Part shown: in pieces, positions 1 to 64,000 of the stretch
How positions within the stretch are numbered: the first letter of the stretch is position 1
Layout: every line of letters begins with the position of its first letter
Assembly (NCBI RefSeq): GCF_900090205.1
Contig: NZ_LT607802.1
Location: forward strand, 651,746 to 715,745
DNA: 64,000 bases
Source of the DNA: Vogesella sp. LIG4
GTDB taxonomy: Bacteria > Pseudomonadota > Gammaproteobacteria > Burkholderiales > Chromobacteriaceae
Reading direction: 5' to 3'
Position numbers and translations under genes: made by a program
Notes under the pieces: model-generated
The model's database searches: none
The model's input: only the letters and a program-made list of their open reading frames with translations
Told to the model about the DNA's origin: nothing

Positions 1-710
1 GGCAGCAAGCCCGGCAGGCGCGCCGCCAGCATGGATTTGCCGGTGCCGGGCGGCCCCTGCATCAGCAGGCTATGCCCGCCAGCGGCGGCAATCTCCAGTG
101 CCAGCTTGGCGGCGCCCTGACCACGCACATCGCTCAGGTCAGGATAATCGGTCATTAGCGCACCGGCGGCCTGCTCGGCGTTACAGCGCGACAACGCTGC
201 CAGGCCGGCCAGGTGGGCGCAGACTTCCGACAAGGTGCTTGCACCGTAGATTTCCACCCCCGGCACCAGTGCCGCTTCCTGCGCACTGGATGCCGGCAGA
301 ATGAACTTGCGCCCGCTGCCTCTGGCCGCCGCCACCATGGCCAGCGCGCCACGGATGGGGCGCAGTTCGCCACTCAGCGCCAGCTCACCAGCGAATTCGT
401 AAGCGGGCAGCTGCTCCGCCGGTACCTGCCCGGCGGCAGCCAGCAGGGCGATGGCGATCGGCAGGTCGAAACGGCCGGATTCCTTGGGTAAATCGGCCGG
501 CGCCAGGTTCACCGTGATCCGGCGTGCCGGAAACTCAAAACCGGATTGCTGCAAGGCGGCACGTACCCGCTCGCGGCTTTCCTTTACCTCGATATCCGGC
601 AGCCCCACCAGGGTGAATGCCGGCAGGCCGTTGGCCAGATGCGCTTCGACCGCCACCTCCAGCGCTTGCACACCGGCCAGCGCCCGGCTGAGGCAGACGG
701 CGAAGCTCAT
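1..710 (-). CDS. comM: ComM/YifB-type magnesium-chelatase-like AAA+ protein, N-terminal part
   Basis: Partial gene running off the left edge; about 236 N-terminal residues are visible. It opens MSFAVCLSRALAG and continues with the ChlI-like segment typical of the family, including VGLPDIEVKESRERVRAAL and NLAPADLPKESGRFDLPIA. Near the window edge it reaches a Walker A loop, GPPGTGKS. ComM in Haemophilus and Vibrio is a branch-migration helicase that helps integrate transforming DNA (family knowledge). Its presence fits the uptake-signal-like repeats in this window. The stop codon of the upstream ubiK lies 2 bases before this start, so the two are probably co-transcribed. Confidence 0.9.
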   Translation of the reverse strand, partial: MSFAVCLSRALAGVQALEVAVEAHLANGLPAFTLVGLPDIEVKESRERVRAALQQSGFEFPARRITVNLAPADLPKESGRFDLPIAIALLAAAGQVPAEQLPAYEFAGELALSGELRPIRGALAMVAAARGSGRKFILPASSAQEAALVPGVEIYGASTLSEVCAHLAGLAALSRCNAEQAAGALMTDYPDLSDVRGQGAAKLALEIAAAGGHSLLMQGPPGTGKSMLAARLPGLL

Positions 711-712
711 GC

Positions 713-1000
713 TCAGTCGTGCTGGGCCGGGTCGTTGTCTGCAGCGGCCTCAACGGCAGGTGCCGGGTTGAGCTGCGCTTCCAGTTGCGCCAGACGGGAC
801 TCCATGGCGGTCAGCTGGGCACGGGTCTGTGCCAGCACTTCCTGCTGGATATCGAATTCCTCGCGGGTTACCAGATCCATGCGGCTGAAAGTGGCTGCCA
901 TCATGGCCTTGATGTTCTTTTCCAGGTCCTTGGCCGGGCTGGCGGCGATGGTTTCGCTGATCTTGTTGCTGATTTCGTCAAACAGTTTCTGGCTGAACAT
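713..1000 (-). CDS. ubiK: UbiK-family accessory factor (YqiC/BMFP)
   Basis: A 95-residue protein beginning MFSQKLFDEISNKI. An amphipathic N-terminal segment is followed by a long coiled coil (about residues 45-75, QQEVLAQTRAQLTAMESRL) and an Ala/Pro-rich acidic tail. Family members are small trimeric coiled-coil proteins that assist the cytosolic ubiquinone-biosynthesis complex with UbiJ (established for E. coli). Length and motif order match. It lies directly upstream of comM, a neighbourhood common in beta- and gammaproteobacteria. Confidence 0.87.
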   Translation of the reverse strand: MFSQKLFDEISNKISETIAASPAKDLEKNIKAMMAATFSRMDLVTREEFDIQQEVLAQTRAQLTAMESRLAQLEAQLNPAPAVEAAADNDPAQHD

Positions 1001-1060
1001 GGCGCGACCTTGACTTTGTCATGATGATGGTCTTTGAGTTTAGCAAAAACCCCTTCCGAC

Positions 1061-1146
1061 TGCACAAACCACCCATGCACCATTCCGGCGCAGCGCGGGC
1101 CACCGGCTTGGTGCATCGGCTTCGCAAAAGCCAGCAGCTTGCACCA
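1061..1146 (+). promoter_or_regulatory. Candidate NtrC half-sites upstream of glnK
   Basis: Three half-sites resembling the NtrC consensus (TGCACC / GGTGCA) lie 40-110 bp upstream of the sigma-54 promoter: TGCACCA at 1076-1082, TTGGTGCA at 1108-1115 and TTGCACCA at 1139-1146, with a weaker TGCAC at 1061. The position is normal for enhancer sites. That NtrC binds here is inferred. Confidence 0.55.
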
Positions 1147-1165
1147 AAAAACACTAGCCAATTGA

Positions 1166-1597
<432 letters not shown>

Positions 1598-1635
1598 GCG
1601 CCAACAATAACAATGCGATAGAGAGGGAACCGAAC

Positions 1636-2946
1636 ATGAAAAAGCAATTGCTTGCCGCCGCCAGCCTGCCCTGGCTGCTGACCGCACTGCCGGCACTGGC
1701 CGACAATACCGCCCCGACCCTGGTTGCGGCCAACACCATCAGCGCCGGCGACACCGCCTGGATGCTGACTTCCACCGCGCTGGTGCTGTTCATGACCATT
1801 CCGGGCCTGGCGCTGTTCTACGGCGGCATGGTACGCAAGAAGAACGTGCTGGCCACGCTGATGCAAAGCTTCGCCATCTGTGCCGCCATCACCGTACTGT
1901 GGGCCGTGGTGGGCTACAGCCTGACCTTCATGCCCGGCAACAGCCTGATCGGTGGTCTGGATCGCCTGTTCCTTGATGGCATGCTGTACCTGAAGGATGC
2001 CGGCAAGCTGACCGTGCACCCGCTGGCGACGACCATCCCGGAAGGGGTGTTCATGATGTTCCAGATGACCTTCGCCATCATCACCCCGGCACTGATCGCC
2101 GGTGCCTTTGCCGAACGCATGAAGTTCTCCTCCATGCTGGTATTCATGGTGCTGTGGTCGCTGGCGGTGTATGTGCCGGTAGCCCACTGGGTATGGGCAC
2201 CGGGCGGCTGGATGGGCGACAAGGGCGTGCTGGACTTCGCCGGCGGTACCGTGGTGCACATCAACGCCGGTGTGGCAGGCCTGATCTGCGCCCTGGTGCT
2301 GGGCAAGCGCGTGGGCTTCGGCAAGGAAGCGATGCCGCCGCACAACCTGGTGCTGACCCTGATCGGCGGCTCCATGCTGTGGGTGGGCTGGTTCGGCTTC
2401 AACGCCGGCTCTGCCGCCGCTGCTGACGGCCGTGCCGCCATGGCCATGGTAACCACCCAGGTAGCTACCGGTATTGCCGCGCTGGGCTGGATGGCTGCGG
2501 AATGGATCGCCAAGGGCAAACCGTCCGTACTCGGCATCGTGTCCGGTGCCGTAGCCGGCCTGGTGGCCATCACCCCGGCTGCCGGTTTCGTCGATCCGAA
2601 GGGCGCGCTGGCCATCGGCCTGATCGCCGGTGTGGTGTGCTACTGGAGCGCCACCAGCCTCAAGCACATGCTGGGCTATGACGATTCGCTGGATGCCTTC
2701 GGCGTACACGGCGTGGGCGGTATCATCGGCGCACTGCTGACCGGCGTGTTCGCAGTCAAGAACATCGGCGGCGTGGAAGGCAGCCTGTCCACCCAGGCAC
2801 TCGGTGTCGGCGTTACCGCGGTGTACTGCGCCACCGTCACTTTCGTGCTGCTGAAGGCCGTAGACGCCATCATGGGTCTGCGTGTCAGCGAGGAAGAAGA
2901 ACGCGAAGGCCTGGACGTGGTGCTGCACGGCGAACGCATCGAGTAA
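1636..2946 (+). CDS. amtB: Ammonium transporter AmtB
   Basis: A 436-residue inner-membrane ammonium channel of the Amt/Mep/Rh family. A cleavable signal peptide (about residues 1-22, ending ALPALA) precedes eleven hydrophobic segments. Family sequence such as DTAWMLTSTALVLFMTIPGLA, FAERMKFSS, VHINAGVAGL and HGVGGIIGALLTGVFA includes the pore His region. It forms an operon with glnK; GlnK docking on AmtB is the known control. RBS GAGAGGG lies before the ATG. One copy of the 10-mer TGCGGCCAAC lies inside the gene at 1725. Confidence 0.96.
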   Translation: MKKQLLAAASLPWLLTALPALADNTAPTLVAANTISAGDTAWMLTSTALVLFMTIPGLALFYGGMVRKKNVLATLMQSFAICAAITVLWAVVGYSLTFMPGNSLIGGLDRLFLDGMLYLKDAGKLTVHPLATTIPEGVFMMFQMTFAIITPALIAGAFAERMKFSSMLVFMVLWSLAVYVPVAHWVWAPGGWMGDKGVLDFAGGTVVHINAGVAGLICALVLGKRVGFGKEAMPPHNLVLTLIGGSMLWVGWFGFNAGSAAAADGRAAMAMVTTQVATGIAALGWMAAEWIAKGKPSVLGIVSGAVAGLVAITPAAGFVDPKGALAIGLIAGVVCYWSATSLKHMLGYDDSLDAFGVHGVGGIIGALLTGVFAVKNIGGVEGSLSTQALGVGVTAVYCATVTFVLLKAVDAIMGLRVSEEEEREGLDVVLHGERIE

Positions 2947-2954
2947 ACCTGCCT

Positions 2955-2979
2955 TGCGGCCAACTACAGGTTGGCCGCA
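2955..2979. repeat. TGCGGCCAAC inverted pair (uptake-signal-like)
   Basis: TGCGGCCAAC and its complement GTTGGCCGCA are separated by 5 bases and start 8 bp after the amtB stop. They could form a hairpin just before the rho-independent terminator. Confidence 0.9.
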
Positions 2980-2980
2980 G

Positions 2981-3017
2981 CAAAACAAAACCCCCGCGAT
3001 GCGGGGGTTTTGTTTTG
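2981..3017. terminator. Bidirectional rho-independent terminator between amtB and sspB
   Basis: A perfect 17-bp inverted repeat (CAAAACAAAACCCCCGC, 3-base loop GAT) with A/T-rich outer arms giving T-rich transcripts in both directions between convergent genes. Confidence 0.92.
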
Positions 3018-3027
3018 CTGCGGGACG

Positions 3028-3453
3028 TCAGCGCCGGCCAGGAAAGGTAATCACCTTTGCGCCCTTGCTCTCTTCCACCGGCTCGGCCGCCACAGGTGCG
3101 ACAGCCTCTGCCGGACGCGCCGGCGGCTCTGCACGCTTGGGCAGCGCTTCCAGTTCGAAGCCCATGCCCTCGCCGGATTCACGGGCAAAGATCGACAGCA
3201 CATTACCTATCGGAATCCAGATCTCGCGCGACACCCCGCCGAAGCGGGCAGAAAACGACAGCCACTCGTTGTCGATCTGCAGCCCCTGGGTGGCGCCATA
3301 GCCGACGTTCAGCACGATTTCGTTATTTTTCACATACTCCATCGGTACCTGCACGTTTTCGTCGACCCACACCACGATATAGGGCGTCTGCCCCTGGTCG
3401 GTACACCACTGGTGAAGGGCGCGGATGAGATACGGTCTGGTGCTGACAGTCAT
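3028..3453 (-). CDS. sspB: ClpXP specificity-enhancing factor SspB
   Basis: A 141-residue cytosolic adaptor that tethers ssrA-tagged proteins to ClpXP. The N-terminal substrate-binding domain (about residues 1-100) shows RPYLIRALHQWC, VNYGA-like GYGAT, and FSARFGGVSREIWIP. A Pro/Ala/Glu-rich flexible linker ends in a conserved ClpX-docking tail, KGAKVITFPGRR. It lies 9 bp downstream of sspA, the standard pair. Confidence 0.93.
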   Translation of the reverse strand: MTVSTRPYLIRALHQWCTDQGQTPYIVVWVDENVQVPMEYVKNNEIVLNVGYGATQGLQIDNEWLSFSARFGGVSREIWIPIGNVLSIFARESGEGMGFELEALPKRAEPPARPAEAVAPVAAEPVEESKGAKVITFPGRR

Positions 3454-3462
3454 GGCCGCTCC

Positions 3463-4065
3463 TTACTTGCGCATGGCCTTCTCGGCCGGGGTCAGCGAGT
3501 CGATGAAGGACTGGCGCTGGAACAGGCGCTCGGCATACTTCAGGATCGGTGCGGCATTCTTGCCCAGGTCGATGCTGTAGTGCTCCAGGCGCCACATCAG
3601 CGGGGCGATGGCCACATCGATCATGGAGAACTCTTCACCCAGCATGAACTTCTGCTTGGAGAAGATCGGCGCGATGGTTACCAGGCCGTCGCGGATGGCA
3701 TCGCGCGCCTTGCTGGCTTCCTTGCCGGTAGCGCCGGCTTCCATCGTCTTCACGTGCGCAAACAGTTCCTGCTCGAAGCGGAACAGGAACAGGCGGGCAC
3801 GGGCGCGCATCACCGGGTCGGCAGGCATCAGCTGCGGGTGCGGGAAACGCTCATCGATGTATTCGTTGATGATGTTGGATTCGTGCAGGATCAGGTCGCG
3901 CTCCACCAGCACCGGTACCTCGTTGTACGGGTTCATCACGGCGAGGTCTTCCGGCTTGTTCAGCACGTCCACATCGATAATCTCGAAATCCATGCCTTTT
4001 TCGTACAACACGATGCGGCAACGCTGGCTGAACGGGCAAGTGGTTCCGGAATAAAGAGTCATCAT
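3463..4065 (-). CDS. sspA: Stringent starvation protein A (GST-fold RNA polymerase regulator)
   Basis: A 200-residue GST-like protein: thioredoxin-fold N-domain (MMTLYSGTTCPFSQRCRIVLYEKGM, then EVPVLVERDLILHESNIINEYID) and an all-helical C-domain. SspA binds RNA polymerase in starvation and acid stress in other bacteria. An in-frame start 30 bp further upstream exists, but the downstream ATG at 4065 has AAGGA at good spacing and matches the family N-terminus. It sits downstream of the petABC genes, as in other betaproteobacteria, behind a terminator. Confidence 0.9.
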   Translation of the reverse strand: MMTLYSGTTCPFSQRCRIVLYEKGMDFEIIDVDVLNKPEDLAVMNPYNEVPVLVERDLILHESNIINEYIDERFPHPQLMPADPVMRARARLFLFRFEQELFAHVKTMEAGATGKEASKARDAIRDGLVTIAPIFSKQKFMLGEEFSMIDVAIAPLMWRLEHYSIDLGKNAAPILKYAERLFQRQSFIDSLTPAEKAMRK

Positions 4066-4176
4066 GGCGAACGGATTTCCTTCTTTTGGCGACAATTGAT
4101 GAAATAACAGGCAATTTTAGCACTTTTGCCGTGGCAATAGCCAATAAAATTGCATAAGTCAATGATTATAAAAAGA

Positions 4177-4201
4177 AAAAGCGGAGCAATCGCTCCGCTT
4201 T
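4177..4201 (-). terminator. Rho-independent terminator after petC
   Basis: Stem GCGGAGC/GCTCCGC with loop AATC, extended by A/T pairs and followed on the minus strand by a T-rich run. It ends the petABC transcript before sspA. Confidence 0.85.
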
Positions 4202-4223
4202 GTACCGGCCTGCAACAGCAGGT

Positions 4224-4982
4224 TTAGTGCACGTCTTCCCAGTAGGCTTTCTTCAGGAAGTAGGCAAACGGCAACAGCAACAGCAACAGGTACATCAGTA
4301 CCACGTAACCCACCTGCTGACGTTTTACCTGTGCCGGCTCGGACACATACACCAGGAAGTTGGTCAGGTCGGCCATGCGCTTGTCGAACTCGACAGTGTT
4401 GGCCTTGCCGTTTTCCAGCTTGGTCAGGGTACCGGCCTTCACCAGTTCCAGCTTGTGCTCTTCCTGGCCATCGGCGCCCTTCTCGGTTTTCAGCACCTGC
4501 TCGCCCTGCCACTGCCACAGGATGTGCGGCATGCCCACCTTGTCGAACACCATGTTGTTCCAGCCGGTCGGACGGGTGTCGTCACGGTAGAAGCCACGCA
4601 GGTAGCCGTACAGGTAGTCGGCGCCGCGGGAGCGGGCGATGATGGACAGGTCCGGCGGTGTTGCACCGAACCAGGCCTTGGCGTCCTTCTTGTCCATCGC
4701 CACGTTCATCTGGTCACCGATCTTGTCGGTAGCGAACATCAGGTTGTTCTTGATCTGCTCTTCGGACAGCCCGATGTCGGTCAGACGGTTGTAGCGCATG
4801 GCGCTGGCCGAGTGGCAGGACAGACAGTAGTTGACGAAAATCTGCGCACCACGTTGCAGGCTTTCGGTGTCCTGCACGTTGATCGGCGCCTTCTCCAGGG
4901 CCGGGCCTTCCGATGCCATGGCAGCGGAAACCGGCAGCAAGAGGGCAGCGGCAGCAATCAGTTGACGGATAGTCTTGTTCAT
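4224..4982 (-). CDS. petC: Cytochrome c1 of the ubiquinol-cytochrome c reductase
   Basis: A 252-residue periplasmic, membrane-anchored haem protein of the bc1 complex. The signal peptide covers about residues 1-23 (cut near AMA-SEG). The haem c motif CLSCH is at residues 53-57, and a single C-terminal membrane anchor (VGYVVLMYLLLLLLPFAYF) ends the protein. The start at 4982 follows GAGGGGG; an upstream ATG at 5012 would overlap petB and lacks this site. It is the last gene of petA-petB-petC. Confidence 0.94.
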   Translation of the reverse strand: MNKTIRQLIAAAALLLPVSAAMASEGPALEKAPINVQDTESLQRGAQIFVNYCLSCHSASAMRYNRLTDIGLSEEQIKNNLMFATDKIGDQMNVAMDKKDAKAWFGATPPDLSIIARSRGADYLYGYLRGFYRDDTRPTGWNNMVFDKVGMPHILWQWQGEQVLKTEKGADGQEEHKLELVKAGTLTKLENGKANTVEFDKRMADLTNFLVYVSEPAQVKRQQVGYVVLMYLLLLLLPFAYFLKKAYWEDVH

Positions 4983-4995
4983 TTTGCCCCCTCTA

Positions 4996-6333
4996 TCAGA
5001 TGAATTTGGCAAACAGCGTGGCTGCCACCACGGTCACGACCACCAGCACCAGGAAGCGCATCTGGCGCGCCGGGGTGCTGTCGGTTACGCGGGTCGGCAC
5101 CGGGGTGCTGCCCACGTCGTTCTTGGTGTAGAACGGCATGCCCAGGAAGAAGGCGAAGTAGATGGCAGAGAACACCTGTGCCACCAGGGTACGCAGGTTG
5201 GTGGACGGCGCCGCCCCCAGGATACCCAGACCAATGAAGGCGATGATGAACAGCACCAGCATGAACTTGAACTTGGGACCACGGTAACGGATCGACTTCA
5301 CCGGCGACTTGTCCAGCCACGGCAGGAAAGCAATCAGCACCACGGCGGCACCCATGGCCAGCACACCCCATACCTGGGTACCGGCAAAGGACGGAATGGC
5401 GCGCAGGATGGCGTAGAACGGGGTGAAGTACCAAACCGGTGCAATGTGCGGCGGGGTCTTCAGCGGGTCAGCCTGGTCGAAGTTCGGGTGCTCCAGGAAG
5501 AAGCCGCCCATTTCCGGCGCAAAGAACACGATGGCGGAGAACACGATCAGGAACACGGCCACACCCAGCACATCCTTCACGGTGTAGTACGGGTGGAACG
5601 GGATGCCGTCCAGCGGCTTGCCGTCCTCGCCCTTCAGCTTCTTGATTTCCACGCCGTCCGGGTTGTTGGAACCCACTTCGTGCAGTGCGATCAGGTGAGC
5701 CACCACCAGTGCCAGCAGGATCAGCGGAATGGCGATCACGTGCAGCGCGAAGAAGCGGTTGAGGGTGGCATCGCCAACGACGAAGTCGCCGCGGATGAAC
5801 ACCGACAGGTCCGGGCCGATGACCGGAATGGAAGAGAACAGGTTCACGATCACCTGCGCGCCCCAGAACGACATCTGCCCCCACGGCAGCAGGTAGCCCA
5901 TGAAGGCTTCGGCCATCAGGCACAGGAAGATCAGCGTGCCGAAGATCCACACCAGCTCACGCGGCTGCTTGTAGGAGCCGTAGATCAGGCCGCGGAACAT
6001 ATGCAGGTACACCACCACGAAGAACATGGAGGCGCCGGTGGAGTGCATGTAGCGGATGATCCAGCCGCCCGCCACGTCGCGCATGATGTATTCGACCGAG
6101 GCGAACGCCACCGGGATGCCCGCAGCGTTCAGCGAGGCATCCGGTTTGTAGTTCATGGTCAGGAAGATACCGGTAACGATCTGGATCACCAGCACCAGCA
6201 TGGCCAGCGAACCGAAGAAGTACCAGAAGTTGAAGTTCTTGGGTGCGTAATACTCGGTGACGTGCTCCTTCATCATCGAAGACAGCGGGAAGCGATCGTC
6301 TACCCAGTTCAGCAGTTTTTGCCCTTTGCTCAT
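4996..6333 (-). CDS. petB: Cytochrome b of the bc1 complex
   Basis: A 445-residue integral membrane protein with two b haems and the quinol sites. Visible family features include WNFGSL-like WYFFGSLAMLVLVIQIVTGIFL, the His-bearing helices (RYMHSTGASMFFVVVYLHMFRG and later FALHVIAIPL), and PEWYF-equivalent PVWYFTPFYAILR. Its length suits a full b-type subunit with the C-terminal subunit-IV region fused. It starts 14 bp after petA and ends 13 bp before petC. Confidence 0.95.
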   Translation of the reverse strand: MSKGQKLLNWVDDRFPLSSMMKEHVTEYYAPKNFNFWYFFGSLAMLVLVIQIVTGIFLTMNYKPDASLNAAGIPVAFASVEYIMRDVAGGWIIRYMHSTGASMFFVVVYLHMFRGLIYGSYKQPRELVWIFGTLIFLCLMAEAFMGYLLPWGQMSFWGAQVIVNLFSSIPVIGPDLSVFIRGDFVVGDATLNRFFALHVIAIPLILLALVVAHLIALHEVGSNNPDGVEIKKLKGEDGKPLDGIPFHPYYTVKDVLGVAVFLIVFSAIVFFAPEMGGFFLEHPNFDQADPLKTPPHIAPVWYFTPFYAILRAIPSFAGTQVWGVLAMGAAVVLIAFLPWLDKSPVKSIRYRGPKFKFMLVLFIIAFIGLGILGAAPSTNLRTLVAQVFSAIYFAFFLGMPFYTKNDVGSTPVPTRVTDSTPARQMRFLVLVVVTVVAATLFAKFI

Positions 6334-6347
6334 GGTCTCGCCCTCGC

Positions 6348-6932
6348 TTATTTGTCTTCGCCGATCAACAGACGGTTGTCAGCCAGATATTTGTGCGGCG
6401 GAATTACCAGGTTCTTCGGTGCCGGCACGCCACTGAATACGCGGGCAGCCAGGTCAAACTTGGAACCGTGGCACGGACAGTAGAAGCCACCTACCCATTT
6501 CGGGCCCAGGTCGGCCGGGGCGAGGTCGGGACGGTAAGTCGGGGAACAGCCCAGGTGGGTACAGATGCCCACTGCAACCAGCAGGCCGGGCTTGATGGAG
6601 CGATGCTTGTTCTTGCAGTACTCCGGTTGCTCGGAAGCTTCGGAGTTCGGGTCAACCAGGTCCGGCTCGACAGAAGCCAGGTTCTTCAGCTGCTCCGGCG
6701 TACGGCTTAGCAGCCATACCGGTTTGCCACGCCATTCAACGTTGATCTTCTGGCCCGGCTCCAGCTTGCTGATATCAACTTCGACCGGCGCACCTGCCGC
6801 CTTGGCGCGCTCGGACGGCGCAAAACTCATCAAAAACGGCACGGCCACACCGGCCGCCGCTACACCACCAACCGCGCTGGTGGCCACCGTCAGGAAACGA
6901 CGGCGCCCCGCATCAACGTGTTGTTCACTCAT
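6348..6932 (-). CDS. petA: Rieske iron-sulfur subunit of the bc1 complex
   Basis: A 194-residue protein with a twin-arginine signal (AGRRRFLTVAT), a membrane anchor (about residues 15-38) and a Rieske domain. Box 1 CTHLGC (C124, H126, C129) and box 2 CPCHGS (C152, C154, H155) supply the [2Fe-2S] ligands and the disulfide. The start at 6932 was chosen because GAGG lies 9 bases before that ATG; an ATG 15 bp upstream is possible. It is the first gene of the petABC operon. Confidence 0.93.
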   Translation of the reverse strand: MSEQHVDAGRRRFLTVATSAVGGVAAAGVAVPFLMSFAPSERAKAAGAPVEVDISKLEPGQKINVEWRGKPVWLLSRTPEQLKNLASVEPDLVDPNSEASEQPEYCKNKHRSIKPGLLVAVGICTHLGCSPTYRPDLAPADLGPKWVGGFYCPCHGSKFDLAARVFSGVPAPKNLVIPPHKYLADNRLLIGEDK

Positions 6933-7056
6933 TACAGTCATCCTCAAACGTGGAAACCGAGCTCTAAACTTGAAACTTTACGATTCTACCCGAATACAAC
7001 TTGCAACTTGAAGCGCATAAGCAACAAATTGCCTTAATGCCAGTGGGGGCATGTTG

Positions 7057-7803
7057 TTAAACCGGATTGAACAGATCGACAAAGCTAACCTGCAGTGCAT
7101 GTTCCGCAGCTAGCCACTCACCCAAGGCTTTTACACCATATCGCTCGGTCGCATGATGACCTGCCGCAATAAATGTAACGCCGTACTCTTGCGCCAGGTG
7201 ATGATTCTGTTCCGAGACCTCTCCGGTCAGAAACGCATCCCCCCCCATCGCAATCGCCTGTTCAAAGTAACCCTGGGCACCGCCAGTGCACCAGGCAAGC
7301 CGTCGCAATTTGCGATCGGCCGGCCCCAGCACCAGGGGCTCCCGCTCAAGTCTCATCGAAAGCTGAGTTGCAAACGCCGCCACCTCCATTTCTTGTGACA
7401 ACTGCCCCTGCCACAACAGCGGCTCGTCTGCCGACGGCGCCGCATCCACAATCCCCAACAGCCTGCCCAGTTGGGCGTTATTGCCCAGCTCCGGGTGCGC
7501 ATCCAGTGGCAAGTGATAGGCCAGCAAGCTGATGTCACTTTGCAACAGCGTGGCGATACGCTGCCGCTTGATGCCGGTAATCGCCGCCGACTCACTTTTC
7601 CAGAAATAGCCGTGATGCACCAGGATGGCGTCCGCCTTCAAGCGTACCGCCTCATCCAGCAAAGCCTGCGAAGCAGTCACCCCGGCCACCACGTGACGCA
7701 CCTGGCTGCGCCCTTCCACCTGCAGCCCGTTGGGGGCGTAGTCCTTGAAGCGCCAGGGCTCCAGCTTCTGGTTAAGAATAGCTACCAGCTGCTGCAATTC
7801 CAT
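7057..7803 (-). CDS. Nif3-like dinuclear metal centre protein (DUF34)
   Basis: A 248-residue member of the NIF3/YbgI family. Metal-binding landmarks are ILVHHGYFWK, AYHLPLDAHPELGNNAQL, LTGEVSEQNHHLAQEYG and AAGHHATERYG. The biochemical role of the family is not settled; links to GTP cyclohydrolase and metal handling have been proposed. The start at 7803 follows AAGGAGAG. An 8-base C tract (7239-7246) encodes MGGDAF on the minus strand. It is next to a bidirectional terminator that separates it from groL. Confidence 0.87.
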   Translation of the reverse strand: MELQQLVAILNQKLEPWRFKDYAPNGLQVEGRSQVRHVVAGVTASQALLDEAVRLKADAILVHHGYFWKSESAAITGIKRQRIATLLQSDISLLAYHLPLDAHPELGNNAQLGRLLGIVDAAPSADEPLLWQGQLSQEMEVAAFATQLSMRLEREPLVLGPADRKLRRLAWCTGGAQGYFEQAIAMGGDAFLTGEVSEQNHHLAQEYGVTFIAAGHHATERYGVKALGEWLAAEHALQVSFVDLFNPV

Positions 7804-7857
7804 AGCTCGCTCTCCTTGAATCATCTTGCACCCATTGTGCCAGAGCCACCACAACAA

Positions 7858-7887
7858 TGCGGCCAACCCTGCAAAAGGTTGGCCGCA
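7858..7887. repeat. TGCGGCCAAC inverted pair
   Basis: TGCGGCCAACC and GGTTGGCCGCA flank an 8-base loop directly beside the groL terminator. Confidence 0.9.
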
Positions 7888-7890
7888 AAG

Positions 7891-7920
7891 AAAAACCCCG
7901 CAGCAAGCTGCGGGGTTTTT
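7891..7920. terminator. Terminator downstream of groL
   Basis: AAAAACCCCGCAG / CTGCGGGGTTTTT with a 4-base loop. It works on the minus strand to end groSL. Confidence 0.92.
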
Positions 7921-7943
7921 TGCTCGGTGAGGGAGCAGGCAGA

Positions 7944-9608
<1,665 letters not shown>

Positions 9609-9631
9609 TTAAACGGTTGTAATGGGTCGGA

Positions 9632-9919
9632 TTACTCGACGATGCCCATTACGTCTTCTTCACGCATTACCAGCAGCTCCTCGCCGTCAACCTTTACGGT
9701 CTGGCCGGAGTACTTGCCGAACAGCACCTTGTCGCCTACCTTCAGCTCCAGGGCACGGCGCTCGCCGTTTTCCAGGATCTTGCCGTGGCCCACGGCCACA
9801 ACTTCGCCCATGTCCGGCTTCTCGGCAGCAGCGCCCGGCAGAACGATGCCGGAAGCAGTCTTCTCTTCAGCTTCAAGGCGCTTGATAACAACACGGTCGT
9901 GCAGAGGGCGGATTGCCAT
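9632..9919 (-). CDS. groS: Co-chaperonin GroES
   Basis: A 95-residue heptameric lid of GroEL. It begins [29 protein letters not shown] and contains the mobile loop [11 protein letters not shown] and the EDVMGIVE end. GGAGAG lies upstream of the ATG. It is the first gene of groSL, behind CIRCE and a sigma-32-type promoter. Confidence 0.96.
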
Positions 9920-9989
9920 TGATCTCTCCTGATGAATCAGTAGCTATGTAAACGATGATCTAGCTTGTGGGTGGGCAGGGATGCATCGA

Positions 9990-10016
9990 TTAGCACTCCC
10001 TGCTTGCGAGTGCTAA
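9990..10016 (-). promoter_or_regulatory. CIRCE operator (HrcA site)
   Basis: TTAGCACTC, 9 bases, GAGTGCTAA: a perfect match to the CIRCE inverted repeat bound by HrcA, located 70 bp before groS. Confidence 0.95.
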
Positions 10017-10018
10017 TC

Positions 10019-10045
10019 ATATGGGAGGGGACACCGGCTTTCAAG
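10019..10045 (-). promoter_or_regulatory. Sigma-32 (heat-shock) promoter of groSL
   Basis: On the minus strand CTTGAAA (10045-10039) and CCCATAT (10025-10019) are separated by 13 bases, matching the RpoH -35/-10 pattern. The promoter lies immediately upstream of CIRCE. The rest of the 350-bp gap up to galE shows no gene. Confidence 0.8.
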
Positions 10046-10270
10046 GGGCACTCTACAACTTACCTCCCTCCTCCAGACATGCTACGGCGTATGGCATAAT
10101 GAGCTCTTGCCAGCCGTGTATTCTCCATCGAAGAAATTTCGCGCCATGAAGCCCACCTCTCTACCACCACAGTTCCACCTCATACCACATCGCTCACATG
10201 CTCACCTTAGTCACGCCACACCAAAGAAAGTAGAAAGGCTTGAAACACAAACGGCACGTGGAGAGAAATC

Positions 10271-11275
10271 ATGATCCTTGTAACAGGCGGTGCAGGCTAC
10301 ATTGGTACTCACACATGTGTACAACTACTGGAGGCCGGCTACGATGTACTAGTGTTGGACAACTTCTCGAACAGCACACCGGAAGCGCTAAGGCGGGTAG
10401 AGCTGATTACCGGACGCCAAGTACACCTCATGGAGGGTGATCTGCTCAACCCGCAACTACTGGATCTGGTATTTCAATCCCCGATCAAGGCAGTCATCCA
10501 TTTTGCAGGACTCAAGGCAGTTGGTGAGTCTGTAGAACAGCCACTCGCCTATTACAATAACAATGTTGCTGCCACACTCATGTTGCTGCAGACAATGCAA
10601 CAACATGGCGTAAAGAACCTAGTGTTTTCATCCAGCGCTACCGTATACGGCGAGCCTGCAAGTGTCCCCATACGCGAAGACTTTCCCTTATCTGCAACCA
10701 ACCCGTACGGCCGCAGCAAGTTAATGGTTGAAGATATACTGCGTGACCTTGCCCACGCTAGTCCCGAATGGAATATCGCAATACTGCGCTATTTCAACCC
10801 AGTAGGTGCACATGTAAGTGGAATGATTGGGGAGGATCCCAATAGCACTCCAAACAATCTACTGCCTTTTATCAGTCAGGTTGCCATTGGCAGGCAGGCA
10901 AGTCTCAATGTGTTCGGCGCCGACTATACTACACCTGATGGAACAGGCATAAGGGACTACATCCACGTAGTTGACTTGGCAGAGGGTCACCTCAAGGCCC
11001 TGCAAGCTTTGCAAGACAAAGGAGGGATAATTACTGTCAACCTAGGAACTGGCAAAGGCTATTCGGTACTCGACGTGGTAAAGACCTTTGAAGCAGTAAG
11101 TGGCAAAACAGTACCGTATGAAATTGTACCCCGTCGTCCCGGCGACGTCGCAGCGGCATGGGCAGATCCCTCTGGGGCATATGAAATACTAGGTTGGTAC
11201 GCACAGAGAACTCTCCAAGAAATGTGTGAAGATGCATGGCGTTGGCAATGTCAGAATCCTATCGGTTACTCTTAA
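10271..11275 (+). CDS. galE: UDP-glucose 4-epimerase
   Basis: A 334-residue SDR-family enzyme interconverting UDP-glucose and UDP-galactose (possibly also the N-acetyl forms). It has the NAD motif TGGAGYIG at the N-terminus, the catalytic Ser in FSSSATVYG, the YxxxK pair in NPYGRSK, and RDYIHVVDLA. Base composition is intermediate between the flanking GC-rich DNA and the AT-rich glycan genes. It probably supplies galactose-type sugars to the cluster it leads. Confidence 0.92.
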   Translation: MILVTGGAGYIGTHTCVQLLEAGYDVLVLDNFSNSTPEALRRVELITGRQVHLMEGDLLNPQLLDLVFQSPIKAVIHFAGLKAVGESVEQPLAYYNNNVAATLMLLQTMQQHGVKNLVFSSSATVYGEPASVPIREDFPLSATNPYGRSKLMVEDILRDLAHASPEWNIAILRYFNPVGAHVSGMIGEDPNSTPNNLLPFISQVAIGRQASLNVFGADYTTPDGTGIRDYIHVVDLAEGHLKALQALQDKGGIITVNLGTGKGYSVLDVVKTFEAVSGKTVPYEIVPRRPGDVAAAWADPSGAYEILGWYAQRTLQEMCEDAWRWQCQNPIGYS

Positions 11276-11478
11276 ATTTTATTTATGAGCCCCCAGCAAT
11301 ATGACAATTGATACCACACTACGCTCGTCGAAACAGGAACAGGGACATTGCCTCTCTTGACCGGCCCCAATGTCACTGATTCGAATCAGTCCATTACCAA
11401 GAGAATTTGTCACGGAAAACGGAAAATTTCGCAGACAAGAAATAAATATCCAACCTCACGGCATAAAATGGAATAGGC

Positions 11479-12609
11479 ATGCTCAAAAAAATACTCATTG
11501 CTTTTGGCACACGACCTGAAGCCATTAAAATGGCCCCACTGATCCGCACTCTAAAAAAAGACCCACGCTTTGAAATTAAAGTTTGTGTAACTGCACAACA
11601 TCGCCAAATGCTCGATCAAGCTTTAGAGCTATTTCAGATTCGGCCAGACTTTGATTTAAATATCATGCAACCGGGCCAGGATCTAACCGATATAACCAAT
11701 TGTGTCCTACAAGGTATGAAGGGTGTTTTAACACAATGGCGACCGCATATTGTTCTGGTCCATGGCGATACTTCGACCACCATGGCAGTAAGCCTTGCCG
11801 CATATTACCAGCAGATTGCCGTAGGACATGTAGAAGCAGGCCTGCGAACAGGGGAAATTTACTCTCCCTGGCCAGAAGAAATGAATAGAAAAATTGCCAG
11901 CTGCATCAGCACACTTCATTTCGCACCAACAGAAACAGCCAAGAATAATTTACTTAAAGAAAATATTAAGCCATCATCTATTCACGTCACAGGCAACACG
12001 GTGATAGATGCATTGCTTGATGTAGATAGCGTCGTTCGAAATGATAAAAAAATCAACCAACTCCTCACAAAGCAATTTTCGTTTCTTGACCCTCAAAAAA
12101 AACTCATACTAGTCACCGGGCATCGTCGAGAAAATTTCGGGGAAGGATTCGATAAAATATGTAAAGCACTTTCCACAATAGCAAAAAGAGCTGACATACA
12201 GATTTTATATCCAGTCCACTTGAACCCAAACGTTCAAAATCCAGTAAAAAAAACATTGGGAGCCCAATCAAATATCCACTTGATTGAGCCACAAGATTAT
12301 TTACCATTCGTGTATCTTATGGGTCGAAGCTATTTAATTTTAACTGATAGCGGCGGCATTCAAGAGGAGGCTCCAGCATTAGGCAAACCCGTCCTTGTGA
12401 TGCGAGAAACTACTGAGCGTCCAGAGGCGGTTGCTGCAGGGACTGTCAAGCTAGTCGGGACCGAGCCTGAATTAATTTTACACGAAGCAATTAGGCTTAT
12501 TGATAGTCCCGTTGCATATACAGAAATGTCTCGTGCACACAACCCGTATGGCGATGGGAAAAGCTCTCTTTACATTAGAGATATCTTAGTGAAAACACAA
12601 CTTGAATGA
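11479..12609 (+). CDS. wecB: UDP-N-acetylglucosamine 2-epimerase (non-hydrolysing)
   Basis: A 376-residue cytosolic enzyme making UDP-ManNAc from UDP-GlcNAc. Family motifs are [49 protein letters not shown] and [12 protein letters not shown]. No ManNAc dehydrogenase (wecC) follows, so ManNAc itself may be the incorporated sugar (inference). AT-rich composition marks the start of the probably acquired block. Confidence 0.92.
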
Positions 12610-12625
12610 CGCTGAAATCTCACCC

Positions 12626-13768
12626 ATGACTATCACCATCCTCACACCAACATTCAACGATGAAGTTCATTTATCTTCACTAATACATTCTGTTCTATCA
12701 CAAGACTACACCGAATGGCAGTGGATCATCATCAATGACGGCTCAACAGATAATACGCATTTCCGATTAAATAAATTAGCGGACTCACGCATAAAGGTCA
12801 TCCACCAGAGTAATACTGATCAACTTAATGCCCTGCTTGCTGCCGTACCATTTATTATGGGTGAATTTATTTGTTTAATGCACTCAGATGATTACTTTGT
12901 CAGCAACACAACACTGCGAGAAGTGGCTGACAGGCTACATCACCTGAAGTGCGACGGAGTATATGCCGATTATAAATTAATAGATAAAAATGGTAACGAC
13001 AGCGGATTCTTACATGTGCCAACGCAATTAAACACAAAAATTTCTCGAAAAATTATGATAGGAATGGGAGGAAATCCAATAGGCGACCCATTCTTTGTGC
13101 GGCGCAATGCATTTTTTAGCCATGTATTACCAAACTATATAAAACAAAACACCATTTATTATCTAAATTATTTTAACTTGAAACCGCTATATTTACAGAA
13201 AATTGAGCCTTGGTACTGTTATCGAGTTTTTGATGAAAATTACATTCACTCAGACATCGGCAAATTTGTTGCACTATCCGGCCAATTCCGAACCACATCG
13301 CGCATCCTGGCCGCTGGCTTTGATTTTTCAGGCAACACTGCTTGGGGTTATTGTTTTTTTAGGATATTTAGGAAAATCTCGATAACCCCACCAAATATAC
13401 TGAAAGTCCCTTGCGAACTTGGTGCTTTCCAATATTTCATATATTGGGCCAAAGACCTGGAAAGATATGGCTATCCCGAAATACTAATAGACATGGCACG
13501 AGCAATTGGAAAATCATTCAAATCAAAAAATAAAAAACAGCATAAATGTCTCAAAATAGTGCTATCACGTGAACTAGAGTACACCCCAGCAGATGCAAGA
13601 CAATTTTACAAGGATCATATAAAAGGAAATGTGCCAGAAATATATTATTCATTAATTAAAAGCGACTATGATTATATAGAAGTAAAATCATACGAAGAAA
13701 AAATTAAACTACAAAAAATCCTTGATTTTCTATCACTACAGTATTTTATTGCAATAAACTCACCATGA
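12626..13768 (+). CDS. Family 2 glycosyltransferase
   Basis: A 380-residue GT-A protein. The N-terminal domain shows ITILTPTFNDEVHL, WIIINDGSTDNT and the DxD-like HSDDYF. The remainder is poorly conserved and may set acceptor specificity. A TTG start at 12602 is possible and would overlap wecB by 8 bp; the ATG at 12626 is preferred because TPTFND is normally near the N-terminus. The stop overlaps the next gene's ATG (ATGA), implying translational coupling. Sugar and linkage cannot be deduced. Confidence 0.82.
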   Translation: MTITILTPTFNDEVHLSSLIHSVLSQDYTEWQWIIINDGSTDNTHFRLNKLADSRIKVIHQSNTDQLNALLAAVPFIMGEFICLMHSDDYFVSNTTLREVADRLHHLKCDGVYADYKLIDKNGNDSGFLHVPTQLNTKISRKIMIGMGGNPIGDPFFVRRNAFFSHVLPNYIKQNTIYYLNYFNLKPLYLQKIEPWYCYRVFDENYIHSDIGKFVALSGQFRTTSRILAAGFDFSGNTAWGYCFFRIFRKISITPPNILKVPCELGAFQYFIYWAKDLERYGYPEILIDMARAIGKSFKSKNKKQHKCLKIVLSRELEYTPADARQFYKDHIKGNVPEIYYSLIKSDYDYIEVKSYEEKIKLQKILDFLSLQYFIAINSP

Positions 13769-14976
13769 AAATTCTATTAGTTTCCCAAGACAACTCCGAA
13801 AAGCTAAATATAGGCGGAAAGCACATTCACCAAAATTTGTTAATAGCGGCTTGGCGAAAACAGGGACATGAAGTTCGCACCATTTTCCCTCGCCCTCAAA
13901 AAATCACAATGCCAATATGGACACGTATTATATTTCGAATTAGTCGAACATGGTCGACTTTCCCTGTATTTTTTTTCAAAAAATATCTAAGAAAAATAAA
14001 AAATGAACTGATTCATAATTTACATCAGTCCATGACGGATTTTTCACCCGATTTAATTAGCGCTCAAGACCCCATGGCAGCCGTTGCTTGCTCGGCTGCT
14101 TTACAGCCACATAAGGGAGCACTCCCACGTATAGCACTCACTCTACATGGATATTATACGTGGGAAATGATAAATTATGGCTATTATGGTGAACATAACA
14201 AACCTACAATAGAAAAAATCGGCTTTGAATTGGAACGTGAGGCTTTAGAGAAAGCGAATTCTGTTATCACTGTAGATAGTCGAATTCGGGATTACCTACA
14301 AACGCAACATGGCTTTACGGAGCCTGTGGATGTAATTTTTAATGCCATAAATATTGAGCCGTTTCAACAGCCTATAAATCAAGAAGTAATGCACCTGCAA
14401 AAGAGACTCGCACCGAATGGAGAAAAAATAATTTTAATAGCCCGTCGTCTAGTATTAAAAAATGGTGTACATGTAGCCATCTCTGCCATTGCGCTTTTGA
14501 TACCACTGAAAAAAAATATTCGCCTCATAGTTGTCGGAGACGGGCCAGAAAGTTTTAATTTACAGTCTCAAGCAAAAACATTAGGCATTGAATCTTACAT
14601 CGACTTTATCGGTAACATCGACCATAGCGACATTCACAATTATTATAGAGCTGCAGATATTTTATTGATGCCATCAATTCCTTCCGATGGAATTGAAGAG
14701 GCCACATCGCTTAGCATGCTTGAAGGAATGGCCGCAGGAAAACTGGTAATTTGCAGTGCCATAGGAGGAATGAAAGAAATTATCATTCACAAAAAAAATG
14801 GATACCTTGTTAAATCTAACAACCCACAAAATCTATCAGAACTTCTAAATGATTTATTAGAAACCCCCCCCGATCAGCTAGATGAAGTGTGTACGCAAGC
14901 TAGACAGTTTGCTTTTGACAACCATGACTACAACAGCCATGCCCGGAAAATACTTTCCAAGATGAGCCAAAATTGA
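13765..14976 (+). CDS. Family 4 glycosyltransferase (GT-B)
   Basis: A 403-residue retaining glycosyltransferase. The N-terminal half has GGKHIHQNLL and TLHGYYTWEM. The C-terminal Rossmann domain has IARRLVLKNGVHVAI, VVGDGPE and the EX7E-type segment EEATSLSMLEGMAAGK followed by IGGMKEII. An 8-base C run at 14864-14871 encodes Thr-Pro-Pro near the C-terminus and could slip. The start overlaps the previous stop by 4 bp. Confidence 0.85.
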   Translation: MKILLVSQDNSEKLNIGGKHIHQNLLIAAWRKQGHEVRTIFPRPQKITMPIWTRIIFRISRTWSTFPVFFFKKYLRKIKNELIHNLHQSMTDFSPDLISAQDPMAAVACSAALQPHKGALPRIALTLHGYYTWEMINYGYYGEHNKPTIEKIGFELEREALEKANSVITVDSRIRDYLQTQHGFTEPVDVIFNAINIEPFQQPINQEVMHLQKRLAPNGEKIILIARRLVLKNGVHVAISAIALLIPLKKNIRLIVVGDGPESFNLQSQAKTLGIESYIDFIGNIDHSDIHNYYRAADILLMPSIPSDGIEEATSLSMLEGMAAGKLVICSAIGGMKEIIIHKKNGYLVKSNNPQNLSELLNDLLETPPDQLDEVCTQARQFAFDNHDYNSHARKILSKMSQN

Positions 14977-16331
14977 ATTTCTTATTTTCATATCGACAGG
15001 GTCAAGGTACGGCTAGAAAAATATTATTTTTTAGCGAGAACGCCAATAAAGGCTTAGGGTATTTGCGTAACCTTATCATTAGTTGGAGCATTGGCTTCTC
15101 TAATCTCAGCGATCTATACTTTTTTATTTTTGGGATAGCCACATCAGTTTCAAGTATTTTGAGTGGCGCATTGAGTGCAACATTTATTCCCTATTCCCAA
15201 CGATTAGGCAGTCGGAACAAGCGAAGATTGCTAGGAGTGATAATAATAGCATTTACTATTATCTATCTGGCAATCACAATATTTGCATGCATTTTAATGA
15301 TTGCTTTCTCTCCGAACCGATCATTACAGGCACTATCCACTCACTCAATGGGCGTAATGATAATATCAGGTGTAATCCTCACCTTCTTATTTTTCCAATT
15401 AATTCAAATTGCCGACGAATACTTCAAATCTAGAAGAAATTTTCTTTTCGGAGCTTTAAGTTATTTAACCATCAACGGCATAGCAATCATTATTCTATAT
15501 TGCTACTTAAACAAAAATATATGGCTCATAGGATGGGCATCCATTCCTCCAGCTGCCTTTATTTGCATAACTATCTACAGCAAACTTAATCTAGTACTTT
15601 TTAATGGGAAAGACAATATAGCACCTTATTTGCGGCAAACTTTTCCATTAATAATTAGTGGGTCGATGGGAATGATTAACGTTTTCATCGATAGATGGTT
15701 TGCAGCAGGCTTTCCGGAGGGTCGTCTCAGTATTTTGCAAACAGCTCTACTTTTAGTTACCCAGCTAGGAGGGGTTCCTATTAATCCATCAATTAATTCC
15801 GCCTATCCATTCATATCCTCCCTTTATAAAAAAAACGACATGGAGAAGGCCATTATCACGATTAGAACGGTAGAGAAACGAATTATATCTTGGCTTACTA
15901 TTTTTACTATTGGGTATGTCCTTCTAGGCGAAAAAATTATTCGTATTTTCTATCATCACGGCCAAGTAAATCTCAGCAATATTCATGACATTCATCGTAT
16001 CGGAATTGTATACTTACCAGTACTATGGTATTCAAGCTTAGTTAGCCTCTATTTACGAATATTATATTGCAATCAGATTATCCGATTTCCAGCAATTTGC
16101 AGCGCTGCTGTCATTATTTTCAATATTGCTCTCAACTGGTTATTTTCTGAATGGCTTGGTTGGCAAGGTCTAGCATTGGCAGCAGCGGTATCTGCCGGAG
16201 TCTACTATCTTTGTCTCGCCGCTTTTTTACGCAAAATAAATCTATACAATGCCAGCACTTTGCATGTCATATTAATTAATATTCCACCTATTTTAATGTT
16301 TATTCCTTTTATTGAGAAATTCAATATATGA
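14973..16331 (+). CDS. MurJ/MviN-like lipid-linked glycan flippase
   Basis: A 452-residue polytopic membrane protein of the MOP superfamily with about 12-14 hydrophobic segments. MurJ-like stretches are GATS-equivalent FGIATSVSSILSGALSATFIPYSQ and DRWFAAGFPEGRLSILQTA. It probably exports the undecaprenyl-linked repeat unit made by the surrounding transferases, i.e. a Wzx role (inference). The only start in reach is TTG at 14973, overlapping the previous stop (TTGA). A true housekeeping MurJ would normally not lie in a glycosyltransferase cluster. Confidence 0.8.
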   Translation: MNFLFSYRQGQGTARKILFFSENANKGLGYLRNLIISWSIGFSNLSDLYFFIFGIATSVSSILSGALSATFIPYSQRLGSRNKRRLLGVIIIAFTIIYLAITIFACILMIAFSPNRSLQALSTHSMGVMIISGVILTFLFFQLIQIADEYFKSRRNFLFGALSYLTINGIAIIILYCYLNKNIWLIGWASIPPAAFICITIYSKLNLVLFNGKDNIAPYLRQTFPLIISGSMGMINVFIDRWFAAGFPEGRLSILQTALLLVTQLGGVPINPSINSAYPFISSLYKKNDMEKAIITIRTVEKRIISWLTIFTIGYVLLGEKIIRIFYHHGQVNLSNIHDIHRIGIVYLPVLWYSSLVSLYLRILYCNQIIRFPAICSAAVIIFNIALNWLFSEWLGWQGLALAAAVSAGVYYLCLAAFLRKINLYNASTLHVILINIPPILMFIPFIEKFNI

Positions 16332-17368
16332 AAGTTGGCCTAGCTCGGTACCCATACATCACCCCATCCCTCCGAGGTGGAGACAGTACACTGTTTGATC
16401 GTATTCAGCAGCTCTATGAAGAACATGGCCATGATGTAAAAAACATTACGTACAGAAGGCCCGGCCATTTTTTAATAAACGGTCTCCCCCCCCCAATAAG
16501 GCGAGCATTACTCTGGCTAATAGATCTAATGCTTCCTGCATTTTTTTCTTTTCAAATCAAAAAACTACACTCCGCCTATGACATTATATTGGCCGATAGT
16601 TCTATTATAACCAACGTCGGTGACATGAATGTTATTTCTATCGTTAACATTGATTATCAAGCCTATGAGGATGCATTGAAACAGCATCTTCCATTGCGCA
16701 GCCGAATAAAATTAAAATTCTCAAAATTTTTCCAAAACTCTGGTGCTAAGCATTATCCATCTATAGCGGTTTCCAATTTTGTCACATCAACTTACAAAAA
16801 AAAAGGGATCAATGTACTAACAACGATCAGTAATTCGATACAAGAAAGCAACCGCATTAATCATGCACCAACATGGAACGGTCGTTTTATTTATGCAGGA
16901 AGTGGTTCATTTTTTGGAAAAGGAATAGATATATTAATTCAGTTAGCCAAACGTGGGCTTGAGATAGATTGTTATACTGATGCAGTATATGATGGTTTAA
17001 AATCATTCCCACCTCTACCGCGTAAAATTCTACTAGATCGTTACCGGGATTACTGTATGCTAATTTTCCCAAGCCGTTATGAAAGTTTTGGGTTTGTTCC
17101 ACTAGAAGCGATGTCTGCTGGTCTCCCAGTTCTGTTAAGGCGAACAGGTATCGGCTGTGATTTAGAAAATGAAATCCCTGAGTTTATATTATCATCAACA
17201 GATGAAAAAATCGCTGATGAAATAATGGAAAAAATAGCTCTTATTAAAAATGATTATGAAAATTTTTCTCGCCGCGCCCAAGAATTTTCTAAAAATTTCT
17301 GCGAACACGCTAATTTTGATAGTGCTTGGTTGAGATTACTTCAATATCATGCCAAAGGCCAAAAATAG
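16328..17368 (+). CDS. Family 4-type glycosyltransferase
   Basis: A 346-residue GT-B protein. The N-terminus, MKVGLARYPYITPSLRGGD, and the C-terminal FPSRYESFGFVPLEAMSAGLP (ESFG...E nucleotide-sugar motif) identify the fold. A 9-base C tract at 16486-16494 encodes Leu-Pro-Pro-Pro early in the protein, where slippage would truncate it. A 9-base A run follows near 16796. The ATG overlaps the flippase stop by 4 bp. Confidence 0.8.
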   Translation: MKVGLARYPYITPSLRGGDSTLFDRIQQLYEEHGHDVKNITYRRPGHFLINGLPPPIRRALLWLIDLMLPAFFSFQIKKLHSAYDIILADSSIITNVGDMNVISIVNIDYQAYEDALKQHLPLRSRIKLKFSKFFQNSGAKHYPSIAVSNFVTSTYKKKGINVLTTISNSIQESNRINHAPTWNGRFIYAGSGSFFGKGIDILIQLAKRGLEIDCYTDAVYDGLKSFPPLPRKILLDRYRDYCMLIFPSRYESFGFVPLEAMSAGLPVLLRRTGIGCDLENEIPEFILSSTDEKIADEIMEKIALIKNDYENFSRRAQEFSKNFCEHANFDSAWLRLLQYHAKGQK

Positions 17369-17370
17369 CA

Positions 17371-18507
17371 ATGACTGACAAGATTATTTTTTTACGTAGT
17401 CAACTCCCAAAAACTGATAGTCGCCTACAACGCTATTTGCAGGCAGTTGAACTGCTTGCTGGTGAGAGTATCATCGTGGGCTGGGATCGAAGCAATAGTA
17501 CGCGGCCAGGACTTAACGAGTTTCTTTATAAAAGAAAGACTCGTATAGGAGGTGGATGGGCTAATCTTATGTCACTACTCTGCTGGAACTACTTTATTGT
17601 CTGTAAACTATGGCAGCTCCGTAAAAAGTATCATACCATTCATGCAATTGACCTTGATACTGCTATCCCAGCACTAATTTTTGCCAATATTCTTCATAAA
17701 AGATTAATTTTCGACATTTATGACAAATACACTGATTCTCGGCATTTTCCTGCAGTTCTGAGATTTTTTGCTGATAAAATTGAGCGCACATGTGCGAATC
17801 GCGCTAGCAGCTTAATTCTGGCAGATGAATGCCGCCGGGAGCAGCTAGAGCTTCCTCATCGGGAAAGCATTGTAATATTAGAAAATATACCGGCCCCCAT
17901 TCAAGTACAGCCCATGCATATACATAAACCCGGCAACATTAAAATTACACTGGCATATGTTGGCATACTAGAGCCTCAACATCGGGGGCTTGAAGATTTA
18001 TTGCGGGTAGTGGCTAATCGAGACAGTGTCCAATTACTTATCGCTGGGGATGGAGGATTAAGAAAATTCATTGAAGAATATGCAAGCAAATACGAGCACA
18101 TCCGCTATTTTGGACCAGTCGGCCGCGAAAAAGCGATGGGAATTCTTGCAAGCTGTGATATACAGGTGGGGCTATATTATAAAACCATTCGCAACCACTA
18201 CTTCGCCGCCCCTAATAAATATTATGAACATTTAATGATGGGAAAGCCGCTAGTCACAACAGTCGGTACTCCACCGGGTGTAAAAGTGCAATTATTTAAT
18301 ACAGGATACGCGCTAAATGAAGGGCAGCTGCCATTATCCAGTTGGTTAAACACCATAAATCCAAACGAAATAAAACTAAAAGGAAGTAATGCATTAAATT
18401 TATGGCAGAGCAATTATTCAGATTATTTCAACACAACTTTTTTATTAAATTATAAAAAATGCCTTGGCTATGATATCGACAAAATCTCAATCAACCAGAA
18501 AAAATAG
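17371..18507 (+). CDS. Glycosyltransferase (GT-B)
   Basis: A 378-residue protein beginning MTDKIIFLRSQLPKTDSR. AIDLDTAIPAL and IFDIYDKYTDSRHFP are in the N-domain. YVGILEPQHRGLEDLL, LIAGDGGLRKFIEEY, PNKYYEHLMMGKPLVTT are in the C-domain, as in family 4 enzymes. The start at 17371 is two bases after the previous stop. Donor and acceptor are unknown. Confidence 0.78.
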   Translation: MTDKIIFLRSQLPKTDSRLQRYLQAVELLAGESIIVGWDRSNSTRPGLNEFLYKRKTRIGGGWANLMSLLCWNYFIVCKLWQLRKKYHTIHAIDLDTAIPALIFANILHKRLIFDIYDKYTDSRHFPAVLRFFADKIERTCANRASSLILADECRREQLELPHRESIVILENIPAPIQVQPMHIHKPGNIKITLAYVGILEPQHRGLEDLLRVVANRDSVQLLIAGDGGLRKFIEEYASKYEHIRYFGPVGREKAMGILASCDIQVGLYYKTIRNHYFAAPNKYYEHLMMGKPLVTTVGTPPGVKVQLFNTGYALNEGQLPLSSWLNTINPNEIKLKGSNALNLWQSNYSDYFNTTFLLNYKKCLGYDIDKISINQKK

Positions 18508-18600
18508 ACATGCCTATAAACATATATTATACAATTCTTCAAAATTACCAGCGCTCTTTACCCTATTTACACTGCGAAAATTAATTTCCCAAATTTCAAC

Positions 18601-19701
18601 ATGCAAATAATTTATGTCATAACAAAAGCAGAGCGAGGTGGAGCACAATTGCATGTACTCAACCTTATCCAACATCAACTCAAGCAAGGGCATAATGTAT
18701 TTTTATTATGTGGCACAGAAGGCTTTCTTACAGAAAAGGCTACAGTTTTGGGAGCACAGGTTATTTTATGCCCGGAAATAATTCACCCAATTCATCCATT
18801 ACATGACATTAAGGCACTTTTTGTAATTAGACAGCACCTTAGACGCCTCGCGCCAAACCTTGTCCATGCGCATTCATCCAAGGCGGGCATACTGACTCGC
18901 TTGGCTTGTTATATTGAAAAAATCCCATGTGTTTTTACTGCTCACGGCTGGGCATTCAGTGAAGGAGCCTCACTTGGGCAAAGATTACTCGGCAAGGCAC
19001 TTGAAAAGTGGATTGCCCGCCTTGGCCAATCGATCATCACAGTTTCCGAGTACGACCGGCAGCTGGCAATCTCCAAAAAAGTTGCCAAACCAAGTCAACT
19101 TTTTACGATACACAATGGCATAGAAAGTATTACTTTTCCATCTCAATCCGAAAATGTAAGGCCCAAAAATACCTTAATTATGGTGGCACGTTTTGCCAAA
19201 CCTAAGAATCCAAAGCTTTTGCTAGAGGCAATGCCATTACTTCCAAAGAATGTCCATTGCATTTTAGTTGGTGATGGCCCCAGTCAATCTCAGTGTAAAA
19301 AACTAACGACTAAGTTAAATATTGAATCCCGCATTGAATTTACGGGAGAAAGTGATAATATCCCTGCCTTACTGGGGTCAGCTTCAATATTTATTCTTTT
19401 ATCTCATCATGAAGGACTTCCCCTCGCGATAATAGAAGCAATGCGCTCCGGGCTCCCAGTGGTCGCCAGTGATGTTGGGGGCATTCCAGAACTAGTTGAA
19501 GATGGAGTGACTGGCTTTCTAGTACCACGTTATGCCAAGCCAAAAACAGTAGCATCCCTTGTACTAAAAATTCTGAATGACTCTGAATTACTAGAAGATA
19601 TGGGGAAAGCAGCTAGAAAACGTTACCTAATGCACTTTACCGAGAAAATTATGTTGGACAAAATTAATAACGTTTACCAAAATGTAATCGATAATTATTA
19701 G
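18601..19701 (+). CDS. Family 4 glycosyltransferase
   Basis: A 366-residue GT4 protein with all hallmarks: ERGGAQLHVLNL, HAHSSKAGILTRLA, TAHGWAFSEG, MVARFAKPKNPKLLLEA, LVGDGPS and SHHEGLPLAIIEAMRSGLPVVASDVGGIPELV. It resembles the WcaL/RfaB-like enzymes of exopolysaccharide clusters. A 93-bp gap separates it from the previous gene, and it is the last intact gene before the IS remnant. Confidence 0.88.
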   Translation: MQIIYVITKAERGGAQLHVLNLIQHQLKQGHNVFLLCGTEGFLTEKATVLGAQVILCPEIIHPIHPLHDIKALFVIRQHLRRLAPNLVHAHSSKAGILTRLACYIEKIPCVFTAHGWAFSEGASLGQRLLGKALEKWIARLGQSIITVSEYDRQLAISKKVAKPSQLFTIHNGIESITFPSQSENVRPKNTLIMVARFAKPKNPKLLLEAMPLLPKNVHCILVGDGPSQSQCKKLTTKLNIESRIEFTGESDNIPALLGSASIFILLSHHEGLPLAIIEAMRSGLPVVASDVGGIPELVEDGVTGFLVPRYAKPKTVASLVLKILNDSELLEDMGKAARKRYLMHFTEKIMLDKINNVYQNVIDNY

Positions 19702-19741
19702 TCTTCCACTATTGACAATACAACTTCACTTCATACGGGCG

Positions 19742-20333
19742 TGTACTGAATTTTGTGTAAATGGACTATTGGCAGGAAACTGCCGTCTTATTCGGAGACA
19801 CAATGAACATGTAAGGAGCACAACGAACCGGAAGTGTTACTAGCCGCCTGCTAGCCGACTACCAGAAACCCGAAAGTCTGATTGGCGAGAGCGACCTACT
19901 CAAGCAGTTGACTAAGCTATTGGTCGAGAAGCCACGGGATGCCGAAATGGTCACGCAACGAGCGCCACAGCAAACACGAGTCGTATGGTAAATGCCAGCC
20001 GCAATACCCGCAGCGGCAAGAGTAGGATACGGATTAGCAACCCATCGACCAGTTTTGGCGCCAAGCTTCAACTATCTTCCGGAGATTAGTAAGGTGATCT
20101 ACACCGCCAAAGCCATCGAGTCGGTAAACATGAGCCAAGCAGACCATGAAGCGCAGTTCATTCCCGAATGGAGGGGCGTTACAGAAGCTATTCTACCTGG
20201 CGCTGAAAACATCAGCTGAAAGTGGAGCATGTCGATTCGGAATTGGACGGCTGCGCTGACTCGCTTTTACAACTAGTTCAAGGAACACATCCTCAAGCAT
20301 AACCCTAACCCCATTTACATAAAAATTCTGACA
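19742..20333 (+). mobile_element. Decayed IS256-family insertion sequence
   Basis: About 590 bp bounded by matching inverted ends: left 19742-19764 (contains AATTTTGTGTAAATGG) and right 20311-20333 (CCATTTACATAAAAATT). Between them lie fragments of an IS256/Mutator-type transposase. Intact elements of this family are about 1.2-1.4 kb, so roughly half has been deleted. Confidence 0.8.
19830..20310 (+). pseudogene. IS256-family transposase remnant
   Basis: The N-terminal segment reads LLADYQKPESLIGESDLLKQ and LTKLLVEKPRDAEM, close to the family. Then comes an NTRSGKS-like piece in another frame, a large internal deletion, and the C-terminal ISKVIYTAKAIESVNMS. KLFYLALK and RNWTAALTRFY follow with frameshifts and stops. 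The DDE catalytic core is missing, so it is inactive. Confidence 0.82.
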
Positions 20334-20404
20334 TGTCTTTCATACCATTACCATAGCTGGGTATAACACCGAATATGGTTATGTCTGCATTAAAAAATTT
20401 CATT

Positions 20405-21574
20405 TTATTTTCGATACACCCCTCGCCCCAACTTAACATTAGAGAGATTTTTCCGTAGTACCAGTGCACGAGGGGCTCGGAATGTAACTAATCGGCGATA
20501 TACCCACACATAGCCAATGACAAATAAAATTGCACTCACTTGCAGCGCCCACTCTACTTTCCATAGCAGTAATGCCGGTGTAATCGAGAACAATGCTACA
20601 CCCCATAAATATGGTGCTGTCAAACTATTACGTCGCGTAAGGTGAGAGACCTCACGACTACCTACCATCCAACGCACCAGTCGTTTGTATACCAACATAT
20701 GAAAATGCAGCCCATCAGGTAGGCCGGGGGACATTTTACGCAAAAATTTTTTCCGCCATATTGAGAAAATTGTTTCAAATACAGGGTAAATTAGTACCAG
20801 AAATGGAAACCATGGGGAAACAACTCCTGGATGGCGAGCAACCAATAATACGGCAAGTTCTGCAAGCATAAAGCCTGCTAAATATGCCCCTGCATCGCCT
20901 GCAAATATCATGCCCTTAGGAAAATTCCAGACTAAAAAACCAAGTATCCCTCCAGCCAGAGCAAGACAAACTGCCAATAATGGTAGGTCACCTACTGCCA
21001 GTGAAACATAGGCAAGTGCACCAGTCACCGATAAGACAACCCCCCCCATAAGGCCATTGTATCCATCAATTATATTGATGGAATGGCATACCCCCCCCAC
21101 GGCAAACACTGTAAAGAGCACAGCAACGGCGGGAAATATCTGCAGCAAATAGTCCACTCCAATTATTCCCAGCTTGGGCAATATGCACCCGCTAAGCCAT
21201 GCGGCCAACCCTGCTGAGGTAAAAGCAGCCAGTAACCGCCACAATGGGGACACCCGCTTGGTCATGTCCTCTGTTAGACCAGCTAAAAACACGGGTATAC
21301 TCGCCAACAACAGGTTCCCAAACAGCTTACCCACATGGTCATGGGCCAGTTGTGATACTAGCGCGGCCAACAATACTCCCAAAAACAGCGGAACCCCCCC
21401 GATACGAGGGGTCGGGTTGACATGAAATTTTTGCACACCACTACTGTTATCCATACTCAGCCGGGCATGAAGATGTTGAGTACGGATAAGGGCGATGCAC
21501 ACCAGAAGACTGACAACTAGAGCAGCGATGAATATGGAAAGCAGCATAGCGAATAAAGTAGATAGAATTACCAC
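20405..21574 (-). CDS. WecA-like undecaprenyl-phosphate sugar-1-phosphate transferase
   Basis: A 389-residue polytopic membrane enzyme of the MraY/WecA family, which starts lipid-linked glycan synthesis by moving a HexNAc-1-phosphate onto undecaprenyl phosphate. Motifs are FHVNPTPRIGGVPLF, GLTEDMTKRVSPLWRL (E-D in place of the usual D-D), HSINIIDGYNGLMGG and FAGDAGAYLAGF. It is convergent with the glycan cluster and probably its initiating enzyme. G runs of 8, 8 and 7 bases (21091-21098, 21040-21047, 21394-21400) encode Gly-Gly-Val repeats and could slip. The E-for-D change at a metal-binding position is present in some family members. Confidence 0.86.
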   Translation of the reverse strand: MVILSTLFAMLLSIFIAALVVSLLVCIALIRTQHLHARLSMDNSSGVQKFHVNPTPRIGGVPLFLGVLLAALVSQLAHDHVGKLFGNLLLASIPVFLAGLTEDMTKRVSPLWRLLAAFTSAGLAAWLSGCILPKLGIIGVDYLLQIFPAVAVLFTVFAVGGVCHSINIIDGYNGLMGGVVLSVTGALAYVSLAVGDLPLLAVCLALAGGILGFLVWNFPKGMIFAGDAGAYLAGFMLAELAVLLVARHPGVVSPWFPFLVLIYPVFETIFSIWRKKFLRKMSPGLPDGLHFHMLVYKRLVRWMVGSREVSHLTRRNSLTAPYLWGVALFSITPALLLWKVEWALQVSAILFVIGYVWVYRRLVTFRAPRALVLRKNLSNVKLGRGVYRK

Positions 21575-21662
21575 TTGTCGTGGGAGCTACAGGGACAGGA
21601 CGAATTGTATCTCATCATTTCTACATCAACGTATTTCGTGATGATTACCTGTAAATAAAAAT

Positions 21663-21684
21663 GGCACTTGCTTTAGCAAGTGCC
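21663..21684 (-). terminator. Terminator downstream of gltD
   Basis: GGCACTTGC/GCAAGTGCC with a 4-base loop, followed on the minus strand by ATTTTTATTT. It lies 25 bp after the gltD stop. Confidence 0.85.
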
Positions 21685-21708
21685 GGTTTAACGCATCACC
21701 GCTAGCGG

Positions 21709-23175
<1,467 letters not shown>

Positions 23176-23270
23176 TTAGTCGAGCGCCCGACCGTTCAGC
23201 CTTGCTGCCGCAGCGCAGCAGCAGGGTCGAGCGGACGCATTAGGGGGCGGACATCCCGCCCGTCCCTTTT

Positions 23271-23412
23271 AGAGCCTATTCACGATCTGCTGCGCGTCGG
23301 CGATACGGCGTTAAAAACGTCTTCGGATTGCTCATTTACCACTTGTAAACTCCGCTTCCTCAGCCGTTTTCGCCTTGTCTCGCCCTAGCTCGCTAGATCG
23401 TGAACACGCTCT
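23271..23412. repeat. 142-bp dispersed element, copy 1
   Basis: Ends are imperfect inverted repeats (AGAGCCTATTCACGATCT and AGATCGTGAACACGCTCT). The interior also folds on itself (GGCGATACGGCGTTAAAAACG region against CGTTTTCGCCTTGTCTCGCC). Its right end touches the gltB stop codon (23412-23414). It is closely similar to 32470-32611. No coding capacity; MITE-like or a large palindromic unit. Confidence 0.85.
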
Positions 23413-26400
23413 TAGTCCTTCAGCAGGCTGTCGAGCTTGGCCGCCTTCGGCTTCACCAGCCAGAAGTAATCGACGTAGTCGTCGAAGTTCTCCAGCATGG
23501 CGCGGCCGGTTTCCGAACCGGTGAGCTCCACGTGCTTGGCAATCTTCTCCAGCAGGTAGGCACGATACATACCCATGGCTTCGCCGTTGATCAGGTGGAT
23601 GTCGATCAGCTCGTTGTTGTAGCGGTAGGCGAAGCGCTCTTCCGGGTCGTAGACGAAGGCGAAGCCACCGGTCATGCCGGCACCGAAGTTGTAGCCGGTT
23701 TCGCCCAGCACGATCACGCTACCGCCGGTCATGTATTCGCAGCAGTGGTCACCCGCGCCCTCGATCACCGCCAGCGCGCCGGAGTTGCGCACCGCGAAGC
23801 GCTCGCCGGCCACACCGGCAGCGAACAGCTGGCCGCCGGTGGCGCCGTACAGGCAGGTGTTGCCGACGATGATGGACTCATCCGGCTTGTAGGCGGCGTT
23901 CTTCGGCGGGTAGATCACCACGCGGCCACCGGCCATGCCCTTGCCCACGTAATCGTTGGCATCGCCTTCCAGCTCCAGGTGCAGGCCCGGGGCGTTCCAC
24001 ACGCCAAAGCTCTGGCCGGCGGCACCCTGGAACTTCACCTTCAGGCAGCCGAACGGCAGGCCGGCCGCGCCGTGCACGCGGGCGATCTCGCCGGACAGGC
24101 GGGCACCGATGGAGCGGTGGGTGTTCTCGATGCGGTAGGACAACTCCAGCATCTGCTTGTTGTTGATCGCTGGCAGCGCATCCTGCAGCACCTGCTCGGC
24201 AAACTCACCCTTGTCGAACGAGGGGTTGGAGTCGCTTACGCAGAAGCGCGGCACACTGTCCGGCACACTGCCTTGCGACAGCAGCGGGGAGAGGTCCAGC
24301 TTCTGCTGGCGGCCGGTGGCGCCGTCACGCAGGGCCAGCAGATCCATGCGGCCGATCAGCTCTTCCATATTGCGCACGCCGAGCTTGGCCATCCACTCGC
24401 GGGTTTCCTGGGCGATGAACAGGAAGTAGTTCATCACCATTTCCGGCAGGCCGATGAAGTACTTGGAGCGCAGCTTCACTTCCTGGGTGGCCACGCCGGT
24501 GGCGCAGTTGTTCAGGTGGCAGATACGCAGGAACTTGCAGCCCAGCGCAATCATCGGGCCGGTGCCGAAGCCGAAGCTCTCGGCGCCCATCAGCGCGGCC
24601 TTGATCACATCGAGGCCGGTCTTCAGGCCGCCGTCGGTCTGCACGCGCACGCGGCCACGCAGGCCGTTGGCACGCAGCACCTGCTGTGCTTCGGTGAGGC
24701 CCAGCTCCCACGGGCTGCCGGCATATTTCACGCTGGTCAGCGGGCTGGCACCGGTACCGCCATCGTAGCCGGAGATGGTGATCAGGTCGGCATAGGCCTT
24801 GGCCACGCCGGCGGCAATGGTGCCCACACCCGGCTCTGCCACCAGTTTCACCGATACCAGCGCCTTGGGGTTCACCTGCTTCAGGTCGAAGATCAGCTGT
24901 GCCAGATCCTCGATGGAGTAAATGTCGTGGTGCGGCGGCGGCGAAATCAGGCTGATGCCCGGCTTGGAGCAGCGCAGCTTGGCGATCAGCGGCGATACCT
25001 TGTCGCCCGGCAGCTGGCCGCCCTCGCCCGGCTTGGCGCCCTGCGCCACCTTGATCTGCAGCACTTCGGCGTTCACCAGGTAATGCGGGGTGACGCCAAA
25101 GCGGCCGGAGGCCACCTGCTTGATCTTGGACATCTTCTCGGTGCCGTAGCGCACCGGGTCTTCACCGCCTTCACCGGAGTTGGAACGGCCGCCGAGGCGG
25201 TTCATGGCGGTAGCCATCGCCTCGTGCGCTTCCGGCGACAGCGCGCCCAGCGACATGCCGGCGGAGTCGAAACGCTTGAGGATGCTTTCCACCGGTTCCA
25301 CTTCGTCGATGGAGATCGGGGTGATGCCGTCCAGCTTCACTTCCATCAGGTCGCGGAACATGGCCACCGGGCGGGTGTTTACCAGCTCGGCGTACTGCTT
25401 GTAAGCGTCGTAGTCGGTGTTCTGCACGGCCTTCTGCAGCATCTGCACCACGTCCGGGTTGTAGGCGTGGTACTCCTCGCCATGCACGTACTTGAGCAGG
25501 CCGCCGTGGGTAACCGGGCGCATCGGATTGAACGCCAGCTTGGACAGCTTCTTCTGGTCGTCCTCGAAGTCCTCGAAGCCGGCGCCGGAGATGCGCGATA
25601 CGGTGCCCTTCAGGCACAGTGCCACCACGCTCTCATGCAGGCCGATACCTTCGAATAGCTGAGCGCCGCGGTAGCTGGCGATGGTGGAGATGCCCATCTT
25701 GGACAGCACCTTCATCAGGCCCTTGTTGATGCCCTTGCGGTAGTGCTGCAGCGCCTCGTTGACGCGCAGGCTCACGTCACCGGTCTGCACCAGGTCGACG
25801 ATGGTCTGGTAGGCCAGGTACGGGTATACCGCGGTGGCGCCGTAGCCGATCAGCGCGGCCATCTGGTGCGGGTCGCGCACGGTGCCGGTTTCCACCAGGA
25901 TGTTAGCCTTGCAGCGCAGGCCGCAGTCGATCAGCGCGTGGTGCACGGCGCCGGTGGCGAACAGTGCGTGGATGGGCAGACGGTTGGCCGCAACGGTGCG
26001 GTCGGACAGCACCACGATCACGCTGCCTTCCTGTACCGCTTCCACCACGTGGCTGCACAGCTTGCGGATGGCGTCTTCCAGATTGCTTTCCGCCGGGTCG
26101 TAGCACAGGTCGAAGGTAGTGGCCTTCAGGTAGGCTTCCGGGCGGCTGGTGATGCGCAGGAATTTCTCGCGCGACAGCACCGGGCTGCGCACTTCCAGGC
26201 GCTTGGCATGTGCCGCGGTCTCCTCGAACATATTCAGTTCGGGGCCGAACACGGTGTTCAGCGACATCACGATGGCTTCGCGGATCGGGTCGATCGGCGG
26301 GTTGGTCACCTGGGCGAACTGCTGGCGCAGGTAGTCGAACGGCGAGCGTACTTTCTCGCTCAGCACCGCCATCGGGGTGTCGTCACCCATGGAGCCCACC

Positions 26401-27857
26401 GCCTCCTGGCCGTCTTCGGCCAGTACGCGCAGGATCTGGTCGCGTTCTTCGAAGCTGATGTTGAACAGCTTCTGGAAGGTGAGCAGTTGCTCCTTCGGCC
26501 AGGCTTCCAGGCCGGCGTCGTCCTCGATGGACAGCTCCAGGCGCGAACCGGCGTCCTTGATCCACTGGCGGTACGGCTTGGCGGACTTCAGCTGGGCGTC
26601 GATGTCTTCCGGGTACAGTATCTCGCCGGTCTGCAGGTCGGCCGCAAACAGCTGACCCGGCTTCACGCGGCCCTTCTTCACCACGTCTTCCGGCTTGTAA
26701 TCCCACACGCCCACTTCCGAGGCGATGGTGAGGATGTTGTCCTTGGTCAGTACCCAGCGCGCCGGGCGCAGGCCGTTACGGTCCAGCATGCAGCCGGCGT
26801 AGCGGCCGTCGGTCAGCACGATGCCGGCCGGGCCGTCCCACGGCTCCATGTGCATGGAGTTGAATTCGTAGAAGGCGCGCAGGTCCTTGTCGGTGCTGTC
26901 CACGTTCTGCCATGCCGGCGGCACCAGCAGGCGCAGCGCGCGGAACAGCGGAATGCCGCCCATCAGCAGGCCTTCCAGCATATTGTCCAGCGACATGGAG
27001 TCGGAGCCGTCGGTCTGCACGATGGGGCGGATGGCGTCCATGTCCAGGTGCGGCGAGGTCATGATGCGCTCGCGGGCACGTGCCCAGTTGCGGTTGCCCT
27101 GTACGGTGTTGATTTCACCGTTGTGCGCCAGGAAGCGGAACGGCTGCGCCAGCTTCCACTGCGGCCAGGTGTTGGTGGAGAAGCGCTGGTGGAATACCGA
27201 CAGGCTGGATTCGAAACGCGGATCGGACAGGTCCAGGTAGAACTTGTGCAGGTTCTCCGGGGTTACCAGGCCCTTGTACGACAGCGTATGCGGCGACAGC
27301 GTGGGGATGTAGAAGTACGGATCGTCGGCCTTGTTGGCCTTCTCTGCCTGGCGACGGCCCATGTACAGGCGGCGCTGGAAGCCCAGCTCGTCCATGCCGA
27401 ACGGACAGTTCACGAACACCTGGTGGAAGCTCGGCAGCGACGCCATCGCCTGCTCGCCACAGGCGGCGGTGTCGATGGGCACCACGCGGAAACCGGCCAC
27501 TTCCAGGCCCTGGCTTTCCAGGTATTCCTTGAGACGGGTGCGGCTGCGCTCGCCATCCTGCGGGTGGCTGAACACCAGGCCTGCGGCGTAGGTCGCCTTC
27601 AGCGTAATGCCGGCCTCGGCCGCCACTTCGCGCAAGAAACCATCCGGCTTGCGGAACAGCAGGCCACAGCCATCACCCGACTTGCCGTCTGCCGCCACCG
27701 CGCCGCGGTGGGTAAGCTTGGCCAGCGAGGAAATGGCGGTCTGCACCAGCCAATGGGAAGGTTTGTCGTCCAGCTGAGCAATCAGGCCGAAGCCACAGCT
27801 GTCCTGTTCGAAATCCGGGCTATAGAGAGTGCCCTCCAGCCAACGCTGTCTGTCCAT
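23412..27857 (-). CDS. gltB: Glutamate synthase large subunit
   Basis: A 1481-residue enzyme making glutamate from glutamine and 2-oxoglutarate. The class II glutaminase nucleophile is Cys21 (QDSCGFG) after a short propeptide. The central and FMN-binding domains include [30 protein letters not shown], and the [3Fe-4S] segment [19 protein letters not shown]. The C-terminal beta-helix is GGG-rich ([21 protein letters not shown]). The start at 27857 follows CAGGGA and places Cys21 correctly; an upstream ATG at 27944 is rejected. The 10-mer occurs in the gene at 25983. Confidence 0.96.
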
Positions 27858-27989
27858 CGTTTGTCCCTGCTTATAATGTGAAGCGAATGCCTTCGATTCT
27901 AAGGTCAAGATAGCTGACCTGCAACCGCTTTTTGTGCGGCGCATTACATCAATAAAATCAAAAACTTATCTAACAATTTTTGCAATTTT

Positions 27990-28006
27990 CGCACACGTCA
28001 TGTGCG
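27990..28006. promoter_or_regulatory. Inverted repeat in the gltB/phospholipase divergent region
   Basis: CGCACA, CGTCA, TGTGCG lies in the AT-rich 257-bp divergent spacer. Its shape suits a dimeric regulator operator. No regulator is identified. Confidence 0.3.
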
Positions 28007-28114
28007 ACGATGTTTTCGTTTACGGGACATCAAGCTTCAAAAAAACGACAGCGCAAATTTGTAATTCAACCCCTACAAAATATTGGATTTCAAATATTGT
28101 CAAACAATAAACAA

Positions 28115-29596
28115 ATGACATCGCAAACCGCCAGTTCCGCCGGCTCGCCGCTGTTCCGCCAGCTGGCAGAACAGGCACTGGCACGCTCGGCCGGCGCCCC
28201 GTTGGTAGCGGGTAACCGGGTGGATGTGCTGTTCGATGCCGAGGCCAATTTTGCGGCCTGGATGGCAGCCATCCAGCAGGCGAACAGCGTAGTGCTGGTG
28301 GAGATGTATTTGTTTGCCAACGACGACTTTGGCCGTCAGCTGCGCGACCTGCTGTGCCGCAAGGCGCTGGCCGGCGTAACCGTCTGCCTGCTGTACGACT
28401 GGCTGGGCTGCTGGCGCGAGCACTACCGCGGCTTTTTCAAGCCGCTGCTGCAGGTCGGCGCCCAGGTCCGGGCCTGGCAGGCGCCCAGCCTCACCCGCGG
28501 CATGCGCGTGCTGGGGCGCGATCACCGCAAACTGATCGTGGTGGACGGTCACACCGCCTTCATCGGCGGCCTGTGCGCCAGCTCGCGCTGGCAGGACTGG
28601 CGCGACACCGGCCTGCGCCTCGCCGGCCCGCTGCTGAGCGATGCCATCGCCGCTTTTGCCGACAGCTGGGCGCAGTGCGGCAGCCCGCTGAAACTGCCGC
28701 CCCTACCCGCGCCGGAAAACCACGGCAACATCGCGGCGCGGCTGATCGCCACCACCCCGGCCACCGCCAACCTGATGCGGCTGGATCTGCTGATCGCCGG
28801 CTTCGCCCGCGAACGGCTATGGCTCACCGATGCCTACTTCATGGGCACCAGCGCCTACCTCACCGCCCTGCAGCATGCTGCGCGCGACGGTGTGGACGTG
28901 CGCCTGCTGGTGCCGCGCGCCAGCGACATCGGCTGGATCGCCACCATCTCGCGTACCCAGTACCGGTCGCTGCTGGAGGCCGGTGTACGCGTGTTCGAAT
29001 GGAACGGCCCGATGGTGCACGCCAAGACCGCGGTGGCCGACCAGCGTTGGGCGCGCATCGGCTCCACCAACCTGAACCTGTCCAGCTGGCTGGCCAACCG
29101 CGAAATCGATCTGGCCATCGAGGACGACGGCGTGGCCGCCACCATGGCGCAGCGCTTCCTGCAGGATCTGGACAACGCCACCGAGATCGTACTGGGCGGC
29201 AGCCGGCGCCGGCCGGTGCCGTCGCAAGAGATGCTGCGCCGCAGCCGCCTGCCGTTGCGGCAGCAGGCGGTGGTGAGCGCCGCGGCAGCGGCACGGCAGG
29301 CGGCGCGCATCGGCGTGGTGCTGGACAGCGCGGTACGCGGCACCCGCGACGTGGACGACAGCGAGGCCAGCGCCTTTCTCAGTATCGGCCTGGTGTTGCT
29401 GCTGCTGGCCATCGCCATCGCCGTGTTCCCCTACCTGGCGGCGCTGCCGCTGACGCTGGTGCTGCTGCTGGCCGCCGCCAGCGTACTGCTGCGCGCCTGG
29501 CAGCTGTACCGCCGCCGGCGGCGCAAAAAACAACACCCGCCGCCGCGCCCCGCGGCAGCGCCCCCGGCCCGGCAGCCACCGGACGACGCCAGCTGA
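28115..29596 (+). CDS. Cardiolipin synthase-like phospholipase D protein
   Basis: A 493-residue phospholipase D superfamily protein with two HKD motifs. The first is HRKLIVVDG (H137, K139, D144) and the second VHAKTAVADQRWARIGSTN. The arrangement matches ClsB-type cardiolipin synthases, which condense phosphatidyl groups at the membrane. Unlike many Cls proteins there is no N-terminal membrane anchor. Instead two hydrophobic helices lie near the C-terminus (FLSIGLVLLLLAIAIAVFPY and the following LPLTLVLLLAAASVLL), then a basic tail. The start is uncertain because no good RBS is visible; in-frame ATGs occur upstream to 27980. Confidence 0.83.
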   Translation: MTSQTASSAGSPLFRQLAEQALARSAGAPLVAGNRVDVLFDAEANFAAWMAAIQQANSVVLVEMYLFANDDFGRQLRDLLCRKALAGVTVCLLYDWLGCWREHYRGFFKPLLQVGAQVRAWQAPSLTRGMRVLGRDHRKLIVVDGHTAFIGGLCASSRWQDWRDTGLRLAGPLLSDAIAAFADSWAQCGSPLKLPPLPAPENHGNIAARLIATTPATANLMRLDLLIAGFARERLWLTDAYFMGTSAYLTALQHAARDGVDVRLLVPRASDIGWIATISRTQYRSLLEAGVRVFEWNGPMVHAKTAVADQRWARIGSTNLNLSSWLANREIDLAIEDDGVAATMAQRFLQDLDNATEIVLGGSRRRPVPSQEMLRRSRLPLRQQAVVSAAAAARQAARIGVVLDSAVRGTRDVDDSEASAFLSIGLVLLLLAIAIAVFPYLAALPLTLVLLLAAASVLLRAWQLYRRRRRKKQHPPPRPAAAPPARQPPDDAS

Positions 29597-30210
29597 GCCA
29601 CCGCCGGGCAGCCAGCTAAACCCATGATGAAAAAAGACATTCGCAACCAGCTACCACGATAGCAGCACCCGCGATGCGGCCCCCTGCCGCCATGCCCGGC
29701 GCCCGTGCCGGCATGTCGCGCGGGCAGAACGGCAGCCAGCCAGTGCATGACAGCAAAAAAATCGCCGCTGTAATACTGCTGTGCAACATGAGCGCCGACA
29801 ATGCCGCTACAATGCGCGCTTTCTTGGGTTATTCGAAGGTGTTTTCCGCTGCGGCCAACCCCGCAACGGTAGACAACACCCTAAGCCGGCAGACGTGAAG
29901 GAGGACATCCTCCCAGTGCGGACCGCGGTGCAAAGCGCCCCTTTTGTTCCAGTTGCAGTCGCCCCCCGATTTCTGACTGTGGCTGGTTAAAACAACGCGC
30001 CTCAAGGCCAGCCATCCAGGGCGGCGGCATCACGTCGTACGTACAGAACTGTGCCCCAACGCGCACCGAGTGACACTTCCGGCCCTGCCGCGAAGGCCGT
30101 TACAGGTGCCAAGGATCATGCAGCTGCACCCTGCCTGGTTCACGCTCTGCCCATGCGGTCTTTAATGCAGTGCCTGATGTGTCCGAGTTACAGCAATCAA
30201 GGACTCAGGT
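29597..30210 (+). other. 614-bp non-coding region upstream of the decarboxylase
   Basis: No convincing gene. It holds a possible -10 (TACAAT near 29810), one TGCGGCCAAC (29850-29859), a GGAGGACATCCTCC palindrome near 29899-29912, and a GGACCGCGGTGC hairpin candidate. A stretch of about 300 bases follows up to the ATG. Such a length suggests a structured leader or small RNA, but no known riboswitch is recognised. Confidence 0.45.
29850..29859 (+). repeat. TGCGGCCAAC single copy
   Basis: Exact 10-mer in the decarboxylase leader region, with CCCC after it. Confidence 0.85.
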
Positions 30211-32469
30211 ATGCGTTTTCACTTTCCCATCGTCATCATCGACGAGGACTTCCGTTCCGAGAACACCAGCGGCTCCGGCATCCGCGAGCTGGCCGACGCC
30301 ATCAAGGCCGAAGGCATGGACGTGATCGGTTACACCAGCTACGGCGATCTGACCTCCTTCGCCCAGCAGCAGAGCCGTGCCGCCGGCTTCATCCTGTCCA
30401 TCGACGACGAGGAATTCCAGACCGACGAGAACACCGAGGCAGCGCTGGGCGGCCTGTACGGCTTCGTGGCCGAAATCCGCCGCCGCAACCCGGACATCCC
30501 GGTCTACCTGTACGGTGAAACCCGCACCGCGCGCCACATCCCCAACGACATCCTGCGCGAGCTGCACGGCTTCATCCACATGCACGAGGATACCCCGGAG
30601 TTCGTGGCGCGCCACATCATCCGCGAGGCCAAGAGCTACCTGGACAGCCTGGCGCCGCCGTTCTTCCGCGCGCTGGTGAACTACGCCTACGACGGCTCCT
30701 ACAGCTGGCACTGCCCGGGCCACTCCGGTGGCGTGGCATTCCTGAAGAGCCCGGTGGGCCAGATGTTCCACCAGTTCTTCGGCGAGAACATGCTGCGCGC
30801 CGACGTGTGCAACGCGGTAGACGAACTGGGCCAGCTGCTGGACCACACCGGCCCGGTAGCGGCGTCCGAACGCAATGCGGCGCGCATCTTCAGCTGCGAC
30901 CACCTGTTCTTCGTCACCAACGGCACTTCCACCAGCAACAAGATCGTGTGGCACAGCACCGTGGCCGCCGGCGACATCGTGCTGGTGGACCGCAACTGCC
31001 ATAAGTCCAACCTGCACGCCATCATCATGACCGGGGCGATCCCGGTGTTCCTGATGCCGACGCGCAACCACTACGGCATCATCGGCCCGATTCCGAAGAG
31101 CGAATTCTCGCTGGAATCGATCCGCGCCAAGATTGCGGCCAACCCCTTCGCCCGCGAAGCGCTGGCCAACAACAAGGGCGCCAAGCCGCGCATCCTCACC
31201 CTCACCCAGTCCACCTACGACGGCATCCTGTACAACGTCGAGGAGATCAAGGGCATTCTGGATGGCGAGGTGGACACCCTGCACTTCGACGAAGCCTGGC
31301 TGCCGCACGCCAGCTTCCACGACTTCTACGGCGACTTCCACGCCATCGGCGAGGGCCGCCCGCGCTGCAAGGATTCGATGATCTTCTCCACCCAGTCCAC
31401 CCATAAGCTGCTGGCCGGCATCTCTCAGGCCTCGCAGATCCTGGTGCAGGACCCGGAGAACCGCCAGCTGGACACCATGAGCTTCAACGAAGCCTACCTG
31501 ATGCACACCTCCACCAGCCCGCAGTACGCCATCATCGCCAGCTGCGACGTGGCCGCCGCCATGATGGAGCAGCCGGGTGGCCAGGCACTGGTGGAAGAAT
31601 CGCTGGTGGAAGCGCTGGACTTCCGCCGCGCCATGCGCAAGGTGGACGAGGAATACGGCGAGGACTGGTGGTTCCGCGTGTGGGGCCCGGATGCGCTGTC
31701 CGATGACGGCATCTGCGACCCGGCCGACTGGACGCTCAAGCCGGAAGACAGCTGGCACGGCTTTGCCGGCATCGAGGACGGCTTCAACATGCTGGACCCG
31801 ATCAAGGCCACCATCCTCACCCCGGGCCTGGCGCTGGACGGCAGCTTCGAGGAGCTGGGCATCCCGGCCGCCATCGTCACCAAGTACCTCACCGAACACG
31901 GCGTGGTGGTGGAGAAAACCGGCCTGTACAGCTTCTTCATCATGTTCACCATCGGCATCACCAAGGGCCGCTGGAACACCATGATCTCGCTGCTGCAGCA
32001 GTTCAAGGACGACTTCGACAAGAACCAGCCACTGTGGCGCGTGATGCCGGAATTCGTCGCCAAGTACCCGCAGTACGAGCGCGTGGGCCTGAAGGACCTG
32101 TGCCTGAAGATTCACCGCCTGTACGGCGAGCACGACATCGCCCGCCTCACCACCGAGATCTACCTGTCGGAAATGGCGCCGGCAATGCGCCCGGGCGAAG
32201 CCTTCGCCAAGATGGCGCACCGCGACATCGAACGCGTGCCGGTGGATCAGCTGGAAGGCCGCGTTACCGCGGTACTGCTCACCCCGTACCCGCCGGGCAT
32301 TCCGCTGCTGATTCCGGGCGAGGTGTTCAACCGCACCATCGTCGACTACCTGCGCTTCGTGCAGGCGTTCAACCGCCAGCTGCCGGGCTTCGAGACCGAC
32401 GTGCACGGCCTGGTGGCCAGCGAGATCGACGGCAGGAAGACCTACTGCGTGGACTGCGTAAAAGCCTAA
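30211..32469 (+). CDS. Orn/Lys/Arg decarboxylase (PLP, fold III-like large form)
   Basis: A 752-residue biodegradative-type amino-acid decarboxylase. The N-terminal receiver-like wing domain (residues 1-130) is followed by the PLP aminotransferase-fold core. Landmarks are SWHCPGHSGGVAFLKSP, GENMLRADV, VDRNCHKSNLHAIIMTGAIP, LHFDEAW and the PLP lysine in STHKLLAGISQ (Lys399). The C-terminal domain ends YPPGIPLLIPGE and YCVDCVKA. Overall it looks closest to the Pseudomonas LdcA type, but AdiA and SpeC are relatives, so substrate (lysine, arginine or ornithine) is not fixed. It generates a polyamine or diamine and consumes protons. Confidence 0.88.
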   Translation: MRFHFPIVIIDEDFRSENTSGSGIRELADAIKAEGMDVIGYTSYGDLTSFAQQQSRAAGFILSIDDEEFQTDENTEAALGGLYGFVAEIRRRNPDIPVYLYGETRTARHIPNDILRELHGFIHMHEDTPEFVARHIIREAKSYLDSLAPPFFRALVNYAYDGSYSWHCPGHSGGVAFLKSPVGQMFHQFFGENMLRADVCNAVDELGQLLDHTGPVAASERNAARIFSCDHLFFVTNGTSTSNKIVWHSTVAAGDIVLVDRNCHKSNLHAIIMTGAIPVFLMPTRNHYGIIGPIPKSEFSLESIRAKIAANPFAREALANNKGAKPRILTLTQSTYDGILYNVEEIKGILDGEVDTLHFDEAWLPHASFHDFYGDFHAIGEGRPRCKDSMIFSTQSTHKLLAGISQASQILVQDPENRQLDTMSFNEAYLMHTSTSPQYAIIASCDVAAAMMEQPGGQALVEESLVEALDFRRAMRKVDEEYGEDWWFRVWGPDALSDDGICDPADWTLKPEDSWHGFAGIEDGFNMLDPIKATILTPGLALDGSFEELGIPAAIVTKYLTEHGVVVEKTGLYSFFIMFTIGITKGRWNTMISLLQQFKDDFDKNQPLWRVMPEFVAKYPQYERVGLKDLCLKIHRLYGEHDIARLTTEIYLSEMAPAMRPGEAFAKMAHRDIERVPVDQLEGRVTAVLLTPYPPGIPLLIPGEVFNRTIVDYLRFVQAFNRQLPGFETDVHGLVASEIDGRKTYCVDCVKA

Positions 32470-32611
32470 GGGTCTGCGTTACGATCTGCTGCGCGTCGGC
32501 GATACTGCGCTAAAAACAGCTTCGGAATGCGCATTGACTTCATGTCAACGCCGCTTCCTCCGCCGTTTTTGCCTTGTCTCGCCATGGCCCGCAAGATCGT
32601 AAACAGGTTCT
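32470..32611. repeat. 142-bp dispersed element, copy 2
   Basis: It begins at the base after the decarboxylase TAA. It shares ACGATCTGCTGCGCGTCGGC, the TAAAAAC, CTTCGGA, CCGCTTCCTC and GCCTTGTCTCGCC blocks with copy 1, and ends AGATCGTAAACAGGTTCT. It has the same length and the same placement against a stop codon as copy 1. Confidence 0.85.
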
Positions 32612-32630
32612 GCGCTAACAGCGGCAAACA

Positions 32631-32662
32631 TGCGGCCAACCCTGCCAGGCGGGGTTGGCCGC
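32631..32662. repeat. TGCGGCCAAC inverted pair
   Basis: TGCGGCCAACCC and GGGTTGGCCGC around a short loop, followed by TTTG. It may terminate the decarboxylase transcript. Confidence 0.88.
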
Positions 32663-32731
32663 TTTGTTTTGCAGCCCTCGCGGCAGTAGCCATAATGAAA
32701 CACTGTCGTCACCCATGCGGGACACGCTGCG

Positions 32732-33454
32732 ATGAGGCTATTCGCCGCCGGCCTGCTGCTTGCCCTGGCCACTGCCAGCCAGGGAGCGCAGCTGACCATC
32801 TACACCACCGACTACCCGCCGCTGAGCATGCTGGCGGCCGACGGCCGCATCAGCGGTATCGGCATCGACATGCTGCGCCAGGCCGGCCGCAACAGCGGCA
32901 TCAGCCTGGATATCCGCGCCGACCTGTCGTGGAAGCGGGCACAGCAGATCACCCAGCAGACCCGCAATGCCTGCATCTACCCGCTTACCCGGGCGGCGGA
33001 ACGCGAGCAGCGTTACCGCTGGGCCAGCCTGCTCAACCCCGGAGAGCTGGGCTTGTTCGCGCTGGCCGACGGCCCCAGGCCGGCAACGCTGGCCGCCGCC
33101 AGCAAGCTGCGCACGGTGGTGATGCTGGGCACCACGGCGGAAGACCGCCTGAAAGAACACAACTTCAGCTACAGCACCACCCAGGCCCCGGCCGACAGCC
33201 TGCGCATGCTGCTGCATCGCGCGGTGGACCTGTGGGCGGTGCATGACCTGGTGGCCAGCTACTATGCGGCGCAGCAGGGCATCGCCATCAAGCACGTGCT
33301 GAAACTGACCTCGGCCGACAGCTGGCTGGGCTGCAACCCGGCGGTGCCGGATACGCTGACGGCAAGCCTGGACAAGGCCATCGCCCAGCTGCGCAGCAAC
33401 GGCGAAAGCGAACGCATCAACCGCAACTACCTGCGGCGCCCACCGCCTCCGTAG
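32732..33454 (+). CDS. Family 3 periplasmic solute-binding protein
   Basis: A 240-residue exported binding protein with a signal peptide ending about residue 18 (ASQGAQL). The family 3 pattern is LTIYTTDYPPLSM, DGRISGIGIDMLRQAG, WKRAQQ and RAVDLWAVHD. No permease or ATPase adjoins it. The next genes encode a sensor kinase and response regulator, so it may present a ligand to the sensor (inference). The gap to the kinase is 44 bp. Confidence 0.8.
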   Translation: MRLFAAGLLLALATASQGAQLTIYTTDYPPLSMLAADGRISGIGIDMLRQAGRNSGISLDIRADLSWKRAQQITQQTRNACIYPLTRAAEREQRYRWASLLNPGELGLFALADGPRPATLAAASKLRTVVMLGTTAEDRLKEHNFSYSTTQAPADSLRMLLHRAVDLWAVHDLVASYYAAQQGIAIKHVLKLTSADSWLGCNPAVPDTLTASLDKAIAQLRSNGESERINRNYLRRPPPP

Positions 33455-33498
33455 CGCTACGGAGCCCGGCCCGGCCGCCGGGCTGCCATAATGTGGCG

Positions 33499-34932
33499 AT
33501 GAGCCCACCTTCCCTGCGACGAACCCTGCTGTACTGGCTGCTGGCGAGCCTGCTGGGCGCCGCGCTGCTGGGCTATCGCGCACTGCGCGAGCAGCAGGAT
33601 CGCTTCCTGCAGGACAGCAGCATCGCCCACCGCCTGTTGAGCCAGAAAACCGTGCAGCACGACGCGGTGCTGGCCACCCTGGCGCAACTGGAATCGCCCC
33701 CCGCCCCCGAACGCCTGCTGAGCGGCCTGCAACCGGCCATGCCGCAGCTGCGCGCCATCGGCCGGTGGCAGGGCGGGCGCTGGCTCGGCCCCACCCCGCC
33801 ACCGGCCGGCATCGCCGATGGCATCAAGTTGGCCGCACAACAGCGGCGGGCACTGCCACAAGCTGCCGGCGCCGGCCGCTACTGGCTGCTGGATGCCTCC
33901 GGCTGGGCGCTGCTGATCGATGCCCGCCACCTGCTGGCCGACAGCGACTGGCCGCCGGCGCTGGCACGCATCAGCCTGGCGCTGCCGGGCGGCGAACAGG
34001 CACTGCTGGCACGCCAGCCGCAACCGGCACCATGGGGCTGGCCACTGGCGGTGGACAAGCAGCTGCCGGCCGCCAGCCAGCCGTTCGCCTTCCACAGCCG
34101 CCGGGTGCTGACCGTGGCGCAATGGCCGTGGGGGCAATGGCTGGCACTGTCCGCGCTGCTGGCACTGCTGCTGGCGGCGCTGCGCGCCCGGCTGCAGGTG
34201 CGCGCACAGCGCCGCCAGGCACAGGAACAAGCACGGCTGGCCAACCTCAACCGCCTGGGCACGCTGGGCGAAATGGCCGCCGGCATCGCCCACGAACTGA
34301 ACCAGCCGCTGACCGCCATCCTCGCCAATGTGCGCGCCGCCGAGCGGCTGCTGGATGACGAAGACGAACGCGACGCGGTGCGCCAGGCACTGCACACCAG
34401 TGCCGCCCAGGCGCGGCGCGCCGCCGACATCGTTGGCCGCCTGCGTGCCATGGTGACCCAGCCCGGCGGTGGCGGCAGCGCAGCGCTGGACCCGCAACCG
34501 CTGCTGGAATCGCTGCTGCTGCTGCGCCACGACGAACTGGCCAGCCGCAAGATCGCCCTCAGCTGGGACAACACCAGCCCCAGCGCGCGGCTGCAGGCCG
34601 AACCGGTAGCGCTGGAGCAGATCCTGCACAACCTGGTACAGAACGCCGCCGAAGCGCTGGGCAGCCGTGGCGGCCGCATCGCCCTGCGCGGCGAGGTGCA
34701 GGGCACGCGCTACCGGCTGACGGTAAGCGACAACGGCCCCGGCATCCCGCCCGAAGTGCTGCCAAGGCTGTTCCAGCCCTTCTTCACCACTCGCCAGGGC
34801 GGCATGGGCCTGGGGCTGAGCCTGAGCGAAACCCTGGCGCACGGCATGCACGGCCAGCTCACTGCGGCCAACCTGCCGGCCGGCGGCGCCTGCTTCACCC
34901 TGAGCCTGCCGCTGGCGGAGAGCAACACATGA
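33499..34932 (+). CDS. Membrane sensor histidine kinase
   Basis: A 477-residue kinase. Membrane helix 1 is at residues 9-28, a periplasmic sensor of about 180 residues shows no recognised domain, and helix 2 is near residues 212-230. The H-box GEMAAGIAHELNQPLTAI (His265) is of the DctB/FixL/TtrS class. The ATPase part has LEQILHNLVQNAAEAL, SDNGPGIPP and GGMGLGLSLSETL. A GTG 6 bp upstream is an alternative start. Its stop overlaps the regulator start by 4 bp. Confidence 0.88.
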   Translation: MSPPSLRRTLLYWLLASLLGAALLGYRALREQQDRFLQDSSIAHRLLSQKTVQHDAVLATLAQLESPPAPERLLSGLQPAMPQLRAIGRWQGGRWLGPTPPPAGIADGIKLAAQQRRALPQAAGAGRYWLLDASGWALLIDARHLLADSDWPPALARISLALPGGEQALLARQPQPAPWGWPLAVDKQLPAASQPFAFHSRRVLTVAQWPWGQWLALSALLALLLAALRARLQVRAQRRQAQEQARLANLNRLGTLGEMAAGIAHELNQPLTAILANVRAAERLLDDEDERDAVRQALHTSAAQARRAADIVGRLRAMVTQPGGGGSAALDPQPLLESLLLLRHDELASRKIALSWDNTSPSARLQAEPVALEQILHNLVQNAAEALGSRGGRIALRGEVQGTRYRLTVSDNGPGIPPEVLPRLFQPFFTTRQGGMGLGLSLSETLAHGMHGQLTAANLPAGGACFTLSLPLAESNT

Positions 34933-35549
34933 ACCACGACCAACAATCCCCGCTGATCTACCTGCTGGACGACGACGACGCGGTGCGCGACGCCCTGGCG
35001 CTGTTGCTGCGCAGCGTCGGCCTGCGCAGCCAGGGCTTTGCCGACCCGCAGACCTTTCTCGCCGGGCATGATCGCGGCGCCATCGGCTGCGTGGTGCTGG
35101 ACATCCGCATGCCCGGCATGAGCGGGCTGGACGTACTGGACCGCCTTGCCGACAGCGACCTGCCGGTGATCATGCTCACCGGCCACGGCAACGTGGACCT
35201 GTGCCGGCGCGCGTTCAAGAGCGGCGCGGTGGAATTCCTGCAAAAGCCGGTGGACGACGACGTGTTCCTCGACACCGTGCAGAAGGCGGTGCGCCAGCAC
35301 ATTGCCAGCCGCGAGCGGCAGGCGGCAACGTTGGCCGCACGGCAGAAACTGGCGCGACTGTCCGGCCGCGAGCTGGACGTGCTGCAGCGCATCGCCGACG
35401 GCCTGAGCAACAAGGAAATCGCCCGCGAACTGGCGCTGTCGCCACGCACGGTGGAAACCTACCGCGCCAATGTGTTCGCCAAGCTGGAGGTGGACACCCT
35501 GGCACAGCTGATCCGCCATTACCTGGTGCTGCTGCCGGACAATGCCTGA
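34929..35549 (+). CDS. FixJ/NarL-type response regulator
   Basis: A 206-residue two-domain regulator. The receiver has acidic DDDD at residues 14-17, phospho-acceptor Asp58 in VVLDIRMPG, MLTGHG and the Lys of FLQKPV. The LuxR-type helix-turn-helix has LSGRELDVLQRIADGLSNKEIA and SPRTVETYRANVFAKL. It resembles TtrR and FixJ. The inter-domain linker contains a copy of the repeat 10-mer (35330-35339), read as ATLAA. It is translationally coupled to the kinase. Confidence 0.9.
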   Translation: MNHDQQSPLIYLLDDDDAVRDALALLLRSVGLRSQGFADPQTFLAGHDRGAIGCVVLDIRMPGMSGLDVLDRLADSDLPVIMLTGHGNVDLCRRAFKSGAVEFLQKPVDDDVFLDTVQKAVRQHIASRERQAATLAARQKLARLSGRELDVLQRIADGLSNKEIARELALSPRTVETYRANVFAKLEVDTLAQLIRHYLVLLPDNA

Positions 35550-35585
35550 CAGCCACAGGCGTATAGCGATCATTGCAGATAAGCC

Positions 35586-35595
35586 TGCGGCCAAC
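35586..35595 (+). repeat. TGCGGCCAAC single copy
   Basis: Exact 10-mer followed by CTT, 37 bp after the response-regulator stop and just before the 254-bp repeat. Confidence 0.88.
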
Positions 35596-35608
35596 CTTCA
35601 ACTTGTAG

Positions 35609-35862
35609 AACCGAACCGGCATGCCCTCATCCCGTTGGCGCGAGCCGGGCAAAAGGGTGCGCCCCAGGTTTTAAGACGCCGATCTGTCTGAGCCCCGAGC
35701 CGTTAGCGAGGGGCGAGTTCGGCGGCGCCTGGGGCGTGCCGTTTTGCACGGGGTTTCGAATGGCCCCGGGGAGCCGGGGATTGTTAAGGGGGCCGCGGTG
35801 GCCCCCTTAACCTGTCCGCCGGGCGGAACCGGCATCAAAATCATCATCCGCGCAGCGGATTC
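35609..35862. repeat. 254-bp structured direct repeat, copy A
   Basis: Nearly identical to 37949-38202 and in the same orientation. It contains a perfect hairpin GTTAAGGGGGCC-GCGGT-GGCCCCCTTAAC (35786-35814 region). A longer-range pairing is possible between GCGCCCCAGG and CCTGGGGCG. Open frames through it are not gene-like. Function unknown. Confidence 0.85.
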
Positions 35863-36034
35863 CACGCCAGAAAAAACCCAAGTAAATCAGCACCTCGCTA
35901 CGGCGGGCCGCAAGCTGCACAGCGCTGCCTCCGTAGCACTACGGAGGCGGCGGCGTAATCGTCCGAATGTTGCCGCTGCCCGCGATTGCCTACTATGGAG
36001 CCATCGCTGCACCACAACCCACAGGAGCCCCACC

Positions 36035-36517
36035 ATGATCCGCACCACCTGCACCGCCCTGCTGCTCGCCGCCGCCAGCCTGACCCAGGCCGCCCCGCTG
36101 ACCGAACACAATATCTCGTTGGCCGACGCCCACAAGCTGGCCGCCGACGCCGTGGCACAGTGCCAGGCCAAGGGCTGGAACGTGGCGGTAAGCATTGTGG
36201 ACCGTGCCGGCAACCTGAAGGCCTTCGCCCGCGCCGACAATGCCGGCCCGCACACCATCGCCGCCAGCCAGGCCAAGGCCTTCACCTCCGCCTCCGCCAA
36301 GGCGCCGACCCAGGCGATGATGGAAAACGCGCAGAAGAACCCGGGTGCGGCCAACCTCACCGACATCCCCGGCTTCCTGCTGCTGGGCGGTGGCGTACCG
36401 CTGAAGGCCGGTAACGAAGTGATCGGCGCCATCGGCATCGGCGGTGCGCCGGGCGGCAACCTGGACGAACAGTGCGCGCTGGCCGCCATCGACGCCAACG
36501 CCGCCATGTTCAAGTAA
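36035..36517 (+). CDS. Secreted GlcG/HbpS-family protein
   Basis: A 160-residue protein. The signal peptide MIRTTCTALLLAAASLTQA precedes a single GlcG/HbpS domain, with LADAHKLAADAVAQCQ, NVAVSIVDRAGNLKAFARADNA and GGGVPLKAGNEVIGAIGIGGAPGG. HbpS in Streptomyces binds haem extracellularly; here the ligand is unknown. CAGGAG supports the start; longer frames begin inside the 254-bp repeat and are rejected. The 10-mer occurs inside at 36346. Confidence 0.83.
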   Translation: MIRTTCTALLLAAASLTQAAPLTEHNISLADAHKLAADAVAQCQAKGWNVAVSIVDRAGNLKAFARADNAGPHTIAASQAKAFTSASAKAPTQAMMENAQKNPGAANLTDIPGFLLLGGGVPLKAGNEVIGAIGIGGAPGGNLDEQCALAAIDANAAMFK

Positions 36518-36523
36518 GTACCG

Positions 36524-36543
36524 TGCGGCCAACGTTGGCCGCA
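36524..36543. repeat. TGCGGCCAAC perfect palindrome
   Basis: TGCGGCCAACGTTGGCCGCA, 6 bp after the GlcG/HbpS-type gene stop. Confidence 0.92.
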
Positions 36544-36656
36544 CCAGAGCGTACTGACAATGCCCTTTCGCCACGCGCAAGGGCTTTGTTTTATCAACAG
36601 CAAGGCGGCCGCTGCAGGCATCCAGCTGCAGTGGCCCGGCGTTGCCGGGCCCGGCA

Positions 36657-36697
36657 AAAGCACAAGGCCACGCCCGATGGGCGTGGCCTTGTGCTTT
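36657..36697. terminator. Strong bidirectional terminator
   Basis: A perfect 19-bp inverted repeat (AAAGCACAAGGCCACGCCC, loop GAT) between convergent genes. Confidence 0.88.
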
Positions 36698-36718
36698 GTT
36701 GCGTAGCGGCGAGCTGGT

Positions 36719-37864
36719 TCAGTCCGCCAGCGCCTGCGCCAGATCGGCCAGGATGTCGTCGATGTCCTCCACGCCGATGGACAGCCGCAGCTGGCCGTCG
36801 CGAATGCCCAGCGCCGCCTTCTGCTCCGGCGGCATACCGCCGTGCGACATGGTATAGCTGTGGTTGACCAGCGATTCCACCCCGCCCAGCGACTCGGCCA
36901 GCATGAACAAGCGCAGCTTGCCGGCGATACGGCTGGCGGCGGCGCGGCTGTCGTCCTTCAGGTACACGGTGACGATGCCGCCGAAGCGACGCATCTGCCG
37001 CTTGGCCAGTTCGTGCCCCGGATGCTCCGGCAGGCCGGGGTAGAACACTTTCTCGATGGCCGGGTGCGTCTGCAGGAAGGCGGCCACCTTCTCGGCGTTG
37101 TCGCAGTGGCGCTCCATGCGCAGCGCCAGCGTCTTGATGCCGCGCAGGGTGAGGAAGCAGTCCTGCGGGCCGGCTACCGCACCGGCGGCGTTCTGGATGA
37201 ACTTGATCGCCTTGTACAGCTCGGCATCGCTCACCGCCACCAGCCCCAGCAGCACGTCGGAATGGCCGCCCAGGTACTTGGTGGCGGAATGCACGGCGAT
37301 GTCGGCGCCCAGTGCCAGCGGGTTCTGCAGGTAGGGCGTGGCGAAGGTGCTGTCCACCGCCACTTTCACGCCGTGCTGGTGGGCAATGGCCGACAGCGCG
37401 GCAATGTCCACCAGGTTCAGCAGCGGGTTGGTGGGCGATTCCAGCCACAGCAGCCTGGTATTGCTGCCGATCAGCGGGGCAAGGTTGGCCGCATCGGTCA
37501 GGTCGGCAAAGGTGACCTTGATGCCCTGTGCCGCCATCACCTTGCTGAGGATGCGGTAGGCGCCGCCGTACAGGTCGGCCACGGCAATGACTTCGTCGCC
37601 CGGCTGCAGCGTGGCGCGCAGCACCGCGTCCACCGCCGCCATGCCACTGGCGAAGGCCAGGCCGTGTTCGGCGCCTTCCAGCGCCGCCAGGTTGGCTTCC
37701 AGCACCGCGCGCGTCGGCGTGCCGGTGCGCGAGTAGGCAAAATCCAGCTGCTCGCCCACTTCGTCATGCGCGAAGGCGGAGGTCTGGTAGATGGGCGGCA
37801 TCAGCGCGCGCTGGTGGCCGTGGTAGTCATAGCCGGCATGGATGGCCTTGGTGGCGAATTTCAT
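36719..37864 (-). CDS. Cys/Met-metabolism PLP enzyme (cystathionine synthase/lyase type)
   Basis: A 381-residue fold-type I PLP enzyme of the trans-sulfuration family. Visible are PPIYQTSAF, YSRTGTPTRAVLE, FASGMAAVDAVL, the PLP lysine in HSATKYLGGHSD (Lys196), and AESLGGVESLVNHSYTMSH. It could be cystathionine gamma-synthase, a cystathionine lyase or a methionine gamma-lyase; motifs do not decide. The start at 37864 is favoured by GGAG upstream. It lies between the two 254-bp direct repeats. Confidence 0.87.
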   Translation of the reverse strand: MKFATKAIHAGYDYHGHQRALMPPIYQTSAFAHDEVGEQLDFAYSRTGTPTRAVLEANLAALEGAEHGLAFASGMAAVDAVLRATLQPGDEVIAVADLYGGAYRILSKVMAAQGIKVTFADLTDAANLAPLIGSNTRLLWLESPTNPLLNLVDIAALSAIAHQHGVKVAVDSTFATPYLQNPLALGADIAVHSATKYLGGHSDVLLGLVAVSDAELYKAIKFIQNAAGAVAGPQDCFLTLRGIKTLALRMERHCDNAEKVAAFLQTHPAIEKVFYPGLPEHPGHELAKRQMRRFGGIVTVYLKDDSRAAASRIAGKLRLFMLAESLGGVESLVNHSYTMSHGGMPPEQKAALGIRDGQLRLSIGVEDIDDILADLAQALAD

Positions 37865-37948
37865 CGACAGCTCCGTAGTCTGTGTAATACAGGTCATTCG
37901 GGCCTCAAACGACTACTTTGCCCGTTTGACCGCCCTGCCAAAAATAAA

Positions 37949-38202
37949 ACCGAACCGATGTGCCCCAAACCCGTTGGCGCGAGCCGGGCAAAAGGGTGCG
38001 CCCCAGGTTTTAAGACGCCGATTTGTCTGAGTCCCGAGCCGTTAGCGAGGGACGAGTTCGGCGGCGCCTGGGGCGTGCCTTTTTGCACGGGGTTTCGAGC
38101 AGCCGCCGGGGAGCCGGGGATCGTTAAGGGGGCCGCGGTGGCCCCCTTAACCTGCTCGCCGGGCGGAACCGGCATCAAAATCATCATCCGCGCAGCGGAT
38201 TC
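37949..38202. repeat. 254-bp structured direct repeat, copy B
   Basis: Same orientation as copy A, 2.3 kb away, with scattered substitutions but the GGGGGCC/GGCCCCC hairpin kept. With copy A it brackets the GlcG/HbpS and PLP-enzyme genes. The rest of the 428-bp gap holds only an imperfect TGCGGCCAAG palindrome at 38265-38284. Confidence 0.85.
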
Positions 38203-38292
38203 AAAATCCGAGAACACCAGCAAAACAAGGCTGTAAATACCAGGCTTCGCTCAAGCTACATACCTGCGGCCAAGCTTGCCGGCAAACCGTCA

Positions 38293-38952
38293 TCAGCGCT
38301 GGTAGGCGCGCTGCAGTTTGACTTCCACCCGCTTCTGCACCTGCTCGAACAGCGCGCTCAGCACCCAGTAGATGGCGGCTGCCATCAGGTATAGCGGCAG
38401 CGGCTGGAAGGTCTGGGCAATCAGGTCCTTGGTGCTCATCATCAGTTCGGACACGGTAATCACCGACACCAGCGAGGTGTCCTTGATCAGCGAGATCAGA
38501 CTGTTAGCCAGACTGGGCACCGCCAGGCGCAGCGCCTGCGGCGCCACCACGAAGCGCATGCCCTGCCACCAGGACAGGCCCAGCGACAGCGCGGCATCCC
38601 ACTGGCCGCGATCCACCCCGGCAATGGCGCCGCGCAGGCTTTCCGACAGGTAGGCAGCCACGTTCAGCGTCAGCGCCAGCACGCCGGCAGTAATCGGCTG
38701 GAACTCGATGCCCACCGACGGCAGGCCGTAGTAGATCACGAAGATCTGCACCAACAGCGGCGTGCCACGCATGGCGCTGACGTAGAACGCCATCAGCTGC
38801 GACAGCAGCGGTATCCGCGCCACACGCGCCAGCGCCACCACGAAGCCCAGCACCAGCCCCAGCACCATAGAGATGCTGGCGAAAAACAGGGTCAGCCCGG
38901 CGCCCTTGATCAGCACCGGCATTGCGTCTTTGGCCAGTTGTAGCCAGTCCAT
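38293..38952 (-). CDS. Amino-acid ABC transporter permease (HisM/YecS family)
   Basis: A 219-residue inner-membrane permease with about five helices. The EAA loop is SLGLSWWQGMRFVVAPQALRLAVPSLANSLISLIKDTSL. It resembles cystine permeases TcyL/YecS. It lies downstream of a matching binding protein but behind a terminator-like hairpin. No ATP-binding subunit adjoins. Confidence 0.88.
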   Translation of the reverse strand: MDWLQLAKDAMPVLIKGAGLTLFFASISMVLGLVLGFVVALARVARIPLLSQLMAFYVSAMRGTPLLVQIFVIYYGLPSVGIEFQPITAGVLALTLNVAAYLSESLRGAIAGVDRGQWDAALSLGLSWWQGMRFVVAPQALRLAVPSLANSLISLIKDTSLVSVITVSELMMSTKDLIAQTFQPLPLYLMAAAIYWVLSALFEQVQKRVEVKLQRAYQR

Positions 38953-39020
38953 GTTGTCTCCTTGCCCGCCAGGAACCTGTTTGCAAGCCGTAAACAGGCT
39001 CCAGGCCGGGCCCGCAAATG

Positions 39021-39048
39021 AAAACGCCTCCGCACGGCGCGGAGGCGT
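39021..39048 (-). terminator. Hairpin between binding protein and permease genes
   Basis: ACGCCTCCGC/GCGGAGGCGT with a 5-base loop, followed on the minus strand by TTTTC. It may lower permease expression relative to the binding protein, a common arrangement in ABC importers. Confidence 0.7.
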
Positions 39049-39065
39049 GTGTCAGGTCGCCGATT

Positions 39066-39848
39066 TTAGCGTGCCGACGGGGCCTTGGACACGTCGATGC
39101 CGAACCACTTCACGGAAATCTTCTTGAAGCTGCCGTCCTTGTACATGGCGTTCAGTGCGCCATCGATGGCGGTCTTGAACTTGGGGTTGCCCTTGGCGAA
39201 CGGGATGCCCATCGAGGTGGTGCCGCCAACCGGTGCACCGGCCTTCAGCGGCAGCTTGGCTTCTTTCAGCGCGAACGGAATCAGCAGGCTGTCGTTGACG
39301 GCGGCGTCGATGCGGCCCAGTGCCAGATCCTGCAGGATTTCCGGTGCCGACGGGTAGAACTTGGATTCAATACCGCCCTGCGCCTTCACCATGTCGGCGT
39401 AGTTGCTGCCCTGGGTCACGCCCATCTTCTTGCCGGCCAGATCGGCCAGGCTCTTGAAGCCGCGCTTCTCGTCCTTGCGCACGATCAGCTGGGCGCTGGA
39501 CACGGTGTACGGCACGGAGAAGTCGAACACTTCCTTGCGCTTGTCGGTAATGGACACCTGGTTCATCACCACGTCGAACTTGCCGCCCTGCAGGCCGGCC
39601 AGCAGGCCGCTCCATTCGCCGGTGATGAATTCCGGCTTCAGCTTCAGCTTCTTGGCCAGCGCGTCGCCCAGCTCCACTTCGAAACCGGTCAGCTTCTGAT
39701 CCTTGTCCTTGAAGTTGAACGGCGGGTAGGTGCCTTCCAGCGCGATCTTCAGCGTGCCGCGCTGCTGCACGGTATCCAGCAGGTCGGCGGCGAAGGTGTG
39801 AGCGGTGAGGCCAAGCAGCGACAGAGCGAGCAGAGTCTTTTTCATCAT
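39066..39848 (-). CDS. Amino-acid ABC transporter substrate-binding protein (FliY/TcyJ-like)
   Basis: A 260-residue periplasmic binding protein. The signal peptide ends near residue 20 (HTFA-ADL). Family 3 signature: GTLKIALEGTYPPFNFKD, LTGFEVELGDALAKKL, NQVSITDKRKEVFDFS and VTQGSNYADMV. It resembles cystine- or polar-amino-acid-binding proteins. It is upstream of the permease gene on the same strand. Confidence 0.9.
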   Translation of the reverse strand: MMKKTLLALSLLGLTAHTFAADLLDTVQQRGTLKIALEGTYPPFNFKDKDQKLTGFEVELGDALAKKLKLKPEFITGEWSGLLAGLQGGKFDVVMNQVSITDKRKEVFDFSVPYTVSSAQLIVRKDEKRGFKSLADLAGKKMGVTQGSNYADMVKAQGGIESKFYPSAPEILQDLALGRIDAAVNDSLLIPFALKEAKLPLKAGAPVGGTTSMGIPFAKGNPKFKTAIDGALNAMYKDGSFKKISVKWFGIDVSKAPSAR

Positions 39849-39977
39849 TCTTATTCCTTAAAGCTATTGATTGGTTAATCAATAAAACGAACAGCACTTT
39901 AACAAAATCGCCGGCGCTACTCCAGCGCCGGCTATGAACATATTTATCTATAGAAATTCACCAGTGGCATAGCACGC

Positions 39978-40781
39978 CTACCAACCGTTTTCCAGTACCA
40001 CCTGCCCCGGTGCGGCCAACCTTGCCAGCCGGCAGCCCATCTGCTGCAACTGAGCATAGGTGTCCTTCACCATGCGCGGGTTGCCGCAGATCATGAAGCG
40101 CGATACCTCCGGGTCGATGACCAGGCCGGCGGCGGCGGCCAGCTCGCCGCTGGCCAGCAGCGCCGGGATGCGTTCATGCAGGCAGCCAGGTACCTGCTCG
40201 CGTGTCACCACCGGCAGGTACTGCAGCTTGTGGGCATAGGCATCGCCATGCAGAGGGTGCTCGCGCAGGGCGGCGATTTCCTCGCGGTAGGCCAGCTCGC
40301 CCACCTCGCGCACGCAATGCACCAGCACGATGTGCTCGAAACGCTGCCACACGTCTTCCTGCAGCAGGATGGACAGGTAGGGCGCCAGCCCGGTGCCGGT
40401 GGCCAGCAGCCACAGCTGCTCGCCGTCCGGCAGGCGGTCGGCGGTGAAGAAGCCGGTGGCCTTGCGCTCCAGCAGCACGCTGTCACCCACACCCTGCTGC
40501 GCCAGCCGGCTGGTGAACTGCCCGCCGGGCACCACGATGGAGTAGAACTCCAGGTAGTCGTCCCACGGGGCAGACACCATGGAATAGGCGCGCCACACAT
40601 GGCCGCCGTCCGGCAGCGCATGCCCCAGGCGGGCAAACTGGCCGGGGGTAAAGCGGAAGCCTTCCGGGCGCGTCAGGCGAAAGCTAAACAGCTTGTCGTG
40701 CCAGCGGTGCAACCAGCTGATGCGCTCGGCGCTGAATTTGTCGTCCTGCTGGGTAGCAGGGGCGGTGATGGTCTCCGACAT
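39978..40781 (-). CDS. fpr: Ferredoxin-NADP(+) reductase
   Basis: A 267-residue FAD-binding reductase. The FAD motif is RAYSMVSAPWDD, the NADP domain has LLATGTGLAPYLSIL and FMICGNPRMV. The C-terminus VVLENGW suits the bacterial subclass ending in an aromatic residue. It exchanges electrons between NADPH and ferredoxin or flavodoxin. The 10-mer occurs near the 3' end of the gene (40011). The following 266-bp divergent gap shows no gene. Confidence 0.9.
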   Translation of the reverse strand: MSETITAPATQQDDKFSAERISWLHRWHDKLFSFRLTRPEGFRFTPGQFARLGHALPDGGHVWRAYSMVSAPWDDYLEFYSIVVPGGQFTSRLAQQGVGDSVLLERKATGFFTADRLPDGEQLWLLATGTGLAPYLSILLQEDVWQRFEHIVLVHCVREVGELAYREEIAALREHPLHGDAYAHKLQYLPVVTREQVPGCLHERIPALLASGELAAAAGLVIDPEVSRFMICGNPRMVKDTYAQLQQMGCRLARLAAPGQVVLENGW

Positions 40782-41047
40782 GATGAATATCCGACTAATT
40801 TACTCGGATAATGATCCGCCACTTGCGCCATGAATGCAAGCCGGCATCGTCTGGCCAGCCCGTTGTCATCGCCGTGGCGGCCACCACCGATTTGCGCTGT
40901 GCCGGCTGCCGATTTCAACCACAACCGGCTGCGCTCACAGCCGGATACGACCCAAGCGCCAGACGGCGGCTCCCTAGAATGATTCTCACACCGTCCGCAG
41001 CCGGACAGCCACTGCGCCAGTCGCAGCCAACCTGGGAGCCAACACAC

Positions 41048-41809
41048 ATGCACTTCACCCATGCCATTACCCGCCTGCCGGCGGACTCCGTTGCCAGCGG
41101 CCTGACCACCTCCAGCCTTGGCGCGCCGAACCCGGAACTGACCCGCCAGCAGTTCCGCAACTACGTGGACATCCTGCTGAGCCTGGGCCTGACCGTGACC
41201 ACGCTGCCGGCCGCGCCGGACTACCCGGATGCGCATTTCGTGGAAGACACCGCGGTGATGATGCCGGAGCTGGCCATCATCACCCACCCCGGTGCGCCGT
41301 CGCGCCGCGGCGAAGTGGACACCATTGCGCCGGTGGTATCGCGCCTGCGCCATACCGTGCGCATGAGCAGCAATGCGCACATGGATGGCGGCGATGTACT
41401 GATGATCGACAAGCGCTTCTTCATCGGCCTGACCAGCCGCACCGACGAGGCCGGCATCCGCGAGTTCGCCGCGGCGGTGGAGAAGTTCGGCTACAGCGTT
41501 ACCGCCATTGAAGTGGGCGCCGGCCTGCACCTGAAGTCCATCGTCAACTACGTTGGCCGCAACACCGTGATCCTGTCGGAAGACAGCGTGGACCACCCGG
41601 CCTTCCGCGGCTTCAACCAGATCGTGCTGGCCAAGGAAGAGGAATACGCCGGCAACACGCTGTGGATCAACGACACGCTGATCACCCCCAGCGGCTACCC
41701 GGACACGCTGAAGAAGCTGAAGACCCTGGGGCTGCCCATCATCGAGACCGACACCAGCGAGATCCGCAAGATGGATGGCGGCCTCACCTGCATGTCGCTG
41801 CGCTTCTAA
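41048..41809 (+). CDS. ddaH: Dimethylarginine dimethylaminohydrolase (DDAH)
   Basis: A 253-residue amidinotransferase-fold hydrolase that converts N-methylated arginines to citrulline and methylamines. Catalytic residues match Pseudomonas DDAH: FVEDTAV (Glu66, Asp67), His161 in AGLHLKS and Cys248 in GGLTCMS. Length matches too. The start at 41048 precedes the conserved MHFTHAITR; longer frames upstream are non-coding. It leads an amino-acid importer cluster, suggesting arginine-derivative scavenging. Confidence 0.93.
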   Translation: MHFTHAITRLPADSVASGLTTSSLGAPNPELTRQQFRNYVDILLSLGLTVTTLPAAPDYPDAHFVEDTAVMMPELAIITHPGAPSRRGEVDTIAPVVSRLRHTVRMSSNAHMDGGDVLMIDKRFFIGLTSRTDEAGIREFAAAVEKFGYSVTAIEVGAGLHLKSIVNYVGRNTVILSEDSVDHPAFRGFNQIVLAKEEEYAGNTLWINDTLITPSGYPDTLKKLKTLGLPIIETDTSEIRKMDGGLTCMSLRF

Positions 41810-41834
41810 GTCCGGCTTACGGAGGAGAAACATC

Positions 41835-42596
41835 ATGTACAAGAAAATCACTGCACTCATGCTGGCCGGCGTGCTGGGTCTGGCCGCCGGCCAGGCCGGC
41901 GCTGCCGGCATCAAGGAAATCCGCTGGGGCGTGGATGGCGGCTACCCGCCGTTCGACGTGCTCTCGCCCAGCGGCGAGATCACCGGCTTCGACCCGGACA
42001 TCGCCAAGGCGGTGTGCGCCGAGCTGAAAGCGCGCTGCGTGTTCGTGAAGCAGCCGTTCGACAGCATGATCGCGGCGCTGAACGCCAACAAGTACGACGC
42101 CATCATTGCCTCGCTCAACATCACGCCGGAGCGCGAGAAGGAAGTTGCCTTCACCGACAAGTACTACGCGTCGGCACCGCAGCTGGTGGCCCGCAAGGGC
42201 AGCAAGCAGGGCCTGACCGGCAAGACGGTGGGCGTGCAGTCCGGCTCCATCCACGAGGCCCTGGCCAAGAAGTTGTGGGGTAGCAAGGGGGTGAAGATCA
42301 CCACCTATGCCAACCAGGACAACGTCTACCTGGACCTGGCTTCCGGCCGCATTGACGCTGCGCTGCAGGACAACATCCAGGCAGCCACCAGCTTCCTCAA
42401 CACCGAGCACGGCAAGAACTTCGCCTTCCTCGGCCCCAAGCTGGGAGACGGCGGCAGTACCCCGGTGGCGATTGCCCTGCGCAAGAACGATAGCGAGCTG
42501 AAGGCGGCGATCAACCACGCGCTGGCCGCCATTCGCGCCAACGGCCAGTACGAGAAGATCCGCAAACAGTACTTCTCGTTCGATATCTACAACTGA
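41835..42596 (+). CDS. Basic amino-acid ABC transporter substrate-binding protein (AotJ/ArtJ/HisJ-like)
   Basis: A 253-residue periplasmic binding protein with a signal peptide to about residue 23. Features are IRWGVDGGYPPFDV, ITGFDPDIAKAVCAEL, DSMIAALNANKYDAIIASLNITPERE and VGVQSGSIHEAL. It is most like lysine/arginine/histidine binders. RBS GGAGGAG is present; it lies 25 bp after ddaH. Confidence 0.9.
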   Translation: MYKKITALMLAGVLGLAAGQAGAAGIKEIRWGVDGGYPPFDVLSPSGEITGFDPDIAKAVCAELKARCVFVKQPFDSMIAALNANKYDAIIASLNITPEREKEVAFTDKYYASAPQLVARKGSKQGLTGKTVGVQSGSIHEALAKKLWGSKGVKITTYANQDNVYLDLASGRIDAALQDNIQAATSFLNTEHGKNFAFLGPKLGDGGSTPVAIALRKNDSELKAAINHALAAIRANGQYEKIRKQYFSFDIYN

Positions 42597-42663
42597 TGCA
42601 GCCCGCCGGCGCCTGCGGCCCAGCCGTGCGCGCCGGCGCCACCTGCTGCATGAGGAGTCCATC

Positions 42664-43329
42664 ATGGTGTCCTCCTATCTGCCCCTGCTGCTGGGCGGCG
42701 CATTGCTGAGCCTGCAGGTTGCCCTGCTGTCCCTGCTGCTGGCCTTGCTGATCGGCCTGGCCAATGCGTCCATCAAGCTGTTCGGCCCGCCGTGGCTGCG
42801 CCTGCTGTCCACCACCTACACCACGGTGATCCGCGGTATCCCCGAGCTGGTGATGATGCTGCTGCTGTTCTTTGGCGGCGAATGGTGCTTCAACCTGCTG
42901 CTGCACAGCGTCGGGCTGCCGAATGTGGAATTCAACAAATTCGCCGCCGGGGTGCTGACCATCGCCTTCATCTATGGCGCCTACTACACCGAGACCTTCC
43001 GCAGCGCCTTCATGGCGGTGCCCAAGGGCCAGCTGGAGGCCGGTCTGGCCTACGGCATGAGCCCATGGCGGGTGTTCCGCGCCATCCTGTTCCCGCAGAT
43101 GCTGCGTTACGCCCTGCCCGGCATCAACAACAACTGGCTGGCGCTGATGAAGTCGGCGGCACTGGTGTCGCTGATCGGCCTGGAAGACATGGTGTGGCTG
43201 GCGGAACAGGCCGGGCGCGCCACGCAGAAGCCCTTCCTGTTCTACTTTCTGATCTGCCTGCTGTACCTGCTGATCACCGCGACCTCCGGCGGGCTGTTCC
43301 GCTGGGTTGGCCGCCGCGCCAGCTACTGA
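42664..43329 (+). CDS. Amino-acid ABC transporter permease (HisQ/AotQ type)
   Basis: A 221-residue permease. The EAA loop reads AGLAYGMSPWRVFRAILFPQMLRYALPGINNNWLALMKSAAL. TTVIRGIPELVMMLLLFFGG is typical of HisQ/ArtQ. It is the second gene of the importer set, with RBS GAGGAG. Confidence 0.9.
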   Translation: MVSSYLPLLLGGALLSLQVALLSLLLALLIGLANASIKLFGPPWLRLLSTTYTTVIRGIPELVMMLLLFFGGEWCFNLLLHSVGLPNVEFNKFAAGVLTIAFIYGAYYTETFRSAFMAVPKGQLEAGLAYGMSPWRVFRAILFPQMLRYALPGINNNWLALMKSAALVSLIGLEDMVWLAEQAGRATQKPFLFYFLICLLYLLITATSGGLFRWVGRRASY

Positions 43330-43343
43330 CCGGGAGACGATGC

Positions 43344-44066
43344 ATGAACGAGATTCTCAAGACGCTGCCCGCCTTCCTGTGGACGGACGGCAGCCAGCTC
43401 ACCGGCCTGGTGATCACCGCCAAGCTGTTCCTGCTGTCCGCGGTATTCGGTGTGGCGCTGGCCATCGCACTGGCGCTGCTCAAGGTATACGGCCACCCGC
43501 TGCTGGCCTGGCCGGTGCGAGCCTTCAGCTACTTCTTTCGCGGCACCCCGCTGTTCCTGCAGCTGATGCTGCTCTACTACGGCCTGTCGCAGTTCGAGCT
43601 GGTACAGGATGGCTGGCAACAGGAGAACGGCTTCTGGCTGCTGTTCCGCGACGCCAGCTTCTGCGCGGTGCTGGCCTATGTGCTGAACACCGCCGCCTAC
43701 GGACTGGAGATCCTGGCCGGCGCGCTGGAAACCTACCCGCGCGAGGAAATCATGGCGGCCGAGGCCTTCGGCATGTCGCGGCTGAAGCTGATCCGCCGCA
43801 TCGTGCTGCCCGGTGCGCTGCGGCGGGTGATACCGGTGTTCAGCAACGAAATGGTGTTCCTGCTGCATGCCACCGCGCTGTCGTCCACCGTCACCCTGCT
43901 GGACATGACCGGCGTGGCGCGCGCGCTGTACGCCAACACCTATTCGCCGTTTTTCCCGTTCCTGATGGCGGCGGCACTGTACCTGTGCTGCACCTTTGCC
44001 CTGCTGGCGCTGTTCATGGGTGCGGAAAGACGCTGGCTGGCCTTTCTGCGCCCCCGCAAGCACTGA
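43344..44066 (+). CDS. Amino-acid ABC transporter permease (HisM/AotM type)
   Basis: A 240-residue permease. YFFRGTPLFLQLMLLYYGL and EAFGMSRLKLIRRIVLPGALRRVIPVFSNEMVFLLHATAL are HisM-type. It starts 14 bp after the first permease. No ATPase gene follows, so the importer must borrow one encoded elsewhere. Confidence 0.9.
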   Translation: MNEILKTLPAFLWTDGSQLTGLVITAKLFLLSAVFGVALAIALALLKVYGHPLLAWPVRAFSYFFRGTPLFLQLMLLYYGLSQFELVQDGWQQENGFWLLFRDASFCAVLAYVLNTAAYGLEILAGALETYPREEIMAAEAFGMSRLKLIRRIVLPGALRRVIPVFSNEMVFLLHATALSSTVTLLDMTGVARALYANTYSPFFPFLMAAALYLCCTFALLALFMGAERRWLAFLRPRKH

Positions 44067-44092
44067 CACTGGCGCCAGCACCGAACCCGGCA

Positions 44093-44102
44093 TGCGGCCA
44101 AC
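44093..44102 (+). repeat. TGCGGCCAAC single copy
   Basis: Exact 10-mer in the 69-bp gap between the second permease and the AotO-like gene. Confidence 0.85.
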
Positions 44103-44135
44103 TTGCGATACTGACACTTTCATGAGGAGCCCGTC

Positions 44136-45260
44136 ATGGCCATGCACACCCGGACGCATCCGCTACAGCACGGCAGTATCGGTTGCCAGTATGCGTTGAC
44201 CAGCCTGCATTACGGCCAGGCGGACGGCAGCCGCCGGGCCTATCTACAAGCCAGCCTGCATGCGGACGAGCTGCCTGGCATGCTGGTACTGCACCACCTG
44301 CGCCAGCTGCTGGCCGCTGCCGACGCGCAGGATGCGATCCAGGGCGAAATCGTACTGCTGCCGTTTGCCAACCCGCTGGGGCTGGCACAACGGCTGATGC
44401 ATGACCCGCAGGGGCGCTTCGAACTGAACAGCGGCGAAAACTTCAACCGCCTGTTTCCGGATTACTACGCGCTGGTACGCGACCAGGTGGCGCCCCTGCT
44501 GGGCCAGCAGGCAGAGCACAACCGCGACATCGTCCGGGCCGCCATTCACGATGCGCTGGCCCGGATGCAGCCCGGCTCGGCGCTGGCCGCCCTGCGCCAC
44601 ACCCTGTCCACACTGGCGCAAGGCAGCGACCTGGTGCTGGACCTGCACTGCGATCGCGAAGCGGTGCTGCACCTGTACACCGACGAGCCGTTCTGGCCGG
44701 ATTGCGAAGCACTGGCGCGCTATCTGGGTGTGGCTGTCACCGTGCTCGGGCGCAATGCCGGCGGCAGCACCTTCGAGGAGTCTTGTGGTCAGGTGTGGTG
44801 GCGGCTGGCGCGGGAGTTTGCGGCACAACATCCGCTGGCTCCCGGCTGCGTGTCGGCCACCATCGAGCTGCGCGGCCAGGGTGACCTGCAGCACGAGCAG
44901 GCCCGCCGCGATGCCGCCGCCATTTACGCCTTCCTGCAACGGCGCGGCCATATCGCGGGGGATGCCCCCGAACTGCCGCCACCGGTAGCCCGGCCGATGT
45001 ACTGGGAAGGCATGCAGAGTCTTGTTGCGCCGCACGCCGGGCTGCTGGTCCATACCCGGCCGCTTGGCGCCAGCGTCCGTGCCGGCGAAAGCGTCGCCGA
45101 AGTGATCGACGTCCAGCACAACCGGGTCAGCGCCATCTGCAGCGCCAGCGACGGCATTCTCTACGCCCGCCAACGCCCCGGCTACTTTCTGGCCGGTGCC
45201 GAACTATGCCGCGTTGTCGGCCACGATGACACCGGGCACGGCGCCGTGATGCTGGCCTGA
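44136..45260 (+). CDS. Succinylglutamate desuccinylase/aspartoacylase-like zinc hydrolase (AotO-like)
   Basis: A 374-residue M14-type metallohydrolase. Probable zinc ligands are His42 and Glu45 (LHADELPG) and His171 (DLHCD). A C-terminal biotinyl-like beta domain contains APHAGLLVHTRPLGASVRAGESVAEV. In Pseudomonas an equivalent gene, aotO, lies in the arginine-ornithine importer operon; its role there is not clear. Here it follows two permease genes, the same order. Substrate unknown. Confidence 0.82.
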   Translation: MAMHTRTHPLQHGSIGCQYALTSLHYGQADGSRRAYLQASLHADELPGMLVLHHLRQLLAAADAQDAIQGEIVLLPFANPLGLAQRLMHDPQGRFELNSGENFNRLFPDYYALVRDQVAPLLGQQAEHNRDIVRAAIHDALARMQPGSALAALRHTLSTLAQGSDLVLDLHCDREAVLHLYTDEPFWPDCEALARYLGVAVTVLGRNAGGSTFEESCGQVWWRLAREFAAQHPLAPGCVSATIELRGQGDLQHEQARRDAAAIYAFLQRRGHIAGDAPELPPPVARPMYWEGMQSLVAPHAGLLVHTRPLGASVRAGESVAEVIDVQHNRVSAICSASDGILYARQRPGYFLAGAELCRVVGHDDTGHGAVMLA

Positions 45261-45325
45261 AGCGCCAGGCCGGATCTGCCGGCAAGCGCAGCACTGCAGC
45301 ATCGATCGCCAGCGCGCACGGCCCA

Positions 45326-45335
45326 TGCGGCCAAC
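45326..45335 (+). repeat. TGCGGCCAAC single copy
   Basis: Exact 10-mer followed by CTT, one base beyond the Lrp-regulator stop codon. Confidence 0.88.
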
Positions 45336-45336
45336 C

Positions 45337-45813
45337 TTATGCCTCAGGCAAGTCTTGCCGCTGCCGCTTGATGGGTTGCAGCTCGGTGGTGGTGAGAATC
45401 TTGTGGATCTTGAAAGCAGTGCTGTTGAGCCAGCGCTCGGCCAGCTCGCGGTACTGCTTCATGTCGCGGCAGCCGATGCGGATCAGGAAATCGAAATTGC
45501 CGCTCACCAGCCAGCAGTCCAGCACCTCCGGCGTGTTCAGCAGCTCGCGGGTGAAGGCCTGCTGCGACACCGCATGGTCGGCCAGCTCCACCTCGGCCAG
45601 GATCACCACCGCATGCTGCGGCTGCGGCAGGTCGACAATGGCGGTATAGCCCTTGATGATGCCGGCCTTTTCCAGCCGGCGTACCCGCTCCAGGCACGGT
45701 CGCGGCGTCAGGTTCACATGCTCCGACAGTTTCTGGAAGGAAATGCGGCCATCCTGCTGCAACACAGCGAGGATTTTCAGGTCGATGCGATCTAGCGTGA
45801 ACTTCTTTTCCAT
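45337..45813 (-). CDS. Lrp/AsnC-family transcriptional regulator
   Basis: A 158-residue regulator. The N-terminal helix-turn-helix is LDRIDLKILAVLQQDGRISFQKLSEHVNLTPRPCLERVRRLEKAGII. The C-terminal RAM ligand domain includes VLDCWLVSGNFDFLIRI. It is convergent with the DDAH/importer operon and may respond to an amino acid and control it (inference). Confidence 0.9.
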   Translation of the reverse strand: MEKKFTLDRIDLKILAVLQQDGRISFQKLSEHVNLTPRPCLERVRRLEKAGIIKGYTAIVDLPQPQHAVVILAEVELADHAVSQQAFTRELLNTPEVLDCWLVSGNFDFLIRIGCRDMKQYRELAERWLNSTAFKIHKILTTTELQPIKRQRQDLPEA

Positions 45814-45880
45814 GATGGCCCGGGCAATGGGTAGGATGGCGGCGGTACGGAGACGGACAGTTTACACAGCGCCGGGCGCT

Positions 45881-45890
45881 TGCGGCCAAC
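45881..45890 (+). repeat. TGCGGCCAAC single copy
   Basis: Exact 10-mer in the divergent gap between the Lrp regulator and the small gene at 45998. Confidence 0.85.
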
Positions 45891-45997
45891 CTCTGCTGTG
45901 TTGCCAGCTGGCCGCGACATAAAACTCCCGCACAACCTGCCACCGGCAGCCACAATGAAACAGGATGCCCCCCGCCATCCCAGCCAAGGAGCACAAC

Positions 45998-46258
45998 ATG
46001 ACCGAGCAAGGCGCCATGCCACACGGTAGCGGCTACGAGGAGGCCATGCGGCTGCTATCCACGCTGATCAGCCATTACACCGCGGTCATCAGCCAGGAAA
46101 TGGCCAAGCCGACGCAGTCCACTGAAATCATCCACCACGCCCGCCATTCCCGCGAGGAGCTGTGGCAGCTGCGTGATGCGCTGGAGCCACAGGACAACCA
46201 GCAGATCGACAGCGTCATCGCACAATACGGCCCGCTGGTGCGCGAACTCGGCCACTAG
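45998..46258 (+). CDS. Small hypothetical protein
   Basis: An 86-residue soluble protein, MTEQGAMPHGSGYEEAMR onward, predicted mostly helical, with an amphipathic C-terminal half (HHARHSREELWQLRDALE). AAGGAG sits 6 bases before the ATG, which supports a real gene. No family recognised. Confidence 0.65.
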   Translation: MTEQGAMPHGSGYEEAMRLLSTLISHYTAVISQEMAKPTQSTEIIHHARHSREELWQLRDALEPQDNQQIDSVIAQYGPLVRELGH

Positions 46259-46385
46259 CCGGCCACCTCACGATTCCACACTGTCAGACCGGCAGACGCA
46301 GCGTGCTGGAGCATGCCCCTGCCGCCTGTTATGCTTTCGGTATCGATAAAACGAAAGTGCCCGTCCCCAGGCACAGGGAGGTGGT

Positions 46386-48080
46386 ATGCAGGCAATGAAA
46401 GGCGTGGCAGCGACGCTGGCCCTGGCCGCAGTTGCATGGTGCGGCATCGTTCCCGGCATCGTCGGCATGCGCAGCGAAGACAAGCTGCGCAGCGACTTCG
46501 CCAAATTGTCCAGCAGTGCGGCGGGCTCCATGCTGACGCTGGAGCAGTTCGATCGCGGCTGGTTCTTCTCCACCGCCAAGGCCAGGCTGCAGCTGCCGCT
46601 GGCCAACGGCCTGCTGGCGGCCGAGATCGACTACAAGATCAACCAGTTCGCCATCCCCTTTGTGCGCTGGTCGCGCACCGACTACAGCATCGTGCCGCTG
46701 GATGCGGCAGGCCGCCCGGCGGGCGAGCCGCTGCATCTGGACATGCACACCATCCGCGGTGTCGATGGCAGCAACACCACCAGCCTGTCCGGCCATGACC
46801 TGACGCTTGGCGGCCCTGCCGGCACGCTGAACTTCAGCATCGACGGGCAGCTGCAGGCGAAAGAAGGCCAGCCTGTCAGTTACGATCTGAACATGCCGGC
46901 ATTCAGCTACCAGATCCCGCTGGCGGGCCGTGCCGACGGCGTTACCGTGCGCGGCAGCAATATCAAGCTGAGCGGCTCGCTGGCAGCGGGCGGCTTTGCG
47001 GCAGACCAGCCGTGGGCATCGCAGACCAGCCAGAAGCTGGACAGCATCGAGGTGCTGGCAGGCGGCAGCAGCCTGCTGCACATCGGCCCCGGCCACGGCG
47101 ACGTGGCGGTACAGGACCAGGGCAGCAATGTGGCCGCCCACTATCGCTCGCACCTGTCCAGCCTCAGCATCAGCCCGCCCGGTCGCCAGGCCCTGCTCCT
47201 CGACAATATCGACGTCGATTTCTCCTACGCCAATATCAGCAAGCAGGAATTGATCGCCTGGCAGAAGGAGTCCACCGACCTGCGCCTGCGCCTTGCCGGC
47301 CAGAATGACCCGCACGCCCTGCAGCAGGCCATGTCCGAGATGATCCGCCGCCATATCGGTGGCTTCCTCATGCAATCGCCTTCGTTCAGCCTGGACCGCC
47401 TGGCCATGCACACCCCGCAGGGCAATCTTGCCGCCAGCCTGGCAGTGAGCTTCGACGGCAAGGGCACCACGGCAGCCAGCATCACCCCGCAATGGCTGCA
47501 GCAGCAGGGCAAGAGCCGCGTGACGCTGAAAGCCGGCCTGACGCTGGACCGCAGCCTGATCAGCGCGCTGAGCAGCAAGGCGCCGACGCCGGAGCAGGCG
47601 GCGCAAGCGCAACTGACGGCGGAGGCCGCCATTACCCAATGGAAGGGCAAGGGCTGGCTCAAGGATGACGGCAAGCAGCTCAGCACCAGCCTGCTGGTGG
47701 ATGCCTCCGGCATCAAGGCCAACGGTCAGCCATTCGACCCGGCCACCGCCTGGCCCGGCACGGCCGCCACGCCCGCTGCGGCACTGCCGGCCGGCGCTGC
47801 ATTGCCGCCGCCTGGCGCCAGGATAGGCCCGCAGGGCCTGCCTGCCGCCACCGCGCTGCCGCCGGCTGCGGCTACCCCGCCGCTGGTAGTGCAAGCTGCA
47901 GCAGCACCGGCGTATGCCCCCGCCCTGAGCGGCAAGGCCGCCACCACAACCACAGCGCCGCCCACGCCACCGAAAACCCGGCCGCGCCCACGCCACCACC
48001 TGCCCGGCCCCGCCGTCGATCTGCGGCAGTGCCTGTCACTCGCATCGGACCGTGCCATCATGCGCTGCGCCAACCGCTGA
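46386..48080 (+). CDS. DUF945 (YdgA-like) envelope protein
   Basis: A 564-residue protein. The N-terminal signal anchor (KGVAATLALAAVAWCGIVPGIVG) is followed by the DUF945 pattern: LSSSAAGSMLTLEQFDRGWFFSTAKARLQL, TDYSIVPLD and SYANISKQELIAWQ. The last 110 residues are low-complexity Pro/Ala/Thr ending in RQCLSLASDRAIMRCANR, where two Cys may pair. YdgA-family function is unknown. GGGAGG supports the start; an ATG 9 bp later is possible. Confidence 0.75.
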   Translation: MQAMKGVAATLALAAVAWCGIVPGIVGMRSEDKLRSDFAKLSSSAAGSMLTLEQFDRGWFFSTAKARLQLPLANGLLAAEIDYKINQFAIPFVRWSRTDYSIVPLDAAGRPAGEPLHLDMHTIRGVDGSNTTSLSGHDLTLGGPAGTLNFSIDGQLQAKEGQPVSYDLNMPAFSYQIPLAGRADGVTVRGSNIKLSGSLAAGGFAADQPWASQTSQKLDSIEVLAGGSSLLHIGPGHGDVAVQDQGSNVAAHYRSHLSSLSISPPGRQALLLDNIDVDFSYANISKQELIAWQKESTDLRLRLAGQNDPHALQQAMSEMIRRHIGGFLMQSPSFSLDRLAMHTPQGNLAASLAVSFDGKGTTAASITPQWLQQQGKSRVTLKAGLTLDRSLISALSSKAPTPEQAAQAQLTAEAAITQWKGKGWLKDDGKQLSTSLLVDASGIKANGQPFDPATAWPGTAATPAAALPAGAALPPPGARIGPQGLPAATALPPAAATPPLVVQAAAAPAYAPALSGKAATTTTAPPTPPKTRPRPRHHLPGPAVDLRQCLSLASDRAIMRCANR

Positions 48081-48100
48081 CAGCACGGCCGCCAGATGGC

Positions 48101-48137
48101 AAAACACCCCTGAAACATTGCGTTTCAGGGGTGTTTT
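48101..48137. terminator. Bidirectional terminator between the DUF945 gene and ychF
   Basis: AAAACACCCCTGAAAC/GTTTCAGGGGTGTTTT, 16-bp perfect stem with a 5-base loop between convergent genes. Confidence 0.92.
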
Positions 48138-48182
48138 GCATTGCGCTGCCTGCGGTGCAGGCAGGCGCAGCGATACGGCGGC

Positions 48183-49274
<1,092 letters not shown>

Positions 49275-49364
49275 GGTAATTCCTCGTTGTGTTCGGCCCG
49301 CCCGCCGGGCGGGGCAACAAAGGCAGCGATTTTAGCACTTCGGCTGCCTGTATTTTGTGCAATG

Positions 49365-49384
49365 TGCGGCCAACGTTGGCCGCA
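49365..49384. repeat. TGCGGCCAAC perfect palindrome
   Basis: TGCGGCCAACGTTGGCCGCA, 12 bp beyond the pth stop, between pth and ychF. Confidence 0.92.
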
Positions 49385-49396
49385 TGTCAGCGTTCG

Positions 49397-49975
49397 CTAC
49401 TTGGCGGCGGTGTGCAGCGTCTTCATCGCTGCCGCCATATCGCCGGCCAGCACGCTGGGCATCACCTGCAGCGACTTGGCCACTGCATCGTCTATGGCCT
49501 GCTGCTCTTCGGCGCGGGCCTTTTTCAGCACGAAGTTGGCCACTTCGTTGCGGTCGCCCGGGTGGCCGATGCCCAGGCGCAGACGCCAGAAGTTGGGGCT
49601 GCCCAGCCGGGCGATGATGTCTTTCAGGCCGTTGTGGCCGCCATGGCCGCCGCCCTGCTTCAGCCGCGCGGTGCCCGGCTGCAGGTCCAGCTCGTCGTGC
49701 ACCACCAGGATCTCTTCCGGAGTGATCTTGTAGAAGCGCGCCAGCGCCGCCACCGCCTGGCCGGACAGGTTCATATAGGTCATCGGCTTGAGCAGCCACA
49801 GCTCGCCGGATGGCACTGCGGCACGCGCCGCCTCGCCAAAGAATTTGCTTTCGGCACGCAGGCCGGCCTTGTGCTGCCAGGCCAGTTCATCCACCAGCCA
49901 GAAGCCGGCGTTGTGACGGGTCTTTTCGTATTCGGGGCCGGGGTTGCCCAGCCCGACTACCAGTCGGATCGCCAT
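49397..49975 (-). CDS. pth: Peptidyl-tRNA hydrolase
   Basis: A 192-residue enzyme releasing tRNA from stalled peptides. It has [20 protein letters not shown], catalytic His21 with Asn11, [13 protein letters not shown] and [11 protein letters not shown] with the assisting Asp. The start at 49975 gives the standard N-terminus; an ATG 12 bp upstream is less likely. It follows rplY behind a terminator. Confidence 0.95.
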
Positions 49976-49989
49976 GTTCGATTCCAATG

Positions 49990-50023
49990 AAAAACCCGCT
50001 GCCAGGTAACCGGTCAGCGGGTT
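49990..50023 (-). terminator. Terminator after rplY
   Basis: AACCCGCTG/CAGCGGGTT arms with an extra inner ACCGGTTACC-like pairing, followed on the minus strand by TTTTTC. Confidence 0.85.
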
Positions 50024-50057
50024 GTCTGCGCCCGGCTAGCCGGGCGGCACGCATGCA

Positions 50058-50345
50058 TTACGCGCGAGCGAAGTCCAGATGCAGAACCAGCTGCTTGTAC
50101 GGGTGCAGTTGGAAGTCGGCAACTTTTACCAGCTCCTTCTGACCGTCGATCACCAGTTCGATGGCTTCCTTGTGGAAAGCTTCGTTCTTCAGTGCGTGGT
50201 AGATGGTGTTGTGATCCAGGGTGATGGATACGGCTTCTTTGCCAGCGCCGTAAACAACAGCCGGGGTTTGGCCAGCGCGACGCAGGCGGCGGCTCGCACC
50301 AGTACCTTCCAGTTCGCGCTTGGCAGCGATCAGTTCGATTGCCAT
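50058..50345 (-). CDS. rplY: 50S ribosomal protein L25 (short form)
   Basis: A 95-residue 5S-rRNA-binding protein with the L25 domain only, lacking the CTC extension of longer homologues. It begins MAIELIAAKRELEGTGASRRLRRAG, then PAVVYGAGKEAVSI and HPYKQLVLHLDF. It follows prs as in many proteobacteria. Confidence 0.93.
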   Translation of the reverse strand: MAIELIAAKRELEGTGASRRLRRAGQTPAVVYGAGKEAVSITLDHNTIYHALKNEAFHKEAIELVIDGQKELVKVADFQLHPYKQLVLHLDFARA

Positions 50346-50406
50346 TGAGTATTACTCCAGTTTCATTAAAAGTCGCCCGCCCCACCGCGACCAGTGGGGC
50401 CGACGT

Positions 50407-51390
50407 TTACGGCAGGACGGCGCCTGCCGAAACCAGCTCTTCGTTGAAGAGGTAGGACACCGACTCTTCGTTGTTGATGCGACGCAGGGTCTCGGCGATC
50501 AGGCCGGCGATGGATACCACGCGGATGCGGCTGCTCTGCTTGGCGGCAGCCACCAGCGGGATGGTATCGGTAATCACTACCTGGTCGATGTCCGAATTGT
50601 TGATGCGATCCACGGCCTGGCCGGAGAACACGGCATGCGATGCATAGGCCAGCACGCGCTGGGCGCCACGCTCTTTCAGCGCGGAAGCGGCCTTGCACAG
50701 GGTGTTGGCGGTGTCGATCATGTCGTCGATGATCAGACAGGTACGGCCTTCGATATCACCGATGATGTTCATCACCTCGGCCACGTTGGCCTTCGGGCGA
50801 CGCTTGTCGATGATGGCCAGATCGGTGTTCAGCGCTTTGGCCACGGCACGGGCGCGCACTACGCCGCCCACGTCCGGGCTTACCACGATCAGGTCTTCGA
50901 TGCGCTGCGAGCGGATGTCCTTCAGCAGTACCGGGGTGGCGTACACGTTGTCCACCGGCATGTCGAAGAAGCCCTGGATCTGGTCGGCGTGCAGGTCAAC
51001 GGTCAGTACGCGGTCGATACCGGCGCTGGTCAGCATGTTGGCTACCAGCTTGGCGGTGATCGGCACACGGGCGGAACGCGGACGACGATCCTGACGGGCG
51101 TAACCGAAGTACGGAATCGCCGCGGTGATACGACCGGCGGAAGCGCGCTTGAGCGCATCGGCCATGGTCAGGATTTCCATCAGGTTGTCGTTGGTCGGTG
51201 CACAGGTCGGCTGCAGGATGAACACGTCGCGACCGCGCACGTTCTCCAGCAATTCCACCGCCACTTCACCATCGCTGAACTTGCCCACGTCGGCACGGCC
51301 GAGGGAAATATCGAGGTGCTTGACCACGTTCTGTGCAAGTTCCGGATTTGCGGTACCGGTGAAAACCATCAAACTGTCGTAAGCCGCCAT
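50407..51390 (-). CDS. prs: Ribose-phosphate pyrophosphokinase
   Basis: A 327-residue enzyme making PRPP from ribose 5-phosphate and ATP. Landmarks are [61 protein letters not shown] and the PRPP loop [13 protein letters not shown]. It stands between the tandem tRNA-Gln genes and rplY. Confidence 0.96.
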
Positions 51391-51420
51391 AACTCAATGC
51401 CTTGGATCGGGAGATAAAGA

Positions 51421-51451
51421 AAAAGCGTGTAAGGGAAACTTACACGCTTTT
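51421..51451. terminator. Terminator between tRNA-Gln genes and prs
   Basis: AAAAGCGTGTAAG/CTTACACGCTTTT, 13-bp perfect stem with a 5-base loop; the T-run suits either direction. Confidence 0.88.
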
Positions 51452-51474
51452 TTTCTTAGTTCACTGCTGTGTTT

Positions 51475-51551
51475 TGGCTGAGGAGGAAGGATTCGAACCT
51501 TCGAATGCCGGAATCAAAATCCGGTGCCTTAACCAACTTGGCGACTCCCCA
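51475..51551 (-). tRNA. tRNA-Gln (UUG), copy 1
   Basis: A 77-nt cloverleaf with CCA encoded. Anticodon arm CCGGA-TTTTGAT-TCCGG gives anticodon TTG; T-arm contains GGTTCGAATCC. The sequence is identical to the neighbouring copy. Confidence 0.95.
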
Positions 51552-51576
51552 GTATCCGTTCAATCATGCAGAGATT

Positions 51577-51653
51577 TGGCTGAGGAGGAAGGATTCGAAC
51601 CTTCGAATGCCGGAATCAAAATCCGGTGCCTTAACCAACTTGGCGACTCCCCA
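51577..51653 (-). tRNA. tRNA-Gln (UUG), copy 2
   Basis: Identical in sequence to the tRNA at 51475-51551, separated by 25 bp. It lies 7 bp after the ispE stop, so it is likely processed from the same transcript. Confidence 0.95.
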
Positions 51654-51660
51654 GTATCCT

Positions 51661-52515
51661 TTACGCTTCCCCGTCGTACAGTGGATGAGTCGCTAACCCC
51701 TTGGCAACAAATCCGACCATATCTTTCGACAAGGACTGGAATACTGTTTTTGCTTGATCTTCACTTGGCAGCTCCAGAAACACACATGCTCCCGAACCTG
51801 TCATCAGCGGCGAACCGTATTCACGTAATCGATTCAAAGCCTCATTTACCGCTGGATACATTGCTGTTACAACGCGCTGCAAATCATTTTGTTTTTGCGC
51901 TGCGCCGAACAGGCTTCGCATTATGGAGAACCGGGCCTCCCCTGTCAACAGCATTTGTGAAAATTGCTGAAATACCGGGCCGGTCGGCACCGACACCGGT
52001 GGCTTGCATACCACATACCAGGCGGCCGGCAATTCGATGGCTTCCAGCGCCTCGCCGATGCCGCGGGCACGCGCATTGCGGCCGAAAATGAATACCGGCA
52101 CATCGGCGCCCAGCTGCACGCCAAGGTCCATCAGCGCCTGGCGCGACAGCCCGCAAGCCCACAGTTTGTTGAGTGCCAGCAGTACGGTGGCGGCATCGGA
52201 GGAGCCGCCGCCCAGGCCGCCGCCCATCGGAATGCGCTTGCTGATGCGCAGGCTGGCACCCAGCGGGCAGCCGGTGGCCTGCTGCAGCAGACGCGCGGCG
52301 CGCACGGCAAGGTCCTGCTCCGGTGCCACGCCCGGCGTCGGCGTTTCCAGCTCGATGCGGCCATCGTCGCGCACGGCGATGTCGATATCGTCACAAAAAT
52401 CGATGAAGCGGAAGTCGGTATCCAGCAGGTGGTAGCCATCCTCGCGCTTGCCGGTGATCAGCAGGGTGAGGTTGAGTTTGGCCGGGGCGGCAAAGCGTTG
52501 GAATTGCAGATTCAT
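51661..52515 (-). CDS. ispE: 4-diphosphocytidyl-2-C-methyl-D-erythritol kinase
   Basis: A 284-residue GHMP kinase of the MEP isoprenoid pathway. It has PAKLNLTLLITGKREDGYHLL at the N-terminus, the ATP loop PMGGGLGGGSSDAAT and the late motif MTGSGACVFL. The start ATG overlaps the lolB stop (ATGA). The order lolB-ispE-tRNA-Gln-prs is conserved in related bacteria. Confidence 0.95.
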   Translation of the reverse strand: MNLQFQRFAAPAKLNLTLLITGKREDGYHLLDTDFRFIDFCDDIDIAVRDDGRIELETPTPGVAPEQDLAVRAARLLQQATGCPLGASLRISKRIPMGGGLGGGSSDAATVLLALNKLWACGLSRQALMDLGVQLGADVPVFIFGRNARARGIGEALEAIELPAAWYVVCKPPVSVPTGPVFQQFSQMLLTGEARFSIMRSLFGAAQKQNDLQRVVTAMYPAVNEALNRLREYGSPLMTGSGACVFLELPSEDQAKTVFQSLSKDMVGFVAKGLATHPLYDGEA

Positions 52516-53093
52516 GGCTGGGTAGAAAGCGGGGATGAGGCGTCGCTGCCGCGCCAGTCGGAGAACACCAGGCGGATGCTCAGGCCTTCGCGCTCCAGCT
52601 CCAGCCGGCGTGGCAGATGGGTGGTGGCGTCCTGGCTGTGGCGGATCAGCCAGCCCTGCTGCTGCAGGCGGCCGTCCGCAGCCTGCTCCGCCTGGATGCC
52701 GGGCGCGGCCAGGCCGCGCGCCCACCAGGCCAGATTGGACAGCGGCAGCGGCCAACCCAGGGTGTCCTCGGTCAGGCTTTCCACGTCGGTGGCCCGGCGC
52801 TCCTGGCCATCGGCCAGCAGGCGCACGCCGCTGGCATCGCGCCGCAGGCTGGCCACGGTGGTGCCGATGGGGGTTTTGACGTTGAGCTGGTCACTGCCGG
52901 CGCTGTGCTGCCAGTCGAAGCTGGCAAGCTGCCCCCTGCCCTGGTAGTTCACCGCCAGGCGGCCGCTGGTGCTGAACGGGCTGTCGACAACGTTGGCCGC
53001 AGGGGCCGACATGGAATGGCTTACTTCCGGGGTGGTGGCGCAGGCTGCCAGCAGCAGCAGGCAACCCGACACCAGCCAGTGGGCTAACTTCAT
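52512..53093 (-). CDS. lolB: Outer-membrane lipoprotein receptor LolB
   Basis: A 193-residue lipoprotein that accepts lipoproteins from LolA and inserts them in the outer membrane. The lipobox LLAAC is at residues 14-18, then [17 protein letters not shown] and the LolB fold with [22 protein letters not shown]. It overlaps the TPR gene upstream and ispE downstream by 4 bp each. The repeat 10-mer occurs inside at 52992. Confidence 0.92.
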
Positions 53094-54844
53094 GGTTTGA
53101 TGCGGTCCAGGGTTTCCTTCAGCACCGGGTGGTCCGGCGCGCTCTTGCGGGCTTCGTCCCAGACATGCCGGGCTTCATCCTTGCGGCCCAGCGACCACAG
53201 CACCTCGCCCAGGTGGGCGGCCACTTCGGCATCCGGCAACCGGGCATAGGAGGCCTGCAGATGCGGCAACGCCTCGCTGGCAAGCCCCTGCTTGAACAGC
53301 ACCCAGCCCAGGCTGTCGAGAATCATGGCATTGTCCGGCTCGGCCTTCAGCGCGCGCTGGATGTAGCTCTGTGCTTCTTTCAGCTGCACGCCGCGGTTGG
53401 CCATGACGTAGCCCAGCGCGTTGAGGCCCTGCACATCGTCCGGCTTCAGCCGCACCACGGTGCGCAGATCCTGCTCCGCCTCGGCGGAACGGCCCAGCTG
53501 ATCAAGCAGCAAGGCGCGCTCGTACAAGAGGTCGGTCTGTTCCGGGTCCTGCTTCAGCGCACCGCCAAGAATGCCCAGGGCGGCATCGTACTGTTTGGCG
53601 TCTCGCGCCAGCATGGCCTGCGCTTCGGCAATGCGCTCGCTGTCCGCCTGCTGCTCGGCCAGGTTGTTGAGGCTGTCGATGGCCTCGCGCCACTGGCCGT
53701 CGGCAGCCTGGATCTGCGCGGCACGCACCCGTGCCTGCAACAGGCTGTCGCCGCCATCCACCTGCATATACCAGCGGCGGGCTTCTGCCGGCTGCTTCAG
53801 TTCGTCGGCCAGCTGGCCCAGGGTGAAGCGCAGCGTATTGCTGTCGCTGTAGCCGGCGCGCAGCGCGGCTTCCAGCAGTTTGCGTGCCTGCGGCAGCTCG
53901 CCGGTCTGGTAGGCCAGCAGGCCATGCAGGTACAGCAGTTCGCCGTTGTTGGCAAAGCGGCTCTCGATACTGGCGGCATGCGCCTCGGCCTCGGCAAAAC
54001 GCTTTTCGCCGGCCAGCAGGCGGATATAGCTGGTATTCAGTTCGATGCTGGACTGCGGGCGGCGCGCCAGTTCCTGTTTCAGGAAGCTGATGGCATCGGC
54101 TGCCGACTGGCGGCGCAGGCGGTCCACCTGCCACAGCACCGGCAGATCCCACTGCGGCGCGGTACGCGCCAGTTGCGCGAACCCGCTATCCACCGTGGGC
54201 TGGTCGCCCGCCTCGGCGGCCACCGCGATCAGCGCGAAATGCGCCTCCGGCAGGTCCGGGTAGCGTGCGGCCAACTCGCTGACCAGGGTTTCGGCGCCCT
54301 GCTTGTCGCTCTGTACCGCGGCCAGGCGCGCCAGTTGCACGAACACGCCGGCGGCGCGTTGCGGCTGGCGCGCCAGCTCGGCTTCGATCAGCGGACGGCT
54401 TTCCGCCAGCTTGCCGCCACGCAGCAGCGCGATGATCAGCTGTTCACGCGCGGTGTCCGCGGTCGGCTCCAGCTCCAGCCACAGCGACAGCGCGGTGGTG
54501 GCGCTTTGCAGCTGGCCGGCAAACATGGCGAATTCGGCGGCGCGGCGGGCGATGCGCGGGTCGCGGCTTTCGCGCGCCAGGGCGATATAGGTTTCGGCCG
54601 CCTGCGGTGCGGCGCCGTTGCGGGCCGCCATTTCACCGGCCAGCAGGCCGTACAGCCACTCGGCACGCAGTTGCTGGTGCGGAATGGCCGGGTTGTCTTC
54701 ATCACGCGGCGGCGCGTCGTCGGCCGCGGCACTGGCCGCCTTGCTCGCCTGGGCGTTGGCCGCGGGCGCGGCGTGGGGCAGGCTGGCACATGCCGACAAT
54801 GCCAGCGGCGTGAGTACGGCAAACAGACGGAACAAAGCGTTCAT
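53090..54844 (-). CDS. TPR-repeat lipoprotein
   Basis: A 584-residue protein with a lipobox (LALSACAS) and many tetratricopeptide repeats, especially at residues 390-580 ([65 protein letters not shown]). Similar genes precede lolB in Pseudomonas and Neisseriales. The likely role is envelope assembly, not proven. Translationally coupled to lolB. Confidence 0.88.
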
Positions 54845-54913
54845 GCACGGAACCTGTATTCATCACAGGCGGGTAGAATACCACGCCATTCACACTATTC
54901 ATGCCATCCTGCC

Positions 54914-55729
54914 ATGCCCGAATTACCAGAAGTCGAAACCACGCGCCGCGGCGTCGCGCCACAACTGGAAGGCGCCACCGTGCGCGAAGTGATCGTGCGC
55001 GAGGGGCGCCTGCGCTGGCCGATTCCGCCGCAGTTGCCGGCGCTGCTGGCCGGCCGCTGCGTACGCAGCGTGAGCCGGCGCGCCAAATACCTGCTGGTGG
55101 ATTTCGAGCATGGCACGCTGATCGTGCATCTGGGCATGTCCGGCAGCCTGCGTTTCGTGGCGCCGGGCACCGAGCCGGAGAAGCATGACCATGTAGACAT
55201 CGTGCTGGGGCAAACGGTTCTGCGTTATCGCGACCCGCGCCGCTTTGGCGCCATGCTGTGGCAGCAGGGGCCGGTGGAGGCGCACCCGCTGCTGGCGAAC
55301 CTCGGCCCGGAGCCGCTGTCCGATGCTTTCGGCGGCGAAGTGCTGTACCAGGCCAGCCGCCGCAAGGGCAGCGCCATCAAGCTGCTGATCATGGACAACC
55401 ACGTGGTGGTGGGGGTGGGCAATATCTACGCCAACGAGTCGCTGTTCTACGCCGGCATCCACCCGGCGCGTGCGGCCAACTCGCTGCGCCGCGAGGAGTG
55501 CGAACGCCTGGCCGCCGAGATCAAGTCGGTGCTGGCGCGCGCCATCGAGGCCGGCGGCAGCACGCTGCGCGATTTCATCGACGCCAAGGGCAAGCCGGGT
55601 TACTTCCAGCAAAGCTACAAGGTGTACGGCCGCCGCGAGCAGCCTTGCCACGACTGCGGCACGCTGATCTGCGAAATCCGCCAGGGCCAGCGCAGCACCT
55701 GTTTCTGTCCGCACTGCCAGCCGCTGTAA
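54914..55729 (+). CDS. mutM: Formamidopyrimidine-DNA glycosylase
   Basis: A 271-residue repair enzyme excising 8-oxoguanine. It has the catalytic N-terminal [13 protein letters not shown] (Pro2, Glu3), [29 protein letters not shown] (helix-two-turn-helix) and the zinc finger CHDCG...CFCPHCQ at the C-terminus. It is divergent from the TPR-lolB-ispE operon. The repeat 10-mer at 55471 encodes RAAN. Confidence 0.96.
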
Positions 55730-55787
55730 AACATTTGCCATCGCCGCGGGTTACACTGCCATTAACCGTCAACCCTCTGTCATCATC

Positions 55788-56552
55788 GTGCACCAGACCA
55801 CCTCCCTGCTTGTCCGCCTGCTCCGCATCGCCCGTCTTGCCGCGCACGTTTTCCGCGGCGTGATCACCATTGCCACGCTGTACCCGCGGCTGTCGCAGCC
55901 GGAAAAGGCGGTAATCACCCAGCGCTGGTCGCAGCAGCTGCTGCACATTCTGGCCATCAAGGTGAAGGTGACCGGCCAGGCGCCTGGCGTCTACCCGCCG
56001 CACACCCTGGTGGTAGCCAATCATGTGTCCTGGCTGGACATCTTCGCGCTCAACAGCGTGACGGTTTCGCGCTTCGTGGCCAAGAAGGAGCTGCGCGACT
56101 GGCCGCTGGCCGGCTTCCTGATCAAAAGCGCCGGCACGCTGTTCATCGACCGCAGCAAGCGCCGCGATACCAGCCAGGTGAACAAACAGTTGGCCGCAGC
56201 ACTGCACAACGGCGACTGCATGGCGGTGTTTCCGGAAGCCACCACCTCGGACGGCACCGGGCTACTGCCGTTCAAGTCCTCGCTGTTCGAAGCCGCACGG
56301 CTGGCCGGCGCCACGGTGCAGCCGGTGGCGATCCGCTACGTGTCGCCCGGCGGCCATTACTGTGCCTCCGCCGCCTATGCCGGCGATACCAGCTTCGGCC
56401 AGAGCCTGTGGGCGGTGCTGTCCACCCGCGCCATGGTGGTGGAGCTGAGCTTCACCGCCGCCATGCCGGCCGCCGACGCCAGCCGCTTCGCACTGTCCGA
56501 ATCGTCCCGCAGCGCCATTGCCGCCGCGCTGGACCTGCCCGCCGACGCCTGA
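55788..56552 (+). CDS. 1-acyl-sn-glycerol-3-phosphate acyltransferase-like protein
   Basis: A 254-residue PlsC-family acyltransferase. Motif I is NHVSWLD, motif II SAGTLFIDRSKRRD, motif III FPEATTSDG and motif IV PVAIRYV. An N-terminal hydrophobic segment anchors it to the inner membrane. The start is GTG. It may act in phospholipid or ornithine-lipid synthesis; the acceptor is not known. Confidence 0.85.
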   Translation: MHQTTSLLVRLLRIARLAAHVFRGVITIATLYPRLSQPEKAVITQRWSQQLLHILAIKVKVTGQAPGVYPPHTLVVANHVSWLDIFALNSVTVSRFVAKKELRDWPLAGFLIKSAGTLFIDRSKRRDTSQVNKQLAAALHNGDCMAVFPEATTSDGTGLLPFKSSLFEAARLAGATVQPVAIRYVSPGGHYCASAAYAGDTSFGQSLWAVLSTRAMVVELSFTAAMPAADASRFALSESSRSAIAAALDLPADA

Positions 56553-56793
56553 GCCCTCCCTCCGAGGCCACACCGCCGGCACGCCGCATGCGGGTTTTCC
56601 GCAATGCGGCTTTCCCTGATCGGGAAATACCCAATTTTGCGCCTCCCTGATGCCCAGCATCATCAGCGGGCCTGTTCACTGTCTTTTGGCAACTGCGCCA
56701 GCCCTGCCAGCCACAGCCATAAAAAAACATTGCACAGGCTCCTATAAAGCAAACAGAGAAGGCAGCCGCACTGCCTGCTACACGGAGAGCGCA

Positions 56794-58086
56794 ATGTCAG
56801 CCAAGAAACTGCACCACGGCCTGTATTTCCAGGTACTGGTGGCCATCCTGCTGGGTGTCGCCGTCGGCCATTTCATGCCGGAATTCGGTGCCAAACTCAA
56901 ACCGCTGGGCGATGGCTTCATCAAGCTGGTGAAGATGATGATCGCCCCCATCATCTTCTGCACCATCGTGGTCGGCATTGCCAGCATGGAAGACATGAAG
57001 AAGGTTGGCCGCGTCGGTGGCAAGGCGCTGCTGTACTTCGAGGTGGTTACCTCGCTGGCGCTGGCCATCGGCCTGGTGGTGGTGAACGTGCTCAAGCCGG
57101 GTGCCGGCATGAACGTGAACCCGGCCACCCTGGATGCCGGCGCCATTGCCAAGTACACCAGTACCGCGGCGCACCAGAGCACGGTGGATTTCATCATGCA
57201 CATGATTCCGGATAGCGTGGTGGGCGCCTTCGCCGAGGGCGAGATCCTGCAGGTGCTGCTGTTCTCGGTGCTGTTCGGCGCCGGGCTGTCGCTGATGGGC
57301 GAATCCGGCAAGCCGGTGCTGGCGCTGTTCGAGAAAATCTCGCACGTGCTGTTCAAGGTGATCGGCTTCATCATGAAGCTGGCCCCGATCGGCGCCTTTG
57401 GCGCCATGGCCTTCACCATCGGCAAATACGGCGTGGGCAGCCTCACCCAGCTGGCTGCGCTGATGGGCAGCTTCTACGTGACCTGCGTGCTGTTCATCGC
57501 CCTGGTGCTGGGCTCCATTGCCCGCGCCTGCGGCTTCAATGTGTGGAAGCTGATCAAGTACATCCGCGAGGAGCTGCTGATCGTGCTGGGCACCTCGTCA
57601 TCCGAATCGGCGCTGCCGCGGCTGATGAGCAAGCTGGAGCAGCTGGGCTGCGCCAAGCCGGTGGTGGGGCTGGTGATTCCCACCGGCTACTCCTTCAATC
57701 TGGACGGCACCTCGATCTACCTGACCATGGCGGCCATCTTCATCGCCCAGGCCTGCAATATCGATCTGAGCCTCACCCAGGAGCTGACCATCATCGGCGT
57801 GCTGCTGCTCACCTCCAAGGGCGCTGCCGGTGTGACCGGCTCCGGCTTCATCACCCTGGCCGCCACCCTGGCGGTGGTGCCGCAGATTCCGGTGGCGGGC
57901 CTGGCGCTGATTCTCGGCATCGACCGCTTCATGTCCGAAGCGCGCGCCCTCACCAACCTGATCGGCAACGCGGTAGCCACTGTGGTGGTGGCCAAGTGGG
58001 AGAACTCGCTGGACATCGACCAGCTGCACAACGAGCTGGCCAACCCCACTCCACTCAGCGATTCGCCCTCGCACCAGTATCACTGA
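56794..58086 (+). CDS. dctA: C4-dicarboxylate/proton symporter DctA
   Basis: A 430-residue DAACS-family transporter for succinate, fumarate and malate. It has [24 protein letters not shown], the serine-rich reentrant [42 protein letters not shown], and [25 protein letters not shown] precedes the ATG at 56794. The 241-bp upstream gap has no clear sigma-54 site. Confidence 0.94.
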
Positions 58087-58099
58087 TGCCCCTCATGAC

Positions 58100-58130
58100 A
58101 AAGCCCCGGTGTCCGCACCGGGGCTTTTTG
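58100..58130 (+). terminator. Terminator after dctA
   Basis: AAAGCCCCGGTG/CACCGGGGCTTT, 4-base loop, followed by TTTG. Confidence 0.9.
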
Positions 58131-58147
58131 TTGGAGTGCCGGCCGCT

Positions 58148-58157
58148 TGCGGCCAAC
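58148..58157 (+). repeat. TGCGGCCAAC single copy
   Basis: Exact 10-mer followed by CTT, one base beyond the apaH stop codon. Confidence 0.88.
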
Positions 58158-58158
58158 C

Positions 58159-58977
58159 TTACGCGATGTCGCGGTAAGCCTGGCACGGCAGCGAGAACAC
58201 TGCCCTGTCTTCCAGCCGCACCGCGGTGAGGCTGCCGCCCCACAGGCAGCCGCTGTCTATCGCCAGAATGTCCTCCGACAGCATCAGCCCCAGCGCCGAC
58301 CAGTGGCCGCACACGATGGGCGTATCGGCACTGCGGCGGTTCTCCGCCTCGAACCACGGCACCAGGTTGGCCGGCGCGCCCTCCAGCTCGCCCTTGTAGG
58401 CCAGATCCAGCTCGCCGTCACGGGTGATGAAGCGCATGCGCGTCATTACGTTCACCACCATGCGCAGCCGGTCCATGCCCTTGAGGTCATCCTGCCAGCG
58501 GATGGGCTTGTTGCCGTACAGCTTGGAGAAGAAGCTGCGGTGCTGCTGGCTGGACAACTCGTCCTCCACTTCCTCCGCCAGGCGCAGCGCCTTCTTGACG
58601 CTCCACTCCGGCAGCAGGCCGGCGTGCACCATGGCAAAGCCCTGCTCGTAGATCATCAGCGGCTGGCAGCGCAGCCATTCCAGCAGCACCTTGGCATCGC
58701 CGGCATTCAGCACCGCCTGGATGGTGTCGTCGGCATGTACCTTGCCATAGCCTTCGGATACCGCCAGCAGGTGCAGGTCGTGGTTGCCCAGCACCGTCTG
58801 CACGCAGTTCTGGTGCTCGAACACCCAGCGCAGGGTCTGCAGCGATTCCGGGCCGCGGTTGACCAGATCCCCGGTCAGCCACAGCGTATCGCGCCCGGGG
58901 TTGAATTCGATCTGGCGCAGCAGCGCCATGAAGGGGGTGAAGCAGCCTTGCAGATCACCAATTGCATAGGTGGCCAT
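58159..58977 (-). CDS. apaH: Symmetrical bis(5'-nucleosyl)-tetraphosphatase
   Basis: A 272-residue calcineurin-like phosphoesterase that hydrolyses Ap4A to two ADP. Metal-binding motifs are AIGDLQGCF, WLTGDLVNRGP, VLGNHDLHLLA, and FAMVHAGLLPEW. It ends in the typical ApaH domain with CGHWSALG and AIDSGCLWGGSLTAVRLED. Confidence 0.94.
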   Translation of the reverse strand: MATYAIGDLQGCFTPFMALLRQIEFNPGRDTLWLTGDLVNRGPESLQTLRWVFEHQNCVQTVLGNHDLHLLAVSEGYGKVHADDTIQAVLNAGDAKVLLEWLRCQPLMIYEQGFAMVHAGLLPEWSVKKALRLAEEVEDELSSQQHRSFFSKLYGNKPIRWQDDLKGMDRLRMVVNVMTRMRFITRDGELDLAYKGELEGAPANLVPWFEAENRRSADTPIVCGHWSALGLMLSEDILAIDSGCLWGGSLTAVRLEDRAVFSLPCQAYRDIA

Positions 58978-58997
58978 ATTGTTTTCCTGTCAGTCAT

Positions 58998-59007
58998 TGC
59001 GGCCAAC
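58998..59007 (+). repeat. TGCGGCCAAC single copy
   Basis: Exact 10-mer followed by CTTGGCC, in the apaH/rep divergent gap. Confidence 0.88.
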
Positions 59008-59148
59008 CTTGGCCAAGAGCCTGTTCACTGGCTCTGATTCGTGCCGCGAAAGAATGATACTGGATTGCCCGCCCCGCCGTCGCGCGCATGGCCGCCCCCG
59101 GCGCCAGGCACTACAATGCGCGCTATCGATGAAAGATTGACGACAGCC

Positions 59149-61167
59149 ATGTCACTTGCCTTACTCAACCCGCAGCAGCGCGCCGCCATCCAGTCGCTGG
59201 ACGGCCCGCTGCTGGTGCTCGCCGGCGCCGGCTCCGGCAAGACGCGGGTGATTACCCAGAAAATTGCCTACATGGTGCGCGAGGCGAATTTCGACGCCCG
59301 CAACATCGCCGCCATCACCTTCACCAACAAGGCCGCGCGCGAGATGCTGGAGCGCGTCGGCAAGCTGATGGACAGCCGCGAACTGAAGGGCATCACCGTC
59401 TCCACCTTCCACTCGCTGGGCATGCATTTTCTGCGCCAGGAGGCCCCGCACCTGGGCTACAAGACGCAATTCTCCATTTTGGACAGCTACGACGCCGCCA
59501 AGATCATTGCCGACATTCTGAAATCCACCCACAAGGACGAGGTGCGCAAGGTGCAAAGCCGCATCTCGCTGTGGAAGAACGACCTGCTCGGCCCGGATGC
59601 CGCGCTCGTGGCCGCCGCCGACGAATTCGACCGCGTGGCCGCCACCACCTATGTGGCCTACCAGGACACGCTCACCGCCTACCAGGCGCTGGACTTCGAT
59701 GACCTGATCCGCTTGCCGGTGGAACTGCTGCGCACCAATACCGAGGTGCTGCAGAAGTGGCAGCACAAGCTGCGCTACCTGCTGATCGACGAATACCAGG
59801 ACACCAACACCTGCCAGTACCAGTTGGTGAAGCTGCTCACCGGCGAGCGCGGCATGTTCACCGCAGTGGGCGACGATGACCAGTCCATCTACGCCTGGCG
59901 CGGCGCCAACATGGAAAACCTGCGCCTGCTGCAGCATGACTTCCCGCGGCTGAAAGTCATCAAGCTGGAGCAGAACTACCGCTCCACCGCGCGCATCCTG
60001 CGTGCGGCCAACTCGGTGATCGCCAACAACCCCAAGCTGTTCGAAAAACAGCTGTGGAGCGAGCTGGGGCTGGGCGAGCAGATTCACGCGGTCATGTGCA
60101 AGGACGAGGAGCACGAGGCCGAAGTGGTGGTGCAGCGCCTGCTGGCGCACAAGTTCGAGCACCGCACCGAGTTCAAGGACTACGCCATTCTCTATCGCGG
60201 CAACTACCAGTCGCGTGTGTTCGAGCAGGCGCTGCGCAACCAGCGCATCCCCTACCAGATGGCCGGCGGGCAGAGTTTCTACGACAAGCCGGAAATCAAG
60301 GACGTGCTGGCCTACATGCGGCTGCTGGCCAACCCGGACGACGATCCGGCCTTCATCCGCGCACTCACCACCCCCAAGCGCGGCGTGGGCGCCGGTACGC
60401 TGGAAAAGCTGGGCAACTGGGCCCGGCAGCGCAATTGCAGCCTGTTCGCCGCTGCGCACGAGGAGGGTTTCCAGCTGCAGGTCAACGCCGCCCAGCTGGC
60501 GCCGCTTGCCGACTTCTGCCGCTTCATCAATGCCCTGACCTACCGCGCGCTGCGCGAGCCGCCGGGTGAGCTGGCCATGGAGATGCTCAAGTCCATCGGC
60601 TACGAAGCCTGGCTGTACGACAGCGAGGACAGCCCCAAGGCGGCGGAGAGCAAGTGGAAGAACGTGTTCGAGCTGGTAGCCTGGCTGCAGCGCAAGGGCG
60701 AGCAGGATGGCAAGAACCTGCTGGAACTCACCCAGACCATTGCGCTGATCACCATGCTGGAAGGCCGAGACGAGGGCGAGGTGGATGCGGTGCACATGTC
60801 CACCCTGCACGCCTCCAAGGGGCTGGAGTACCCGCACGTGTTCCTGGTGGGCTGCGAGGAAGGCATCCTGCCGCACAGCGAATCCGTCGATAACGGCATG
60901 GTGGAAGAAGAACGCCGGCTGATGTACGTCGGCATCACCCGCGCCCAGCGCAGCCTCACCCTCACCTACTGCGTGAAGCGCCGCCGCGGTGGCGAATGGC
61001 TGTTCGTGGAGCCGTCGCGCTTCATCGCCGAAATCAGCGGCGACGACCTGCGCCACTTCGGCAAGAAGGGTGCCGAGCCCATCGTCAGCAAGAATGAGGG
61101 CAAGAGCCGGCTGGCCGGGCTGATGGCCTCGCTGGACAGCAAGGTGCAAAAGGGCGGCGACAGCTAA
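59149..61167 (+). CDS. rep: ATP-dependent DNA helicase Rep
   Basis: A 672-residue UvrD-type superfamily 1 helicase. Motif I AGAGSGKTRVI, Ia ITFTNKAAREM, II LLIDEYQDTN, III GDDDQSIYAWRGA, IV LEQNYRST, V STLHASKGLEY and VI EERRLMYVGITRAQ are all present. Length matches E. coli Rep, which clears proteins ahead of replication forks. The start at 59149 matches the family N-terminus (LNPQQRAAI); an ATG at 59116 is an alternative. Confidence 0.95.
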   Translation: MSLALLNPQQRAAIQSLDGPLLVLAGAGSGKTRVITQKIAYMVREANFDARNIAAITFTNKAAREMLERVGKLMDSRELKGITVSTFHSLGMHFLRQEAPHLGYKTQFSILDSYDAAKIIADILKSTHKDEVRKVQSRISLWKNDLLGPDAALVAAADEFDRVAATTYVAYQDTLTAYQALDFDDLIRLPVELLRTNTEVLQKWQHKLRYLLIDEYQDTNTCQYQLVKLLTGERGMFTAVGDDDQSIYAWRGANMENLRLLQHDFPRLKVIKLEQNYRSTARILRAANSVIANNPKLFEKQLWSELGLGEQIHAVMCKDEEHEAEVVVQRLLAHKFEHRTEFKDYAILYRGNYQSRVFEQALRNQRIPYQMAGGQSFYDKPEIKDVLAYMRLLANPDDDPAFIRALTTPKRGVGAGTLEKLGNWARQRNCSLFAAAHEEGFQLQVNAAQLAPLADFCRFINALTYRALREPPGELAMEMLKSIGYEAWLYDSEDSPKAAESKWKNVFELVAWLQRKGEQDGKNLLELTQTIALITMLEGRDEGEVDAVHMSTLHASKGLEYPHVFLVGCEEGILPHSESVDNGMVEEERRLMYVGITRAQRSLTLTYCVKRRRGGEWLFVEPSRFIAEISGDDLRHFGKKGAEPIVSKNEGKSRLAGLMASLDSKVQKGGDS

Positions 61168-61183
61168 GCCGGCGCCAGGTCAG

Positions 61184-61209
61184 GGTTGGCCGCACGCTTG
61201 CGGCCAACC
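61184..61209. repeat. TGCGGCCAAC inverted pair in outward order
   Basis: GGTTGGCCGCA, CGCT, TGCGGCCAACC: here the complement comes first, unlike the other pairs. The 11-bp stem lies 16 bp after the rep stop. Confidence 0.9.
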
Positions 61210-61220
61210 TTATAAAACGA

Positions 61221-61246
61221 AAACGCCGCGATGAATCGCGGCGTTT
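61221..61246. terminator. Terminator between rep and the cytochrome c gene
   Basis: AAACGCCGCGAT/ATCGCGGCGTTT with a 2-base centre between convergent genes, flanked by A/T-rich sequence. Confidence 0.88.
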
Positions 61247-61261
61247 GCTTTGCAATCAGGC

Positions 61262-61999
61262 TTACTTGCCAGCGTTGGTCAGGTATTCCACCGCGGCCTT
61301 GAATTCGGCGTCAGAGCCGGTGTAACCACCCTTCGGCGGCATCGCGTTCAGGCCCTTGGTAGCGATCTTCAGCACCTCGTCCAGGCCCGGCTTCAGGCGC
61401 GGCGCCCAGGCAGCCTTGTCGCCGAACTTCGGCGCACCGGCAGCACCGGAGCCATGACAGGCCACGCACACGCTTTCGTAGATCTTCTTGCCAACTACGG
61501 CCGGATCCAGCGCAGCGGCGCCAGCGGCACCGCCAACCGGCGGCTCGGTGAACTTACCGCCACCGGCATTGCCCATGTAGGCAACAGCGCGTTTCACTTC
61601 ATCGTCGGTCAGGTCAGCTGCGCCACCTTTGGCCGGCATGGCGTTGAAGCCATGCAGCGCGTGGTCGGTCAGCATCTCCCAGCCCTTGGCTACGCGCGGA
61701 CCCCAGGCACCGGCATCGCCGAACTTGGGCGAACCGGCCAGGCCAGCACCGTGACAGGTAATACAGATTGCCTTGAACACCTGCTCGCCGGTCTTCATGC
61801 CCGGAGGTGCATCGCTGGCAACAGACTCACCAACCGGCTTCAGGCGGGCGGCAACGGCCTCTTTGGTCATCACTTCCGCATTGACGTCAAAACCGCTGGT
61901 TGCCAATTTGGCCAGCAGATAGATTGTCGCCACTACCAATACGACAACCCCCAGCAGAATCCCGACGATTTGCCCTGGAGCTTTGGTTTCGTTGCTCAT
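61262..61999 (-). CDS. Dihaem c-type cytochrome (c5-like)
   Basis: A 245-residue membrane-anchored periplasmic cytochrome. One N-terminal helix (IVGILLGVVVLVVATIYLL) is followed by two homologous haem domains with CITCH and CVACH, each followed by PKFGD and by a Met ligand in GFNAMPAKGG / GLNAMPPKGG. It looks like a duplicated cytochrome c5 and may carry electrons from bc1 to an oxidase or reductase. The start at 61999 has GAGG upstream. Confidence 0.9.
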   Translation of the reverse strand: MSNETKAPGQIVGILLGVVVLVVATIYLLAKLATSGFDVNAEVMTKEAVAARLKPVGESVASDAPPGMKTGEQVFKAICITCHGAGLAGSPKFGDAGAWGPRVAKGWEMLTDHALHGFNAMPAKGGAADLTDDEVKRAVAYMGNAGGGKFTEPPVGGAAGAAALDPAVVGKKIYESVCVACHGSGAAGAPKFGDKAAWAPRLKPGLDEVLKIATKGLNAMPPKGGYTGSDAEFKAAVEYLTNAGK

Positions 62000-62150
62000 T
62001 CCAGCCTCACCTGATGAATAATGACATTGCAAATAGGGAAATTATACGCAAAGCCTATTTACGAGGCAAAACACACCTGAACCAAATTTGCGCCAGCGCA
62101 ATGGATGCTGGACGCAGTGATGCACATAAGCTATATTGCCGCCTCGGCTT

Positions 62151-62227
62151 GTACCCGTAGCTCAGTTGGATAGAGTGTCAGCCTCCGAAGCTGAAGGTCG
62201 CTGGTTCGATTCCAGTCGGGTACGCCA
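62151..62227 (+). tRNA. tRNA-Arg (CCG)
   Basis: A 77-nt cloverleaf, GTACCCG acceptor arm pairing with CGGGTAC, anticodon arm TCAGC-CTCCGAA-GCTGA giving anticodon CCG, T-arm GGTTCGATTCC, and encoded CCA. Confidence 0.95.
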
Positions 62228-62234
62228 CCCTCTC

Positions 62235-62264
62235 ACGCCTTGCCGTCCATGCGCAAGGCGTTTG
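62235..62264 (+). terminator. Terminator after tRNA-Arg
   Basis: ACGCCTTGC...GCGCAAGGCGT hairpin followed by TTTGTATTT, 8 bp after the tRNA. Confidence 0.78.
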
Positions 62265-62267
62265 TAT

Positions 62268-62465
62268 TTATCCCCCCGATTCCAGTACCTCCACCACCCT
62301 GCTGCGTCGCATTTGCGATTCAAGATACTGCCGAATCTCCGCTCGCAGCGGATGGCGGTGAATCTGCAGCATCAGCTGCGCCGCCTGTAATGCATGCTCC
62401 CGCGTCGGATGCAGCGCCCCCTCATCAACCCCAAATACCCTGGAAACCAGCCTCAGGCGAAACAT
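62268..62465 (-). CDS. Possible small hypothetical protein
   Basis: A 65-residue frame beginning MFRLRLVSRVFGVDEG with a plausible amphipathic helix (REHALQAAQLMLQIHRHPLRAEIRQYLES). No ribosome-binding site is visible and no family is recognised. It sits in a 549-bp gap between tRNA-Arg and the Nudix gene; the remaining bases of the gap, which are AT-richer from 62460 to 62740, show nothing else. Confidence 0.3.
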   Translation of the reverse strand: MFRLRLVSRVFGVDEGALHPTREHALQAAQLMLQIHRHPLRAEIRQYLESQMRRSRVVEVLESGG

Positions 62466-62776
62466 CGTTATTCACACCGTATTGTTGCAACACTTGCCCT
62501 GGTAAACGGTAGGCTGATTCGATGACAAACTCGATAAGCAAGATACCTTGGCCCAGCTGCCTGTCGAACAATCAGCCAAACAAACGCCGTTCCGGCGGCC
62601 ATTCTCATTACAAAATCATAAAGTGCTGCAGCACTTGCACCACAAGCCGGCGAGCAAGCATGCAACACCCACCAGCCATTCACAGCGCAAAATACTGCAA
62701 AACCGGGGGCCAAGCCCCACGGCCCGGCATTTTCTCCGTAAGATGTCGCCTTCGTTTAATACCTGGTGGGTAAATC

Positions 62777-63655
62777 ATGCAAGCGCGAGCGGTCGCCAGT
62801 GCTTTACAGCAGATGATCGAATACGACAAGACCGGCTTCGTTCCGCTCCATGTCGCAGGCGAGCCCCTGGGCTGCGTCAACCAGCAGTGGCTGCAAAGGC
62901 TGCAGGCGGAATATAGTTCGCTGTTCCGCCTGGAACAAGGTGTACTGACCGCGCTACCCGCTGCGCATGATTTTGCCGAACGCAGCCGCCAGCTTGCCCA
63001 GACCGCCACCCAGTGGCGTGATGCCGGTTGGCTGAATGGTTGGCGCAACGAGAAATTCATGGCCTATTTCCAGGACGGCACCCCCTGTTTTGAAATGGAG
63101 CGCGCTGCATTCCGCCCGCTGGGTCTCACCAGCCGCGCCGTACACCTGAATGGCCTCACCCGCATGCCGGATGGCGAAATCCGCATGTGGATCGGCAGAC
63201 GCAGCCCGTTCAAGGACGTTGCCCCGAATCGCCTCGACAACCTGATGGGTGGTGGCATTGCCGCCGGAGAAACCCTGCAGGTGGCACTGGAGCGCGAAGG
63301 CTGGGAAGAAGCAGGTATTCCGGCCAGCAAGCTCGAACTGCTGCCACAGGCCGCCCTGCTGCTGGCCGAGCGCCCGGTAGCCCGTGGCCTGCACCGCGAA
63401 TGGCTGCACGTCTTCGACGTCTGGCTGGATACGCAGGAAATCCCGCAGAATCAGGATGGAGAAGTGGAAGCCCACCTGCTGATGCCGCTGGCAGAAGTGG
63501 AGCAACACCTCATCAACGGGCAGTTCATGAGCGATGCCGCCCTGGCCGCCATCGACTGTATGGCGCGCCTTGGCTATTGGGGCCAGGACGCGGCACTCGA
63601 TGCCCTGCTGGCGCAAGTACGCGCCCCGATAGGCAGCGATATCGCCATTCGCTGA
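62777..63655 (+). CDS. Nudix hydrolase with thiamine-pyrophosphokinase-like N-domain (DUF4743)
   Basis: A 292-residue protein. The N-terminal 115 residues resemble the DUF4743 region found before Nudix domains in thiamine-pyrophosphokinase-related proteins. The Nudix box is GGIAAGETLQVALEREGWEE at about residues 158-177, followed by AGI; the hydrophobic position after RE is Gly. Yeast relatives act on oxidised thiamine diphosphates; the substrate here is not known. Confidence 0.87.
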   Translation: MQARAVASALQQMIEYDKTGFVPLHVAGEPLGCVNQQWLQRLQAEYSSLFRLEQGVLTALPAAHDFAERSRQLAQTATQWRDAGWLNGWRNEKFMAYFQDGTPCFEMERAAFRPLGLTSRAVHLNGLTRMPDGEIRMWIGRRSPFKDVAPNRLDNLMGGGIAAGETLQVALEREGWEEAGIPASKLELLPQAALLLAERPVARGLHREWLHVFDVWLDTQEIPQNQDGEVEAHLLMPLAEVEQHLINGQFMSDAALAAIDCMARLGYWGQDAALDALLAQVRAPIGSDIAIR

Positions 63656-63677
63656 TCAGCCCGCAGCGCACGCTACT

Positions 63678-63703
63678 AAGCCCGCATCAGCGGGCTTTTT
63701 GTT
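63678..63703 (+). terminator. Terminator after the Nudix gene
   Basis: AAGCCCGC/GCGGGCTT, ATCA loop, then TTTTTG. Confidence 0.9.
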
Positions 63704-63718
63704 TGACTGATGCGAATC

Positions 63719-63738
63719 TACGGCCAACGTTGGCCGCA
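63719..63738. repeat. TGCGGCCAAC palindrome, one arm degenerate
   Basis: TACGGCCAACGTTGGCCGCA: the left arm has TAC for TGC, the right arm is exact. It lies between the Nudix terminator and the rRNA terminator. Confidence 0.85.
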
Positions 63739-63812
63739 AGGGTGGCGGTGTCGTCGGGCTGGGATGAGGGCGCGGGCGCTGCGGTAAATGCTGGCCCACG
63801 CCGCAAAGCACA

Positions 63813-63842
63813 AAGCCCAGCTTGATTTCTCAAGCTGGGCTT
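63813..63842 (-). terminator. rRNA operon terminator
   Basis: AAGCCCAGCTTG/CAAGCTGGGCTT with a 6-base loop, 12 bases beyond the 3' end of 5S rRNA, followed on the minus strand by TGTGCTTTG. Confidence 0.85.
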
Positions 63843-63853
63843 CTTGTGGGGGA

Positions 63854-63968
63854 GTCTGGCGGTGTCCTACTTTCACACGGGTATCCGCACTATCATCGGC
63901 GCTGAGGCGTTTCACGGTCCTGTTCGGAATGGGAAGGCGTGGGACCACCTCGCTATGGCCACCAGACA
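63854..63968 (-). rRNA. rrf: 5S ribosomal RNA
   Basis: About 115 nt. On the minus strand it begins TGTCTGGTGGCCATAGCGAG, has the loop region CCGAACAGGACCGTGAAACG and ends CACCGCCAGAC, pairing with the 5' end. It marks the 3' end of an rRNA operon whose 23S and 16S genes would lie past the right edge. Confidence 0.94.
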
Positions 63969-64000
63969 TAAACTGTCATCAAACTGTCGAAGCCTTACCA

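Follow-up and report, generated by a model that had tools for sequence, protein, structure and literature searches.

A highly over-represented 10-mer of Vogesella as a probable DNA uptake sequence with a divergent ComP as its likely reader

Copies of the 10-mer in the window

The window, by which we mean the whole 64-kb stretch of Vogesella DNA analysed here, holds 23 plus-strand and 15 minus-strand exact copies of the 10-mer TGCGGCCAAC, and every one of the 38 coordinates listed in the original prediction proved correct. No other 10-mer of the window is as frequent (n=38), the top non-overlapping one having n=11. The longer form TGCGGCCAACCTT, to which many copies had been said to extend, does exist, but it accounts for only 8 of the 38, so that "many" comes to about a fifth. 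GC content is 59.6% rather than the roughly 62% first estimated because of an island of surface-polysaccharide-type genes at 8500..21000 with only 43% GC; outside this island (8.5-21 kb) the window has 63.6%. The island is without any copy, none being found from 7888 to 21199, as is typical of the negative space left by recently acquired DNA. At its far edge a single copy, 21200..21209 (+), lies in a glycosyltransferase ORF, 20405-21574(-), that was missed by the gene caller from which our called genes derive.

Single copies within called genes are found at 1725..1734, 34863..34872, 36346..36355, 40011..40020 and 54266..54275 on the plus strand, at 21874..21883, 25983..25992, 33828..33837, 35330..35339, 37484..37493, 41552..41561, 52992..53001 and 56189..56198 on the minus strand, within a decarboxylase-like gene (31134..31143, +) and within rep (60003..60012, +). 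A further one (55471..55480, +) lies in the mutM part of ORF 53129-55729(+), where the gene caller chose the wrong strand. Two plus-strand copies, 45326..45335 and 58148..58157, fall between convergent called genes, and those at 29850..29859, 32631..32640, 35586..35595, 44093..44102, 45881..45890 (all +) and 63729..63738 (-) are not in called genes. The copies at 52992, 55471, 58148 and 60003 are intact in beta proteobacterium L13, from which the copy upstream of rep (58998..59007, +; present in G010 and G005) is absent.

The remaining copies form six inverted pairs which, in agreement with the original description of pairs near gene ends, are each separated by 7 to 250 bp from a called gene's 3′ end. 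Two follow plus-strand genes of convergent couples, at 2955..2979 (9 bp past the gene end) and, as an abutting pair, at 36524..36543 (7 bp past it). Minus-strand genes have their 3′ ends 57 bp from the pair at 7858..7887 and 13 bp from the abutting pair at 49365..49384; in L13 the plus-strand half of the latter is intact and the other half is not. A third abutting pair, 23143..23162, is a 20-bp perfect palindrome between two minus-strand genes; the distance to the 3′ end of the right-hand gene is 250 bp. The last, 61185..61208, lies 18 bp past the rep helicase gene, and both g4 genomes and G014 (g3) likewise have a pair downstream of rep, each in its own dialect.

Excess in the genome and spellings in relatives

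The whole genome carries 1437 + 1458 = 2895 copies, about 360 times the 4 + 4 = 8 of a reversed-word control. The count is thus far from expectation, closeness to which had been named in advance as telling against the proposal, and strand use is near-equal as foreseen (binomial p 0.71). When 464 kb of the genome are considered, the word again ranks first among 10-mers, as predicted, with n=326 compared to 107 for the top non-overlapping 10-mer. An order-4 Markov model expects 7.2 copies in these 464 kb, and masking the sites from the background lowers this to between 2.6 and 4.5, so that the word is in 70- to 125-fold excess. Statistically, it extends by n-T-T on the 3′ side, with T frequencies of 0.56 and 0.55, and the full extended form is w-TGCGGCCAAC-n-T-T.

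Within the genus, 13 of 13 genomes have 1,871 to 2,895 copies, compared to 8 to 58 in 24 other genomes of the family. Sister genera differ in the first two bases and retain the core CGGCCAAC, spelling it TTCGGCCAAC in 8 genomes (183 to 2,168 copies) or CTCGGCCAAC in two (1,590 and 1,940 copies); genomes bearing the motif range from 2.9-4.9 Mb. As sister genera spell this core in ways of their own, the dialects form a family apart from the CTG-core DUS of Neisseria, and the proposal of a candidate new DUS dialect is not only supported but can be taken further. Among the literature matches listed, which are open-access PMC texts judged mostly by title and abstract start, none reports these words as uptake sequences, though Table S1D of PMC3630211, giving top 10-mers for Laribacter, Lutiella, Pseudogulbenkiania and two Chromobacterium genomes, might contain one. 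In five genomes of Chromobacterium type, a paper of 2013 reports that no DUS is obvious. One match to CTCGGCCAAC is a cloning primer.

Distribution and alternative explanations

A highly iterated word kept by methylation or restriction, in the manner of HIP1, would fit the many exact copies on both strands, the lack of any overall excess among one-mismatch variants and the GGCC inside TGCGGCCAAC. However, HIP1 is palindromic, and TGCGGCCAAC, which is not its own complement, is non-palindromic. The first two bases also vary among sister genera while the core is kept, low-GC islands are avoided (10 of 22 low-GC 4-kb bins are empty, compared to 0 of 90 others) and spacing is more even than chance (short gaps 8.2% against 15.4% simulated; CV 0.85 against 0.96). 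We therefore consider an origin of this kind very unlikely. With low GC taken as a proxy for foreign origin, the word is scarce in recently acquired DNA, a property it shares with the DUS/USS class along with being short, present hundreds to thousands of times per genome, far over expectation, equal on both strands and dispersed more evenly than at random.

A smaller chance still is given to a chromosome-organisation signal, similar to KOPS, Chi or AIMS, to which a translocase or recombination enzyme would bind. That the word is short, exact, genome-wide and genus-specific would fit, but the orientation of such signals follows replication, and here 162 copies lie on the leading and 164 on the lagging strand of the 464 kb (assigned per stretch from the sign of the GC skew), with no sign of the expected leading-strand bias. 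Nor would abutting inverted pairs, or absence from acquired islands, be expected of them.

The inverted pairs might instead be intrinsic terminators or REP-like elements, with the single copies as their debris. Close inverted pairs do hold 76 of the 326 sites, their six representatives in the window sit at gene 3′ ends, and called genes, which cover 82% of the sequence, contain only 59% of the copies. Yet 250 of the 326 sites are single, 191 lie within called genes and 135 outside, so that the word is dispersed both within genes and between them, with the tolerance in coding regions originally claimed for it, and a T-run is found within 12 bases of only 4 of 35 close pairs. We hold this account to be more improbable than either of the preceding two; an uptake sequence is not at odds with some secondary role for its pairs at gene ends. 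Finally, codon usage or a recurrent protein motif, suggested by the 167 of 191 genic copies that fall in three frames, has a negligible chance of generating the word, given that in the Leu-Ala-Ala frame it occurs at 135 times the codon-use prediction despite rare codons (TTG is 4.6% of Leu, GCA 8.3% of Ala), that the three other frames tested reach 14 to 50 times, and that the copies outside called genes would be left over.

The putative reader, the proposed system and its relation to known ones

The genome encodes PilQ, ComEA, ComEC and a ComP-like minor pilin, so the competence genes whose absence had been raised as a possible objection are in place. Among solved structures, the DUS receptor ComP of Neisseria is the closest to this pilin in both sequence and fold: the top PDB matches of the Vogesella and sibling pilins are 2m3k, 5hz7 and 2nba, all of them ComP, though the margin of the Vogesella match is small (E 2.6e-4). 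It adopts the ComP fold with 24% identity to 5hz7 over the aligned fold. Against Pfam PF16732 it scores 23.8 bits, just under the gathering score of 27.3, which is passed by the orthologue in G008 of the same genus (32.5 bits) and by 6 of 6 sister-genus orthologues tested (39 to 64 bits), motif-free genera included; comP is kept in these as well. A prepilin start, a Trp-Pro-x-Leu-Pro segment and the fold are common to the Vogesella pilin and Neisseria ComP. Unlike the latter, the Vogesella gene follows a fimT-like gene about 2 kb from pilQ, and its product has an RNTDNG loop.

We are highly confident that the genus uses w-TGCGGCCAAC-n-T-T as its DNA uptake sequence, with uptake via the divergent ComP. 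The 10-mer itself, in ~2,900 copies, is very probably a self-recognition tag for DNA uptake; we infer that it promotes uptake and that ComP reads it. Competent cells would bind free DNA bearing the word through the divergent minor pilin on the type IV pilus, draw it in through PilQ and hand it on through ComEA and ComEC. Fragments with the tag would be preferentially taken up and recombined, and the tag would therefore persist and be replenished in the core genome, be scarce in recent foreign DNA, and sit at low-cost sites such as synonymous codons and gene 3′ ends. Sister genera would read TTCGGCCAAC and CTCGGCCAAC as variants of one core, giving the family its own dialects. Overall this is best read as a new uptake-sequence family that has genus-level dialects and whose readers are divergent ComP orthologues.

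On balance we lean towards a history in which the ComP/uptake-sequence system predates the split between the Neisseriaceae and this sister family, the reader was re-tuned from a CTG core to the CGGCCAAC core with genus-level dialects, and the tag was then lost in several genera that keep comP with an altered loop. If so, the family is a naturally occurring series from which ComP's reading of DNA could be deciphered. The specificity-setting parts of ComP are hard to learn from eight published DUS dialects with one core in common. With a second core, unrelated to the first and apparently recognised by orthologous pilins, with dialects 1-2 bases apart and with tag-free sister genera that carry comP, both the reader code and the origin of uptake specificity can be tested directly. 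The word is also a candidate tag for constructing DNA that may be taken up by these environmental bacteria, and it can serve to mark foreign islands in their genomes.

Among known systems, HIP1 of cyanobacteria is similar in its extreme exact over-representation, and different in its symmetry; to our knowledge it has no pilin partner. The Pasteurellaceae USS, with the core AAGTGCGGT in H. influenzae, is likewise a dense short tag on both strands, and its TGCGGTCA is similar to TGCGGCCA of the Vogesella word. This resemblance is likely a coincidence: the USS-like variant with T at position 7, TGCGGTCAAC, shows no enrichment (0 copies, 0.2 expected), the TG is not kept by Vogesella's sister genera, and the predicted USS reader ComN/PpdA (PMC12616744) is a different pilin from ComP.

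According to PMC3630211, the eight published DUS dialects all have CTG at +6 to +8 and A at +10, and PMC12061091 also places CTG in DUS. Unlike these, TGCGGCCAAC, TTCGGCCAAC and CTCGGCCAAC all lack both CTG and CAG, bearing out the claim that the core is distinct from that of Neisseria. The Neisseria DUS core GCCGTCTGAA has 0 copies in the 464 kb and five other DUS dialect cores have 0 to 8 each, and the host belongs to a different family of the order. What is common to the two is a similar copy number, core-sharing dialects a few bases apart, paired copies and a ComP minor pilin as reader, putative in Vogesella: PMC3630211 gives ~1900 AT-DUS in N. meningitidis and 943 to 5918 DUS in other genomes, includes AT-DUS, AG-DUS, mucDUS and kingDUS among the Neisseriaceae dialects, and describes paired dyad copies in some species.

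Abundance and placement of the 10-mer

All 38 copies of the 10-mer located in the original prediction are present in the window (C1:651746–715745), and the expectation of genome-wide over-representation was borne out: the single contig of 4,147,242 bases has 1437 copies on the forward strand and 1458 on the reverse, compared to 4 and 4 for the reversed word. When considering a 464-kb sample, consisting of the window and 20 stretches scattered across the genome, it tops all 10-mers with 326 copies against 2.6–4.5 expected (sites masked from the background). Extension beyond the ten bases is weak: the preceding base is A or T at 0.62, and the second and third bases 3′ are T at 0.56 and 0.55, which persists at 250 unpaired sites (0.53 and 0.49).

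There is no leading-strand bias in the sample (162 leading vs 164), and spacing is more even than random. Gaps below 300 bp make up 8.2% compared to 15.4% for random placement processed alike (0 of 2000 simulations as low), gaps above 5 kb 1.5% compared to 3.2% (72 of 2000), and the gap CV is 0.85 compared to 0.96 (24 of 2000). Copies avoid low-GC DNA: 4-kb bins in the lowest GC fifth hold 1.18 copies and 10 of these 22 are empty, three of the empty ones lying in an island of the window, while none of the remaining 90 is empty. This 43% GC island has zero copies across 13.3 kb (for any one given stretch this long, the chance is about 9e-5). The region (8500–21000) contains galE, a UDP-GlcNAc 2-epimerase, glycosyltransferases and a MurJ-type flippase-like protein, and is probably an acquired surface polysaccharide cluster.

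Genes called by a simple gene caller cover 82% of the 464 kb and hold 191 of the 326 copies (59%), a mild depletion within genes. The caller is rough, with mutM called on the wrong strand and the low-GC island left without genes, because of which the site at 21200 was scored outside genes though it lies within a glycosyltransferase ORF. Copies within genes outnumber the prediction from codon use: the word occupies 74 of 97 Ala-Ala-Asn sites (1.5 expected), 42 of 77 Val-Gly-Arg sites (1.4), 8 of 11 Cys-Gly-Gln sites (0.6) and 51 of 379 Leu-Ala-Ala sites (0.38), the last in a frame that requires rare codons.

A partner in opposite orientation lies within 60 bp of 76 of the 326 copies, and one in the same orientation of none. 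The claim that inverted pairs sit near gene ends also held, as all six in the window are intergenic, 7 to 250 bp from at least one called gene 3′ end. Two tandem tRNA-Gln (TTG) genes, spaced 25 bases, lie at 51475–51653.

Spellings across the family and turnover of sites

The word has 1,871 to 2,895 copies in all 13 genomes of its genus, 8 to 58 in the other family genomes checked for this spelling (24 of 48), and 2 to 40 in 24 genomes from other families of the order. Genomes found via named loci gave 16 copies (uncultured Neisseriales), 12 (Chitinibacter tainanensis), 0 (a Neisseriaceae MAG) and 1166 + 1276 (‘beta proteobacterium L13’; control 5 + 4); the last counts equal those of G007, so L13 is taken as that member of the genus.

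Sister genera have their own spellings. In 20-kb samples, TTCGGCCAAC (TT-type) is the top 10-mer in three of eight sister-genus genomes and CTCGGCCAAC (CT-type) is among the top in one. In counts over the 61 genomes of the family, TTCGGCCAAC proves abundant in g2 (G013 1104, G022 893, G029 183), g3 (G014 2168, G023 579), g5 (G016 1245), g10 (G021 1851) and a sole one of ten g6 genomes (G017 1368), and CTCGGCCAAC in g4 (G024 1940, G015 1590). The intermediate counts of G023 and G029, with CTCGGCCAAC at 165 and 55, possibly reflect dialect change or loss under way. Common to all spellings is CGGCCAAC; two bases further on, T is the most frequent base in all but one of the eight genomes drawn, G015 (18 sites). 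In all, 23 family genomes are motif-bearing and 38 motif-free (9 g6, 19 g7, 6 g8, 4 g9), two of the g8 ones being slightly raised (G027 62 and 92, G036 45 and 85). Of 243 genomes from the order's other families, none shows clear enrichment in TCGGCCAAC.

Two other kinds of repeat were seen: ACGCCAACGC-type words (about 20 copies in 20 kb of G014, locus L089), seemingly a tandem repeat, and a dispersed family in motif-free G077 of g7 (L211–L216), which includes words like GAAGCGGTAG and CATGAGCATT at 11 copies apiece in 113 kb and is not DUS-type.

Between the window and L13, five of nine aligned sites are intact compared to 20.9% of all aligned 10-mers, and sites are thus kept above average, yet turning over. 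Downstream of the helicase gene rep we compared 24 sequences, 16 motif-bearing (L13 and G007 probably being one genome) and 8 motif-free. Five of the 16 carry an inverted pair: the genome under study and G010 have the TG-type (the original spelling), the two g4 genomes the CT-type and G014 the TT-type. An intact pair is absent from L13, G003, G007 and G009 of the own genus, both g2 genomes, G016, G017, G023 and G021; G005 retains a single degenerate half, and none of the eight motif-free sequences has the pair.

A ComP-like pilin as candidate reader

Competence genes, the lack of which would have spoken against the prediction, are present, with ComEA and PilQ above cut-off in all 13 own-genus genomes. 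ComEC passes its cut-off in 57 of the family's 61 genomes and falls short in G001, G008, G021 and G031, the last two having split matches.

PF16732 matches pilins in all family genomes. In g3, g4 and g5 there is one distinct in look from PilE-like pilins, and the closest solved relative of that in g4 is ComP (2nba, 1e-12). A profile built from five pilins of this type matches one protein of the own genome over its full length (C1:1559005–1559412, E 1e-25) and also has matches in the other genera, g9 excepted. The start of this gene, at L208:9003, overlaps the end of a fimT-like gene with a GspH domain, and the pilQ match lies roughly 2 kb away. The order in C1:1559002–1562800 (L208) is fimT-like gene, comP, pilQ; in G003 and G007, too, some 2 kb separate the comP and pilQ matches.

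The top three PDB matches of the protein are ComP, as for that of G008. For its predicted structure (pLDDT 91.7), ComP takes the first two places in Foldseek and heads the VIA-align table, though the NMR ComP entries come fifth and eighth there. Motif-free orthologues (G077, G030) also find ComP first, with better E-values than the own protein.

We aligned 30 orthologues (24–56% identity to the own protein), which represent 13 of 23 genomes with a motif and 17 of 38 without. Inspection of the alignment led us to choose a loop, N-[TAV]-D-x-G; 12 of the 13 motif-bearing rows have it, compared to none of the 17 motif-free ones (Fisher p 1.5e-7 on 30 rows, ignoring shared ancestry), or 6 of 7 compared to 0 of 3 by lineage. 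Seven added motif-free proteins (five g6/g7, one partial g6, one g8) also lack it, making the motif-free total 0 of 24. The best single contrast is G017, which has the loop, against its examined g6 congeners, which do not. Motif-bearing G021 has two tandem ComP-like genes (L167:6667–7637), the second without the NTDxG loop.

Relation to known uptake sequences

In PMC3630211, eight DUS dialects are described, every one with CTG, and five Laribacter, Lutiella, Pseudogulbenkiania and Chromobacterium genomes are said to have no obvious DUS; the eight dialects and their conserved CTG core are restated in PMC12061091. Among the literature matches listed, none reports the own or sister words as uptake sequences, Table S1D of PMC3630211 lying outside the comparison. 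The word probably works like a DUS and is probably read by a ComP orthologue. Since the published dialects all have CTG and no listed report covers these words, we judge it DUS-like and, compared to the DUS of Neisseriaceae, outside the CTG-core dialect set.
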